From contig NC_057925.1 in assembly GCF_018873765.1 (NCBI RefSeq), positions 11,915,568 to 11,979,567 on the forward strand: a stretch of DNA of 64,000 nt. The letters are read 5' to 3'. Numbering within the stretch: position 1 is the first letter of the stretch; each line of letters begins with the position of its first letter. Shown one piece after another: positions 1-64,000 of the stretch. The notes under the pieces are model-generated. The model was not told where the DNA came from. It saw only the letters and a list, made by a program, of their open reading frames with translations, and did no database searches. Source of the DNA: Telopea speciosissima. Taxonomy: Eukaryota; Streptophyta; Magnoliopsida; Proteales; Proteaceae. Position numbers and translations under genes: made by a program.

Positions 1-220
1 CCGATTAGCTTTCGGATGGATTCGGATAGTGCTAAACGGATACGGACATGGATACAGATCCGATATTTTATCCGTGTACATGTTAATATAACTTTTCAGA
101 TAGCTATAGCCTATCCGTATCCGTATCCGTTTAGCTTTCGGACGGATTCGGATAGTGCTAAACGAATACGGACACGAATACGAAAACGGATTTCGGCTAT
201 TCATTTACATCCCTAGATAA
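1..220. repeat. Dispersed repeat fragment, GGATTCGGATAG-rich
   Basis: The motif GGATTCGGATAGTGCTAAACG occurs twice (near 17 and 144), with degenerate GGATACGGA / TCCGTATCCG words in both orientations. It looks like a terminal or subterminal part of a transposable element cut by the window edge. The short open frame across it simply follows the repeat. Family not determined. Confidence 0.5.
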
Positions 221-431
221 GGGTAGCAGTGTAATTTTATTTCTGATGTTTTAATATAAGGGTAAAATAGTTTTTTCCAAACTAAAACTAACAATAGACT
301 AACACCGTCAACAAGAGGGGGTCTAGGTGTAATTGGGAAAAAAACAAGGGTGGAAGGTGTAATTAGGCCATAGTATATGGGAGGGGCATATAATTCTCCC
401 TTGATTTTATAATATCTAATCTAGGGAGTAG
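221..431. repeat. Relic of a TIR-element end
   Basis: The stretch near 285-345 (AATAGACTAACACCGTCAAC followed by a GGGGGTCTAGGTGTAATT-like segment) resembles the inner edge of the right terminus of the TIR element at 48955-50446. The opposite terminus was not found, so this is a solo or broken end. Confidence 0.35.
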
Positions 432-592
432 GATGGAAATTTATCCGCCCAAGTGCACCACACTTAGAAATCCAACCGTCCACCCAACACTTGAGAGGAT
501 AAAAAGATGTCACTGCCCATGTTTTTACAGTTGGATTCCCAAATGTGGTGCACTACGCACTTGAGAGGATGAAAATCTGAGCAGGATTCCTG
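432..592. mobile_element. Fold-back MITE
   Basis: Imperfect inverted repeats. The left arm reads ATCC..CAAGTGCACCACACTTAGAAATCCAAC. The right arm, reverse-complemented, reads ATCCTCTCAAGTGC..GTGCACCACATTTGGGAATCCAAC. About 160 bp, no coding capacity. Target duplication not resolved. Confidence 0.6.
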
Positions 593-884
593 ATTTGGTA
601 GATGCAGGAAAAAATCTCATTAACACCATATGGATAATAGGATGGGGTTAAATTTTATGGACATGTAGATTACATGGTCCCTTGTTCAATTCCAATGTCA
701 AGTTTAAACCTAACCTAAGTAAGCCACATGGTAAAATTACGAAAAAAAAACCAAAAGAAGTAAAACCCAAAGATTGAAAAGAAGGTGCACGGAAATACAT
801 GGGAGGGCATGACAATACATGAGAAGGCATATTGTTTGCGCTCCTAAAAATATTGAGATGTCTAGACCTTAAGGACTCCTTTAC
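593..884. other. Intergenic, nothing recognised
   Basis: AT-rich sequence with an A9 run near 739. No coding frame with family character, no RNA gene and no inverted repeat seen. Confidence 0.4.
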
Positions 885-1180
885 TTGAGGCTTGCCTGGT
901 CAAGTTGGGATGGAGATTGTTAGATAATACTCTAAGTCCTTGGTCGTCTATTCTTAAGGCCATATATTTTTCTCATCTCTCTTTACAAGACAACTCCGTA
1001 CTTCAATTCAAAAAGGGGTCTTAGACTTGAAATAATATCATTAGTATTTTACCTGAGTTAAGGAAAACGGTTTATATTTGTGTAGGGGACGGATCTTACA
1101 CAAGAAAATGGGATGATCATTCGATTCCTAGTCTTAATAATTTGAGGTTGCCCTCAACTGTGAATATAGCTAATGGAAAA
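885..1180 (+). pseudogene. Degenerate L1-type LINE ORF2 fragment (C-terminal)
   Basis: Reading forward from about 889 gives residues typical of the region between the reverse transcriptase and the zf-RVT domain of plant L1 LINEs: KLGWRLL, then PWSSILKAIYF, then VGDGSYTRKWDD. Two in-frame stops lie where Trp codons are expected (TAG and TGA, near 1022-1030). No start and no flanking LINE domains, so this is a relic of roughly 100 codons. The assignment comes from motif recognition, not from a search. Confidence 0.6.
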
Positions 1181-2059
1181 ACACATAAGAATGGTAAGGA
1201 TTTTTACCTCTCAGGAAGAAACTCATAAAACGGAATTGAATGCAATTTGCTCATAGTTACAAACCCCGCGAACCACGCAAGTCTGATCTACGTACGTACA
1301 TGTTAGGTTTCTCCAATGGAGAGATCACACTACAAATCCTAGGGAGATGATGGATTTCCTAGAGAAACACAACACTAGCAGAGAGAGAGAGAGAGAGAGA
1401 GACGACTATTCATGATCTCATATCAGCCTTCTCCCCAACAACCTATAAATAGAAGTAGGGGATGACCAAAGTGGCTGCCCATGTCATCCCCCTGTTGGGC
1501 GATCTTGTTACATCTCCTACTCGCCCCCACAGGACTCATCAACTCAATCGTTCATGTAAGCCTCTCTCTCGTACATGTATCTTTTCATATGATAAATGGG
1601 ATATGTGACCTAATGAGATAAAACAAGGTAGGAGTATTGCTATATCAAGCTTCCATCTAATCAACATAGGTCATCACTTATAAACAATCTTGAAATACCT
1701 CTAACGATCCAATTATATAAGATGTAGCAGTCTCAATCCCTTATGATGAGTAGTGCTAACTCCAAATATGTAATGCACACATGACTATATCAAAAACGAA
1801 TACAAGAAGTCGCCGAGCAATAAGTCACAAAACAAAACTATATCATCGAATGGTTTTCCTTGAGCCCCTTCATGTCAAACTGAGATCATGGCTAAAATAG
1901 GCTTAAAATCATCAGATAAGTATTCATCACCTCGATCCGATGTAAAGCATTTGGTACATTTACTCAATTGGTTCTCAACCTCGACATTTGGAAGTTGGAA
2001 CTCTTTGGAATTTATAATTTTATCTTTCCCATTCTTTCCTTTCCTTTTTTATTGTTTAA
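1181..2059. other. Intergenic, with a (GA)n run and a TATAAATAG box
   Basis: A (GA)n microsatellite at about 1379-1402 is followed by CCTATAAATAGAAG near 1442. That has the form of a plant TATA box and could be an LTR promoter remnant, but no paired LTR or gene was found downstream. The rest is unremarkable. Confidence 0.35.
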
Positions 2060-2064
2060 CCCTA

Positions 2065-2658
2065 TGATGAACCAAATTACTATTGACTAGTGAAAGGATG
2101 ACATGTGAAAAACATCAGATTTGAGGCCGACTCGAGCTGATCATCCATCCAGCTCATCATACCTATCAAATGTTGGGCTGACCCGATCTGACCTGAGCCG
2201 ACCTTCAGATCATCCATCTAGCTCATTACAACTATCAGATTCTAGGCCGACCCGATGCCAGACCGACCCGAGCCGACAATCAAGATAAGGACAGAATCAC
2301 TTCACCCACATCATGCATCTTGCATGACCCAAGGTCATGCCTTTCATATGACTCTCTGTGACAGGTGTCCGCACCAGAAGACCTCCACCTATATAAATGG
2401 GAGACCAAAACAACGGTCTAGCACCGATGAAAGGCTTACACCGATCTATCATCCAAACTCTATAAATAGCAACTCCAAGCCCAGGTAAGGGGGGACTTGA
2501 CTTCTCATTTTCTCTACTTGAGATTATCTGTTGCAAGAGGTCTGACTTAGACATCGGAGCTATTCCGTCGGCCTAGGTCGGCACTCCTTAGCCTCTTATG
2601 TTCTTCTGTGCAGGTCACCTCGGCCACATGAGAGTTCGGGTCAAATCTTGCCGCAACA
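2065..2658 (+). repeat. 5' LTR
   Basis: 594 bp, TG...CA ends. It aligns to the 3' LTR with scattered substitutions and a small indel near 2250/4440, where the 3' copy has an extra GATGCCTTGCCGATCC-type segment. Confidence 0.88.
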
Positions 2659-2754
2659 GATTGGCGCCGTCTGTGGGAAATCGTATCAGAAAAGCTATGG
2701 AGACGATCCGTCATGTCAGTAGTATAGCAATAAGAAACTTTTAGAAGAACCAAC

Positions 2755-3965
2755 CCGACCTACAGGTCGACAAGGAAGACCTCAACTCTGAGGTGAGAAG
2801 AACCGACCTACAGGTCGACAAGGAAGACCTCATCTTTGAGGTGAGAAGAACCGACCCAACCTACGGGTCGACAAGGAAGACCTCATCCGTGAGGTGTGAA
2901 GACCCGACCTCCGGGTTGGTAAAGGAAGACCTCATCTCTGAGGTGAGAAGAACCAACCCGACCTCCGGGTTGGTAAAGGAAGACCTCAACTCTGAGGTGA
3001 GAAGAACTAACCCGACCTACGGGTCGACAAGGAAGACCTCATCCGTGAGGTATTAAGACCCGACCTATGGGTCGGCAAGGAAGACCTCATCTGTGAGGTG
3101 TGAAGACCCGACCTTCGGGTTGGTAAAGGAAGACCTCATCTCTGAGGTAAGAAGAACCAACCCGACCTCCGGGTTGGTAAAGGAAGACCTCAACTCTGAG
3201 GTGAGAAGAACCGACCCAACCTACGGGTTGGCAAGGAAGACCTCATCCGTGAGGTGTGAAGACCCGACCTCCGGGTTGGTAAAGGAAGACCTCATCTCTG
3301 AGGTGAGAAGAACCAACCCGACCTACGGGTCGACAAGGAAGACCTCATCCGTGAGGTGTGAAGACCCGACCTTCGGGTTGGTAAAGGAAGACCTCATCTC
3401 TGAGGTGAGAAGAACCAACCCGACCTCCGGGTTGGTAAAGGAAGACCTCAACTCTGAGGTGAGAAGAACCGACCCGACCTACGGGTCGGCAAGGAAGACC
3501 TCAACTCTAAGGTGAGAAGAATCGACCTATGGGTCGGCAAGGAAGACCTCATCCGTAAGGTGTAAAGACCCGACCTCCGGGTTGGTAAAGGAAGACCTCA
3601 TCTCTGAGGTGAGAAGAACCGACCCGACCTATGAACCGACTTCTGGGATGGTGAAGACCTCATCCGTGAGGAGATGAAGCCGACCTCCGGGTTGCGAACA
3701 GAAGAGGCCGACCTCCGGGTTGGCAACAAACGAAGCTGACCTCCGGGTTGGGAACAGACGAGGCCGACCTACGGGTTGGTAAAGACCTCACCCTTGAGGG
3801 ATAAAAAGTCCTCAACCGTGAGGCATAAAAAGTCCTCACCCGTGAGGTATAAAAGTCCTCACCTGTGAGGCATGAAAGCCCTTACCCGTAAGGCATAAAA
3901 GCCCTCACCCGTGAGGCATAAAAGAGTCCTCATCCGTGAGGCATAAAAATTCCTCAAGTACCGAC
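2755..3965 (+). repeat. Tandem array of hairpin-forming units inside the LTR element
   Basis: About 20 units of roughly 49-54 bp (2755-3660) grade into a shorter array of about 20-25 bp units (3780-3965). Each long unit holds two small inverted repeats: CCTCA-nnn(n)-TGAGG, and CCAACCC or CCGACCC closing on GGGTTGG or GGGTCGG. The 20-25-bp units keep only the CCTCA/TGAGG stem. Long open frames in this array only reflect unit lengths near a multiple of three and are not called as genes. Confidence 0.85.
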
Positions 3966-4250
3966 CTCAGAGTCGGAAAGGTTCTCATCTAAAGGAGGAC
4001 AATACCAACTTTTGGGGTCGGGCAAAGAAGATATCAAGATCTAAATATCTACGATAAATCAAGTCAATCCAAAAACAACACACATTCGAAAGAAAGAGAG
4101 AAGTATGAGGAATATCCACAAGGCAAGCAAAGCGAAGAGAAAGTTCATAGATCATATACTTTAGAGGTCGACATCGGTAAAGTCCGACCGAGCCATGGAC
4201 TTGTGACTACTCACTCAGGGCGATCTCACCCTAAATGAGTGGGGGGCTTA

Positions 4251-4859
4251 TGATGAACCAAATTACTATCGACTAGTGAAAGGATGACATGTGAAAAACA
4301 TCAGATTTGAGGCCGACCCGAGCTGATCATCCATCCAGCTCATCATACCTATCAAATGTTGGGCTGACCCGATCTGACCTGAGCCGACCTTCAGATCATC
4401 CATCTAGCTCATTACAACTATCAGATTCTAGGCCGACCCGATGCCTTGCCGATCCGATGCCAAATCGACCCGAGCCGACAATCAAGCTAAGGACAGAATC
4501 ACTTCACCCACATCATGCATCTTGCATGACCCAAGGTCATGCTTTTCATATGACTCTCTGTGACAGGTGTCCGCACCAGAAGACCTCCACCTATACAAAT
4601 GGGAGACCAAAACAACGGTCTAGCACCGATGAAAGGCTTACACCAATCTATCATCCAAACTCTATAAATGCAACTCCAAGCCCAGGTAAGGGGGGACTTG
4701 ACTTCTCATTTTCTCTACTTGAGATTATCTATTGCAAGAGGTCTAACTTAGGCATCGGAGCTATTCCGTCGTCCCAGGCCTGCACTCCTTAGCCTCTTAT
4801 GTTCTTCTGTGCAGGTCAGCTCGACCACATGAGAATTCGGGTCAAATCTTGTCGCAACA
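4251..4859 (+). repeat. 3' LTR
   Basis: 609 bp, TG...CA ends, directly after the polypurine-like GAGTGGGGGGCTTA. Differences from the 5' LTR (for example ATATAAATG versus ATACAAATG) show the insertion is not brand new. Confidence 0.88.
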
Positions 4860-5009
4860 CCCTACAACCAAAAAAAAAAACCCTACAACATGTGGGGTCC
4901 ATAACTCTACCTTTTTCCACCCCTTTTTGTCCGTGAAACAAACATGCCTACATTTGACAGGAAAAATTGAGTAAGGGTTACCACCATTATATGATTATAC
5001 ATAGGGACA

Positions 5010-5192
5010 AGGAATGCTATCGGGTGCGGCAGCACGGTGTGTACCCGTGCTCAGGCACATCCGCACGTTAAATGATCGGTGCATCCTTGATCCTTTCCGC
5101 CTTCTCAGGATGGATGCACCGGTCATTTCACATGCGATTGTGTCTAGGCACAGGTACATGTCGCGCTACAGCATCGATTAACGTTCTTTCTC
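5010..5192. mobile_element. Fold-back MITE, GAATGCTA family
   Basis: The left half (GGAATGCTAT...AAATGATCGGTGCATCC) is an imperfect inverted copy of the right half (GGATGCACCGGTCATTT...TAACGTTCTTTCTCC). The centre has the TGACC/GGTCA words found in the related elements at 7161, 27120 and 34304. Confidence 0.6.
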
Positions 5193-5299
5193 CTTTGTAT
5201 ATTTTCGAGTCCAAGGAAAGATCCGACTCTTCTACTTCCACCTGCCCGGTACTGCCATGCACCCCAACATACAAGCGCGACGAAAAGTACCACCTTACC

Positions 5300-5425
5300 C
5301 CCACTTGGACAAGGCATTTGGGCAGGAGTAAGACGATACATTCTACCTTGCTTGTGTGTGATGCGCACATGCCAATAGGGGCAGACGGAAGTAGAGGAGC
5401 CGAATTGGTCCAGAGAATCTTCACG
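5300..5425. repeat. Dispersed repeat, second copy inverted at 31980-32083
   Basis: The words GGACAAGGCATTTGGGCAGG and GGTAAGAC near 5307 recur, reverse-complemented, in the segment inserted upstream of gene 3 (31980-32083). Repeat class unknown. Confidence 0.5.
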
Positions 5426-5559
5426 TAAAACAAAACTTGACACATAACCGTCGTATGCTCTATCCAACGAAATGGTCGGAAAGTCGACACATAGTCAATT
5501 TATTTCCAAAATAAATAAAAAAACCACAACCATGACAAGGATCTGACCATTCCGAGTTG

Positions 5560-6981
5560 TCATCCCCGATTCCATGACTCGGCAAGCTCGCCAAAAGCAG
5601 TCCCAGAGGACCCACCCTCCGCCCACGCAGACAAAGCCTTCTCCTTCATTTCTCGACAGCGTTTGCTAATCTCTCTCCCCTCCTCCGACTCAATCAGCAT
5701 TCTGACTCGCTTCTCAACCTCGGCAGCAACCACAAATCCATCCTCCTCCGCGGCCTCCATTGGCAAAGCCACCCTCATCTCCTCCACCAAAACCTCCTGA
5801 TTGAGAGGCTGCTCTGCATAGAGCGGCCATGCTACCATCGGCACCCCACCACACACAGCTTCCAAAACCGAGTTCCATCCGCAATGAGTCACGAATCCAC
5901 CCACCGATTCTCGGTTCAATACCTCCACCTGCGGCGCCCATGACTTCACCACCAGACCCCTGTCTCTGGTCCGCTCCAGAAACCCCTTAGGCATCACAGC
6001 TTCAAGATCGAAATCCATGATGGATATCGAAGACAGCCTCCTTGATTTATCCTCGATTGGTGGAGGGTTCTTCACCACCCACAAGAACCTCTGTCCACTT
6101 CTCTCAAGTCCAACAGCGATCTCTTCAATCTGCTTCACTGAAAACACGCCACGGCTGCCAAAACACAAGAACATAACGCTCCGACTCGGTTGCTTGTCAA
6201 GCCACGACAAACAATCGGCCGCACCAGATTGATCACTGGGTTTTGCAACTAATGGTCCAATACAGAAAATGGCCGGCACTTGATTCCTGACGGCCTTGAT
6301 TGCCTTTGGTTCTAGTGCCTCAATGGTATTTATTATAATTCCGCTTGATTTGAGGAGAAGCATACCCAGATCCAAGAACATATTGTAAACCTGGTTATTC
6401 CGATCGAGTAAATTTGGCCCCATTTGTGAAGCTCGAATTGGGGGCAATCCTGGGATGTGGAGAACAGTAGTATTGCCAAGCTCTCTGAAGCTCTTGTTCG
6501 TCTGGTTATGGAGGTTTGGGATGTGAAGCATCAAGGCAACAAAAGAGGCGCCAGTGGGAAAGTAGTAGTAAAGAGGGATGTTCAGCTCATTGGCGACAGG
6601 GAAGGCTGGGTTGCACATGAAATCAATCACAAGGGCAGCAATGGAAGAGGTTTCAGAGATGGTTTGGAGGGTGTGAAGAAGATTTGGGTTGTTGAGGCGA
6701 ATTGATTCGAAGAATACGACGGCTGGGTGGGGAGTGGGTGATGGTGGAAGGGAAGGAGGTTTGGGAAGAGCAGGGAAGCGATGGAAGGTTATTGAAGGTT
6801 CTGTGTGAGAGACATGATCGATGTAAGGATCAATGGCGGCGGCGCTGTTAAAGTCGCCTGAAATGAGAACTGTGAGGGAGAAACGTTGGTTGTAGTGGCG
6901 GAGGATTAGCTTGCCCAGCTCAACCATAGAGACTAGATGGCCGATGGCTGGGACTGGATAGAAAACTATAGTGTCTTTCAT
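5560..6981 (-). CDS. UGT88-like UDP-glycosyltransferase, gene 1 (divergent member)
   Basis: A 473-codon intronless family-1 glycosyltransferase, expected to move glucose from UDP-glucose to the hydroxyl of a small phenolic-type acceptor in the cytosol. The N-terminal motif VPAIGHLVSMVELGK is characteristic of the UGT88/group E lineage and carries the catalytic His15. The partner Asp is D120 in LVIDF. The 44-residue PSPG donor box spans W348 to Q391, with an intact HCGWNS (366-371). The final Gln of the box favours UDP-glucose. Start choice: an in-frame ATG lies 25 codons upstream (7054-7056), but that extension is Lys/Glu-rich and absent from genes 2-5, whereas the chosen ATG (6979-6981) aligns with theirs. 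Gene 1 is clearly more diverged than genes 2-5 and has a longer Pro-rich loop at 74-86. Its flanks do not match the duplicon of genes 2-5, so it is probably the older neighbour. Acceptor unknown. Confidence 0.95.
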   Translation of the reverse strand: MKDTIVFYPVPAIGHLVSMVELGKLILRHYNQRFSLTVLISGDFNSAAAIDPYIDHVSHTEPSITFHRFPALPKPPSLPPSPTPHPAVVFFESIRLNNPNLLHTLQTISETSSIAALVIDFMCNPAFPVANELNIPLYYYFPTGASFVALMLHIPNLHNQTNKSFRELGNTTVLHIPGLPPIRASQMGPNLLDRNNQVYNMFLDLGMLLLKSSGIIINTIEALEPKAIKAVRNQVPAIFCIGPLVAKPSDQSGAADCLSWLDKQPSRSVMFLCFGSRGVFSVKQIEEIAVGLERSGQRFLWVVKNPPPIEDKSRRLSSISIMDFDLEAVMPKGFLERTRDRGLVVKSWAPQVEVLNRESVGGFVTHCGWNSVLEAVCGGVPMVAWPLYAEQPLNQEVLVEEMRVALPMEAAEEDGFVVAAEVEKRVRMLIESEEGREISKRCREMKEKALSAWAEGGSSGTAFGELAESWNRG

Positions 6982-7160
6982 TTCCTTCACCCTCCGTTTC
7001 TCTTTCTCTTTCTCTTCGTGTATAATCAGATATCGGACTCGAAGGAAGAAAGACAATGCAAAGAAAAAGGGAAGGTGAAATGTGGGATGTCAAGTGGGAC
7101 TGATTTATTTAATGAAATTTGGTACAAAATAATGTGATACAACTTATAATGACGAAAAAA

Positions 7161-7321
7161 CCCTATCTGGGCGCGGTGCTGTTGTCCCTGCGCCAAGACA
7201 CTGGGGCAGGTGAAATGACCGTCGCATTCTCGGGAAATTATGTTTTTTCATTGGGGCACAGCGGTCATTTCACCTGCCTTTGTGTCTGACCGCAAGTTCA
7301 ATGTACCACACACGTCTTGGC
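7161..7321. mobile_element. Fold-back MITE, GAATGCTA family, just upstream of gene 1
   Basis: Imperfect inverted halves meet at the words GGCAGGTGAAATGACCG and CGGTCATTTCACCTGCC (near 7205 and 7270). It lies 180-340 bp upstream of the gene 1 start codon, so it may be part of that promoter region. Confidence 0.6.
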
Positions 7322-7329
7322 CTTCTCTT

Positions 7330-8564
7330 TCCCATTTTTTAATTAATGTCTACATTTAATATTGGTATGATACTTTGAATCCATGTAGTACATATTCTTT
7401 AAAATAGTTTAAAGAATTATTAGACTAACTAAAACATTAAATTATTCCAATAAGTTTTTAGTCTAAATTTGTAAGCGGTGGGAATTTCTTGTATTCCGCA
7501 GGTCCACATAATTATTATTGGGTTTATATTTGTCATTGGATTAGGTTTAGGTCTATTGGGAATTGGAGTTAAAATTGTGTGGGGATTGGGATTTGAGTTC
7601 CCAATATATTGTCCCTATCTGGAAAAGCCCTAGGTACAAGTAAAGGGGGATCACTTTGTGAGGTAGAGAATGGCGTAGAGAGCTTTTCAATTTTAGTAGA
7701 AAATCTTTGGTTCTCTTGGGTGGATGTAGACTTCAATGTTGAACTATGTTAAATTCTTTACGTTGTATGTGATTGTTTGGTTGATTTCTTCCTCGTAGTT
7801 GCACATTCATCCCCAACTAAAGATATTAAAACCAAGGATGAGGCAGGGTTAGGGCGTGGCAACTCAGTGTGCCTTCGAGCATAAAGTCGGATAAGATCTC
7901 GGTTATCTCGCATGGAGGGACAGATGAGAAAGATCTCGGTTGCTGCTGTGTAGAGGGAGACATGTAAAGATCTCGATTGCTCCCGCATGGAGGGGAAAAT
8001 TATTGGGGTTCCACACAAAAGGCGAAAGTAATGTTCACTCATTGGGTATGAGTAGCCCGATGTGGATATTTTCAGGTGCTTGAGTAACTGCTCCTTATTG
8101 AAGGAATTATATATGCTTATTCTATCAATGGCAGGTTAAATAGAGATTCTGATCATTGGGTAAAAGGGGAAACATATGCATTTAGATTGATCACATATCA
8201 AATTTTCAACTGAAATTCAATAAAAACCATCTCATGTTTATCCATGCATCCATATGATTTCAATAGTCCATGTATTAGCATGTAACCTTGTGTAATCCTC
8301 CACTAAACATGGATTTGGCAGTTCTGTTTTGTCATATTATAAATTTCAATTTTACTTGAATGAAGCTTTGCTTTCTCACCAAAAAAGAAAAAAAAAGAAA
8401 AAAATTCAATTTAACTAAAACTTGACGTGTGTATAAAGGATCTTTAGGTTTACAGCTCAACAAAATTTGGACTCCATCCAACATGTATGTGATACATAAA
8501 TTTAATTGAATTAAGGGCAGCTTGGTTCATCACCCAAAAAAAAAATATATATCAAAGGCACCTT
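7330..8564. other. Intergenic, with a LINE 3'-end relic near 8310-8400
   Basis: The only recognisable item is a LINE-type tail: ACTTGAATGAAGC...CTCACC followed by an A-rich tail at 8376-8406. It matches in style the tail of the insertion ending at 29200. Elsewhere no gene, RNA or structured repeat was seen. Confidence 0.4.
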
Positions 8565-9460
8565 GGTGATCAAGGCTCTAAGACATACTCGAGTTTCGAC
8601 TAGGTTTCGATCAGCCAGAAACTGAGTTCGTCTTGGTTTCGACCATATATCGGTCGAAACCTGGGACTTTCTCTAGGTTAACTCGAACCTTGGTTTCGAA
8701 GCCCAAAAGTTGTTTTTTTGCCCTGATACTTGTTGTGATGCCTATTTTTGACATTTTAAGCCCAATCCATGCATTAGTTTCACATAGAGAACACTAAAAA
8801 TATTACTTGTGGTTTTGATCCAAGTTTGACACTATATATTGTTCTTGGACATGATATCGAATATGGTTTGACCGGAACATAATTCCTTCAATATAAATGA
8901 AATTTAGGCAATCTTGAATTTGTTAGAAAACTTTGTTTTGATAGCTTTCCAACAAGTCCGATATTACTTAAATTTGACTTATATTGAAGGAGTTATGTAC
9001 CGGTCAAACTTAATTTGGTGTGCACGAATGTTATCAAAATTGCTCTGAATGAAAATATTTTTTTGGACATCAAAACAAATTAATATTTTACCGCATTTTT
9101 GGGTTTTAGCAATGTTTTACCATATTAAGATTTATAGAATTTTTAGATTTGAGAAAAACCCAGCATTAAAAAATTGAAAATTGCACCTAGCGTTGAAAAT
9201 CCAGTTCTTATTCTTGAACTGGGGGTATTTGCTTATTTATGAATAATATCTTAAGTAAATAAAATACAAATACAAAAACAATTACTTGAATGACATTAGA
9301 CATAACTAAAGTGTCTATCTTGGTTTTCGACAGTTTTTGGCATAAATACCTGTCTGTCCTAGTTTCGAATCAAGTTTCCTTAGTTTCGAAGGACATATAT
9401 GTCGAAATCACCGAAATATGGTCGAAACTAGTCAAAATTGATGGACAAAATGCATAAGAC
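8565..9460. repeat. Degenerate TIR element, TTTCGA-rich ends
   Basis: Both ends are rich in the words GGTTTCGA, TCGAAACC and GTCGAAAC (8590-8700 and 9330-9440), in partly inverted arrangement. The same words mark the ends of the element at 56804-58184. No coding frame inside. Confidence 0.45.
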
Positions 9461-12057
9461 AAAACTCTAAATCACAGTCGATCATATATTAGATTCATTA
9501 TGTATTTCATCTTCAACCTTCTTCATGGACGTTCAAATAGTTTGTTATTTCATCCTCTTAGGCCTGATTTGTTATTATAGCACGTAAGTTGTTAGTCTTA
9601 AACCCGTTGTGGGACAACCATGCTTTGGTTTCCTATTGATGTACAAATCACAGTAATAAATAGGGCTTCTCATGTTCTCAAAATCAACTTCCTTGAATTG
9701 AATTACAACAACTACGTCTACATAGATCTCATTTGAAAAAAAAAAAAGAAGCAGCCATAGAACCTTTCTCTCCCGCCTTAACCTGCTGATCGATGGAGAA
9801 GAACGGAGAGACCTTTGCTTTTCTGGTGCTCTTGACAACTCTTCCTTCGTCGATGCACCCACCCTGCCTGCAATTGGCTAACCATTTTCAATGACGTCAA
9901 TGGGGGAGAGAAAGTGAAAAAGCGAGATTGCAGGGGAAATCCTAATCACAGAGAGAGAGAGAGAGAGAGAGAGAGATGTTCATACATTCTCGTTAACTAG
10001 AGAGAGCGCGACTGAGTGAGAACATGAGCGCGAGATTTGAGGTCATTGTTCATCTTCATCGTTATAACCAGAGAGAACGAGGGAGTAAAAGCCTCGTTGT
10101 ATACCCAAAAAGAGCCATTGTCATAAGTTTATTGAAATGACTATTTTGCCCATAAAAAAAAACTGTTGTTTACCACGTGTTCATTAAAGACAGTGCGAAA
10201 TAGGATGGAATATGACTTCAAATTTGATATTGAAAGGACTCTTTACCTGTTTCAGAATTTCTATTCCATCTTATTTTTCTTTCACTTAAATGAGGTGCAA
10301 AAATCAAACCAACATTTTCTGAAATAGAAATTACCCCATGAAATTGAAATAGAAATCAAACCAATTCAGCCCCGAAACCTGATCGAATTCAGGGATTTTG
10401 TAAAATCCCCCTTCAACTCGTCTATGAAACCTATGAAATCCAGTTAACTCGGTGGTTTTCGATAAATTTTGATTGAATTTTTCTCCCATGTTGGTGATAG
10501 AAAAGGATTTTTTTTTTTTTTTTTTTTTTTTTTGTCTTAGAAAAAAAATAAGACAGAACTTAGTTTTCTTTCACCCAAAATAAAGAAAGAATCTTTGTGC
10601 CTACAACTTGTAACGGTTGGACGTCTGAAGCGTTGCCAAGGATATTCCACAAATAGGGGAGTAATTCGACCTTCTTATTTAATAGTTGGTAGAGGAAAAC
10701 TTTTTCTTAAGAAAAATAAAGGTTTTTTCTTATTTTTTTCGGAATTGAGAACTAATATTTTTATGACAAAAGTTCGCTCCTAATCAGAAGAAAATTCACA
10801 CCATGGAAAGGATGAGGAAGATTTATTAATTTGAATATTCATGTTTAGAGAGAGAGAGAGAGAGAGAGAGAGAATTTGTATGAATGCCATGGATTATTAT
10901 ATGAAAGGACGTGCAAAGAAATCCATGCGAAGAAATTCACATTCCATTGTTCATGATATTAAACAAGAGAAGATTACTATGTTAGAATTCGAAGACGAAG
11001 GGAAGGTTGATTGGATAAAATCAGAAAAGTGATAAAAATTAGAGTATTTTGGTTTTTTGTAAATTTTTGTAAAAATAGGTTAGGGCAATTAGGTCTTTTT
11101 AAATTTTAAAAAAAATAAAAGAAAGGATAGTATGATCATTTTATAGCATTTAATGCCTGGTGTGAACTTAAATGGCTTTAGGGAGTAAAGTAGGGGTAAT
11201 ACGTGAAATTTTCAAGAATGGTACGTGAACTTATCAGAACCTTATGGAAGTATGAGAAAAATTAGATGTATTTTAATGAGATACGCATTTTATCCCTAAA
11301 AATTAGGTAAAACAATAGAAGATGAGAATTGAGATTGTTGAGAATGCCTATGACCACACTTCATCAAATTCAAATGAAAAGTCAGAGAGAAATATTTTTT
11401 TAATAACAAACCATTAAACAGTAAAGTAGACGTAATGCGTTGACTATCACCTCAGACTCCACTCCACAGATTATATCGTGTATTTCTTGCTAAAAAAACA
11501 AAGAGTAGACATAGCCAAAATATATTTTTTTTGGCAGATAGCTAAAATGTTCTCTCTTAATATAACTTTGTTAGAAGTTTACCACATAAATAAATAAATA
11601 AGTGATTTCATCAGTTAGGTCACATTCTTATGCATATCTCATTATTTAAACTCACTCCATTAACTTGACCACTTGATTAAGAAAGTGAGAATTATTTATT
11701 AGTTGATGAAAATGTTTTTATGCTAAAATAAACCTATTTCTTCATTATTTTCTTTATTTCTATTCTTGAAAAACCCTATCCTGCAACTGAAATCCTCTTT
11801 ACCCCTTCATTACCTCTTCTCCTTCTAAAATCTAATCGAATTCTCGCTCCACCATTGCCACCACTACCAATGCTGCCCAATTTAAGACAAATGTTTTGAA
11901 CGCACAACAATTCATAAACTATGTGTGTTAAAGTAGGAAAGCTCGGTATCAAAATTCACAAAATTCCCTCAAGATTACACTAAAATAAAGATGGCGTGGG
12001 AAATTGACATTTAACAGGTTAGGTTCCCTTCAATCTATACTCCAATGTGTATAGCAC
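9461..12057. other. Gene-free stretch with simple repeats
   Basis: It contains (GA)n runs at about 9952-9976 and 10846-10873, and a T-run at about 10508-10533. Around 10360-10480 a short TTTCGA-type repeat relic occurs. No convincing protein-coding exon, RNA gene or complete mobile element was seen. Confidence 0.4.
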
Positions 12058-12065
12058 TAATTTGG

Positions 12066-12234
12066 GGATCTTTATCCCCTCAATTGGCCTGCCCCTCAAT
12101 TCCATCTAATAGGAGGGTAGAAATGACCACCCTATCCCCTGTCCGAACACACTGCCCGGGGTGGGGCCCACCTCACTCTATTAGAGGGAATTGAGGAAAT
12201 TGACGGGCAAGCAAATTGAGGTGATATTTTTCCC
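12066..12234. mobile_element. hAT-type MITE, GGATCTTTATC family, copy 1 of a tandem pair
   Basis: 169 bp with TIRs starting GGATCTTTATCCCCTCAATT. Flanked by TAATTTGG (12058-12065) and TGATTTGG (12235-12242), an 8-bp target duplication with one difference. The inner part is also self-complementary (TCTAATAGGAGGG against CTCTATTAGAGG). Confidence 0.8.
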
Positions 12235-12242
12235 TGATTTGG

Positions 12243-12420
12243 AGGGTCTTTATCCCCTCAATTTGTTTGCCCCTCAATTTCCTCAGTTCCATCTAATAGG
12301 GTGGTAAAAATGACCACCCTACCCTCTGTCCGAACACACTGTCTAGGGTGGGGTCCACTCCCTCTATTAGAGGGAATTGAGGAAATTGACGAGCAGGCAA
12401 AATGAGGTGATTTTTTTCTC
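12243..12420. mobile_element. hAT-type MITE, GGATCTTTATC family, copy 2 of a tandem pair
   Basis: 178 bp, same family and orientation as copy 1, flanked by perfect TGATTTGG duplications (12235-12242 and 12421-12428). The middle duplication is shared with copy 1. Confidence 0.8.
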
Positions 12421-12581
12421 TGATTTGGATCAATTGAAGAACATAGACATAAGTATAATCTCAAGAAAAAAGTTTTGGGAAGCACTTGATCAGGTCAAGA
12501 AGTTTCTCATACTGGGATGTACAGGCTTGGCACCGTATTGAAGGACTACCCAAGAAGTAGAAGCACTAATATGAGCTTGAG

Positions 12582-13147
12582 TAGGGCTGCAACAGGGTTG
12601 GGTTGGGCCGGGCTTCATAGAACCCTAACCCAACCCTAAATCCCCTTAGTTGGGCCCAGCCCGACCCGACCCGACCCGACCCTGACTCAGGGCCAAAAAA
12701 ATCCAACCCTGACCCGCCCTCAGGGTCGGGCCGGGCTGACCCTGATTGGCCCTGATCATGGGGAGGGGGAAACAAATGCATGGGCTGGAATGGGCTAGGA
12801 AGGACATTATTAATTTTATATAAAATAACAATATAATAAATTATATTATAATACTTATTGTCTTCATATATAATATATTATATAAAAAAATGTGGGTGAA
12901 ATTTAAAGTTTATAATGTATAAATTATATCAATATATATTTTATAGTATAACTTAAATCAGGGTCGGGGCTGGGCCGGGCCAAGCTTAGCTCGAGGCCTC
13001 AACCCTAACCCGATCAAACCCTAACTCAGGACCAGAAATTTCCAACCCTGACCCGCCCTCAGGGCCAAATATCTCAGCCCAGACCCTGTTCGGGCTCAGG
13101 GCGGGCCAGGGTGGGTTCGGGCCGACAGGGCCAAACTTGCACCCCTA
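12582..13147. mobile_element. hAT MITE with TAGGG(N)TGCAA termini
   Basis: Starts TAGGGCTGCAAC and ends GCACCCCTA (inverted), with a perfect 8-bp duplication AGCTTGAG on both sides (12574-12581 and 13148-13155), the hallmark of hAT insertion. The outer arms are GC-rich (GGGCCGGGC and GACCCGAC words), the core is AT-rich. No transposase. Confidence 0.9.
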
Positions 13148-13526
13148 AGCTTGAGTATGTTTTCCCTTCTTGAACCTTTGAGTTATTGGTGGAGAATAAT
13201 ATGAAATGCGTTTCAATTTTGGGTTTGGAATCCAAAACTAAATGGGAGGAAAAACTTACAGGGGCACCCTCAACGGTACTCCAGACTTTATTGTCCGGAA
13301 AAACTCTATCAAAAATAGAAAATTTGCACAACACGAATTGTTAAGAGTGTGGAAAAAATATAAAATAAAACATTCAAACGGCAAACCCATGCTTCGTTAT
13401 GCCTGCATATTAGAGTTTGGGGTTTCTTTGTAGAGAAACCGATTATTAAACAGTGAAATTTGCTGCCAAGGATAACGATGCAGCCAAAACCTAGCATTCT
13501 GATACAGGATTTAATCAACAACCTAT

Positions 13527-13709
13527 ATGGAAAATTATCTTCTCCAGTTTTCTGTCCGGCCCAGTTCCCCAGTTCCTCTAATAGGGGGTGGTGGATCCCA
13601 TCCGGGCAGAGTGTTTGGGCAGGGGTAGGGTGGTCATTCCAATCCCCCCTTGTTAGAGGAACTGAGGGACTGGGTCTGGTAGAGAACTGGAGGTGATAAA
13701 GATCCCAAC
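13527..13709. mobile_element. hAT-type MITE, GGATCTTTATC family
   Basis: Imperfect inverted halves: AATTATCTTCTCCAGTTTTC at the left, GGAGGTGATAAAGATCC at the right. The inner words CTCTAATAGGGGG and CCCCTTGTTAGAGG are complementary. Same family as 12066 and 47339. Confidence 0.65.
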
Positions 13710-14089
13710 CTATACTCTTATCGGAAACGAGAGAGAAATGAGGAAGAGGGTTTTCTGTCAAAAACATGAGAGTAGTGAGAAAAGAGAAATCCGGAGTGAG
13801 CAGAAGATTCGCAAATAACGGACAGACAGGTTGGATAGATTTTGGGGAAGATGGGTGTCACAAATTCCAGACAGATTACCTGTTTTAGGTTCCTAGGACA
13901 TCACTTCAAGTTTCAGTGAATTGGGTTTTGTGTGGGAGATGGTTTGGAGTTCATGGGTTTAGGTGCAGGGGAAGAAGAAAAAGTAGAAGAGGACATTAAT
14001 GTCATTCTACCCCATAAGGGTATATTTGTCATAAAATGAGTTCAACACTCCTACCGTTTGCAACTAACGGTGACATATTATCACTTATT

Positions 14090-14369
14090 ATCGTCAGATA
14101 TAATTATATTATATAACAAAATATGTGTGATATTTAAAGCTTATAATATATATAGTATATTAATATGTATCTCATAGTATAACTAAAAATAGGATCGGGT
14201 TGGGCTGGGCCGGGCCGGGCTCAACCCTGGCCTGACCCGATCCTAACTCAGGGCTAGAAATTTTATTCTCTAACCCACCCTCAGGGCTAGGTAACTCAGC
14301 CTAGGCCTTGTTGGGCTCAGGGTGGACTAGGGCAGGTTTGGGCCGACAGGACCAAACTTACACCCCTAC
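14090..14369. mobile_element. Truncated copy of the TAGGG hAT MITE
   Basis: It matches the AT-rich core and one GC-rich arm of the element at 12582-13147, ending in TTACACCCCTA. The other arm is missing. Confidence 0.7.
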
Positions 14370-15515
14370 TTATTGTCCTCACAGAAAGAGAGATTAGGCT
14401 TAGGGTTAGTGTTTTATACCCACATTACCATGTAATAACGTAGTCCACCATGGTACCAGTGATGATGGTAGCCATGGATAGGGATTAAAATATGGAAACG
14501 ACTAAACGATGGGCCGAGAATACACTATGGGTGATGATAGTAACTATGAAAATGGATTAAAATATAGGTAAGGATTAGAGAAAAGGGGAACAGAATGTGA
14601 AGTAGTTAACTATGATTTTTTTCTTTTTATTCTTCCATTTTATCTATTTTATTCTTCATTGTGTCTATGACATCATTCCCTATTAAAAAAGCCATCAATT
14701 ATGAAACGGTTTTTATACGATTTCTATTCTGTTAACCATCAGTTTTTTTGTTTAGAAATCAGAATCGAATCAAGAAGGGAATCTATGAAATCAAAACTGG
14801 ATCATTTCTTTGTGGTTCGATCGTAAACGGTCGGTACCAGTTCTAAAATTCAGTTCTATTCCATTTTGACATCCTTAGATGATACATAATTTTTTGTGAG
14901 CCATTTTTTCTCTTTGGAGGAAGGTTGCTAGGCATTTTAGCAACAATAAATCAATTTTTGTAACAATTTTTTCTGTCGCCAAAAATGCCTTTTCTTATAG
15001 CAAGGTGTCTAGGCCCGTAACTGGTATGGAATTATGGTGTCTTTATTTTCTTTTCTAGCTCTTCTTACTGACTTGCTTTTGTGAGAAGTTAGATATGCAA
15101 AAGTTCTTGATTCAATAAGTAAAGACAAAGTGAATTATTATTGTCATAAATGGCTATTATTTTTTGAAATGTCACAAAACATGTATTATGTCATGTGGAC
15201 AAATGTGTGCATTTCGTTTATTGGATAGAGAGGTTGGATATGGTCTAGATTAGTCACATGTCAAATTTAATAGTGTAATTTAATCAAATATCCCTTTGTA
15301 TTGCCATGCATCCTGTGTACATACATACATGTGTAGTAGTATTCTAGATAATTTTGTATACTCTTCCACTCCAACTCCAAATATGAATAGACGATTTAAA
15401 TTAAAAAAAAAAAAAAAAAGAAGATAATTTAAATTTATGTTTCTAGAAACATCATGTTTCCTTGTTACATGAATAACCAGAAATTAAAAAAAACAAAGAA
15501 AATTGGTTTCTATGA
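14370..15515. other. Intergenic, nothing recognised
   Basis: AT-rich. A17-type run near 15404. No gene, RNA or clear mobile-element structure was seen. Confidence 0.4.
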
Positions 15516-15517
15516 GG

Positions 15518-15650
15518 AAGTGTGGCGTCTATGCCCAGACATATGGGGTCGAAATGATTGCCCTGCCCTCCATGAAATGCAAAATGATTCACATGTTAAT
15601 GCTTCTGTGTGTGTTTCCATTGCTCTTATGCGAGAGGCCACACTCCCCAT
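15518..15650. mobile_element. Fold-back MITE (GTGTGGC...GCCACAC ends)
   Basis: The left end AGTGTGGCGTC and right end GAGGCCACACTCCC are inverted. The core has the GAAATGATTGCCCTGCCC word shared with other fold-back elements in the window. Confidence 0.5.
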
Positions 15651-15932
15651 AGGTAACACTTCCCCAAAAACAAATTGAAGACTTGGCTTTATGATTTTCA
15701 CCTTAGTATAAAAAAAAAAAGGGTTTTTGACAAATGGCTCCCTGAAAATGCCCATTTATCCAAATGCCTCCTACAATTTTTTAATTGCAAATTCCTTTTA
15801 CTTTCAAAATATTGTAACACTTTGGTCCCTATTGTTAAATTGAGACGTTAGATGTTAGTTTTAAGAAATCTAATGATCAAAATACCCTTATGATAATAAT
15901 CCACCAAAATTAAAAAATAAAATGTTTTTTAT

Positions 15933-16100
15933 GGGAGATTGCGGAGCATGGCCCTTGCATGCACGCATAGGGTCAATGGGGGAAACGCAAGCAAAAGCAT
16001 CAACATGTCTACATAAGCGACATTTCTGGCTTTCATGAGGACAGGGCAATCTTTCCACCTCCACCCTTTTCCCTCCATACTTCACAGAGAGTGTTTTTTT
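15933..16100. repeat. Left half of the gene 2 3'-flank duplicon
   Basis: The words AAAAGCATCAACATG and CATTTCTGGCTTTCATGAGGA match the 3' flank of genes 3 (29860), 4 (39850) and 5 (58185). The continuation toward gene 2 resumes only at about 22735, so the 16111-22724 element was inserted into this duplicon. Confidence 0.6.
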
Positions 16101-16110
16101 GTGGGTGAGT

Positions 16111-17010
16111 GGTCGCGGTACGTGCGTGAGAATTTGTTCGCAGAGCGTTTTTCTCTGCTAACCATTGATTTCACCAGGTAGAATCTGAGTCGTTGAACCG
16201 TTTCTCCCTCAGTTCACCCAAAACCGTGACAACCGGTAATTATTTGAAAACCCAATCCCAACCCAATGGATTAATCTCACGAGGATTGTTTTTCCGGAAT
16301 CAAAGGGAGAGTGGGAGAGTTGAGCATAATCTGCTATTGCTTATACGAACAGGGTAATCTGTCTCTTGGGCATTAACTCATCCTCTCTCCTCTCTCCTCT
16401 CTCTACTCTTTCCCGCTATTCTCTCTCCCCTCTCTCCACTCTCCTCTCTTCACTCCTCCCAAAAGAGACAACGACGAGTTAAGCTTGGATCTGCAACCTC
16501 CGGCGACTCAGGCGAGTCAAGCTTTGGTCTGCATCCTCCGCCGAAGATGTTTCACCTCCGTCTGCAACCTCCGGCGAAGGCGACGAAGGCGAACCACGTT
16601 GTGCAACTTCAGCCAAAGGCGAACCTCTGTCTCCACTCTCCTCTCTTTACTCCTCCCGAGAGCCAAGGTTTCCTTTGTCAGTCACAGCCACCTCCGGCGG
16701 AGTCTCCTTGGTCTGCATCCTCCGGAGAAGGCGTTACACCTTCGTCTACAACCTCCAGTGAAGGCGCCGAAGGGGAACCGTGGTCTGCAACCTCAGGCAA
16801 AGAGAAACCTTGTTCTCTCTCCAGTGTCGGTTCCTGGGCTGCTAGGATACAATCGAAGACGGCAAAAAACCAGCGGAGTTCCTGTCTGCCTCACTCCTCG
16901 CTTTGCCGGAGTGCACGTAGGAGCAAAAAAACAGCGGAAGTCAGATCTCAAGTTTTGCTCCCACTCTCAGGTTCCATTTTTTCTCTCACTCCTCTCTCTC
17001 TCTCTCTTTC
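16111..17010 (+). repeat. Left terminal inverted repeat, with degenerate internal repeats and an open frame
   Basis: Contains at least six degenerate copies of a CTGCAACCTCCGGCGAAGG-like word. An ATG-initiated open frame of 155 codons (16547-17014) is rich in Gln, Pro and Ser. The right arm keeps the same ATG and a similar frame. No known domain is visible. A second, overlapping frame is also open but starts at TTG. Confidence 0.65.
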
Positions 17011-18604
17011 TTAGCAACCGTGTTCCATGTGCTACGAGTCTGAACATCTTACATGATCAACCTTACTCGTTTGATTGTAAAGTCAGATCTCAAGTTCTGC
17101 TCCCAGGGTGTTACTGCGGATGATGTGTGGTCAGTTTTGAGGAAGCTTGTTTCTTCTAATTCATCTTCAGATTCAAATCCAGATTGTACAACTCAATGTT
17201 TAAGAGTTGCCATTGATTTTCTATATTTTGCCATCGGTTTTCTAAGATCACTTGTATTAGGAAAAGATTTGTGCTATAACAAGGCATGAGAAAGATGTAT
17301 ACCAGAAATTACAGAGAAGCTAGCTAACCCGAAGAAACTGGCTAATTTTACATCTTGGCTTTTATTACATAATTGAAGGAGTTTCAGAAAAATCAGAGAA
17401 CACAATATCATTGACATAAATAGGATAAGAAAAGCTTTCAAGTCTATCAATTGGATTTGTTGCTGCATACTTTTGGAAGCAGGAAACCTTGTAGTCTTTA
17501 ATTTCCCTGAAGAGTTTTCATTCCTTGGTTAGTGCTGATGCTTGTATTTTTTTATTATCTACAACCATCAGAGACAGTTGAGGTTTGTTGTAGCTTCTAT
17601 TAATTTGATGAGTTAAACATCTTTGTATCTAGTTGCGCCATCTTTTCTTTTGCCAAATCAATAGATGACTTAAGGTCCTAAGGATTTGCTTACTGTTGTG
17701 CATTCTATTCCAAAGAAACAATTGTGGTACCTTTTTGTTATTTTTTGTTAATGAAATATTTTATAGAACTCAACTCATTATGATGGAAGATTTCTTCATT
17801 CTTTTTTGCTTTTTCCCAAAAATTTAATGTTGGAAGATATATTGTTTTATTCTCATTCAATTGAATCTTTCTGAAGAACATTGAAAAAAAAATACTGTTA
17901 AATGATTCAAAAACACCAGAAATGATGGTTGTAAACAATCCCAGTTAGGCTTCAGACCTCTGTGTTACCAAATCATTTCTGTGAGTCATTGCTCCCTCCC
18001 GTGGAATGAGATATTTTACATTAGAGGGCAAGAGATGAGGCTTTTATAATGCAAGGAGCAAGACTCCTAATCGCTCCATTACTCATACATAGCCATCCAA
18101 TACTGGAATTTTTATTAGCTTGGATCATTCTGAGCACTTCCTTCATGAAGGTACTCTATTTAAGAGTTAATTACTACCCTAGTGAAATTTTGGTTCGTTG
18201 ATGACTTATATGCTGCTTTGAGGCCAACCTGCAAGTACACCATAGATTGCTGCATTGGAGGGGACCCTTTTTCTTTCTTTTCGTTTCCATCCTCTTTTTC
18301 TTTTTAAAATATTTCTTCCCTTGCCTTTTTCTCTTTGTGTTGTTTGAGTCTGACAATAGAGGTGAAGAAATGCGTACCACGTGTAATGGGGTTTTTTTCT
18401 GTATTTTAAAAAAACTATGTTTTTATTATCATGTGCAATGGTTGAAACTGAGAAGTCTCAGCCTAATTTGTTCATAGATAATAAATCAACCATGATGCAC
18501 TAGAGAAGGCTGATTCCTGTAAAGATTGATCCTTGTAATGGTCAGTATAATTTATTCTTATTTTTATATATTGGATTAAACTTACATGGTTTATGGAGGT
18601 ACAT
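17011..18604. other. Interior of the large element, unidentified
   Basis: A frame at 17053-17289 (about 79 codons) reads through from the left arm and has a hydrophobic stretch near its end, but resembles no family I know. The T- and A-rich remainder looks intronic. Captured gene sequence is possible but not shown. Confidence 0.35.
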
Positions 18605-18678
18605 GAGTCTTTAGCTCAAAAAAGGAAGAGCACCTGGGTTTGTTCCTAGGAGATGATGGTTCGAGTCCATCAAGACTC
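18605..18678 (+). ncRNA. tRNA-like sequence, copy 1
   Basis: 74 nt that fit a tRNA layout: acceptor stem GAGTCTT/AAGACTC (7 bp, perfect), D stem GCTC/GAGC, T stem GATGG/CCATC with loop TTCGAGT, 5-nt variable region. The anticodon stem is imperfect (CCTGG against CCTAG). Box B GGTTCGAGTCC is consensus and a T6 run follows at 18699-18704, so Pol III transcription is conceivable. More likely a tRNA-derived repeat than a working tRNA. Confidence 0.55.
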
Positions 18679-18704
18679 TCATGTTGATGGCACTTGGATT
18701 TTTT

Positions 18705-20423
18705 AAAAGAATAACTCTTGATCATCAAAGCTGGTTTTTTGCCTTTTATTTTTTTTAAAAGTGTGGGTGATGGCCTTGGAATTGCTGTATTTATTTTTTT
18801 TAAGTATTACCAAGGAAGGGGGAAGAAACAGGACTTTCGAGGCAAAAGATATTCAGTTTGGTTGATAAGTAAGAACCTCAGTTTCAGGTTCAGGGATTGG
18901 GCTTTGGAATCTCAATCTGGAGTTCTATGTTTGAGCTCTGTTTATGTGTTTTGCTTTTTGGCATTCTTATGGTTTTAAAGCTGGGTTGAAAAGAATGGAC
19001 ACTGTTTCTTATTCTGTGCCAGGGGAGGGTACACTAGAACCCTCTGTGTTTATCTCTCCTCATTCACTCTCTTATCTTTTCTCTTAATTAGTACCTGTTA
19101 TAATCTTAGTAGGTTAGATTGTTCTAGCATTGAACTAATCATGAAGGAGTTAAAAAAAGGAATAGATCAGATGGTTCTATTTTTAATTTCTTGTTTCTAT
19201 TCCTGTTTATTACATTTGACTCAACTCATTTCACTTTCTAATCATGTTCTTGAGCTTTAGAAGGCCTTAGGAAGCTAAGTCCTGCCTGGTCTTCAATAGC
19301 ACCGACAGCACTTTATTAAATCTCCGACGGAGTAGCCGTCGGAGATCTGAAACCTGCGCTGCCACAACAGATCAGTCTGCGACAGAGATCTGCAACCTGC
19401 AGCGCCACCACAGATCAGTCCGCGAACCTCTCCCGAAGCTCTTTGAAGTTCTAATCAATATGGAACTCGTTGATACCCTCAAGTACCTTTAAGGCTGGCA
19501 TGATCATGCTGCTCTGGGCTCTAGTTCTGGCTTATGAGCTTTGGCTTCTTCTATCCTTTGAAGTTCCAATTAATATATCAGACCATGTTTCATCTAATGC
19601 TTGTATGGCAGCATGGAGGTGGTGTTACAGGTAATTCAAAACTATTGAAAGCAATCTGAATAATGGATTTTCTATGTAGCATCAACATAGGCAATGACTG
19701 TTAGAAACCAAATCAATGTATCACAGGGAAGCAACAGAAGAAAGTTCTCATTTATTTGAATAAAAATAGATCGGGCTGAAGACAACATGGAAGAAAATAA
19801 AAAACAGTGAAATGGGAGTTCTCATGATTAAAAAAAAACTTATTTAATCAACAATAAAATGAATAGAGTTATGGGACCTGGAAACGTAATCAGCACTCCT
19901 CTAAAATGCCATATGCACCTATATCACAGCTCCCCAATAGATTATAGTGACAACATGTCATATTCAAAGGATTGTAGTTCGATCAATCCAATTTTATAAG
20001 CTTTACTGAACTGAGTTAATACACTGTCTATCACATAGCTCTAGTACACAAATATGGTGGCCATCCAAAAACCATTTTGAATCCTCAAATGCCAAACATT
20101 TTTCCAGACGAATCATTAATCATCATTAATCATCATAACAAAGATAAAGTTTGTTATAGCAATAAATACAGGAGAAAACAAACGAAAGGATGAAACTATG
20201 ACCAAACCAGAGTGACCTTTACAGACTTCAAGGACCAAACCATGCAATGGAAGCCAGAGTCAAGGAAGCAGGCATCATGGACCAACACAGGCTAGGCCAA
20301 GCTCAAAGTGACCATTACAGACTTCAAGGTTTTCTGGCTGTGTCCTACATTATAACCCCCTCCCAAAAAAAAAAAAAAGATAAATAAATAAATAAATAGA
20401 AATTCATTAATTAGTTAACATGA
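18705..20423. other. Central part of the large element, unidentified
   Basis: Contains the hairpin island near 19320-19440 and a short direct repeat TACAGACTTCAAGG at about 20219 and 20316. No gene recognised. Confidence 0.35.
19320..19346. repeat. Perfect 11-bp-stem hairpin
   Basis: ATCTCCGACGG and CCGTCGGAGAT surround a 5-nt AGTAG loop. It sits in a GC-rich island (19320-19440) with GATCTGCAACCTGCAGCGCC words similar to the TIR repeats. Confidence 0.7.
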
Positions 20424-20496
20424 GAGCCTTGATGGAGTTGAACCATCATCTCCTGGTAAAAAAACCAGTTGCTCTTCCATTTTGAGCTAAAGGCTC
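20424..20496 (-). ncRNA. tRNA-like sequence, copy 2 (inverted)
   Basis: 73 nt, related to copy 1 and in opposite orientation. Acceptor stem GAGCCTT/AAGGCTC, D stem GCTC/GAGC and T stem GATGG/CCATC are intact. The anticodon arm can pair CTGGT/ACCAG around a T-only 6-nt loop. The flanks (TATTGGATTAAACT) also match copy 1, so the repeat unit is larger than the tRNA-like part. Confidence 0.55.
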
Positions 20497-21760
20497 ACAT
20501 ACATCAATTAAAACCATGTTAGTTTAATCCAATATATATATATATATATATTAAATTACACTAACCTCACCTGAGATACACCTCAAGTGCTGCACAACTA
20601 AACATAGAAACCATTACAGTTATACAAGTTATAGAATTCTGAGGAAAATGTTACAACAACTGGCCAAAATTATCAATTGTAACTCTCTCCATTCTAGTGG
20701 ATGAAAAACATGAGAATCAATGAAAACATTATAACATCTGACAAGAAAAATTATCTTTGTACTAGCATAAAGTGCTCGAGAAGAGAGCACTAATTAACAA
20801 TACAGCAGAAGTCTAATAGTCACAATAAGTAGAAAGCATCAACTCCATCTTCCAGAATCAACTGAATCAGCCACAGACCATCTGTTTAAGAAAAATTCAG
20901 TAAAAAGGTGAGAGGCTCATCCATGCTGCCCATTAGAAGCATAAATTGCTATAGCATAAATATTTTCTTTTAAATTAATAGTTTTATCCGGTTTATGAAC
21001 TCCACCCTCCACCATTGCATCCAATCTTTTTAAGATAACAGACAACAACAATCCAACATTAATAAATTTTTATACAAAATATCGAGGAGAAAGTTTGATT
21101 TTATCTCTCTCTCTATTGAATAAAATAAAATCCAATCTGAATTTAGTAAAGAGAGCTATTAATTAAAAAATGCCATCAAGATAAGTTCAAGTGCTTGAAA
21201 TAATGTAAATCATTTGTTGCCTGATCTTCTCTGATTCCATTATTCATCTGACAAAGATAATGAAAGTGGCATATAATGCCTGTAATAGTTGTGCAGGGGA
21301 TTGGGGCAAGTGAGGTCAATGGTACAGAGCAAATCAGATTTTGGCCAATTCATGAAAATAAACCCTAGATTAATCCATGAGTTGTCAGATCTAAGCACAA
21401 ATTCTAAGATTCTTGATACTTATTATCATAGTTCATATCCATCAATGGCCCAGAGCATCAAAGATAATAAACAGTAGTAGAAACTGATCCCCCAACAAGC
21501 ATTAATGCACACTGATTGTCCCTTCTTCAACCATCTTATTTAGGGGTCCTACCTCATTTATCTCTTCCATGTCTAATTACCAATATGTTAAGGAAATGGT
21601 TACAGTATCATACTCTACAGAAAGCCTTTACGAAGATTCAAACCCATTTTTTCTTCAAATTTGGGCTCATTAAGAAGATCGAACATCTAGGGTTCTGACC
21701 GTGGGTAAATTTTAATGCCAAATTTAGGTGAAAACTATACCTCCGTTCTTCTTCTTCTTC

Positions 21761-21979
21761 CTAGGCAGAGGTTTCATTCTCTTGAGCGCTTAAAAAAGCG
21801 AAAAGTGAAGAAAGGGCTTGTGAGTAACTGGTGTCCGAGAATGACTGGCTTGAACAACCCTTGTAGACAAAGTATATATAGGTATCTGAAGCAGTTTTTA
21901 CAGATGGAAATAACCCAAAACCTGCAATGAAGAAGAGAATGGAGGAGAGGAGACAAAAGGAATTTCTGATAAAACCCAT
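21761..21979 (-). pseudogene. Captured 5' fragment of a DUF26 (PDLP / cysteine-rich repeat protein-like) gene
   Basis: 72 codons from ATG (21977-21979) to a stop at 21761. The first 24 or so residues form a hydrophobic signal peptide. Then follows the start of a DUF26/Gnk2 domain: YFVYKGCSSQSFSD, then SYSQALSSLFAFLSAQ. These match the opening of plasmodesmata-located proteins and related cysteine-rich secreted proteins (family knowledge). The second and third Cys of the C-X8-C-X2-C motif and the rest of the protein are missing, because the sequence leaves the family after about 40 domain residues. It lies close to the right TIR and points inward. Probably a captured exon; it could still make a short secreted peptide. 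Confidence 0.55.
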
Positions 21980-22112
21980 CAGCAGCAGAATTCGCTCAAA
22001 CAAACAAATCCAAGACCAACATTTTTTTTCCCATTTGAACGCTTAAGACCTCTTTTGAGTCCTCACCCATATGCGAATCCAAGAAGAAAGCGCATATGGG
22101 TCAAACATCTAG

Positions 22113-22724
22113 GGTTATAGAGAGAGAGATGAGAGAAAAAAATCGAACCTGAGAGGTTGCAAAACCCTGGTTTCACCTTCGCCTGAGGTTGCAGACCGTA
22201 GTTCCCCTCCGCCGGCTTCACCGGAGGTTGCAGACGAAGGTGGAACGCCTTCACCGAAGGAAGAAAACCAAGGAGACTCCACCGGACGTGGCTGTGACTG
22301 ATGAAGGAAACCTTGGCTTTTGGGAGGAGTGAAGAGAGGAGAGTGGAGACGGAGGTTGGCCTTTGCCTGAAGTTGCACAGCATGGTTCGCCTTTGCCGGA
22401 GGTTGCAAACGGAGGCGAAACATCTTCGGCGGAGGATGCAAACTAAAGCTTGACTCGCCTGACTCGCCGGAGGTTGCAGATCCAAGCTTAACTCGTCGTT
22501 GTCTCTTTCGGGAGGAGTGAAGAGAGGAGAGAGAATGAGTTAATGGCGTTTGGGGGAATGGAAAAAGGTTTTTTCAAACTTAGCCACTGGCTGTCAGGGT
22601 AATAGCAAGTCTAACACTAAGTAAATAGACTCACACACTTTTACGGTTCAGATTTTTTTAGTGAAATCGACGGTAATGAGAGAAGAACGTTTCCCAAACT
22701 AATTCTTAAGGACGTACCGCGACC
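22113..22724 (-). repeat. Right terminal inverted repeat
   Basis: Inverted, shorter copy of the left arm. Its ATG at 22421-22423 begins a frame (to 22115) parallel to the left-arm one, with residues MFRLRLQPPAKA against MFHLRLQPPAKA. Differences and indels show the arms have diverged since insertion. Confidence 0.65.
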
Positions 22725-22734
22725 TTTTTTTTTT

Positions 22735-23093
22735 GTTTTCCATAATTTTTCCGTTCCGACAGAAAGGTTTTTTTTTTTTTTATTTCGGTAAACTTCCGAC
22801 AGAAAGTAAGAAACATGAAAATCCATGCTTGTGTCTATTTCCTCATCTTTAATATTTTACATTAAATAAAAGACCAATAATTATATTTCACAGAAAGAAA
22901 CTAATGAGCCTTAATTAATTTTTTTTTTTTTAAAAGTTTTATAAAGGTGCAAAAAGATATCTTTATTAACAAGGTGCCAAATGTTATTACCAAATAACCA
23001 AAAAAAAACGAAAAAAAGAAGTGTCAAATGGCTTCTTGAGATAACGAGCTGATGATACTGAATCAGTTTGACACGGACGACACGTCCGAGTTT
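22735..23093. repeat. 3' flank of gene 2, shared duplicon
   Basis: Matches the 3' flanks of genes 3, 4 and 5 (words ACATGAAAATCC, GAGCCTTAATTA, GATAACGAGCTGATGATACTG). The strongly conserved last 60 bp before the stop codon may include the 3' UTR. Confidence 0.7.
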
Positions 23094-24485
23094 TTATCTC
23101 CGTTCCCACGACTCGGCCAAATTGGTAAACGCAGTCTTTGACGATCCACCTTCAGCCCATGCAGCCAAGGCCTTCTTCCTCATTTCCCTACACCGTTCTC
23201 TCATCTCTGTTCCCTCCTCCGAGTCCATCAACGCTCTGACTCGCTTCTCAACCTCGGCGGCCACCACAATCCCATCCTCCTCCGCCACCTCCATTGGCAT
23301 TGCCAACTTCATCTCCTCCACCAAAACCACCTTATTCACTTCCTGTTCCGCATAGAGCGGCCAAGCCAGCAATGGCACCCCAGCGCACACCGCTTCTAAA
23401 ATGGAGTTCCACCCACAGTGAGTCACGAATCCGCCCACCGATTCCCGACTCAGCACCTCTACCTGCGGCGCCCACGACTTCACCACCAGTCCCCTGTCTC
23501 TGGTCCGATCAAGAAACCCCTCCGGCATCACAGCGTCAAGATCGAAATCTTCCGTAGCCGAAAATGAAAACCGTTTGTCACTATCCGGTGGAGGACTTCG
23601 CACCACCCACAAGAACCTCTGGTCACTTCTCTCAAGCCCAGCAGCGATCTCTGCAATCTGTTTCGCCGGGAATACGCCGCGGCTTCCGAAGCTCAAGAAC
23701 ACAACACTTCGACTGGGTTGCGCATCAAGCCACTTCAAGCAATCTGACTCAGTAGATTTATCTATGGGTTCTACAACTAATGGTCCAATACAGAAAAAAG
23801 CCGGCATTTGTTGTGTGACCGCCTCGATTACTCTTGGCTCTAGTGCTTCAAAGGTGTTTGATATAATTCCCCTTGATTTGGGGAGATGGTTTGACAAGTC
23901 CAACATAGCATCGTAGAACTCATTGTTTCGATCAAGTACAAGCTCCGGCATCTGTGCAGCACGAATTATGGGCAATCCCGGGATGTCGAGATTAGTGTTG
24001 CCAAGCTCCCTGAGGCTCTTGTCAGTCTGGTTATGAATCTTTGCAAGGTAAAGGAAGACGGAAAGACCAGAGGCACCGGTCGGCATGTAGTTGTAAAGAG
24101 GGATGTTTAGGTCGGCGGCAATAGGGAAGGCAGAGTAGCAGAAGAAATCGACCACAAGGGCTGCAATGGAGGAAGAGTTGGAGATGGTTTGGAGGGTGTG
24201 GAGGAGGTTTGGATTGTTACGACGGATGGTTTGTAAGAAGGAGGGGGTTGAAGATTCAAGTTTAGGAAGAGCAGGGAAGCGGTGGAACACGATTGACGGG
24301 TCTGTTTGAGAGACATGATCGATGTAAGAATCTACGGTAGGGTTGCTGACTGAGTCGGTTTGGATGAGGAGGACTGTGACAGAGAAGCCGTGACTATGGT
24401 GGCGGATGATTAGCTTCCCAAGTTCAACCATGGAGACAAGGTGGCTAAGGCCCGGAACTGGGTACAGAACTATGGTGTCTTTCAT
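23094..24485 (-). CDS. UGT88-like UDP-glycosyltransferase, gene 2
   Basis: 463 codons, no intron. Expected to glucosylate a small hydroxylated acceptor using UDP-glucose. Catalytic His15 lies in PGLSHLVSMVELGK, Asp113 in LVVDF. The PSPG box runs exactly 44 residues, W338 to Q381, with intact HCGWNS (356-361). The closing Gln381 fits a UDP-glucose donor. Starts at the ATG at 24483-24485, as in genes 3-5. It differs from gene 3 at 20 of 463 residues; 16 of these lie in residues 1-202, the acceptor-binding half. The upstream region matches gene 3, including a SINE-like insertion where genes 4 and 5 have their TATA box. A 6.6-kb transposon lies in the 3' flank. No frameshift or stop. Acceptor unknown. 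Confidence 0.96.
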   Translation of the reverse strand: MKDTIVLYPVPGLSHLVSMVELGKLIIRHHSHGFSVTVLLIQTDSVSNPTVDSYIDHVSQTDPSIVFHRFPALPKLESSTPSFLQTIRRNNPNLLHTLQTISNSSSIAALVVDFFCYSAFPIAADLNIPLYNYMPTGASGLSVFLYLAKIHNQTDKSLRELGNTNLDIPGLPIIRAAQMPELVLDRNNEFYDAMLDLSNHLPKSRGIISNTFEALEPRVIEAVTQQMPAFFCIGPLVVEPIDKSTESDCLKWLDAQPSRSVVFLSFGSRGVFPAKQIAEIAAGLERSDQRFLWVVRSPPPDSDKRFSFSATEDFDLDAVMPEGFLDRTRDRGLVVKSWAPQVEVLSRESVGGFVTHCGWNSILEAVCAGVPLLAWPLYAEQEVNKVVLVEEMKLAMPMEVAEEDGIVVAAEVEKRVRALMDSEEGTEMRERCREMRKKALAAWAEGGSSKTAFTNLAESWERR

Positions 24486-24608
24486 TTTGTTTCCTCTTCA
24501 GATCAGTTCTTTGAAAGGATGAGACATGCAAGTAGCTAAGAATTGAACAGAGCAAAGAGCAGAGCGAAGGGAGGAAGATCTATAAAAAACAAGGTAAAGT
24601 GTCTAAGA

Positions 24609-24690
24609 CTTAAATAAGACTAGCGCAGTTGGCTCCTGGCTGGTACCTGCCCTCTCCCCGGTTCGATCCCGCCCTCTATAGAAAAAAATA
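24609..24690 (+). mobile_element. tRNA-derived SINE-like head in the gene 2 promoter
   Basis: Box A-like TAGCGCAGTTGG (24621-24632) and box B GGTTCGATCC (24660-24669) are spaced like a tRNA/Pol III internal promoter and followed by an A-rich tail (24680-24688). Oriented opposite to gene 2, about 135 bp upstream of its start codon. The whole segment 24618-24800 is absent from the matching region of genes 4 and 5. Confidence 0.6.
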
Positions 24691-24870
24691 TATATAAAGC
24701 TTCCAAATTTAAAAATAAAATATTTATTCTTATTAAAAAAAATAAAAATAAAAAATTTATTTAATTGGGCATACTGTCTTCTTTGCTAAAGACAGGAACG
24801 TGCAGCTCACGCCAAGAGATTAAAAGTTTAAAACACATAGTTCTTTATTTTACATGTGCATATCCTACTC

Positions 24871-24920
24871 ATCACAATTGTGGGTTGTTTTTTTTTGATA
24901 AAAATCACAATTGTGGGTTG
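24871..24920 (-). mobile_element. Micro-retroinsertion with 17-bp TSD
   Basis: A perfect 17-bp duplication ATCACAATTGTGGGTTG (24871-24887 and 24904-24920) flanks only 16 bp: a T9 run plus GATAAAA. On the minus strand this reads TTTTATC-A9, like the last bases of a LINE with its A-tail. The matching DNA upstream of gene 3 (near 32300) has one copy and no insert. Confidence 0.75.
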
Positions 24921-25029
24921 AGTTTACCAAAAAAACAAAAAAAAAAAAAACAAAAATTATGTATTGAGTTTTCATAAATAAAAAAAAAAAACATATTTTT
25001 TTTTAGTATTCATTAAAAAAAAAATAAAA

Positions 25030-26275
25030 AAAATTACATGTATCACCCCTGAAGTTTCAAATAATTATGTCTACACCTGTAAAATTTCAATAATTACTTT
25101 TATTTTTTGAGTACTAACTTAGTTAGTTTTGGAAGGTTGTTGCCCTTTCTTATTTTTTAGAGAAATAAACCCGCTCCACCTGACCACTGTTACTGTTCAT
25201 CTTCACGGTCTTGAAGCAGATTCACCTTGACATCACTCCCCACAATTGTAGCAGCCACCACCACCGCCGCCACCACTAGCTACCGCCATACCTCCGCCTC
25301 CATGCTTATAGTCCCTAGCCAAGTGTTCAGTCTCACCGCGTAACATCCACCACCACCACTGCCATAACCTCCACCATTGTAACCACCCCCTCCCCCTTCA
25401 ACCACCACCACCTCTACTTGCACCGTTTTTTCCACCGTATCCACCATCTCCAGCGCTGTATCCACAACCTCCGCTTCCAAAACCGTAACTCCCACCACAG
25501 CTGCCCCTTCCCATATCGCCACCGAAACCATCAAACCCGTTGCATAGTGCATTTTTCTCCTAGAACCAACAACATTTATCCCCCATATCTTTGAGAACTT
25601 CCAGCGTCGAGAGCAGTAAAACTTCATCATCCACCTCATGAATCTCAAAACTGATGCATAGCGACCTAAACCTAATCCATTGAGCCACGTCCTCACACCA
25701 TCTTCCCGAGAACAAAACCTCTCCCGCTCACCAATCCTGTTCCTATGCGCACTAGTGCCGCACTTCCAATCCCTAGCATCAGTACCCAATGGGCCATCCA
25801 ATTCGATGGTGTCATGATCTCTGCATTTTGAAACCCTAGCCCTAAGCAATCTTCTCTAACCGGGAAATTGCACCTCTCTTTCATTCCCATGTCCCCTAGT
25901 AGAAGTTTGCCGCAAATCAATAGCCATATTTTCCAGTCACTGAATCGGGTTTTGTTCTTTCAGGAGGCATTCCGAACCCTCAAGATTGAAATCCCTATCT
26001 CCTTTTGCATCTCAATCATGGACCCAGGGTTAGTTTGGGGATTAAAAAAATTATTACCGTAGGGGTATATTTGTAAGGGTGTTATGACTTATGAGCATTT
26101 AGATTATATTTGGGTGATGACATCATCACTTAATTGTTCCCATCTAACGGTAGGGGTATATTTGTAAGAATCTTTCAAAATACAGGGAAGGTTTATGAAA
26201 TAGATGAAATTCCAGGGGTGGTAGGCATAATTATGTGAAAACACAGGGGTGAAAAACATAAAATTCACTTAAAAG
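25030..26275. mobile_element. Pack-MULE-like element A with captured gene fragments
   Basis: About 60-bp imperfect terminal inverted repeats. Left: TATCACCCCTGAAGTTTCA, then ATAATTATGTCTACACC. Right, reverse-complemented: TTCACCCCTGTGTTTTCA, then ATAATTATGCCTACCACC. The interior carries gene fragments on the minus strand. A second, truncated copy is at 32520-33174. Flanks are A-rich, so the target duplication is not resolved. Confidence 0.6.
25200..25830 (-). pseudogene. Chimera of a SAM-domain fragment and a glycine-rich zinc-knuckle (GRP2-like) fragment, copy A
   Basis: Read on the minus strand, 25830-25541 encodes the lead-in and SAM domain of a plant SAM-domain protein (GVRTWLNGLGLGRYA near 25700-25650, then GINVVGSRRKM near 25580-25550). 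A one-base loss after GRYASV and a one-base gain before GINVV shift the middle out of frame and back. Immediately after the SAM helix the sequence becomes a Gly-rich, GRP2-like segment with a zinc-knuckle remnant (CysTyr..GHLA-type words). Two unrelated genes are therefore joined. No full gene; probably not coding. Confidence 0.6.
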
Positions 26276-26279
26276 AAAG

Positions 26280-27119
26280 GGTAAGAGAATGCTATCTAGT
26301 CGCATGATCAATGGGAACATGTGTACAAGCAGCATCGAAAGCTAGACTTCCACCTTTCCGTGAAGGCAAGACGTTCGTTTTGTACCTACATGGCTACATG
26401 CCTTATTTCAAAAGTTTTTTAGTTTAAGAAAAAAAAGGGTTTTAAATTATTATATCATTATTAAATATTTTATATTGTTTTTCTGGAATTGGAGAGCTTT
26501 TAATAGGGGGAGGGGGATAGGCCCCAAGGTGATTTGCACTCATGACCTCTCATTTGAGGAGTTGGTCTTTTGCCAACGGAGCTGATCCCTTGGGGTAAAT
26601 ATTTTATATTGTTAAATAAACATGTGAAATGATAATATAATCGTTCATTGAAATTTAAAATATATATTATATTAAATAATTTTTAGAATAAGGTACAGTT
26701 TGACAACGTTACTGGTGTTTCGGTGACGTTTCTGACTAGAAACATATTTTGATGTTACTGTTACCAGAATAACGTTACTGGCTTTCTGAAAGGTGTTTGA
26801 TAAATCTGTTCCAGAAACGTATCCAAAATACTATTAATACTGAAAGGTGTTTGATAAAACCTGTTTCTACAACAGTTTTGTACTGGTTACTATAAATTAC
26901 AGAAATGCCATTAATATGATTTTTTTTTACATCTATCTTGATTTGAAAAAATTCTCCCATCTTTTAACTAAGTTGAAAGGATTCAAAATTTTTTTTCCGT
27001 ATTTTCTATGATGTGTTCTTTTCTTGTTAAGTGTTGGATATGTTTTTTTAAAAATGGATGGTGATGTCTCCGAAATCACAACATAAATTTGAGTCATTAA
27101 TTTTACATTTTCTTAAGGG
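26280..27119. repeat. AT-rich duplicon X, copy 1
   Basis: From about 26414 the sequence (AGTTTAAGAAAAAAAAGGG, then CATGTGAAATGATAATATAA) matches 33961-34303, with extra sequence here at about 26480-26600 and 26690-26900. No gene. Confidence 0.55.
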
Positions 27120-27303
27120 AAAGAGAATGCTACTTGGACGTGTGTGGTGTGCTGCCCCTGCACCCAAACATAGGGGTGCGCAAAATGATCGCCGCACCTC
27201 AGGATTTTTCACCTTTACATGGGAGTGCCAGTGGTCATTTTGTGCACCCCTATGTCTGGTACAGGGGCAGCACACTACATGCGCCAATGCAGTTCTCTTT
27301 CTT
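27120..27303. mobile_element. Fold-back MITE, GAATGCTAC family
   Basis: Near-complete hairpin: the left half AGAGAATGCTAC...GTGTGCTGCCCCTGCACC...CATAGGGGTGC is inverted in the right half GCACCCCTATG...ACAGGGGCAGCACAC...GTTCTCTTT. The paralogous copy is at 34304-34480. Confidence 0.75.
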
Positions 27304-27540
27304 CCCTTTTTTTTTTTTTTTTTTAATATAAATCATCTGCTCTCACCAGAGTCGAGAATGTGCACAATAATGTTTAGGGTACCAATACACATGATTATCA
27401 TTTTCAAAAGTAGAAGGTAATGTTTATGGAAATCACAGCATAAATTTGAGTCATTCATTTTTATCTTTTTCTTTTAATCTAAATTATCTGCTCTCACTCA
27501 TAGTTGGAAAAATACACAATAATGTCTAGAGTACTGATAC

Positions 27541-28142
27541 ACATACATGAACAATTACCGGATGTGTGCAAATACAAAAAGGGTATTTGATTGAATTAAA
27601 CTTTAAAATTTGAGATTTGACTAACCTAGATCATGTCCTCTCTGTCCAAGAAATGGAAAAGACGTATCATCTCTCCACATAGTACAATAGATGCTTATGA
27701 CATTTGGAAAAATAGCAAACCTTTGTAACATTAATAATTCACCATCTTGAAATGCTAAACAATGTATTTGCATGAATGGTCCAACTGATTATGGGTGTAT
27801 GGAGAATTAGTTGGAAGTGGGGGAAGTTATGTGGAAGTGTGGTTAGTTAATACAACCGTGTGTATTATGTATATGTGTGATTGGCTTGCTGCGTAGACAC
27901 AGCCAGACGTAAAATAATCGCCTTACTCCCATTTATGCAAGGTGCTCAGATGAGGATAAGACAATCATTTCACGCCTTGCTGTGTCTGCACAGTAAGACA
28001 ATTGGGTTACCCGTGCAGTAGACGATCGTCATTGATTTCGTCATAATATAGAAGATGATTTGAATGCAAATGACTTTGTTGGTAACGTATTAATTGTTTT
28101 CTTAGCTGAGAAGGATATTTCCAGATTTCCTTTCTTATAAAA
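27541..28142. repeat. Duplicon Y, copy 1 (with inner MITE 27883-28024)
   Basis: The words GGATGTGTGCAAATAC, TAACATTAATAATTCACCATC and CCAACTGATTATGGGTGTA recur at 33175-33960 and 34755-35600. The inner inverted segment holds AAAATAATCGCCTTACTCCC and matches 33668-33806. No gene. Confidence 0.65.
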
Positions 28143-28437
28143 ACTTAAGAAGGGAGACACATCGTCATTGATTTCGTCAGTCCAAAGGGGTTCTGTGGTT
28201 TTTTATTCTTAATGTTGTCTGATTGATAAATACCATTTACTGTACTAATCTTCATTCTTTAAACATGCCATCGTACAACATGTGTACAGAATAAAGATAA
28301 GTACAACAAATGACACTTACCAAAAAAAAAATACAACAAATGACATTTGTCAATCAGATAACATTAAGAATAAAAGATCACGAAACCCCTTTGGATTATG
28401 ACGAAATCAATGACGATATGTCTCGCTTCTTAAGTTT
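28143..28437. repeat. Inverted duplication (long palindrome), duplicon edge
   Basis: The left arm (28143-28278, with CGTCATTGATTTCGTCAG, TTATTCTTAATGTT and CATGCCATCGTAC) is repeated in reverse complement at 28280-28437 with scattered changes. The centre is near 28279. At 35747-35875 only one arm is present. Confidence 0.75.
28302..28348 (+). mobile_element. Micro-retroinsertion with 17-bp TSD
   Basis: The duplication TACAACAAATGACACTT (28302-28318; one mismatch in 28332-28348) flanks 13 bp, ACC followed by ten A. It lies in the right arm of the palindrome and is absent from the left arm. Confidence 0.65.
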
Positions 28438-28743
28438 TTGGGTAAATTATACGTCATCTCTTGGTTTTCAAACGAAACTCAGATCACCTCCTGGTTTTGT
28501 AAGAACTCAAATCACTCCTTTTATAGTAATGGTGTTAGTCCACTGTTAGTTATTTGTGTGAAAGGTCTATTTTGAGGCTAGGGTATGGGCAGCGGGGGGT
28601 GGCAATGGTGATGGTGATGACAATGATGGTGGTGTCATGGTGGTGATGAGACCATCAAGAGAAGAAGGGTGATGTTTTATTTTTATCATGAATTTATTGT
28701 TTATCCAATCAAATTAACCACGTGGTCATCAAAAAGCAAGAGT

Positions 28744-29200
28744 GAATTCATGTCGGCCCTGGTCAAGGATCTTGGAGACGGGAGGCGTGTGAATTCTTGC
28801 CGGTCCTGGTCAAGGACTCCACCACCTGCATCTGGCCTTCCAACATCACCGTCATCGATAATAGGCCAAAAATCGCTGGGCTTTGTCTGTCAGGCTGGCA
28901 TCTGGGAAAGTGGGGACCAGATAGGCTATCGATCATCTTTTTGGAAAATTACACGGCTTTGTCTGCCATGGCCATCCCTACTCACAAGGACATATGTCAT
29001 GTGTCTAGTCGAATTGTAAGCTCTGATTACAACCTTTTCTCTAGCGAAACTGTTGGGCTTGTCCATACCCTAGCCTGGAAGACCCTGTCAATTGCATGTA
29101 CGATAGATTGGTCATATTCCTCTCCTTGGTTTTGGATTCTTTGTACCCAAACATTGTGTACTTGAATGAATTTTTAATTACCAAAAAGGAAAAAAGAAAA
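28744..29200 (+). mobile_element. Retroposed insertion, likely 5'-truncated LINE
   Basis: This segment interrupts DNA that is continuous at 39130-39150 (AAGCAAGAGTGAAATCAATTTC). It ends TTTTTAATTACC plus an A/G-rich tail, which is LINE-like. Inner open frames (for example 28797-29165) have no recognised domain. Target duplication not clear. Confidence 0.5.
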
Positions 29201-30398
29201 GAAATCAATTTCAATTTGAAAATTGAAATATCTCCTCATCTATTTCATAATTTCTATTCTATTGGTTTCTATATCACTAAAATAAGGTGTAAAAAAGTCA
29301 AACTAAACAATTTCCAAAATAGAAATCAACTCATGAAATTGAAATAAACATACCAAATCAGACCAACAAAACATAGATTTATTGAAGATCGTCAACAAGA
29401 TTGTAGAAATTAAAGAATACTTTAAGAATTAGTTTCACTTATAAAACAGTTCAACTGCTATTTCTCTTCCAAACAAGACCACATTTGTTTTGCGGTAAAA
29501 TATTTATGAAGATTCTTGACAATTAATACAAAACTATATAAAGATTAGGAAGGGAGAAATGTATTATTGAAATGAAACACAAAAGAAACATCCAATTTAA
29601 AATTTTTGATGTTGTTTTCTCAAAAATTCTTGATTAATGGTACTCTTGGCATCCATGAAGAACTCCAACCCCGTCATATAATTGGATTATTTCTTTCATT
29701 CAAATGTGCTTCTTATTCATGTTTCAAAAAATATAAATTATATAACATTTTTTTTTAATGCAGCCCAGAGAAAGTGCTCACCTTTATATTGTGTTTCTTT
29801 CCATTTAAATTTTGGGATAAGTGTTTCCCGCATATAAGCATGGGTCAACGAAAACACAAGCGGAAGCATCAACATGAGCAGCATTTCGACCTTTCAAGAG
29901 GATGGGCCCATTATTTCACCCCTTATCTGCTCTCCCTCCATGCTCCCCATAGAGTTGTTTTTCTCCATTCATTTTTTGGAAAATTATCTCCACCAATTCC
30001 CTACCCAATCCAGTTCCTCAATGCCTCTAATAAGGGATGGGTGTATCGGGTAAGGGTTGGGTGGTGATTGAACTCCCTTTGTTAGAGGCATCGGGAAACT
30101 GGCCACAAAGGAAATTGGAGGAGATAAAGATCCTAACTTTTTCCTCTCGACATAAACATGAAAATCCCTTTTTCTGTCTATTTCATCATTTTTAATAATT
30201 TTTACATTAAATTAACTAATGAGACTTAATTATTTCTTTTAAAAAAAACGTTTTGGGTAAAGTTTTTATAAGGTTCCAAAAAAGGTCTTTATTAAAGTGC
30301 CAACTGTTATTATGAAAAAAAAGAAGTTCCAAATCGCTTCTTGAGAGAACGAGCTGATGATACTGAATCAGTTTGACAAGGACAACACGTCCGAGTTG
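29201..30398. repeat. 3' flank duplicon of gene 3 with two MITEs
   Basis: Matches the 3' flanks of genes 4 (39150-40276) and 5 (56395-58640). Contains a fold-back repeat at about 29815-29962 and a GGATCTTTATC-family MITE at about 29968-30136 (ATTATCTCCACCAATTCC against GGAAATTGGAGGAGATAAAG). No gene. Confidence 0.7.
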
Positions 30399-31790
30399 TT
30401 ATCTACGTTCCCATGACTCGGCCAAATTGGTAAACGCAGTCTTTGACGATCCACCTTCAGCCCATGCAGCCAAGGCCGCCTTCCTCATTTCCCTACACCG
30501 TTCTCTCATCTCTGTTCCCTCCTCCGAGTCCATCAACGCTCTGACTCGCTTCTCAACCTCGGCGGCCACCACAATCCCATTCTCCTCCGCCACCTCCATT
30601 GGCATTGCCAACTTCATCTCCTCCACCAAAACCACCTTATTCACTTCCTGTTCCGCATAGAGCGGCCAAGCCAGCAATGGCACCCCAGCGCACACCGCTT
30701 CTAAAATGGAGTTCCACCCACAGTGAGTCACGAATCCGCCCACCGATTTCCGACTCAGCACCTCTACCTGCGGCGCCCAGGACTTCACCACCAGTCCCCT
30801 GTCTCTGGTCCGATCAAGAAACCCCTCCGGCATCACAGCGTCAAGATCGAAATCTTCCGTAGCCGAAAATGAAAACCGTTTGTCACTATCCGGTGGAGGA
30901 CTTCGCACCACCCACAAGAACCTCTGGTCACTTCGCTCAAGCCCCGCGGCGATCTCTGCAAGCTGTTTCGCCGGGAAAACGCCGCGGCTTCCGAAGCTCA
31001 AGAACACAACGCTTCGACTGGGTTGCGCATCAAGCCACTTCAAGCAATCTGACTCAGTAGATTTATCTATGGGTTCTACAACTAATGGTCCAATACAGAA
31101 AAAAGCCGGCATTTGTTGTGTGACCGCCTCGATTACTCTTGGCTCTAGTGCTTCAAAGGTGTTTGATATAATTCCCCTTGATTTGGTGAGATGGATTGAC
31201 AAGTCCAACATATCATCGTAGAAAGCATTGTTGCGATCAAGTAAAATATCCGGCATCTGTACAGCACGAATTATGGGCAATCCCGGGATGTCGAGATTAG
31301 TGTTGCCAAGCTCCCTGAGGCTCTTGTCAGTCTGGTTATGAATCTTTGCAAGGTAAAGGAAGACGGAAAGACCAGAGGCACCGGTCGGCATGTAGTTGTA
31401 AAGAGGGATGTTTAGGTCGGCGGCAATAGGGAAGGCAGAGTAGCAGAAGAAATCGATCACAAGGGCTGCAATGGAGGAAGAGTTGGAGATGGTTTGGAGG
31501 GTGTGGAGGAGGTTTGGATTGTTACGGCTGATGGTTTGTAAGAAGGAGGGGGATGAAGATTCAAGTTTAGGAAGAGCAGGTAAGCGGTGGAAGACGATTG
31601 ATGGGTCTGTTTGAGAGACATGATCGATGTAAGAATCTACGGCAGGGTTGCTGACTGAGTAGCTCTGGATGAGGAGGACTGTGACAGAGAAGCGGTGACT
31701 ATGGTGGCGGATGATTAGCTTCCCAAGTTCAACCATGGAGACTAGGTGGCTAAGGCCCGGAACTGGGTACAGAACTATGGTGTCTTTCAT
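30399..31790 (-). CDS. UGT88-like UDP-glycosyltransferase, gene 3
   Basis: 463 codons, no intron, closest to gene 2 (20 residue differences). Catalytic His15 and Asp113 (LVIDF) are present. PSPG box W338-Q381, HCGWNS intact, Gln381 at the sugar-selecting end. Within the PSPG box residue 349 is Lys where genes 1, 2, 4 and 5 have Glu, a charge swap close to the HCGWNS motif. Starts at the ATG at 31788-31790. Expected role: UDP-glucose-dependent glucosylation of a small acceptor in the cytosol. A 156-bp stretch (31068-31223) is identical to gene 5, suggesting gene conversion. The promoter resembles that of gene 2, with a SINE-like head further broken by a 104-bp insertion. Acceptor unknown. Confidence 0.96.
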   Translation of the reverse strand: MKDTIVLYPVPGLSHLVSMVELGKLIIRHHSHRFSVTVLLIQSYSVSNPAVDSYIDHVSQTDPSIVFHRLPALPKLESSSPSFLQTISRNNPNLLHTLQTISNSSSIAALVIDFFCYSAFPIAADLNIPLYNYMPTGASGLSVFLYLAKIHNQTDKSLRELGNTNLDIPGLPIIRAVQMPDILLDRNNAFYDDMLDLSIHLTKSRGIISNTFEALEPRVIEAVTQQMPAFFCIGPLVVEPIDKSTESDCLKWLDAQPSRSVVFLSFGSRGVFPAKQLAEIAAGLERSDQRFLWVVRSPPPDSDKRFSFSATEDFDLDAVMPEGFLDRTRDRGLVVKSWAPQVEVLSRKSVGGFVTHCGWNSILEAVCAGVPLLAWPLYAEQEVNKVVLVEEMKLAMPMEVAEENGIVVAAEVEKRVRALMDSEEGTEMRERCREMRKAALAAWAEGGSSKTAFTNLAESWERR

Positions 31791-31934
31791 TTTTTTTCCT
31801 CCTCAGATCAGTTCTTTGAAAGGATGAGAAAAGCAAGTAGTTTAGACTTGAACAGAGCAAAGAGCAAAGAGCAAAGAGCAGAGCGAAGGGAGGAAGATCT
31901 GTTAAAAACAGGTAAGTGTCTAAAACTTAAATAA

Positions 31935-32090
31935 GACTAACGCAGTTGGCTCCTGGAACATTCCCCCCTCCCCGGTTCCATTTCAATTTGGATCTTCTAC
32001 TGCCGAGTTGCCCGATAGGACTGTGCTGTTCAGATACGATGCTACGTGCAATGTCTGTCTTACCCCTGCCCAAATGCCTTGTCCGTCTAT
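31935..32090. mobile_element. SINE-like head with nested insertion, gene 3 promoter
   Basis: Box A-like TAACGCAGTTGG (31938-31949) and GGTTCCA (31974-31980) align with the SINE-like head upstream of gene 2. Segment 31980-32083 is extra here and is an inverted relative of the repeat at 5300-5425. The shared TCTATAGAAAAAAA tail follows. The insertion predates the gene 2/3 duplication; the nested one came later. Confidence 0.55.
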
Positions 32091-32519
32091 AGAAAAAAAA
32101 ATATATAAAACTTCCACTTTTAAAAATAAAAAATTTAACCTTATTAAAAAAATAAAAATAAAAAATTAATTTATTTGGGCATACTGTTTTCCTTGTTAAA
32201 GACAAGGCCTTCCTGTCTTCCTGAGGAGAAACGTGCGGCACACGCCAATGAATTAAAAGTTTAAAACATATAGGTCTTTATTTTCCGTGTGCATGTTGTA
32301 GTCATCACAACTGTGGATTGAGTTGACCAAAAAAAAAAAAAAGAAAAAGCAAAAAAACAAAATTTATGGATTGAGTTTTCATCAAAAAAATTAGGGCAGA
32401 GTTTCTGCGGAGGGGCTAAAAAAATTATAACAAGATGTCTTTTCAGGAGAATTTTTGAGATTTTCCAAAAATTATAACAATTTCTTTTTGAGTACTCAAA
32501 AAAAAAAAAAAAAGAGAAA

Positions 32520-33174
32520 TTTACATCTATCACCCCTGAGGTTTTAAATAATTATGTCTACACCCCTAAAATCTCAAAAATTATTTCTATTCCCTTGAGT
32601 ACTAACTCTGTTAGTTTTGGAAAGAAAAGAAAATTTTGCCCTTTCCCACTCCACCCGACCACTCTTACTGTTCATCTTCAAGGTCTTGAAGCAGATTCAC
32701 CCTGACATCACTCCCTACAATTGTAGTAGCCACCACCACCACCGCCACCACTAGCTACCGCCATACCTTCCGCCTCCCTGCTTATAGTCCCTAGCCAAGT
32801 GCCCAGTCTCACTGCGTAACATCCACCACCACCACTGCCATAACCTCCACCATTGTAACCACCCCCTCCCCCTTCGACCACCACCACCTCTACCCGCACC
32901 GTTTTTCTCACTGTATCCACCATCTCCACCACTGTAACCACAACCTCTGCTTCCAAAACCGTAACTCCCACCACGGCTGCCCCTTCCCCTATCGCCACCG
33001 AAACCATCAAACCTGTTGCACAGTACATTTTTCTCCAAGAACCAACGACATTTATCCCCATATTTTTGAGATCCTCCAGCGTCAAGAGCAGTAAAACTTC
33101 ATCATCCACCTCATGAATCTCGAAAACTGATGCATAGCGACCTAAACCTAATCCATTGAGTCACGTCCTCACGG
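32520..33174. mobile_element. Pack-MULE-like element B, truncated
   Basis: Left TIR (TTACATCTATCACCCCTGAGG, then ATAATTATGTCTACACCCC) and inner gene fragments match element A. At 33174/33175 the sequence jumps directly into duplicon Y, so the right end is lost by rearrangement. Confidence 0.6.
32690..33170 (-). pseudogene. SAM-domain / GRP2-like chimera, copy B
   Basis: The SAM part is cleaner than in copy A. After a stop in place of the first Trp (TGA, near 33165), about 45 codons are open: GLGRYASVFEIHEVDDEV, then LTLEDLKNMGINVVG. This then runs directly into the Gly-rich segment, with the zinc-knuckle end ETGHLARDYKQGGGRYGG visible in another frame (the final knuckle Cys is replaced by Tyr). 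No intact gene. Confidence 0.6.
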
Positions 33175-35880
33175 ATATGTGTAAATACAAATGGGGTATT
33201 TGATTGAATTAGGACTTTAAAATTTGACATTCGACTAATCTGATCACGTCCTCTCTATCCAAGAAATGAAAAAGACATATCAAGTGTCCACATAATACAA
33301 TAGATGCTTATGACATTTGGAAAAATAGCAAACCTTTGTAACATTAATAATTCACCATCTTGAAATGCTAAACAATTTATGTGCATGAATGGTCCAACTG
33401 ATTATGGGTGTATGGACAATTCGTTGGAAGTGGGGGAATTTATATGGAAGTGTGGTTAGTTATTACAACCGTGTGTAGTATGTATACGTTGTTTAAGTAA
33501 CGAGGGATAAAGATAGAGCATGGAATTATCACCTAAACTTATGTCTCACGAGATTGAGGACTATAGAACCTAATATCTTCTTCTTCACTTTTTATCTCTC
33601 TTCTCCATGGTCAACTCCCTTCTACCAAGATAGGTAACGATTGGGGTCTCTGCTGGGCTCGGTTGCCCTGACTGGCCTGCTGCATAAACACGACAAAACG
33701 TAAAATAATCGCCTTACTCCCATTTATGCAAGGCGTTCAGATAAGGATAAGACAGTCATTTCACGCCTTGTTGAATCTGCGCAGGAAGATAATTGGGGTA
33801 GCCGCCCAGATGATCGTCATTGATTTCGTCATAATATGGAAGATGATTTCAATGCAAATGACTTTGTTGGTAACGTATTAATTGTTTTCTTAGCTGAAAA
33901 GGACATTTCCAGATTTCCTTTCTTATAAAAACTTAAGAAGGGAGACGTATCGTCATTGATTTCAGTTTAAGAAAAAAAGGTTTTAAATTGTAATATCATT
34001 ATTAAATATTTTATATTGTTAAATAGACATGTGAAATGATAATATAACCTTTCATTGAAATTTAAAATATATATTGTATTAAATAAGAAAAAGAATAAGA
34101 TTATGATTTTTTTCTACATCAATCTTGATTTAAAAAATTCTCCCATCTTTTAACTAAGTTGAAAGGATTTAATTTTTTCGTATTTTCTATGACGTGTGCT
34201 GTTCTTGTTAAGTGTTGGATATCTTTTTAAAAATGGATGGTGATGTCTACGAGATCACAACATAAATTTGAGTCATTAATTTTTACATTTTCTTAAGGGA
34301 AAGAGAATGCTACATGGGCGTGTGTGGTGTGTTGCCCAAGACTTGAGCACATATGGATGCACGAAATGATCGTCGACACCAGAATTTTTCACCTTTCCAT
34401 GGGGTGCGGTGGTCATTTGCATGCCCTATGTCAGGCGCAAGGGTAGCATACTACACACGCCCATGTAGTGTTCTTTCATCCCTTTTTTTTTTTTTTTTTT
34501 TTTTTTAATAAATATAAGCCATGTGCTGTCACCAGAATCGGAAATGTGCACAATAATATGTGGGGACCAATACACAACGATCATCTTTTTCAAAAATTAC
34601 AAGGTATTGTCTATAGTAAATCACAATACTCAAATTTGAGTCATTCATTTTTATTTTTTTTACCTTTTTCTTTTAATCTAAACTATCTGCTCTCACTCAT
34701 AGTTGGAAAAGTACACAATAATGTGTAGAGTACTACTACATATACATGGACAATCACTGGATGTGTGCAAATACGAAGAAGGTATTTGATTGAATTAAAT
34801 TTTAAAATTTGACATTTGACCAATCTAGATCATGTCCTCTCTATCCAAATATTGAAAAAGACATATCATCGGCATATCATCTGTCCACATAGTACAATAG
34901 ATGCTTTCGACATTTGAAAAAATAGAAAACCTTTGTAATATTAATAATTCACCATCTTGAAATGCTAAGGCTCCGTTTAGTTGCAAAGGGAATTAAAGGG
35001 AAGGCAAGTAAATTTCACTTTACTTTGCATCCATCTCCCTTTGGTTTAAAATGTAAAATAAATATTACATGTAAAATATATCTTTACTAGATATGATAAG
35101 AAATTTAAATAGTTTCTTACACAATCAATAATAACGATTACAAAGCCTTCTATTTTTAGGTTTGAAAATTTTTCCTTCCCATTCTTTTAATTTTTCTTGC
35201 AAACAAACGGAGCCTAAACAATTTTTATTTGCATGAAAGTGTTCCCTTTCAGTTAAGTAATTGATCCAACTGATTATGGGTGTACAGAGAATTAGTTGGA
35301 AGTGGGGGAAGTTATGTGGAGGTGTGGTTAGTTATTACAACCGTATATATTATGTATACGTTATTTAAGTAATGAAGGATGAAGATATCTTCTTCCTCAC
35401 TATTTATCTCTCTTCTCCATGGTCAACTCGCTTCTACCAAGCTGGGCTCGGCTGTCCCAACTGGTTTGTTGTGCAAACATAAGTGGGAATAAGGCAATCA
35501 TTTCCCGCATCGCTGTGTCTGCACAGTAAGACAGTTGGGGTAGCCGCACAATAGACAATCTTGATCCGATAGGTAAATGTACTCAAAGCACGTACATACC
35601 AAATATCGTCATTGATTTGGTCATAATATATAATATATGATTTGAATGCAAATGAGTTTGGTGGTAACGTATTAATTCGTTTTCTCAGCTGAACTTAAAA
35701 AGACATTCCCAGAGATTTCCTTTCATATAGAAACTTAAGAAGGGAGACACATCGTCATTGATTTCGTCATAGTCCAAATGGGTTTTGTGGTCTTTTATTC
35801 TTAATGTTATCCGATTGATAAAAGCCATTTATTGTACTTTTATCTTTATTCTTTAAACATGCCATCGTAAAGCTCACCAG
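33175..35880. repeat. Rearranged duplicons Y'-X'-Y''
   Basis: Order: Y' (33175-33960), X' (33961-34754), Y'' (34755-35880). Each repeats the gene 2/3 intergenic units. The MITEs at 33668-33806 and 34304-34480 are the counterparts of 27883-28024 and 27120-27303. Segment 34971-35218 (GGCTCCGTTTAGTTGCAAAG...CAAACGGAGCC) is an extra MITE with inverted ends inside Y''. No gene. Confidence 0.65.
34971..35218. mobile_element. MITE with GGCTCCGTTTAGTTGCAA ends
   Basis: Starts GGCTCCGTTTAGTTGCAAAG and ends CTTGCAAACAAACGGAGCC, inverted. It splits the word GAAATGCTAAACAATTT, which is intact at 27757 and 33364; TAA is repeated at the break. About 250 bp, AT-rich, non-coding. Confidence 0.8.
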
Positions 35881-36345
35881 ATCTAGAACACTGTGGATTG
35901 GCCCACATAGCACTACCCTCACCATCAATTTTCCATCTTTTTCTTTGTGAAAGTGGTGGATTGTTCAAAATTGGCTTGGATCAGTCAAAAATGACCAAAA
36001 GTCCATTGTATTTTTTTTTTTTTTTTTTTGTTCTGAAGCACACCAGTTTTGGGATGATTTCTATTTCAGTAGTAGGTTAATTTCATGAAATAGTTAACAA
36101 ATGGATTTTTGTTTAAGAAATTGAAATTGTTTAATTGCATCAATCTAAATATTTCAAGAATAAGAAATCCATTAGGGGGTTCAATTTTTTAGAATTTCTA
36201 AATTTCTTTGGAAGAGGGAGGCGGGGTCGAGAAGGGGTGGTAGTGGTGGTGGTGGTTGTGGCAACGGTGGTGACAATGGTGATGGTGACAACAATAATGG
36301 TAGTAGCATGATGGTGGTCAAACCATCAAGAGAAGAAGGGTGATT
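35881..36345. other. Intergenic with a GGT/GAT microsatellite-like tract
   Basis: Degenerate GGTGGT / GATGGT tract at about 36230-36320 (a related tract is at 28600-28650), and a T-run near 36010. No gene. Confidence 0.45.
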
Positions 36346-39070
36346 GTAGGTGCAACGGATGAAGATCGATCCGCGATCTCTTTCTAGGGTGGTGCCCCCG
36401 AGTGTGGGAGCGGTGCGGGGATTGTTGTTGATGGTGTAGGGAGTCGCCACCTAGATCAGGGTCTAGGACCCACTAATGGTGCCTATTCTTCAGAGAAGGG
36501 CGCTAATTAACTCCAATGACTCAATGGATGGTCTGCTCCAGATCTCTGGGTAGGTGTCAAGTTACGGGTTGGGAAGGTGCTAGGCTCCCAGCAACCGTTC
36601 GACTGACGGCCGGTCTTCCTAGACCAAACTCTATTGTATACTGTTGTGTTATGCGTATTATACACCTAATTAAACTATTTTATTTTTTGTGTTTTGATTA
36701 TCTTTGTTGAAATTTATGGACCTAATTAGGTTAATTAAAATTAATATTTTAATCCTAATTACTACCCCTAAGTTAGGTGATTATGTAGAGTCAAAATGAC
36801 CAAAATTATGAAAATACCCCTAAAGAACCAAAATATGTACAAAGACAAGAAATCACATTTAAATGCTGAAATGATTAAAACATGATTAATGGCATGCATG
36901 TGAATTATTAAACTATATACAATACTATAAAATGGTAAAATTACCAAAATGCCCCTATTAAGGCAAAAATACAAATATGCATGAAAATGCAAACTTATAC
37001 TTAAAACATGGTTATGAAAGTTAAAACATGCAAATAAAGTGATAGAAACCTTTCCAGGGCCCTAGATATGATTTGGTCGTAAAATGACCAAAATACCCCC
37101 GAGGGCAGAAGTGACTTTTTATGCATGGTTATGATTCATGGTGGGCATGTATGCATATGAAAACATTCTAAAACAACTTAAAACAGAATTTAATGCTTAG
37201 AAATGTATTTTTTCTGATTTTCTTGGATTTTCACAACAATTATAAAAATGACATCTACATCCCTAACATGGTAAGGAACACCTATTAAAATGATCAAACA
37301 TTCATGTCAGTGATTAATGATCCCATAAAATCAATCCTGATGAAATATGTATCCCATAATTTTTTTGTGAATTTTTATGCATTTATACTATTTTTAATAT
37401 TTTCTGAAATACTAAAAAGTAGGGAAAACAAAGAAAAATACAAAATCCCTATCATAGATCCGAATTGGATCAAACCAGAGCCCACACCCACTAATCAAAA
37501 CATGATATTTAACATGGGCATAATGATTTTGTCCTCCCCACCCACAGGTTCAGATTTTACATAATCCAAAATCTTTCACAGGGGCAAGAATGTCACAAAA
37601 ACCGTGATTTGGAGCTTGAGAAAATTAATGGACATCAAGCACAGTGGGAAACATCTTCCCTAAAATTTTCAGAAATTTACCACTCTTGTGTTATTTTTGA
37701 AGATTTTTTAACTGAAAACAACCTCTTTTAACTAAAGAAAATCAAAAGAAATACATAAAAACTAAATAAAGATATATAAAACCTACCCTTGAAGCGTGGA
37801 AGTGTCTGGGCTCAGTCTACATATCCTTGGATGGCCGAAATTATCGTCGGAAGGCACTGAAAGCCACTCCAAGTGTGTTTGCCCCGAATGACAAGAGTGG
37901 TGAACAAGGGGTATTTGAGGAATTTTATATGTCCATAGAAGCATGATATGGAGATATTTCTAGAATGGATGGACAGAGGGGAGAACGAACTTCACAATGA
38001 TAATTTTTTCATGAATTTTCTCGGTCCCTAAACCCTCCAAATGGCCTGTTATTTATAGGGGAAAAACTGTTCGAGGAAAGGTCTCAAAGACCCCTGGGGC
38101 CTTAATGGCTAGGATAAGGAGTGATGGGCTGGCTTGCGTGTGCCTAGGCTTGCTGTGCAGCCTGGGCTTGCGTGTACCTAGGCCTACTGGGCAGGTGGGC
38201 ATGGGTGCTGGGCCTTGTGTGGCTCAGCCAAGTGGGCATGGGGCCATGTGTGGCTCAGCCTAAATGGTGGGGGCTTGTCCCCTACTGACAGTCCAGCTGG
38301 GTCGGGTCAGGCCGGGTTGATCCTGTCGGGTCAATCCGGTCTGATTCGGATCGGTCAAAATTTTTTTCTTTTTTCTCTCTTTCTTAAAGATTCCATTTTA
38401 AAGGCCAACATTCAAATATTGATATCTTCCAATCCGTGTGGCCGATTTTGACGCGCCACATATCATCGCGAAGGTCTTAACAAGTACTTTCCATCCGTGT
38501 GGCAGCTATGGCCTGATTTTGCTTAAAAATGACAGGGATATCGAGGAAAACACATAAATGGTGTTTCACACTGATCAAGGTCCAAATGATACCGGAATTA
38601 CATGAAATTTTATGTGTAAGCACAATATGACCAAATAAAGTTATCCAAATGGTTTCAAGTCACATCGGGTGGCTTGGGTACTAAGAACCATGCCAGGGGC
38701 AAAATGGTCATTTTCATAAAAGTTATCCGATTTGGTCGAAACTTTTCGTGAAAGCTTAATATGATCAAATAAGGTCATCCAAAGTGTTTTGGACCAAATC
38801 GGGTAGTCCAGATACCGAGAACCAGGCCAGGGGTAAGACAGTCATTTTGACAAAAAGACATCAGATTGAAGTGAAATTTCACATGTGGGCTTAAAATGGT
38901 TAAACAAGGCTATCTTAGAGATTTGGGCTCTATTTGGGATAGTTTGGCTACAAAAAGTGGGGTAAGGGTAAATTGATAATTTTCTACCATTTGGTCACCT
39001 CGCAAGCCAGTTGAGCTTTAATCATCATCGCCGAATCACACTTCCAAGGTGCCAAAATTCAGCGTCTATA
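36346..39070. mobile_element. Solo LTR of a giant Ty3/gypsy (Tat/Ogre-like) retrotransposon
   Basis: 2725 bp flanked by a perfect 5-bp duplication GTGAT (36341-36345 and 39071-39075). Starts TGTAGGTGC and ends AAAATTCAGCGTCTATA, which resembles the AAAATTCAGTGTCTACA end typical of Tat/Ogre LTRs (family knowledge, not searched). The uninterrupted target is visible near 28660 (AGAAGAAGGGTGATGTTTTA). No internal domain or second LTR, so recombination between LTRs has removed the body. The terminal CA has become TA. Confidence 0.75.
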
Positions 39071-39075
39071 GTGAT

Positions 39076-40276
39076 GTTTTATTTTTGACATGAATTTATT
39101 GTTTATCCAATCAAATTAACAATGTGGTCATCAAAAAGCAAGAGTGAAATCAATTTCAATTTGCAAAATTGAAATATCTCCTCAGCTATTTCAGAAATTC
39201 TATTCTATTGGGTTCTATATCACTAAAATAAAGTGTAAAAAAAGTCACACTAAACAATTTCCAAAATAGAAATCAGACCATGAAATTGAAATAAAAATCA
39301 TACCAAATCAGACCAACAAAACACAAATTTATGGAAGATCGGCAGCAAGATTGTAGAAATTAAAAAATACTTTAAGAATTAGTTTCACTTATAAAACAGT
39401 TCAACTGCTATTTCTCTTCCAAACAAGGCCACATTTGTTTTGTTGTAAAATATTTATGAAAATTCTTGACAATTAATACAAAACTATATAAGGATTAGGA
39501 AGGGAGAAATGTTTTATTGAAATGAAACACAAAAAAATTAGAAAACATTCAATTTAAAGATTTTGATGTTATTTTCCAAAAAATTCATGATTAATGGTAC
39601 TCTTGGCATCCATGGAGAACTCCAACCTCGCCATATAACTGGATTATTTCTTTCATTCAACTGCGCTTATTATTCATGCTTAAAAAAAAAAACATAAATT
39701 TATATATAATAATTATTTTTAATATAACATTTTAAAAAAAATGCAGCCAAAAGAAAATGCTCTCCTTTATACCGTGTTTCTTTCCATTTAAATTTTGAGA
39801 TAAGTGTTTCCTGCATACAAGGATGGATCAATGGAAGCACAAGCGGAAGCATCAACATGAGCGGCATTTCTACTTGTCATGAGGATTGGATGGTCATTTC
39901 ACCCCCTCCCGCTCTTCCACCATGCTTCCCATAGAGCCTTTTATCTCACAAACATTTTGGCAAATTATCTCCACCAATTCCCTGCCCAGCCTAGTTCCCT
40001 ATTGCCTCTAAAAGGGGTGGGTGAACCCCACCTACATAGAGTGTTGGGACAAGGGTAGGGTGGTCATTGAGTCCCCTTGTTAGAGGCATTAGGAAACTGA
40101 CCCGAAAGAAAATTAGAGGGGATAAAGATCCTAACTTTTTCCTTCCGATAGAAACTTGAAAATCCTTTTTTTTTGTCTATTTCCTCATTTTCAATATTTT
40201 TACATTAAATTAACTAATGAACCTTAATTATTTCTTTGAAAAGAAGTTTTTAGAGGTTTAAAAAAAGGTCTTTATT
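39076..40276. repeat. 3' flank duplicon of gene 4 (left part)
   Basis: Matches 28680-30330 around the insertions, including a GGATCTTTATC-family MITE at about 39958-40133. It continues at 45229, after the LINE. No gene. Confidence 0.7.
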
Positions 40277-40294
40277 AAAGTGCCAAATGTTATT

Positions 40295-43200
40295 TCAACC
40301 AAAAAAATGCTACATCCTCAAGCTCAGCCGTACATGGTGGTTCAGGCTCGGCTCTCCTAGCAAATGGTCCTTTCGACTTCCAGGGAACCGGTACACGTGT
40401 CCAACTTACTACCAACCCATTAAATCAGCCACAAGTACCTTTCTCTCACAACATTCCTAATCATCAAACCCCATACCCATTAAACCAAAACCCATTAAAT
40501 TCTTCTCTCTTTCCCATGCAAAACCTAGACCTTCCACATTTCCTAGCTTCCACTAACACGTCTCTTCCCTTACCCACATTTAATCCAGGCCAATTATCAC
40601 CTCTTCAAATCCTCCAACAACCTGAGTTAAATCAAACCATAATGAATCTGCTACCCTACCTCTCAAACTTCTCCCTATCCCACAACTTAAATAACTGTAA
40701 CCCACCTGTAACCAATACACGAACCAAAGTTTTCCAACTCAGCAACTTGGTCAAACCGGCCCATTGAACCTTAATGAACGGCCTTCATTTTCTGGTCAAG
40801 GTCCAATGCGACAAAGACCAGGTTTCCTCCAAAGCATTACGGATGAACATCATTATAATGAGCCTGGAGGAACAAGCGGTTACACCTTCTCCGAAGAGAA
40901 CCCGTTTGGTGATGGAAGAGGAGATTCCAGTGAAGATAAAATGGAAGAATCAATCAAGGAGGATAAGTCTGAAGATCAGCATTTTTTATCGTTTGGCCCC
41001 GTGGTGGTTGGGGAGTACAGCCCCACGGGTCATCATGAAAATTATAAGTTGGAGTTGTCGGGGTCTAGGGAGCTCCTGACAATTCGTTCTTTGAAAAATC
41101 TCCTCAAGACTGAGAAGCCGGATATTCTGTTTCTTATGGAAGTCAGAAATAACAGGGAAAAAGTTGAGAAAATTAGAAGGCAGTTCTTGGATCATTCCTA
41201 CTTCTATGTTGAATCTATAAATTCTGCAGGAGGCTTGGCTTTATTCGGTGGGGAGATATTCAGATTGAAATTATAAATTCCAGCCTTAATTTTATTGATG
41301 CTAAAGTATCCCTAAATGGTTATTCCCTTTCTTTCTAACTGGAATTTATGGAGAGCCGAGAAAGCATCGTAGAAGGGAGGTGTGGAATGTTATTTACGCT
41401 TTTTGGTTCAGCTCGGCAAGATAGCTGGATTGCAATAGGGGACTTTAATGCATATCTGTCTTGGAAAGAAAAATCAGGAGGTAATATCTCTCCTAATAAA
41501 GATTGTGAGGTGTTTAGAGCCTTCATAGATGGGTGCAATCTTCTGGATCTTGGGTATAATGGACCTCTCTTTACCTGGAATAATAGAAGAAAAGGTAATG
41601 AGAATATTAGGATCCGGCTTGATAGAGGATTTGCGAATTCGGCTTATTGCGCAAGATAATCCAGATTTCTCAGTGATGGTTAAAGCTTTAGTAGGATCAG
41701 ATCATGCTCCAATTTGTGTGAACACCAAAGGAATCTCATCTAAACGGATCCGGCCGTTTAGATTTGAGGATATGTGGTTTTCCCATCCCGATTGTGGCAA
41801 TGTGGCGAGGGAAGGCTGGTCCATTTCTTCGGGAGAGTCGCCCAAATAGAATGGCGAAGAAAGCTGGAAAATACAAAGGTTTCCTTTAAGAAGTGGAATC
41901 GGAGGAGCTTTGGTAATATTCATGTCAAAATCCAACAGCTCAAGGAGGAGTTGGAGAAATTGCAATCTCAATCGCAGGATGAAGATTTTCAAGAGAAAGA
42001 AGAAATGATTATCACTCAATTGGAAGCAGAGTTGTTGAAAGAAGAGCTTTTTTGGAAACAGAAATCCAGAATTGATTGGATAAAAGGGGAGATTTAAATA
42101 CAAAGTTTTTCCATGTGGTTACACTCAGAAGGCGCCAAAATAATAAAATTCTCAAACTCAAATATGCTGATGGCTCATGGACCAAATCAAGCGGATGTTC
42201 ATCTCCTTCTTCAGGAGTACTTCAAGGAGATTTATAAGGAAGGGTGTACGAATGAGGCTGCAATTGAGGAGGTGATTTCGAAATTCAACCAGTGGTCCTT
42301 GAAGATGTTAATGCAAATCGTGTAGAATACCGGATTTGGAGGAGGTAAAATCAGCTCTTTTTCTCTTGCCCCTCTAAAATCTCCGGCTTTGATGGGTTTC
42401 CTCCAAAATTTTTCAAAAATTTTGGGAGGGACGTTAGAGAAGATATCTATCAATTTGTTATTGATTTCTTTAAAAATGGATCCCTCTCAACTTGGCATAA
42501 CCGTACCCTCATCGCCTAATCCCAAAGTCTAAAGATGCTGACTCTGCAGATAAGTTACTGTCCTATTAGTCTATGCTCGGTGGTAGTGAAGATTATCTCC
42601 AAGTTATTGGCTACTAGACTTAAGATGGTCTTGGACTCTATTATTGATAGCTCCCAATCGGCTTTTGTTAGAGCAGGTATATTTCCGATAATATCCTCAT
42701 AGCTCATGAACTATTTCATTTTATTAAAAAAAGGAGAAAGAAAAGCCAATCCCAATTCATGGCTATTAAAGCTGGATATGCGCAAAGCATATGAGAGAGT
42801 CAATTGGAATTTTATTGAGAGGATGTTTCTTAAATTGGGTTTCTCGAAGTGTGGGTAAAACTTGTGATGTCTTGCATCAAGTCGGTTTCATATACTCTTT
42901 TGATTAATGGATCGGAATGTGGGGATATCATCCCTACAAGGGGAATTAGACAGGAGATCCCTATCTCCAACTATTTTTTATTATTTGTGCTCAAGCTTTA
43001 TCTTCCATCCTTAATGCGGCAATTTCAAAAGGAGAGATTCATGGTATTAAAATTAGAAATCGAAAGTGAGTGTCTTCTCCCATCTTCTCTTTTTGACGAT
43101 TGTCTTCTCTTTGGTAAAGCTCATATTAAAGAGGTAATTGAAGTGAAGAAATGTCTGGATCTCTTCATCAAGCTTCCGGTCAAGAGATCAATCTTAAGAA

Positions 43201-45228
43201 GTCTGCATTACCTTCAACAAAAATACTCATGCAAAATTTAGAAGATGGTTCTCTAGAGTGCTTAAGATTCCTTACGGAGATGGTCCGGCTAGATATCTTG
43301 GTCTTCCCACAGATTTCGGCATTTCCAAAAAATTGCTCTTTGAAGATATTAAGGACAGAACTATCTCCAAATTGCAAGGGTGGAAGAAGTCTCTCCTATC
43401 GCAGCAGGTAAAGAGGTCTTATTGAAATCGCAGCCCTCCCAATGACAAATTATGCAGGTGCAAATTTTAAGCTTCCAAAATCTTCTCTGGAGGAGATTAA
43501 AAGGGCCTCTGCAAAATTTTTTGGGATGACAATTCGAGAAACATAAGCTACAGTGGGTTTCTTGGAATAGAATGTGTAATTCAAAGCAATCGGAGGTTTG
43601 GGATTTAGAGATCCGTATCTTCACAACCAAGCTTTACTTGCTAAAAATGCTTGGCGCATGATTTCAAAACCGGATTCTCTTTGGGCGAGTGATGATGAAG
43701 AATATTTACTTTCCTAGTGGAGATTTTTTAAATGCTAAAGCTGGGGCATCAACCTTCGTGGGGTTGGCGGAGTCTCCTTGAAGGTAGGGATGCTTTATCC
43801 ATTGGTCTCGTTATGGTTGGTGGGGAAGGGTGATAAAATTTCAATATGGGAGGATAATTGGATACCCTCGGCCAAGAACTTCAAAGTTATCTCCCAAAAA
43901 CCGGATGATTGCCCTGTTGAGAGAGTTTGGATCTTATTCATGCTCCAACCGGATCATGGAAGGTGGATCTTCTAGATGCTTATTTTTGCCAGGTGATAAG
44001 AGGGCGATCCTAAAAATTAGCTTGAGCTTGTTTCCCAGTGAAGATAAGATGGTTTGGGGTGGAGCGAAGTCGAGGCATTTTCTCGGTCAAGTCCATGTAT
44101 CACATGCTGAAAAATAGGAAGGAGGTTAAGATATCTAACCAATCCTCCTCTTCATCAGTTGCTAATAAGAATCATATGTCCATGACAGATCAATTGTGGA
44201 AAAGAATATGGAATGCTAAAACCCACCGAAAATCAAGCTTTTTTTGTGGAGATGCTGTGCGAGATGGAATTGCGGTTGGAGAAGGTTTCATGGCCAGGAA
44301 AATTCCTATTAATCGGCTTGCTTCGGATGTGGGGAAAGTTTGGAAATAGTTGGTCACACGCTCCTTACATGTCCCTTTGCTAGAGCCGTTTGGTTTGGCT
44401 CATCCTTATCTCACTTAACCTCTATGCCTACTTTCAATAAGATGAGCGATTGGTTGCAAGTCTTTGGAATCCTATTTTTAGCGGGGATAAAAAAGCGGCT
44501 CAAGAACGATTCTCCCCTGGCCTCTTTCTTACTTTGGTTCATTTGGAAGGCGCGTAACGATTTGATTTTCAACAATAAGCAATGGTCACCACAGCAAGTT
44601 ATTTCCATGGTGAGAAAGCTCATCAAGATTTCTCTTCGGTGGTTTGCAAACCTCCCTCAGTCTCTATTGAAGTTGAAGAGAGAAATTTTCCTTCCTCCCA
44701 TTCTTGGACTTCCCCTAATGAGCCTTTCCTTAAAATTAAGCGTGATGCAGCATGGGTTAAAAATTCTGGTAAAGGAGGTTTAGGGGTCATCATCGGGATC
44801 ATCGGGGATTCTTATACATGCTTTTTCTTCGAGGTACCTCCGTGATTCTAGTCTTTACGCTGAGCGCTTGCTATTAGAACGGGTCTTCTTCAAGTGGCTA
44901 AACTCCATTTATCTCATATTGTGGTGGAGTCGGATTGCTTAAGCCTGATTCAACAATCGAATTCAAGAAGCTTCGACTATGAAATTGATGCTGTGGGCTT
45001 TGATATTCTTCAGCTTCAAAGCTCTTTTGTTGACTGTTTTTTTTGCTTTATTCCAAGGTCGTCTAATGTGGTTGCAGACTCCTTGGCCCGGTCGGCGCCT
45101 CGGTTGAGTCACCGATGGATTGGCGTTTCCACTCTGTGGCTTCTAAATCTCTGTGAGAAAGAGGCCACTGCTTGTACTGACTCTGGTTTTCAATGAATCT
45201 TCTTTCAACCAAAAACAAAAAAAAAGAA
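40295..45228 (+). mobile_element. 5'-truncated L1-type LINE with 18-bp TSD
   Basis: Flanked by AAAGTGCCAAATGTTATT (40277-40294) and AAAGTGACAAATGTTATT (45229-45246), an 18-bp duplication with one mismatch. An A-rich 3' tail (about 45210-45228) follows TTCTTTCAACC. The pre-insertion sequence is seen in the 3' flanks of genes 3 and 5. At 4.9 kb it begins in the ORF1/ORF2 area and so lacks the 5' end. Confidence 0.9.
40764..45196 (+). pseudogene. LINE ORF2 remains: endonuclease, reverse transcriptase, zf-RVT, RNase H
   Basis: Domains in order, in shifting frames. AP-type endonuclease: PDILFLMEVRNN near 41120, IAIGDFNAYLSWKEKSGG near 41435, LDLGYNGPLFTWNN near 41545. Reverse transcriptase: VSYTLLINGSECGDIIPTRG near 42890, DDCLLFGKA near 43100. 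Zinc-binding zf-RVT: LWKRIWNAKTHRKSSFF near 44195. RNase H: VVESDCLSLIQ near 44920, SNVVADSLARSA near 45065. The catalytic F/Y-A-D-D motif reads F-D-D: the Ala codon is missing. With many frameshifts and stops, the enzyme is dead. Confidence 0.9.
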
Positions 45229-45340
45229 AAAGTGACAAATGTTATTATTAAAAAAATCAAAAAAGTTCCAAATGGATTCTAGAGATAACGAGCTGATGAT
45301 ACTGAATCAGTTTGACAAGGACGACGACACGTCCGAGTTT

Positions 45341-46732
45341 TTATCTCCGTTGCCATGACTCGGCCAAATTGGTAAACGCAGTCTTTGACGATCCACCTTC
45401 AGCCCATGCAGCCAAGGCCTTCTCCCTCATTTCCCTACACCGCTCTCTCATCTCTGTTCCCTCCTCCGAGTCCATCAACGCTCTGACTCGCTTCTCAACC
45501 TCGGCAGCCACCACAATCCCATCCTCCTCCGCCACCTCCATTGGCATAGCTAACTTCATCTCCTCCACCAAAACCACCTTATTGACTTCCTGTTCTGCAT
45601 AGAGCGGCCAAGCCAGCAATGGCACCCCAGCGCACACCGCTTCTAAAACCGAGTTCCACCCACTGTGAGTCACGAATCCTCCCACCGATTCTCGACTCAA
45701 CACCTCAACCTGCGGCGCCCACGACTTCACCACCAGTCCCCTGTCTCTGGTCCGATCAAGAAACCCCTCCGGCATCACAGCGTTAAGATCGAAATCATCT
45801 GTGGCCGATAACGAAGACCGTGTGTCACTATCCGGTGGAGGACTTCGCACCACCCACAAGAACCTCTGGCCACTCCTCTCAAGCCCCGCGGCGATCTCTG
45901 CAATTTGTTTCGCTGGGAAAACGCCGCGGCTTCCGAAGCTCAAGAACACAATGCTTCGACTTGGTTGCATGTCAAGCCACTTCAAGCAATCTGACTCACT
46001 AGATTGATCTATGGGCTGTAAAACCAATGGTCCAATACAGAAAAAAGCCGGCATTTGTTCTCTGACCGCCTCGATTACTCTTGGCTCTAGTGCTTCAAAG
46101 GTGTTTGATATAATTCCCCTTGATTTGGTGAGATGGTTTGACAAGTCCAACATATCATCGTAGAACTCATTGTTCCGATCAAGTAAAACCTGCGGCATCT
46201 GTGCAGCACGAATTGAGGGCAAGCCTGGGATGTCGAGATTTGTGTTGCCAAGCTCCCTGAGGCTCTTGTCAGTCTGGTTATGAATCGTTGGAAGGTAAAG
46301 GAAGACGGAGAGACCAGAGGCACCGCTCGGCACGTAGTTGTAAAGAGGGATGTTTAGGTCGGCGGCAATAGGGAAGGCAGAGTTGCAGAAGAAATCGATC
46401 ACAAGGGCTGCAATGGAGGAAGAGTTGGAGATGGTTTGGAGGGTGTGGAGGAGGTTTGGATTGTTGCGGCGGATGGTTTGGAAGATGGTAGGGGATGAAG
46501 ATTCAAGTTTAGGAAGAGTAGGGAAGCGGTGGAAGACGATTGATGGGTCTGTTTGAGAGACATGATCGATGTAAGAATCAACGGCAGGGATGTTGAATGA
46601 GTCGCCTGACATGAGGAGAACTGTGACGGAGAAGCTGTGGCTATGGTGGAGGATGATTAGTTTCCCCAGTTCAACCATGGAGACAAGGTGGCTAAGGCCC
46701 GGAGATGGGTACAGAAATATGGTGCCTTTCAT
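45341..46732 (-). CDS. UGT88-like UDP-glycosyltransferase, gene 4 (HSGWNS variant)
   Basis: 463 codons, no intron, ATG at 46730-46732. His15 (PGLSHLVSM) and Asp113 (LVIDF) are present. The PSPG box W338-Q381 is complete except that HCGWNS reads HSGWNS: codon 357 is AGT (45662-45664 on the complement) where genes 1, 2, 3 and 5 have TGT. The His that contacts the diphosphate and the Trp and Asn around it remain, so activity is plausible but may be altered. N-terminal third closest to gene 5 (shared MSGDSFNIPAVD). Residues 224-240 differ from the otherwise shared sequence (REQ, VLQP). Upstream: TATA box 131 bp before the ATG. Downstream: 5-kb LINE about 110 bp past the stop, within the 3' flank. 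Acceptor unknown. Confidence 0.95.
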   Translation of the reverse strand: MKGTIFLYPSPGLSHLVSMVELGKLIILHHSHSFSVTVLLMSGDSFNIPAVDSYIDHVSQTDPSIVFHRFPTLPKLESSSPTIFQTIRRNNPNLLHTLQTISNSSSIAALVIDFFCNSAFPIAADLNIPLYNYVPSGASGLSVFLYLPTIHNQTDKSLRELGNTNLDIPGLPSIRAAQMPQVLLDRNNEFYDDMLDLSNHLTKSRGIISNTFEALEPRVIEAVREQMPAFFCIGPLVLQPIDQSSESDCLKWLDMQPSRSIVFLSFGSRGVFPAKQIAEIAAGLERSGQRFLWVVRSPPPDSDTRSSLSATDDFDLNAVMPEGFLDRTRDRGLVVKSWAPQVEVLSRESVGGFVTHSGWNSVLEAVCAGVPLLAWPLYAEQEVNKVVLVEEMKLAMPMEVAEEDGIVVAAEVEKRVRALMDSEEGTEMRERCREMREKALAAWAEGGSSKTAFTNLAESWQRR

Positions 46733-46862
46733 TTTCTGTTCCTTTCCACAGAAAGGATGAGAAATGCAAGTAGTTTAGGAGTGAACAGAGCAAAGAGCAG
46801 AGCGAAGGGAGGAAGAACTATAGAAACAAGGAAGTTGTCAGACACTCAAATGGGAATGAGCA

Positions 46863-46869
46863 TTTTATA
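46863..46869 (-). promoter_or_regulatory. TATA box of gene 4
   Basis: TATAAAA on the minus strand in the context GCCTATAAAATG, 131 bp upstream of the ATG. The same sequence and spacing occur in gene 5. A start site about 100 bp before the ATG would follow. Confidence 0.7.
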
Positions 46870-47338
46870 GGCGGCTCACGCCAGTGAATTTGACACATAG
46901 TTCTGGATCCTACTATTGCATGTTGTTATCATCACGCTATGCCTCTACATCACGCGTCTTGTTTTAAGTTACCTTCTTCAATCACCAGCTTCATCGTTTG
47001 GACTTCTTCCAAAATTTTCTGGTATAAGGGAAGACTTCCCTTGTCATAATCGTGGACTCACTCTGTCGGAGACAGTGAGGTGTGAAAAGATCGCCTCATC
47101 CTTCTCCAAGTGTCTTGTCCAAGCAAGTATGGGATAGTCTTTTCTCTCCTCACCAAGTTAGGCACTGCACATGCAGTTCAGGCAAGGTGCTGGATGGAAT
47201 CCAAGGGAATCGTGGAGTAGAGTCTGATTTGTCAATCCAAAAGACATGGAGGACTAAACCTGAAAGAGTCGATGATACCAACAAGTGAACTTTTACATGT
47301 GAGAACATTTCCTTTCAAGTAAGAAAGGCATATTTTTA

Positions 47339-47516
47339 AAATTTTTATCCTCTTAATTTGCCTGCCCATACTTGACGTCAAGTACATCTAATAGAGGGAG
47401 GTGGACCCCACCTTGGGCAATGTGTTCGGGCAGGGGGTGAGATAGTCATCTCTGCCCCCTCTGTTAGATGTACTTGATGTCAAGTACGGGTAGGCAAATT
47501 GAGAGGATAAAGATCC
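47339..47516. mobile_element. hAT-type MITE, GGATCTTTATC family, with bZIP-like palindrome
   Basis: 178 bp flanked by a perfect 8-bp duplication TATTTTTA (47331-47338 and 47517-47524). The empty site is upstream of gene 5 (near 60570). It contains TACTTGACGTCAAGTA (47369-47384), a perfect 16-bp palindrome with a TGACGTCA core, and a near-palindrome GTACTTGATGTCAAGTAC in the other arm (about 47470-47487). It sits about 610 bp upstream of gene 4. Confidence 0.8.
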
Positions 47517-47524
47517 TATTTTTA

Positions 47525-48954
47525 TGTGCCTATAACATAGGTGTAGGTATGTATTATCATATGCGGTAGTGCATGCATCTGTATTTTTGTGGGATTAGTG
47601 CATGCAGTTTTAGGGAGTTATGGGATTATCTTATGAAGTGGTCATACGTGTATGTAAGGGTGTCAAAACCTAGCCCGAACCGTTAAGATCGATCGAAATA
47701 GATCGAAAAAACTCGAGATTGAACCGAACTGATCCTTATTGGATTGGTTTTGGACTGGGGTATGACGGGACCGGTTGACAATCGGACCGCACAGGACGAC
47801 CGATAACAAACTATAAACTGAACCGAATTAAACCGATAAGAAAATAATGAGTATAAGGTTATGAATCATTGAATTGATTTCAATATTATTGAGCAAATTT
47901 GTGGTTGTAAGATAAATTGTTTCAAATTAACGAGTATGAGGTTATGAAAATAGGGAAATTGATTTGTAACAATTAGGGTTGTAATAGGGTTGGGTTGGGC
48001 TGGGCTTTTTAAAACCCTAGCCCAACCTTGAGTTCCCTTAGCTGGGCCCAGGCCTACCCTGACCCTGACTCAGGGCCTAAATACCCTGACCCTAACGGAC
48101 CAAACCCAGCCCAAGCTTGCCCTGATTGGCCCTGATGGTCGGGCTTGACCTATTGGCCCTGACCTTGACCCTAACCCTGCAATAAGCAAATTAAAATAAC
48201 AAATGTAGAAAAGATGTGAAAAAAGAGGCTTGAACCCTAGACCACCAAGTAGCAATTGGCTTTTATGGACCACAAAAATTAGGGTAAAAAATCAGGGTCG
48301 GGCTGAGCCCGAGGTCTCAACCCTGACCCAACCCGACCCTGACTCAGGACTAAGAATTTTTGGCCCTTGGCCCTCAGGACCAGAAATCTTAGCCCAGGCC
48401 TTGTTTGGGCTCTGGGGGGGCCAGGGCGGGTTCGGGCTGACAGGGCCAAACTTGCAGCCCTAGTAACAATGCTTGTTCCATTGATCTCCTTTTTAAGTGT
48501 GGGGCTAATGAGATATTTTTATGTAGTTGAAAAGAGAAAGAGGAGAAAATAGGCACAAACCATACCCAACTTGTTTAAAAAAATCCGGTACTGAATTGAA
48601 TCCAAACCCGTTATCATAAATCGAAATCGATACGAAACCAAATCACACCGAAACCAAAACCGAGTTGAAACCAAAAAGTTCTTATTGGATTGGTCTTGGT
48701 TTCTCTAAAAACCACACTGAAACTGAAAAACCCAAACCGAAACCAGACGAAACCGACCCATTGACACCCTTAGGTGTATGGGGAGTTAATAGGAAATTGG
48801 GGAAGTTATGCATGTGGAGGTGTGGTACTGTGGTAATCCTAATTATATCTCTGTTCATCAGTGTTCATCTCTCTTGTCCAGTCTTCAACTCTATTCTCAA
48901 AGTACGTAGATACCAAATATCGTCATTGATTTCGTCATAATATAGAATAGAGAA
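47525..48954. repeat. Upstream duplicon of gene 4, distal part (outside the hAT MITE)
   Basis: 47525-47640 and 48770-48954 match 60575-60750 and 60940-61000 upstream of gene 5. The stretch 47650-47960 and 48480-48770 has repeated AACCGAA / GGTTTTGG words of unknown origin, possibly the ends of an element into which the hAT MITE inserted. No gene. Confidence 0.5.
47974..48462. mobile_element. hAT MITE with TAGGG(N)TGYAA termini, second full copy
   Basis: 489 bp, TAGGGTTGTAA at the left and TTGCAGCCCTA at the right. Perfect 8-bp duplication GTAACAAT (47966-47973 and 48463-48470). Same family as 12582-13147. Confidence 0.9.
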
Positions 48955-50446
48955 AATCACTTGGACACCCCTGTGTTATGACTTAATTACTTATTTTTCC
49001 CAACTTTTTAAACAATTACTTGAACATTCTTTTTATTTTATCATTTCTTTCAAATAGGTCATATCCGTTAGTATGATGTCATCTGTTAAATTTTTTGTAA
49101 TGATTAAACTACCCTTATAGGATAATGAAATGACCCTTTTACCTTTTTCTTTATTTTTTCTTTACTTCTTCTTACAACCCATCGATTCCAGATTCAAACC
49201 CTAATCGATTTTAGAAATAATTCTCTTTTCTTAAACAAATTTCAAATTAAAATAACTCAAATCCTTCTTCTTCTTCTTCTTCCTGCAACCCATCCATTTC
49301 AGATTCAAATCCTAATCGATTTCAGAAACAATTATCTTCTCTTAAACAAATTTCAAATCAAAATAACCCAAAACCCTTAATTGATTACAGATTTGGGATG
49401 AAATGGTATTATATTTTTACCCCATTAGGGATGAAACATCGTCTTCTCAAAACTGTAGAAAACGAAAACAGTGAAGAAATCAATTTGTTAAGCCCCATAG
49501 TGAAAATCTCCTGAATATACGAAAGATAAAAACAAGGATCTGTTTTAGTTATCAGTTGGTGGGAGAAAGGATTTCCATCCAAATCTTGGCCGGTGATGGT
49601 ACATCAGGAGCAGGGAATGGCATTTCGGCGATGGTCTTCGCCCTCCCCATTCACGACTTGCCACACATTAAAGAAACCCCCCTCCCCCCAAAAGGTGCCA
49701 TCGAGTTGCAGGAGGGCCATGCTTCTACTCCTCTAAAGTCAGTCAAGCGTGAAAAAAAAAAAGCAAGAGATTCTTCATCTAAAGTTTTCAAATTTTAAAA
49801 TCAAAAGGGAAATGCAAGAATTCCATCAATGACAGTGGAGGAAATTTGAATGAAAGAAGCAGAACATTGGTTATTACGAAGTTAATTCAGATTTCAGACT
49901 GGGAGAAGAACTTGTAGAAAAAAACAGGAAGACACAACGAATGGAAAGTATCAAGGAAAAAAAAAAGCCGTAAAACAAAGACGAAATCAAACGAAAAAAA
50001 CTACAATGAAAACGCCAAAATTCCATTAAATTCGTAGTACAGAAAACATGTTACTTGAGAAAATTTTAGCCCAGAAATCCATGCTACCAAGTGACCTTTT
50101 TCTGGGGAGGGAGGGTGAAGCTTAACAGAAGAACCAATTCTAAACCCTTTGAACCAATATCGCATGTAACTCATCAGTTTGGGAGCCGGTGATCGGCTGG
50201 TCTGGCACCGCAAGTAGAAATAGTTAAACAAGAAAGAAGGAGACAAAAGAAGGGTAAAAGTTGGTTATTTAATTTTATAAGTTTAAGTTGAAATAACTCA
50301 TAAAGGTAAAACGAATATTTTCAATTAAACACTAATAACAGACTAACGCTGTCAGGTTTCAGGGGTGTCAAATAAATGTTTGAAACGTTGGTAATTATAC
50401 TAAACAAAATGGCCATAGTCTAGGGATGTCCAAATAATCTCTGATT
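48955..50446. mobile_element. TIR element (MULE-like), about 1.5 kb
   Basis: Ends are inverted: AAAATCACTTGGACACCCCTG at the left, and at the right (reverse-complemented) AGATTATTTGGACATCCCTAG. The counterpart without insertion is near 60990 upstream of gene 5. Contains a roughly 105-bp tandem duplication at 49167-49370 (CAGATTCAAACCCTAATCGAT words) and unidentified short frames (49556-49798). Target duplication not resolved. Confidence 0.6.
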
Positions 50447-51009
50447 TGAGTTGAGTGCAAATAAATAGGTTTTCCTATTCTTATGAAAACTTAAGAAGGA
50501 AGACATAATCGTCATTGATTTCGTCATAGTCCAAATGGGTTTATTTGTGGTCTAACGCTACTAATGTTATCTGATTGAAAATACCATTTCTTGTGCTTAT
50601 CTTTATTTGTTTAAACATGTAGTTGTTGGATTCACCTTAGCCATCGTCGTGAGCCTCATCAGACAAGACCAGTGTAGATTGGCCCACATGCATCGAATCT
50701 TTATCCCTTTCAATTCCTTACATGGGGATGAGAATGACCACCCTATCTCCTATCCGAAAATATTGTCCAAAGTGGGATCCACTCCCTCTATTAGAGGACT
50801 TGAAAGAATTAGAGGTGCCCGCAGAATTGAAAGTGATAATTATTCCACATATACCACCCTCACTCGTAACTTTCCATCTTTTTCCTTTGTCTAAGTGGTG
50901 GTTGATTGACTTCTCTGACAGAGAGCCATCAAGCACACCACTTATCGGTGATGGTGGTTCTTTGACCCGTCACAAAGAATAATTAGGTTGAATGTGAAGT
51001 TTGTTATAA
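50447..51009. repeat. Upstream duplicon of gene 4, with MITE 50698-50846
   Basis: Matches 61010-61515 upstream of gene 5, including a worn GGATCTTTATC-family MITE (50698-50846; counterpart 61245-61385). No gene. Confidence 0.6.
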
Positions 51010-51018
51010 TAAAGTTTG

Positions 51019-53068
51019 GCTAAAAGGTCGCACCTTATAAATTTAGCAGTGCTCCATCAATCTGAACCGTTGAATTACTATCGTTTAATCTAGAACATTT
51101 ATTTTATTAAACACATTATCTATTCTTTATCCACATAACCGGTGAACTTTTCATCTCTTTCAAATACCTCTTTTTTCTTTTCCACACACGATCCCCCAAA
51201 TCCCTTTCCCTTCCTCTTACCCACTGAGACAACATCGACTCAGAATCAATATCGGTCTCAATCAACATTGATCGAAATCGATCTATCAGTTAGGTTTATC
51301 TTTTTTTTTTTTTATATTTTCACCCTTGTCCGTACCAACCCACTGATACGGGTTCGGCTAGGAATCGATATCTGTATTTGTAATGTAATACATATCGATC
51401 TCCATCTCCACCGATACCGATCCGGGATGGTATTTATCAGACTGCATCGATTAGGTTAATCTATTTTCTTCAAAAAAATTACTTATTTTTTTTAATATAT
51501 TTTTATCCTTGTCTATACTGACCCACCGATACAAGATCAACCCGGAATCGATATCGGTCTCAATCGATACTGATCTAAATCCATCTATCAGTTAGGTTAA
51601 TCCTTTTTTTTTTTGTTCAAAACTTAGATTTTTTTTTTTTAATATTTTCACCCTTGTCCGTACCAACCCACCGATATGGTTCAACTAGGAATCGATATCG
51701 AGTGGAATGACAATAATGCCCTTACTTTAAAAAATAAAAAAAACCTGCAACCCATTTTCCCCAAATTGATTGGGGAAGATGAGTTGCAGGTATCCTTAAA
51801 CCCATTTGCAATCATCCCTGCAAACCCCTTTGATTGAACCCATTTGCAATCATCCCTTGAAACCATAGGTGCCCAGCATTGATGCCTCTTCTAGACTCCG
51901 GAGGCGGCTCAGGAGAAATCTAGGGTTTTAAACCTCCCCATCACGGAGATCTGAAATCATTCACATTTTGATAGAACCTTTGAAACCCAGATTGGATCAT
52001 ATGCTCCAAAACATCAGGAATTGGGATCGGGCATATCGGATTCGATTTGAATCGGCTTATTTTTCTATTCGATTATGATTTGTATATATCCATGAGGTGA
52101 ACCCAAAGTGGTAAACATCCGCCTGTTTGGTGGCTTGTCGACTTTGGAGCTGCAGAGATTCTAAATATATCGTGGATGAAGGCAAACATAATCCTATGTT
52201 AAGTGGTGTACATGACATCATAAATACTTGTTAATTTGTCATATGAGATTGCTTGCACTTTGGTTTACAAGATAAAACTAGGGTTTAACAGAATGAAATT
52301 GGATTTGGATTGACCCTCTCCCATTCCAATCCATCAACTTCATTTTGAATTGATTGGCTTATCGAATCAGAATTTCAAACATGAGTCAATCAAAATACAA
52401 CGTGATGCACCTTGTGTTCCCATGTCCAAAGCCGAGTTAAAATCACTCACAAGATTTTCACATCAAATTCATACTTGTTAGCTCTGGGGAGTCAAAAACC
52501 TCACTTACGGTCACAGCTGCGACTGTGTCCATTCCTTTATTTTTCATGCACTGGAACTGGAAACCACAACACATAAAAAACCTGCTGGGTTTTGGTTAAA
52601 GCAAACGATCTAGGAAAGAAGAATTCCCACTACACTACAACAATAGTCCAAAAATTCTTCTAAAAATCTTCCCAACCTGCAACCCATTTGAGACCACAGG
52701 GAAGAAGAAGAAAAGGAAGATTGGAAGAAATCGACGAAGGAAGGAAAATGGGGGTTGAAGGATACCTGCAACTCATCTTCCCCAATCGACATATGGGGAA
52801 GTTGGGTTGCAGGTTTTGTTTTGTTTTGTTTTTTTAAAGTAAGAGTATTTTTGTCATTCCACTCTAGCAAGGGCAGGATGGTCTAACCATGTACAAAAAA
52901 GAAAGAGATCGATGAAAAGTTCACCGGCTATATGGGTAAAGAACAGGTAATGTGTTTAATAAAATGTACGTTCTAGATTAAATGATAATAATTCAACGGC
53001 TGAGACTAATGGAGCACTGCTAACATCACTTTATAATGGCAGTGCTCAAGCGCTGCTACTGCTTGCCC
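51019..53068. mobile_element. MULE (non-autonomous) with perfect 9-bp TSD
   Basis: Flanked by TAAAGTTTG (51010-51018 and 53069-53077), the 9-bp duplication typical of Mutator-like elements. The empty site with a single TAAAGTTTG is at about 61517. Long inverted ends (TTTAGCAGTGCTCCATCA, then CGGTGAACTTTTCATC, against the mirrored sequence at 52920-53040) continue inward as CCTGCAACCCA...GGGGAAGATGAGTTGCAGG (51746-51800 and 52748-52815). The left arm carries an extra roughly 520-bp segment (51175-51690) of repeated CGATATCGGTCTCAATCGAT-type sequence. No transposase. Confidence 0.85.
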
Positions 53069-54100
53069 TAAAGTTTGAATGATAATTGATTGGAGAAATG
53101 TTCTTTAGGAGGATTGTACCGCCCATGCACACAGAGATGGAGCGAAATGATCACCCTGCCCCCATGAAAGGCAAAAATCTCATCCCCATTATGGCAAAAT
53201 CCCAACCCCACACCCCCTCCCTCGAGATCTTCAATCTGATAAGAAATTTGATCTGAGATGGAATTACAGGAGCCCTAGGGGTGGCAACATGGTTTAAGTG
53301 CACACCATCGGAATGGGATTACACCTTGGAAATCAATTGTTCAATACGATGACGACATGGATCGGATTGACATGGATTGGCTCATATCGGACAGTTTTGT
53401 CCCTGGTTTTTCTTTAAAATCGGGTTTTTTCTTTTAATAAATTTACCCCTGATCCATACGGTTCCACCATTACAGGATCGGCCTGTACCGATACTAATAT
53501 GAATCACCCGTTACAATCCATGTCTGGTCGCTCAAACCATAGGGCAACAACGGGTCTTGGACCTGGAAGGGATACTCATTTGTGAGTCCAGCCCACTTAG
53601 AAATTAAAATTTAAAATAATTAATGGCGTAACCTAAATTTAATTATTTAATCAATATGATAATTCTTTAATCACGCAATGGGGTTGGGATTGGTGGCATT
53701 GTCAGGTTAGGAAGTTTGGACGGGTAGGTCCGGCACTTATGATTATTATTATTATTTTTTTAATTAATCCGGCAATAATTTAAAGAAGTGAAGAAAGTTT
53801 TAGTAGACCATTGGGTTTGAGACTCATAAATAAGCCCAGCCCATTTAAATACCAGAGTAATGGGCCAAAACCCAACAATGACCTATTTATAAATTGGGCT
53901 TAGGTCTGCGCACACTTGCTGGGCCAGGCTAAATATTTCTATTTCTAGTAAGTCCTATAATATTAAGATCATCTCTCTACACCTCTCCCCGGTTCATTAT
54001 TTATGATGTAAAGGCTACCTTCAAACAACAATATAAGAAGTGTACATGAACAAATTTGGTTCGATTTCGGTTCATATCAAATTTTTTTTTTATGCTTGGC

Positions 54101-54153
54101 TAAGTAAGAAAATAGTTCTTTTTTTTTGCGTAACATAAGTAAGAAAATAGTTC
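54101..54153 (-). mobile_element. Micro-retroinsertion with 18-bp TSD
   Basis: A perfect duplication TAAGTAAGAAAATAGTTC (54101-54118 and 54136-54153) flanks 17 bp: a T9 run plus GCGTAACA, i.e. TGTTACGC-A9 on the minus strand. Single copy at 62467 in the paralogue. Confidence 0.8.
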
Positions 54154-54598
54154 GCTTTAATAGGAACGTGGCAAGCAATTGCGATACGCCGATATCAACC
54201 ATTACATTAGTTAGATAGGGTTAGAAAAAGATATTCACAACTAGAGAAAAGGTTCTCTAAGCCTCAGCGAGGGTGCGTTAGACTTTCTCTCTTTATCTTT
54301 CTCCTCCTCACATAAAATGACCTTGCTGCTCTCTAATGTACAAAACCATTTTGTTACACTTCATAGGTGCGCTCCTATCTCTCACTTGCTCAAAGAACCC
54401 TCTCCCTTCCAACAAATATGAGGGAAGGAATTAAGTGGAGTTTGAATCTAATAGTTTAGACATCGGCAACATCTCACTTAAACTACAAGGACAGCCTCTA
54501 GAGGTGTGACAGAAAAATCCAATACACCATTAGATCATGTGATTGAGTTTGACTATGAGATTTTAGCATTTGGCCAATCTAAAGGTCTCCAAGTCATC

Positions 54599-55082
54599 TC
54601 AGAGCGACCCCCATTGTTTTTTCGAGAGGAACACATGGACGAAAACGGATTTTAGTTTTGAGATCGGAGTCGGAAGATATGAACAAATAGTGATGAAAGT
54701 GTTGAATACGTGTTCTGTGAAGTAGAGCTTGCTGCCAGTGATCGTCCAGGAGGTGTTCCTATATTCTGGAATGTATTGGCTGCTCAGGGAGAGGTAGGCC
54801 ATATTCCCAAACCTTAAACTTGTATTTTGTGTTGGGTAATGTCATGTATTACCTGAGTTAGGGTTTTGAACACTGCATGGATTGGGGAATTATTTGTTTA
54901 TCTTTGATTGATTGTAATACCAGTGGGTTGTTGCTCACTTGGTCATTCGGGTAGTTGCCCTAGCCTTTCATGTTCATTGAGGATTGAAGCAAGGTTGGAG
55001 GGAACCCTTGATTGTATTATTTTACAAGGAATTTTATAGTGAATGAATACCCAGTGAGGGTGGAAAAAAAAAAAAAAAAAAA
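54599..55082 (+). mobile_element. Retroposed sequence with poly(A) and 18-bp TSD
   Basis: AAAGGTCTCCAAGTCATC (54581-54598) and AAAGGTCTCCAATTCATC (55083-55100) flank 484 bp ending in about 20 A. The paralogue at about 62910 lacks it. The 3' part GTGAATGAATACCCAGTGAGGGTGG precedes the A-tail. Either a 5'-truncated LINE or a processed transcript; no protein family recognised. Confidence 0.8.
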
Positions 55083-55273
55083 AAAGGTCTCCAATTCATC
55101 TAATTAATAGTTGAAATAGCTAATCAACATTACAAAAGTTTAATACTTGGAAATATAGCGAAATAGTTTAATATGTGATGGATCATATGATTGAGATATT
55201 TCTTGAAACTTAATATGTGTTTTTTCCTAACAAGTAAAAGGTAATGTTGTAATTCCAAATGCAAGCATATCAA

Positions 55274-55317
55274 GGTAATGGTCTATTTACCCAAAAAAAA
55301 AAAAAGGGTAATGGTCT
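55274..55317 (+). mobile_element. A-tailed micro-insertion with 11-bp TSD
   Basis: GGTAATGGTCT (55274-55284 and 55307-55317) flanks ATTTACCC-A13-G. A related, longer A-run is at 63145 in the paralogue, so this one predates the duplication. Confidence 0.5.
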
Positions 55318-55681
55318 GGATTTGCCAAATATCAAATTTTAAACTTAGAAACAATTATATATCTTCTCATACATTAGCATATTCAGGTATTCCCTTTTAT
55401 TATCAACCATCCATTTTTTTTTAAGTTTCTTTTTTTCATTGAATTTCAAATCTTTATTTGCCTCTAGCAACTATGTGGCAAATAAGATTATTGGTGTAGG
55501 GATATCCTCTATGGGAAAATAATGCCACCTAATCACGTGGGCCGCATGGTTCCTGTTCTTAGACACAGAAGCGCGTGAAAGTATTGTGCTACTCCCATGA
55601 AAAGGCAAAAATCCCACACAAGGTGATGCTTGCGCATGTAGGTTCTAGAGGTCCAGATAGTGATCACTTTCCCTAACATCT

Positions 55682-55730
55682 ATATGGTATATGTGTTTCG
55701 CCAAAAAAAAAATAATATGGTATATGTGTT
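55682..55730 (+). mobile_element. Micro-retroinsertion with 16-bp TSD
   Basis: A perfect duplication ATATGGTATATGTGTT (55682-55697 and 55715-55730) flanks TCGCC-A9-TA (17 bp). Single copy near 63546 in the paralogue. Confidence 0.8.
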
Positions 55731-56004
55731 ATGTTGAAATTTGGACTAACCAACCTGGCCCAACTAACCGATACAATTTTTAAGAACGACGATTAAGCCA
55801 GCCTCAGACCAAGTTCTAGGCAACATGGACTGGGCTTGGTTTAAGGTTTGGGATACTAACTTGGCCCAACTTGTAAAGTTGTATCCCATTGGATATGCCA
55901 TGTGTCATTTTCATGCCCACGTCAATCATATCCTTGTTGTAGGCCACACTCCCAGACAGAAAATTGCTTTTCGACTAGACCAAGTCTAAGTTATTAATAA
56001 AAAA

Positions 56005-56172
56005 AAGGGAAGCAGTTTTCTGTACGGGAGTGTGGCCTACGCCAGCACTCCCATGTGTCTATCTCTCTCCTCCTTAAAACAAGGGGGCAGATGTGTCTTT
56101 TCACATGGGGAGGAGAGAGGTAGACTCATGGGAGTGCTGGTGTAGGCCACACTCTCGGACAGAGAACTTTTT
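56005..56172. mobile_element. Hairpin MITE, nearly symmetrical arms
   Basis: About 65-bp arms: GGGAGTGTGGCCTACGCCAGC...CTCTCTCCTCC mirrored by GGAGGAGAGAGG...GCTGGTGTAGGCCACACTC. Missing at the corresponding place near 63820. High arm similarity suggests recent activity. Confidence 0.75.
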
Positions 56173-56803
56173 CCCTAAAAAAAATTGCCTTGGAAGAACT
56201 AAACTTCTGGCTATGAAATCTGAACTTACTCAAGTGACATTTGTCAAAGAAAAATGGGCAACTAGAACATGAGACACGTGTCACATGATCTAACAACTAT
56301 AAAAGAAACCTTTAGAAGAGAAGCCAAAGCCACCACAACTCACAAAACACAAAACACACACACACAAAACAAAACAAAAAAAAAAAAAAAAAAGGCTTCA
56401 ACCCCGTCATATTTATGAAAATTCTTGACAATTACTACAAAACTATATAAGGATTACGAATGGAGAAATGTATTATTGAAATGAAACACAAAAAGTTAGA
56501 AAACATCAAATTTAAAAATTTTAATGTTGTTTTCTCAAAAATTCTTGACTAATGGTACTCTTGGCATCCATGGAGAACTCCAACCCCGTCATATAATTGG
56601 ATTATTTATTTCATTCAAATGTGCTTATTATTCATGTTTCAAAAAATATAAATAAATTTATATATAATAATTGTTTTCTACATAACATTTCTTTAAAAAA
56701 AACGCAGCCAAGAGAAAGTACTCGCGTTTATACTATGTTTCTTTCCATTTAAATTTTGGGATAAGTGTTTCCTACATATAAGCATGGGTCAATGGAAGCA
56801 CAA

Positions 56804-58184
56804 CCATGGAATCAAAACTCGATTGAAACTTGTCAAAACCGTCGAGACAACTCGGTTTTGACAGGTTCTGAGACGAGTTAACATGGAACTTTTAAAAATC
56901 CCTCGTTTCGTCCCAATTTCGACCGTTTCGGTCCAGTTTCGATCGAAACCAGAGGGAAACGGTCGAAACGGTTGAGGCCAGGTCCCAGCAAATTAAAAAT
57001 CTTTACTTTTTCTAGATTTAAAAAGTCCCCTTTCAGAGCTAAAGCAATGTAGATGAGTTTTGATTGATTCTTTTCCCCATATATGCATTATTTTATTTAT
57101 GTAAATGGGTGAAGAGGTTGTCGTGATTCACGGGAATGGTGGTTAGCTAACAAGCGCTGGTTCTGATCATCCACCTGTTTGATCAGAACTGGAACCAGAA
57201 GATTCAGGTGAGTTGGTAATTCAGTTTTTGATTTTTTTTCTTGCAAATCTTTAATTTTGTTTAGTTTGAGAAGTAGTTTTTTTTGTTTGGTCTTCATTTT
57301 AACCTGCGGAGATTCCAGAGAGCTTTCTAGTGCTACTATTTGGTAGCTTCTTGGATTTCTAGGGTTTTAAAAAGATTTTAGGAACTGGGTTAGAGTTATT
57401 TTAAGTTCATTTATAGATATTGTTTGAGTTCGGAAGTGAGGGAAGCAAGAGAGAAAAAGCATTTGATGGTTTCGTGCAGGATTTGCTATGAATAGCCATT
57501 CTTTGTATGTATGGTTGTTCTGGTTTTCCTCCACAAATGTTTTCTCGATAAATAGGAGATTTTTTCCCCCCTTCTTTAAACTTCTATTTTTCAGGTTTGG
57601 GTCGACATACCATTAGTTGATTGTTATTTTTCAAAATTCAGACTTTCTAGTTGAACTAGGCTCATTTCATTTTTGTTAATTCCTTGTGTCAGTTCGTTAG
57701 GATACGTATGTTGTGCATTCGGAGGAATGGCTTGGCAATCTTCAATGGTACACTGCTCAGGGATTAGACCCACCAAGAAACTCCGCATAGAATTGAAGAG
57801 GGGAATCTTAATGTTTTATTTGGATTCAATGTATTATTCAATGTTCAAGTACTTTATAATTATGTAAACTAATTATAAATTTTATAATACCACTTTAGTG
57901 TCTATATCGTATCAGTGCGTGCGTTAGTAAATTTGGGTCAATAATCACAAGTACCATTTTCAGTGATTTTTTGGTGAATGTAATTCATGGATTGTGTTTA
58001 AAATGTGAAAAATAGGCAACCTACAAAAAATCAGACCTAAAAATCTTTGTTTTGAGGTCGAAACCTTGATTTTTCCATCAATGGAAAAAATCTCATATTT
58101 CGATCAAGATATGATCGAAACCGAGACGAACTCCATTTCTAGTTGATTGATACCTTGTTGAAACCTGAGTTTTAGAACCTTAAC
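56804..58184. mobile_element. TIR element with captured exons, nested in a duplicon repeat
   Basis: Interrupts the fold-back repeat that is whole at 29860 and 39850 (AAGCACAAGCGGAAGCATCAACATG). Ends share ATCAAAACTCGATTGAAAC (left) and, inverted, TCTAAAACTCAGGTTTCAAC (right), and are rich in TTTCGA words like 8565-9460. About 1.38 kb. Target duplication not certain. Confidence 0.55.
57105..57790 (+). pseudogene. Captured two-exon gene fragment
   Basis: Exon 1 (57105-57207) begins ATGGGTGAAGAGGTTGTC (MGEEVV) and ends CAG before a consensus donor GTGAGT; its frame breaks after about 13 codons. The last exon (57701-57790) follows an AG acceptor. It reads DTYVVHSEEWLGNLQWYTAQ to a TAG stop, which has the composition of a real protein C-terminus. 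I do not recognise the gene. The intron-like middle is T-rich. Not expected to encode a working protein. Confidence 0.4.
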
Positions 58185-58640
58185 AACAACATGAGCAGCA
58201 TTTCTATCTTTCAACAGGATGGGATGATCATTTCACCCATTCCCGCTCTCCTCCATGCTCCCCATAGAGGTTTTTTTTTCCCTTTAACTTTTTGGAAAAT
58301 TATCTCCACAAGTTTCCATTTAAATTTTGGGATAAGTGTTTCCAGCTCTAACTTCCCCAACCTCCTATTAACTTTTTCCTTCCAACAGAAACATGAAAAT
58401 CCTTTTTTTTTTGGGGGTCTATTTCCCCATCTTTAATATTTTTACATTAAATTAACTAATGAGCCTTAATTATTTCTTTTAAAAAAAGAAGTTTTTATAA
58501 GGTTCACAAAAAAGGTCTTTATTAAAGTGCCAAATGTCATTATTACAAAAAAAAAAAAAAAAATTTCCAAAATGGCTTCTTGAGATAACGAGCTGATGAT
58601 ACTGAGTCAGTTTGACAAGGACGACGACACGTCCGAGTTT
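58185..58640. repeat. 3' flank of gene 5, shared duplicon
   Basis: Matches the 3' flanks of genes 2-4 up to the stop codon (GATAACGAGCTGATGATACTG at about 58584). No separate gene. Confidence 0.7.
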
Positions 58641-60032
58641 TTATCTCCGTTCCCATGACTCGGCCAAATTGGTAAACGCAGTCTTTGACGATCCACCTTC
58701 AGCCCATGCAGCCAAGGCCTTCTCCCTCATTTCCCTACACCGCTCTCTCATCTCTGTTCCCTCCTCCGAGTCCAGCAACGCTCTGACTCGCTTCCCAACC
58801 TCGGCAGCCACCACAATCCCTTCCTCCTCCGCCACCTCCATTGGCATAGCTAACTTCATCTCCTCCACCAAAACCACCTTATTCATTTCCTGTTCTGCAT
58901 AGAGCGGCCAAGCCAGCAATGGCACCCCAGCGCACACCGCTTCTAAAACCGAGTTCCACCCACAGTGAGTCACGAATCCACCCACCGATTCTCGACTCAA
59001 CACCTCAACCTGCGGCGCCCACGACTTCACCACAAGTCCCCTGTCTCTGGTACGATCAAGAAAACCCTCCGGCATCACAGCGTCAAGATCGAAATCATCC
59101 GTGGCCGATAACGAAGATCGTTTGTCACTATCCGATGGAGGACTTCGCACCACCCACAAGAACCTCTGGCCACTCCTCTCAAGCCCTGCGGCGATCTCTG
59201 CAATCTGTTTCCCCGGGAAAACACCGCGGCTTCCGAAGCTCAAGAACACAACGCTACGACTCGGTTGCGCATCAAGCCACTTCAAGCAATCTAACTCATT
59301 AGATTTATGTATGGGTTCTACAACTAATGGTCCAATACAGAAAAAAGCCGGCATTTGTTGTGTGACCGCCTCGATTACTCTTGGCTCTAGTGCTTCAAAG
59401 GTGTTTGATATAATTCCCCTTGATTTGGTGAGATGGATTGACAAGTCCAACATATCATCGTAGAACTCATTGTTCCGATCATGTAAAGCCTGTGGCATCT
59501 GTGCAGCACGAATTATGGGCAATCCCGGGATGTCGAGATTAGTGTTGCCAAGCTCCCTGAGGCTCTTGTCAGTCTGGTTATGAATGGTTGGAAGGTAAAG
59601 GAAAACGGAAAGACCAGACGCACCGGTCGATACGTAGTTGTAAAGAGGGATGTTTAGGTCAGCGGCAATGGGGAAGGCAGAGTTGCAGAAGAAATCAATC
59701 ACAAGGGCTGCAATGGAGGAAGAATTGGAGATGGTTTGGAGGGTGTGGAGGAGGTTTGGATTGTTGCGGTGGATGGTTTGGAAGATGGTGGGGGATGAAG
59801 ATTCAAGTTTGGGAAGAGCAGGGAAGCGGTGAAAGACGATTGATGGGTCTGTTTGAGAGACATGATCGATGTAAGAATCTACAGCAGGGATGTTGAATGA
59901 GTCACCTGACATGAGGAGGACTGTGACGGAGAAGCGGTGGCTATGGTGGAGGATGATTAGTTTCCCCAGTTCAACCATGGAGACAAGGTGGCTAAGGCCC
60001 GGAGCTGGGTACAGAACTATGGTGTTTGTCAT
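58641..60032 (-). CDS. UGT88-like UDP-glycosyltransferase, gene 5
   Basis: 463 codons, no intron. Start set at the ATG at 60030-60032 (MTNTIVLYP), which gives exactly the length of genes 2-4; the two codons before it (TTG GAA) are not a plausible start. His15 (PGLSHLVSM), Asp113 (LVIDF), PSPG box W338-Q381 with intact HCGWNS, Gln381. Expected UDP-glucose-dependent glucosyltransferase for a small acceptor. Mosaic: the N-terminal third and the flanks resemble gene 4, while 59310-59465 is identical to gene 3. Upstream TATA box as in gene 4. Small private changes include Gly for Ala in FPGKQ and Gly for Glu near residue 413. Acceptor unknown. Confidence 0.95.
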   Translation of the reverse strand: MTNTIVLYPAPGLSHLVSMVELGKLIILHHSHRFSVTVLLMSGDSFNIPAVDSYIDHVSQTDPSIVFHRFPALPKLESSSPTIFQTIHRNNPNLLHTLQTISNSSSIAALVIDFFCNSAFPIAADLNIPLYNYVSTGASGLSVFLYLPTIHNQTDKSLRELGNTNLDIPGLPIIRAAQMPQALHDRNNEFYDDMLDLSIHLTKSRGIISNTFEALEPRVIEAVTQQMPAFFCIGPLVVEPIHKSNELDCLKWLDAQPSRSVVFLSFGSRGVFPGKQIAEIAAGLERSGQRFLWVVRSPPSDSDKRSSLSATDDFDLDAVMPEGFLDRTRDRGLVVKSWAPQVEVLSRESVGGFVTHCGWNSVLEAVCAGVPLLAWPLYAEQEMNKVVLVEEMKLAMPMEVAEEEGIVVAAEVGKRVRALLDSEEGTEMRERCREMREKALAAWAEGGSSKTAFTNLAESWERR

Positions 60033-60166
60033 TTCCAAGATCAGTTCTTAGAAAGGATGAGAAATGCAAGTAGTTTAGGAGTGAACAGAGCAAATTGCAG
60101 AGAGAAGGGAGGAAGAACTGTTAAGTAGAAACAATGAAGTTGTCAGAGACTCAAATAGGAATGAGG

Positions 60167-60173
60167 TTTTATA
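60167..60173 (-). promoter_or_regulatory. TATA box of gene 5
   Basis: TATAAAA on the minus strand in GCCTATAAAACC, 135 bp upstream of the ATG, aligned with the gene 4 box. Confidence 0.7.
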
Positions 60174-60179
60174 GGCGGC

Positions 60180-61515
60180 TCACGCCAATAAATTAACACA
60201 TAGGTCTGTGTTTTATATGTGCATGTAGTTATCATCACGCTATGCCTCTACATCACATGTCTTGTTTTTAGTTACCTTCTTTAATCACCAGCTTTATAGA
60301 TTGGACTTCTTGCAAATTATTCTGGTATAAGGGAAGACTTCCCTTGTCCTAATCGTCGAGTGCAATCTGATTTGTCAATCCAAAAGACATGTTTGGACCG
60401 ATGGTACCAACAGGTGAACGTAAATGGGCTAGCTCGAGGGAGGGTAAGGCGATATTTTCTGTCATATATATTTTTGAGGAAACATGATAATACCGAGTAG
60501 ACGAAAATAAAGGAGTTCAATTGACGTATATGTGAGAGAATTTCCTTTCAAGGAAGAAATTAAAGGCATATTTTTACGTGCCTATAACATAGGTTTTTAG
60601 GTATGTATTATCATATGTGTTAGTGCATCCAGTTGTTTTTTGGTGGGATTAGTGCATGCAGTTTTAGGGAGTTATGGGTTATCTTATGAAGTGGTCATAG
60701 GTGTATGGGGACTTAATAGGAAGTTAGGAAAGTTATGCATGTGGAGGTGGACTTGGATTCTCTGCAGTACTGGTGAGGAGGCGATGCACAAAGCAGAGGC
60801 CAGGTGGCACACATGGCACATATGACCTCTTCTGTGCCGCCAAATGTGCACCACCCCCCACCGATACTGCAGAGGATTTTAATACGTGATAGTCGTACTA
60901 TCTTTCTTCTTCACTTTTCATCTCTCTTGTGCAACCTTCAACTCTATTCTCAAAGCACGTAGATACCAAATATCGTCATTGATTTCGTCATAATATGTAG
61001 AATATGATTTGAGTGCAAATAAAAGGGTTTTCCTATTCTTATGAAAACTTAAGAAGGAAGACATAATCGTCATTGATTTCGTCATTGTCCAACTGGGTTT
61101 ATTTGTGGTCTAATGCTACTACTGTATCTGATTGAGAAGTATTACCATTTCTTTGTACTTACCTTTATTGCTTAAACATGTAGTTGTTGGATTCACCTCA
61201 GCCATCATCGTGAGCCTCATTAGAGATTGGCCCATATACATCGAATCGTTATCTCTTTCAATTCTTCATATTGGGGCGAAATGACCACTCTATCCCTTGT
61301 TTGAAAACACTGCACAAGTTGGAATCCACTCCCCCTATAAGAGGAATTGGAGGTGCCCGCAAATGGAGGTGATAATTATTCCACATGCACCACCCTCATT
61401 GGTGGTTCATTGACTTCTTTGACAAAAAGCCATCAAGCACACCACCTATTGGTACGGGTGGTTCTTTGATCAGTCCCAATGAATAATTAGCTTGGATGTG
61501 AAGTTTGTCATTATA
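60180..61515. repeat. Upstream duplicon of gene 5, proximal part
   Basis: Matches 46870-47330, 47525-47640, 48770-48954 and 50447-51009 upstream of gene 4, without the insertions found there. Includes the worn MITE 61245-61385 and two CGTCATTGATTTCGTCAT words (about 60976 and 61069). No gene. Confidence 0.7.
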
Positions 61516-64000
61516 AAGTTTGAATGATAATTGATTGGAGAAATGTTCTCTAGGAGGAGTGTACCGCCCATGCACATAGAGATGGGGCGAAATGATCACC
61601 CTGCCCCCCATGAAAGGCGAAAATCTCATTCCCATGATGGAAAAATCCCATCCCCACACCCCCTCCCCCGTGATCACCAATCCGATAACAAATTTGAGAA
61701 GAGATAGAAATACAGGAGCCCTAGGGGTGGCAACATGGTTTAAGTGCACAGTATCGGATAGGGGTTACACCTTGGAAATCAATAGTTCAATACGATAACG
61801 ATTTGGATTGACCCATATAGGATAGTTTTGCCCCTGGTTTTTCTTTAAAATCGGGTTTTTTCTTTTAATAAATTTGCCCCTGATCCATACGATTCCACCA
61901 TTACAGGATCAGCCTGTACCGATACTGTTATGAATCACCCGTTACGATCCATGTCTGGTCCCTCAAACCATGGTAAAAGAAGTGATGAAAATTTTAGTAG
62001 ACCATTGGGTTTGAGGCACACAAATGAGCCCAGCCTATTTAAATACCAGAGTAATGGGCCAAAACCCAACAATGACCTATTTATAAATTGGGCTTAGGTC
62101 TGCGCACACTTACTGGGCCAGGCTAAATATTTCTATCTCTAGTAAGTCCTATAATAATAGAAAAATTACATAAAACCCCCTATAGTTTGAAAAAATTACA
62201 CCAATCTCCCTCAAAATTACATCCACCTCCTCTTTAGAGGGGGTAGGCATAATTTTAAGAGGAATCAGTGTAATTTTTTCAAACTACAGGGATGATAAAC
62301 GTATTTTCCCATAATATTAAGATCATCTCTACACCTCTCCCCGGTTCATTAGTAATAATGTAAAGGCTACGCTCAACAACAAAATAAGAAGTGTATATGA
62401 ACAAATTTGGTTCTGGGACATGGATTTTAAATTTGGTTCATATCAAATTTTTTTTTATGCTTGGATAAGTAAGAAAATAGTACACTTTAATAGGAACTTG
62501 GCATGCAACTGTGATATACCGATATCGACCATTACATTAGTTAGATAGGGATAGAAAAGGGTATTCACAACTAGAGAAAAGGTTCTCTAAGCCTCAGCGA
62601 AGTGTGCGTTAACACCTTCTCTCTCTATCTTTCTCCTCCTCAAATAAAATGACCTTGCTGCTCTCTAATGTAGGAAACTAGTTTGTTACATTTCATTGGT
62701 GCGCTCCTATCTCTTGTTTGCTCAGAGAACCCTCTCCCTTACAACAAATATGGGGGAAGGAATTAAGTGAAGTTTGAATCTAGTAGTTTAGACCTCGGCA
62801 ACATACTCACTTAAACTATAAGGACAGCCTCTAGAGGTGTGACAGAAAAAATCCAATATTCCATTAGATCTTGTGATTGAGTTTGACTATGAGATTTTAG
62901 CATTTGGCCAATCCAAAGGTCCCCAATTCATCTAATTAATGGTTGGAATAGCTAATCAATATTACAAAAGTTTAATACTTGGAAGTATAGCGAAATAATT
63001 TAATATGTGATGGACCATATGATTGAGATATTTCAAACTTAATCTTGGGTAATATAAGGCTTTTCATTTTTATTTTTCCTAACCAGTAGAAAGGTAATAT
63101 TGTAATTCCAAATGCATGGATATCAACGTAATAGTCTATTTACCCAAAAAAAAAAAAAAAAAAAAATGGTAATGGTTTGAATTTGCCAAATATCAAATTT
63201 TAAACTTAAAATCAATTATATATCTTCTCATATATTAGCATATTCCGGTATTCCCTTTTATTACTCAACCATCCATTTTTTTTAGGTATTTTTTTTCATT
63301 GAATTTCAAATCTTTATTTTGCCTCTAGCAACTATGTATAGCAAATAGGATTATTGGTGTAGGGATATCCTCTAGGGGGAAAAATGCCACCTGGTCACGT
63401 GGGCCGTATAGTTTCTATTCTTAGACACAGAAGCGTGTGAAAGTATTGTGCTACCCTCAAGAAAAGGCAAAAATCCCGCACAAGGCGATGCTTGCGCATG
63501 TAGGCTCTAGAGGTCCAGATAGCGATCTCTTTCCCTAACATCTATATGGTATATGTGTTATGTTGAAATTTGGACTAACCAACCTGGCCCAACCTAATCG
63601 ATTCAATTTTTAAGAACGATGATTAAGCCAGCCTCGGACCGAGTTCCAGGCAACATGGACTGGGCTTGGTTTAAGGTTTGGGATACTAACCTGGCCCAAC
63701 TTGCAAAGTTGTATCCCATTGGATTTGCCATGTGTCATTTTCATGGCCACATCAATCATATCCTTTCATAGGCCACACTCCTGGACAGAAAACTGCTTTC
63801 CGATTAGACTAAGTCCAAATTATTAAAAAAAACAGAAAACTTCCCAATGGAGAACTAAACTTCTGGCGATAAAGTCTGGACTTATCCAGGTGACACTTGT
63901 CAAAGAAAAAAAAGGGCAACTAGAACATGAGACACATGGCACATGATCTAACAACTATAAAAAGAAACCTTTAGAAGAGAAGCCAAAGCCACCAGAACTA
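61516..64000. repeat. Distal upstream duplicon, copy 2, cut by the window end
   Basis: Collinear with 53078-56350. By analogy with copy 1, which is followed by the 3' flank of gene 5, another UGT unit may follow beyond 64000 (inference). No gene in this stretch. Confidence 0.75.
62157..62310. mobile_element. MITE with 6-bp TSD and an empty site in the window
   Basis: 154 bp between ATAATA duplications (62151-62156 and 62311-62316). Inverted ends share TAGTTTGAAAAAATTACAC. The empty site is near 53960 (CCTATAATATTAAGATC). Confidence 0.75.

Follow-up and report, generated by a model that had tools for sequence, protein, structure and literature searches.

Stubs and longer insertions in the window

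The window, that is the whole 64-kb stretch of DNA analysed here, contains very short insertions made up of a few bases followed by a run of A residues (hereafter stubs), each lying between the two copies of a target-site duplication (TSD). Five such sites were listed in the first-pass annotation, and at all five the direct duplication around the A-run stub is exact in the sequence. At 24871..24920 (minus strand), 17-bp TSD copies (24871-24887 and 24904-24920) flank TTTTATC-A9 in tail orientation, and the paralogue at about 32304-32320 carries a single copy. The site at 28302..28345 (plus strand), which has an arm of a palindromic element on either side, is as described, but the insert flanked by the 14-bp TSD reads CTTACC-A10 and not ACC-A10; comparison by eye places its empty site, where the sequence is diverged and present once, at about 35823-35837 in reverse complement. 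The site at 54101..54153 (minus strand) has an 18-bp TSD flanking TGTTACGC-A9, with an empty site at about 62466, and that at 55682..55730 (plus strand) a 16-bp TSD flanking TCGCC-A10-TA, with an empty site at about 63544. At 55274..55317 (plus strand), an 11-bp TSD flanks ATTTACCC-A13-G. Here the paralogue is likewise filled and its counterpart is an A21 run at 63146, A-run length varying between copies of one site.

Two further sites had escaped the earlier survey. The sixth micro-insertion, at 22754..22806 (minus strand), has a 13-bp TSD flanking GTTTACCGAAAT-A14-C and single-copy counterparts near 58380, 40145 and 30145, in which the edge differs by a further 8 bp. A weak seventh candidate, at 4859..4889 (plus strand), consists of a 10-bp repeat flanking C-A10. 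It is positioned at the edge of the 3' member of two terminal repeats which are 94% alike. The scan rows at 8383, 15394, 24710, 24932 and 24976 (entered twice, once for each of two runs) were left uncounted as A-rich or AT-only repeats. A 10-bp repeat around 30 nt and A7 at 63785-63841 was also rejected, since its inner sequence is present in the paralogue and it is therefore not an insertion.

Longer elements are also present. An A-tailed insertion of about 0.5 kb at 54581..55101 (plus strand), ending in A22 and flanked by a 19-bp TSD with one mismatch, has an empty site near 62915 and shows that a longer template was retro-inserted in the duplicon that also holds stubs. Another insertion, of about 0.43 kb, at 28751..29195 (plus strand), ends in TTTTTAATTACC-A5, has a poor, short TSD and is absent from the paralogue at about 39140. 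The insert ending near 29180 had been taken for a LINE whose end the stub tails resemble; we found no similarity between it and the pieces of a LINE at another locus (L028). A decayed LINE with putative limits at 42349..45225 (plus strand) retains reverse transcriptase similarity at 42672-43401, and its 3' end is probably CTTTCAACC-A5-C-A9 at 45202-45225.

Single-copy empty sites were thus found by paralogue comparison at 24871, 28302, 54101, 55682 and 22754; they had been claimed for three of the five sites first listed and are present at four. Outside the window, empty sites were identified for L003-minus:2909 (compared with L004) and for L010:1677 (compared with a diverged copy in L016). 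At 24871, 54101, 55682 and L003-minus, the empty site lacks both the whole insert and one copy of the repeat. The paralogues display insertions that carry A-tails and not bare slippage duplications without them. At 55274 and L003-plus, by contrast, each of the two copies compared carries the insertion, and that at 55274 is therefore older than the duplication.

Excess over chance, anatomy and size class

The direct-repeat counts for the window exclude the array at 2700-3960 and low-complexity repeats. An A/T-run of at least 8 was held by five of the seven direct repeats found in the window at k of at least 13 and gaps of 10-30 bp (expected 0.14; binomial p = 7e-8). At k of at least 10 and the same gaps, the count was seven of 27 (expected 0.55), and 100 Markov resamplings in which the runs were kept in place gave a mean of 0.06 and a maximum of 2 against the 7 observed. 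The excess beyond chance predicted outside the window was recovered in a 200-kb sample (made up of 20 pieces of 10 kb each, taken from nine large contigs; L001 and L002, which overlap the window, are excluded from the counts), where four of 20 direct repeats at k of at least 13 held an A/T-run of at least 8 (expected 0.21; p = 5e-5). The enrichment over expectation was 13-36-fold in the window and 9-19-fold in the sample. Stub density in the sample is about 25 per Mb, an estimate from five events among which L017-minus is AT-rich and weak.

The 17 sites in hand share a common anatomy. The TSD is 10-18 bp long (median 15); because the sites were found by their duplications, the presence of a TSD is uninformative and its length alone is informative. 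In A-orientation, the larger non-A part precedes the A-run (A8-A23) in 16 of the 17 sites, and 0-2 extra bases separate the A-run from the second TSD copy in 15, the others being L017-plus, with 5, and L026, with 13 bases after its first A-run and with a second A-run. Total insert length is 11-27 bases. The TTTT/AA nicking motif proposed for these sites is weakly visible: the endonuclease motif TT|AAAA gave 33 of 68 matches, compared with 20-31 at shifted offsets.

The inserts also fall in a narrow size range. Across 303,194 bases and 243 A-runs, and with an exact TSD of at least 11 required, 13 inserts had 0-14 nt of non-A sequence, whereas three decoys with shifted flanks gave 0, 0 and 1. 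Three sites lie outside these settings and are left out of the count: 4859 because its TSD is 10, 55682 because of the complexity filter and L026 because 13 bases follow its run. For non-A parts of 15-149 nt there were no inserts (decoys 3, 0 and 1). Above 150 nt, 15 TSD-like pairs exceeded the decoys (7, 7 and 9), and some longer insertions therefore exist.

Stub tails and LINE 3' ends

LINEs with a reverse transcriptase are numerous in this genome: a zf-RVT search gave 14,907 first-look candidates, and each of the 150 that were scored was over the cut-off. One LINE, at L028, includes reverse transcriptase, zf-RVT and RNase H-type domains and ends in ACTTATC-A13, an end which resembles the stubs at 24871 and L005 (ATTATC-A9). 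Stub bodies, at 1-14 bases, are too short to be aligned to a LINE, and tails were instead compared using a weight matrix built from 26 LINE tails picked by eye among 37 loci (L028 together with sets of 16 and 20). Eight of the loci had no A-run at the scanned lengths, and the runs of L042, L043 and L056 were dropped by eye. That all 26 tails end in C is favoured by this selection, because the three dropped runs end otherwise (26 of 29 when they are included).

The 17 stub tails had a median score of 4.45, compared with -6.56 for 210 other A-runs (p = 5e-6). Five of these stubs come from the first-pass selection; loci L030-L064 other than L053 are excluded from the test, and the controls exclude three A-runs, namely those of the LINE ends at L028 and L029 and that of the filled paralogue at 63146. 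The separation persists in the 10 stubs that lie outside the window (p = 6e-4), in the 12 left when the five earlier sites are removed (p = 8e-4) and after restoring the three LINE-locus runs dropped by eye (p = 7e-6). The base before the A-run is C in 13 of 17 stubs and in 68 of the 210 other A-runs. Stubs scoring below zero are three that end in T (CGAAAT, TACATT and ATAAAT), one CTTC and, slightly, ATTATC.

An exact match of the last four bases to one of the 26 LINE tails was found for four of 17 stubs and 22 of 210 controls. The commonest stub ending, TACC (six of 17), is absent among the 26 LINE tails sampled, and the source LINE family was therefore not found. Word counts before all A-runs show a modest excess of ACC, CCC and TACC, which we do not take as proof. 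A Fisher test of motif against TSD (p = 2e-5) was discarded, its motif having been chosen from the same data, and was replaced by the LINE-trained matrix.

Origin of the stubs and comparison with known systems

We consider that the stubs probably result from aborted target-primed reverse transcription by a putative L1-type LINE machinery, with one insertion per site. The LINE endonuclease would nick one strand, and the A-tail of the template RNA would pair at the nick. Reverse transcriptase would then copy the A-tail and a few bases from the RNA 3' end before stopping. Cutting of the second strand about 15 bp away and joining of the very short cDNA would leave a TSD, a stub of a few bases, an A-run and a second TSD copy. 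The enzyme, the order of these steps and the use of LINE RNA itself as template are what we infer from the sequences. Telling against this origin are the low rate of exact matches in the last four bases, the lack of TACC among the 26 LINE tails, the stubs with scores below zero, the bases that follow the A-run at L026 and L017-plus, the weak nicking preference and, above 150 nt, the surplus of TSD-like pairs. The earlier reading of the sites as extreme 5'-truncated target-primed insertions agrees with the TSD lengths, the position of the tail, the empty sites, the LINE-like bases of the tails and the enrichment seen beyond the window. A discrete size class is not, however, predicted from extreme truncation alone, and because the class is narrow it suggests abortive early synthesis or a template previously reduced to its 3' end, rather than the tail of random 5' truncation.

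It is unlikely that the stubs derive from polyadenylated RNAs of another kind (mRNA or SINE) which LINE enzymes mobilised in trans and which were truncated to their 3' ends. The three T-ending stubs fit no LINE tail, the 0.5-kb A22-tailed insertion shares its duplicon with stubs, and flowering-plant L1-clade enzymes have been proposed to accept poly(A) RNAs (PMC3747384), but the prevalence of C before the stub A-runs and the separation given by the LINE-trained matrix argue against such a source. Marginally less probable still is a dedicated, very short RNA template (such as a processed 3' fragment of a LINE with the end TTTACC-An) of which each stub would be the full length. GTTTACC with an identical first base occurs at 22754, L013 and L029, with TCTTTACC at L053, and the empty 15-149-nt class is also consistent with this idea; however, stub sequences and starts vary (TTTTATC, CTTACC, TGTTACGC, CTACC, CTTC, ATTATC), so that one fixed RNA cannot account for all of them.

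Tandem duplication during the repair of paired nicks or of staggered breaks, in which A-rich filler would be added without any retrotransposition, is very improbable. Small tandem duplications at breaks are on record (PMC8355091), and direct repeats around fillers other than A-runs do exist here (16 of 20 pairs in the sample and two of seven in the window, at k of at least 13), but the A/T-run enrichment and the one-ended A-run preceded by LINE-like bases are unexpected for filler, and the stubs do not show the filler without an oriented A-tail that break repair would be expected to leave. Poly(A) slippage or microsatellite growth adjoining chance direct repeats, with which the differing A-runs of 55274 and 63146 would agree, is already contradicted by the empty sites and by the near absence of such inserts at decoy flanks (0, 0 and 1), and can hardly be entertained.

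If aborted target-primed synthesis is indeed the source, the stubs would reveal the places where LINEs prime and the frequency with which copying fails early, and this could be tested in ordinary assemblies and pangenomes of plants. Part of the short poly(A) microsatellites, and of the small indels that carry direct repeats, could have the same explanation. Were the sample density to hold, there would be about 20,000 stubs genome-wide (Poisson range about 7,000-48,000, from five events), and LINE activity in the genome would therefore be badly undercounted. We put forward more tentatively the idea that plant L1-type LINEs may have a distinct abortive-initiation outcome, in which reverse transcriptase often stops some 11-27 nt past the priming point and the stubs are sealed by the cell with full-length target duplications. 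These would form a discrete, uncounted class, perhaps of thousands, that may outnumber recognisable LINE insertions and would record priming attempts. Stubs are easily overlooked in ordinary repeat annotation, and no class of such short insertions in plants was found among the titles that targeted searches of the open-access literature gave. Their density and sharp size class look new; the mechanism is already known, and there is a human precedent for the insertion of a tail alone.

Human L1 TSDs peak at 14-16 (PMC2912911), and 224 of 233 L1-clade families of flowering plants end in (A)n (PMC3747384). Like 5'-truncated L1-clade LINE insertions, stubs have a 3' A-tail, a TSD of about 15 bp, single-copy empty sites and LINE-type tail bases; unlike them, they carry 1-14 non-A bases before the tail, with none of 15-149 nt in 303 kb, and the insert cannot name its family. 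The poly(T) insertion of about 120 bp in human NF1 exon 25, according to its authors possibly a severely truncated Alu, L1 or processed pseudogene, is likewise almost only tail (PMC3219598). It is one of 18 insertions in that gene (PMC3219598), whereas stubs combine A8-A23 with a few LINE-like bases and occur at the sample density given above. Mammalian tailless retropseudogenes are also truncated-RNA retro-insertions ascribed to L1 machinery, but they derive from tRNA and tRNA-related SINE RNA and have no poly(A) tail (PMC3747384), whereas stubs are mostly tail. Finally, the small tandem duplications produced by break repair (PMC8355091) share the direct duplication with stubs, but neither an oriented A-tail nor LINE-like bases would be expected of them, and both are present in stubs.

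Short A-tailed insertions and their empty sites

The five sites proposed in the first-pass annotation to be extreme 5′-truncated target-primed insertions (24871, 28302, 54101, 55274 and 55682) are confirmed as perfect direct duplications of 11–18 bp, each enclosing 5–8 non-A nucleotides and an A-run of 9–13 which, in the orientation of the tail, adjoins the second copy with 0–2 bases between. The insert at 28302, listed as ACC-A10, reads CTTACC-A10 in the sequence. A direct-repeat scan of the window added a sixth site of the same form (22754–22806, minus strand) and a weak seventh (4859–4889). The remaining rows were discarded as low-complexity repeats, and that at 63785 was rejected because paralogue comparison shows no insertion. 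Together with ten such stubs outside the window, the 17 listed sites have inserts of 11–27 bp and duplications of 10–18 bp (median 15). A possible eighth, older micro-insertion (~24914–24970, filled also in its paralogue at 32314–32377) was left out of all counts; its 11-bp repeat, exact at 32314 and diverged at 24914, encloses (T)TACC or GACC and an interrupted A-rich stretch, and its left copy is overlapped by site 24871.

Self-comparison reveals duplicated blocks within the window. Clean single-copy empty sites are present in the paralogues of 24871, 54101 and 55682. Beyond these, the counterpart of 28302, within an inverted copy near 35830, is single but diverged; for 22754, three other duplicons each carry a single-copy counterpart, and the edge of the site shows a further 8-bp difference. 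Site 55274 is filled in both paralogous copies, the other carrying diverged duplications and a longer A-run, and the insertion is therefore older than the block duplication. Elsewhere in the genome, the insertion at L003-minus:2909 has an empty site in locus L004, that at L010:1677 has one in a diverged copy in L016, and L003-plus:2853 is filled in L004 too; L003:2740–3030 holds two micro-insertions within ~60 bp in opposite orientations, one common to L004 and the other absent there. In a survey of gaps of at least 8 bp across 16 aligned block pairs, many other indels lack a duplication of at least 11 bp at the gap; one that differs is the tandem duplication of 14 bp at 31854, where no A-tail is present.

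The window also includes four duplicated units of ~1.6–1.8 kb, 88–93% alike (22809–24619, 30154–31981, 45229–47065 and 58387–60369), and a related unit, 75–76% alike to these, at 5551–6983. Close to where these units end, 24601–24690 is what we take to be a tRNA-type promoter-like stretch followed by an A-rich tail. A probable LTR-type element occupies 2063–4859, with ends 94% alike (2063–2658 and 4249–4859) and a dense tandem array (~2743–3948) between them. Site 28302 sits between the arms of a palindromic repeat (28126–28438) with three related copies at 35716, 50471 and 61029. Two further insertions, 56003–56158 (156 bp, containing an inverted repeat) and 62151–62310 (160 bp), each occur in one of two paralogues only.

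Excess over chance and a discrete size class

Repeats with 10–30-bp gaps were counted for A/T-runs of at least 8, leaving out low-complexity repeats and one tandem array. In the window, 7/27 direct repeats of at least 10 bp and 5/7 of at least 13 bp include such a run, where chance predicts 0.55 and 0.14; when the sequence was resampled under a Markov model with the runs fixed in place, the count averaged 0.06 and never exceeded 2, compared with the 7 observed. The predicted A-run excess extends outside the window: in a 200-kb sample of the genome (822,943,500 bases, 1,287 contigs), comprising 20 regularly spaced stretches of 10 kb from nine large contigs with arrays left out, the corresponding figures are 5/55 (0.58 expected) and 4/20 (0.21 expected). 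Five events in 200 kb give a rough density of ~25 per Mb, and further sites were met incidentally in small loci extracted for other purposes (two in L003, and L005, L029 and L053).

The size spectrum was drawn from 303,194 bases with 243 A-runs of at least 8, accepting exact duplications of at least 11 bp around any insert up to 6 kb, and three decoys had the 3′ flank shifted 40, 80 or 120 bp further on. A non-A part of 0–14 nt precedes the run in 13 cases (decoys 0, 0 and 1); no case has 15–149 nt among these bases and runs (decoys 3, 0 and 1). Above 150 nt there are 15 cases and, since the decoys give 7, 7 and 9, some may be real longer insertions.

Source of the tails

First-look candidates from a search with zf-RVT numbered 14,907; 150 of them were scored, all above the cut-off. 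The LINE at L028, with RVT_1, zf-RVT and RVT_3 domains, ends in ACTTATC-A13, an ending found also at sites 24871 and L005; directly downstream lies a tandem satellite-like repeat of ~168-bp spacing (~2750 to at least 5840). Among 26 LINE 3′ ends picked by eye from 37 LINE loci, all 26 have C directly before the A-run, three runs lacking it having been omitted by eye. A matrix from these tails bears out the proposed likeness of stub tails to LINE ends (median 4.45 for 17 stubs vs −6.56 for 210 other A-runs, p 5e-6), and the separation persists for the ten stubs outside the window only (p 6e-4), without the original five (p 8e-4) and when the three runs omitted by eye are restored (p 7e-6). Exact agreement counts against a LINE source: the last four bases are those of a LINE tail in only 4/17 stubs vs 22/210 other A-runs, and TACC, the commonest stub ending, is absent from the 26 tails. 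Because the matrix separates the stubs, yet these matches are few, the tail sequences support LINEs as the probable class of source and do not pin down an individual family.

Mechanism and comparison with known insertions

Both insertion by target priming and 5′ truncation are well established. If truncation fell at random along a LINE several kb long, such stubs should be rare and inserts should also occupy the 15–149-nt range; the gap observed there argues for early abortive synthesis or a very short template rather than simple random truncation. Aborted target-primed reverse transcription is the best account, the steps beyond the anatomy being those that we infer: synthesis would halt after the A-tail and a few more bases, and second-strand cutting and joining would then proceed normally. 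The TT|AA nicking preference expected of such events is weak (33/68 matches vs 20–31 at shifted offsets).

Our searches of open-access papers turned up no report of a discrete plant class of such size and density. A precedent for tail-only insertion in man is about 120 bp of T in NF1 (PMC3219598). The duplications resemble those of human L1, whose lengths peak at 14–16 (PMC2912911), against a median of 15 here.
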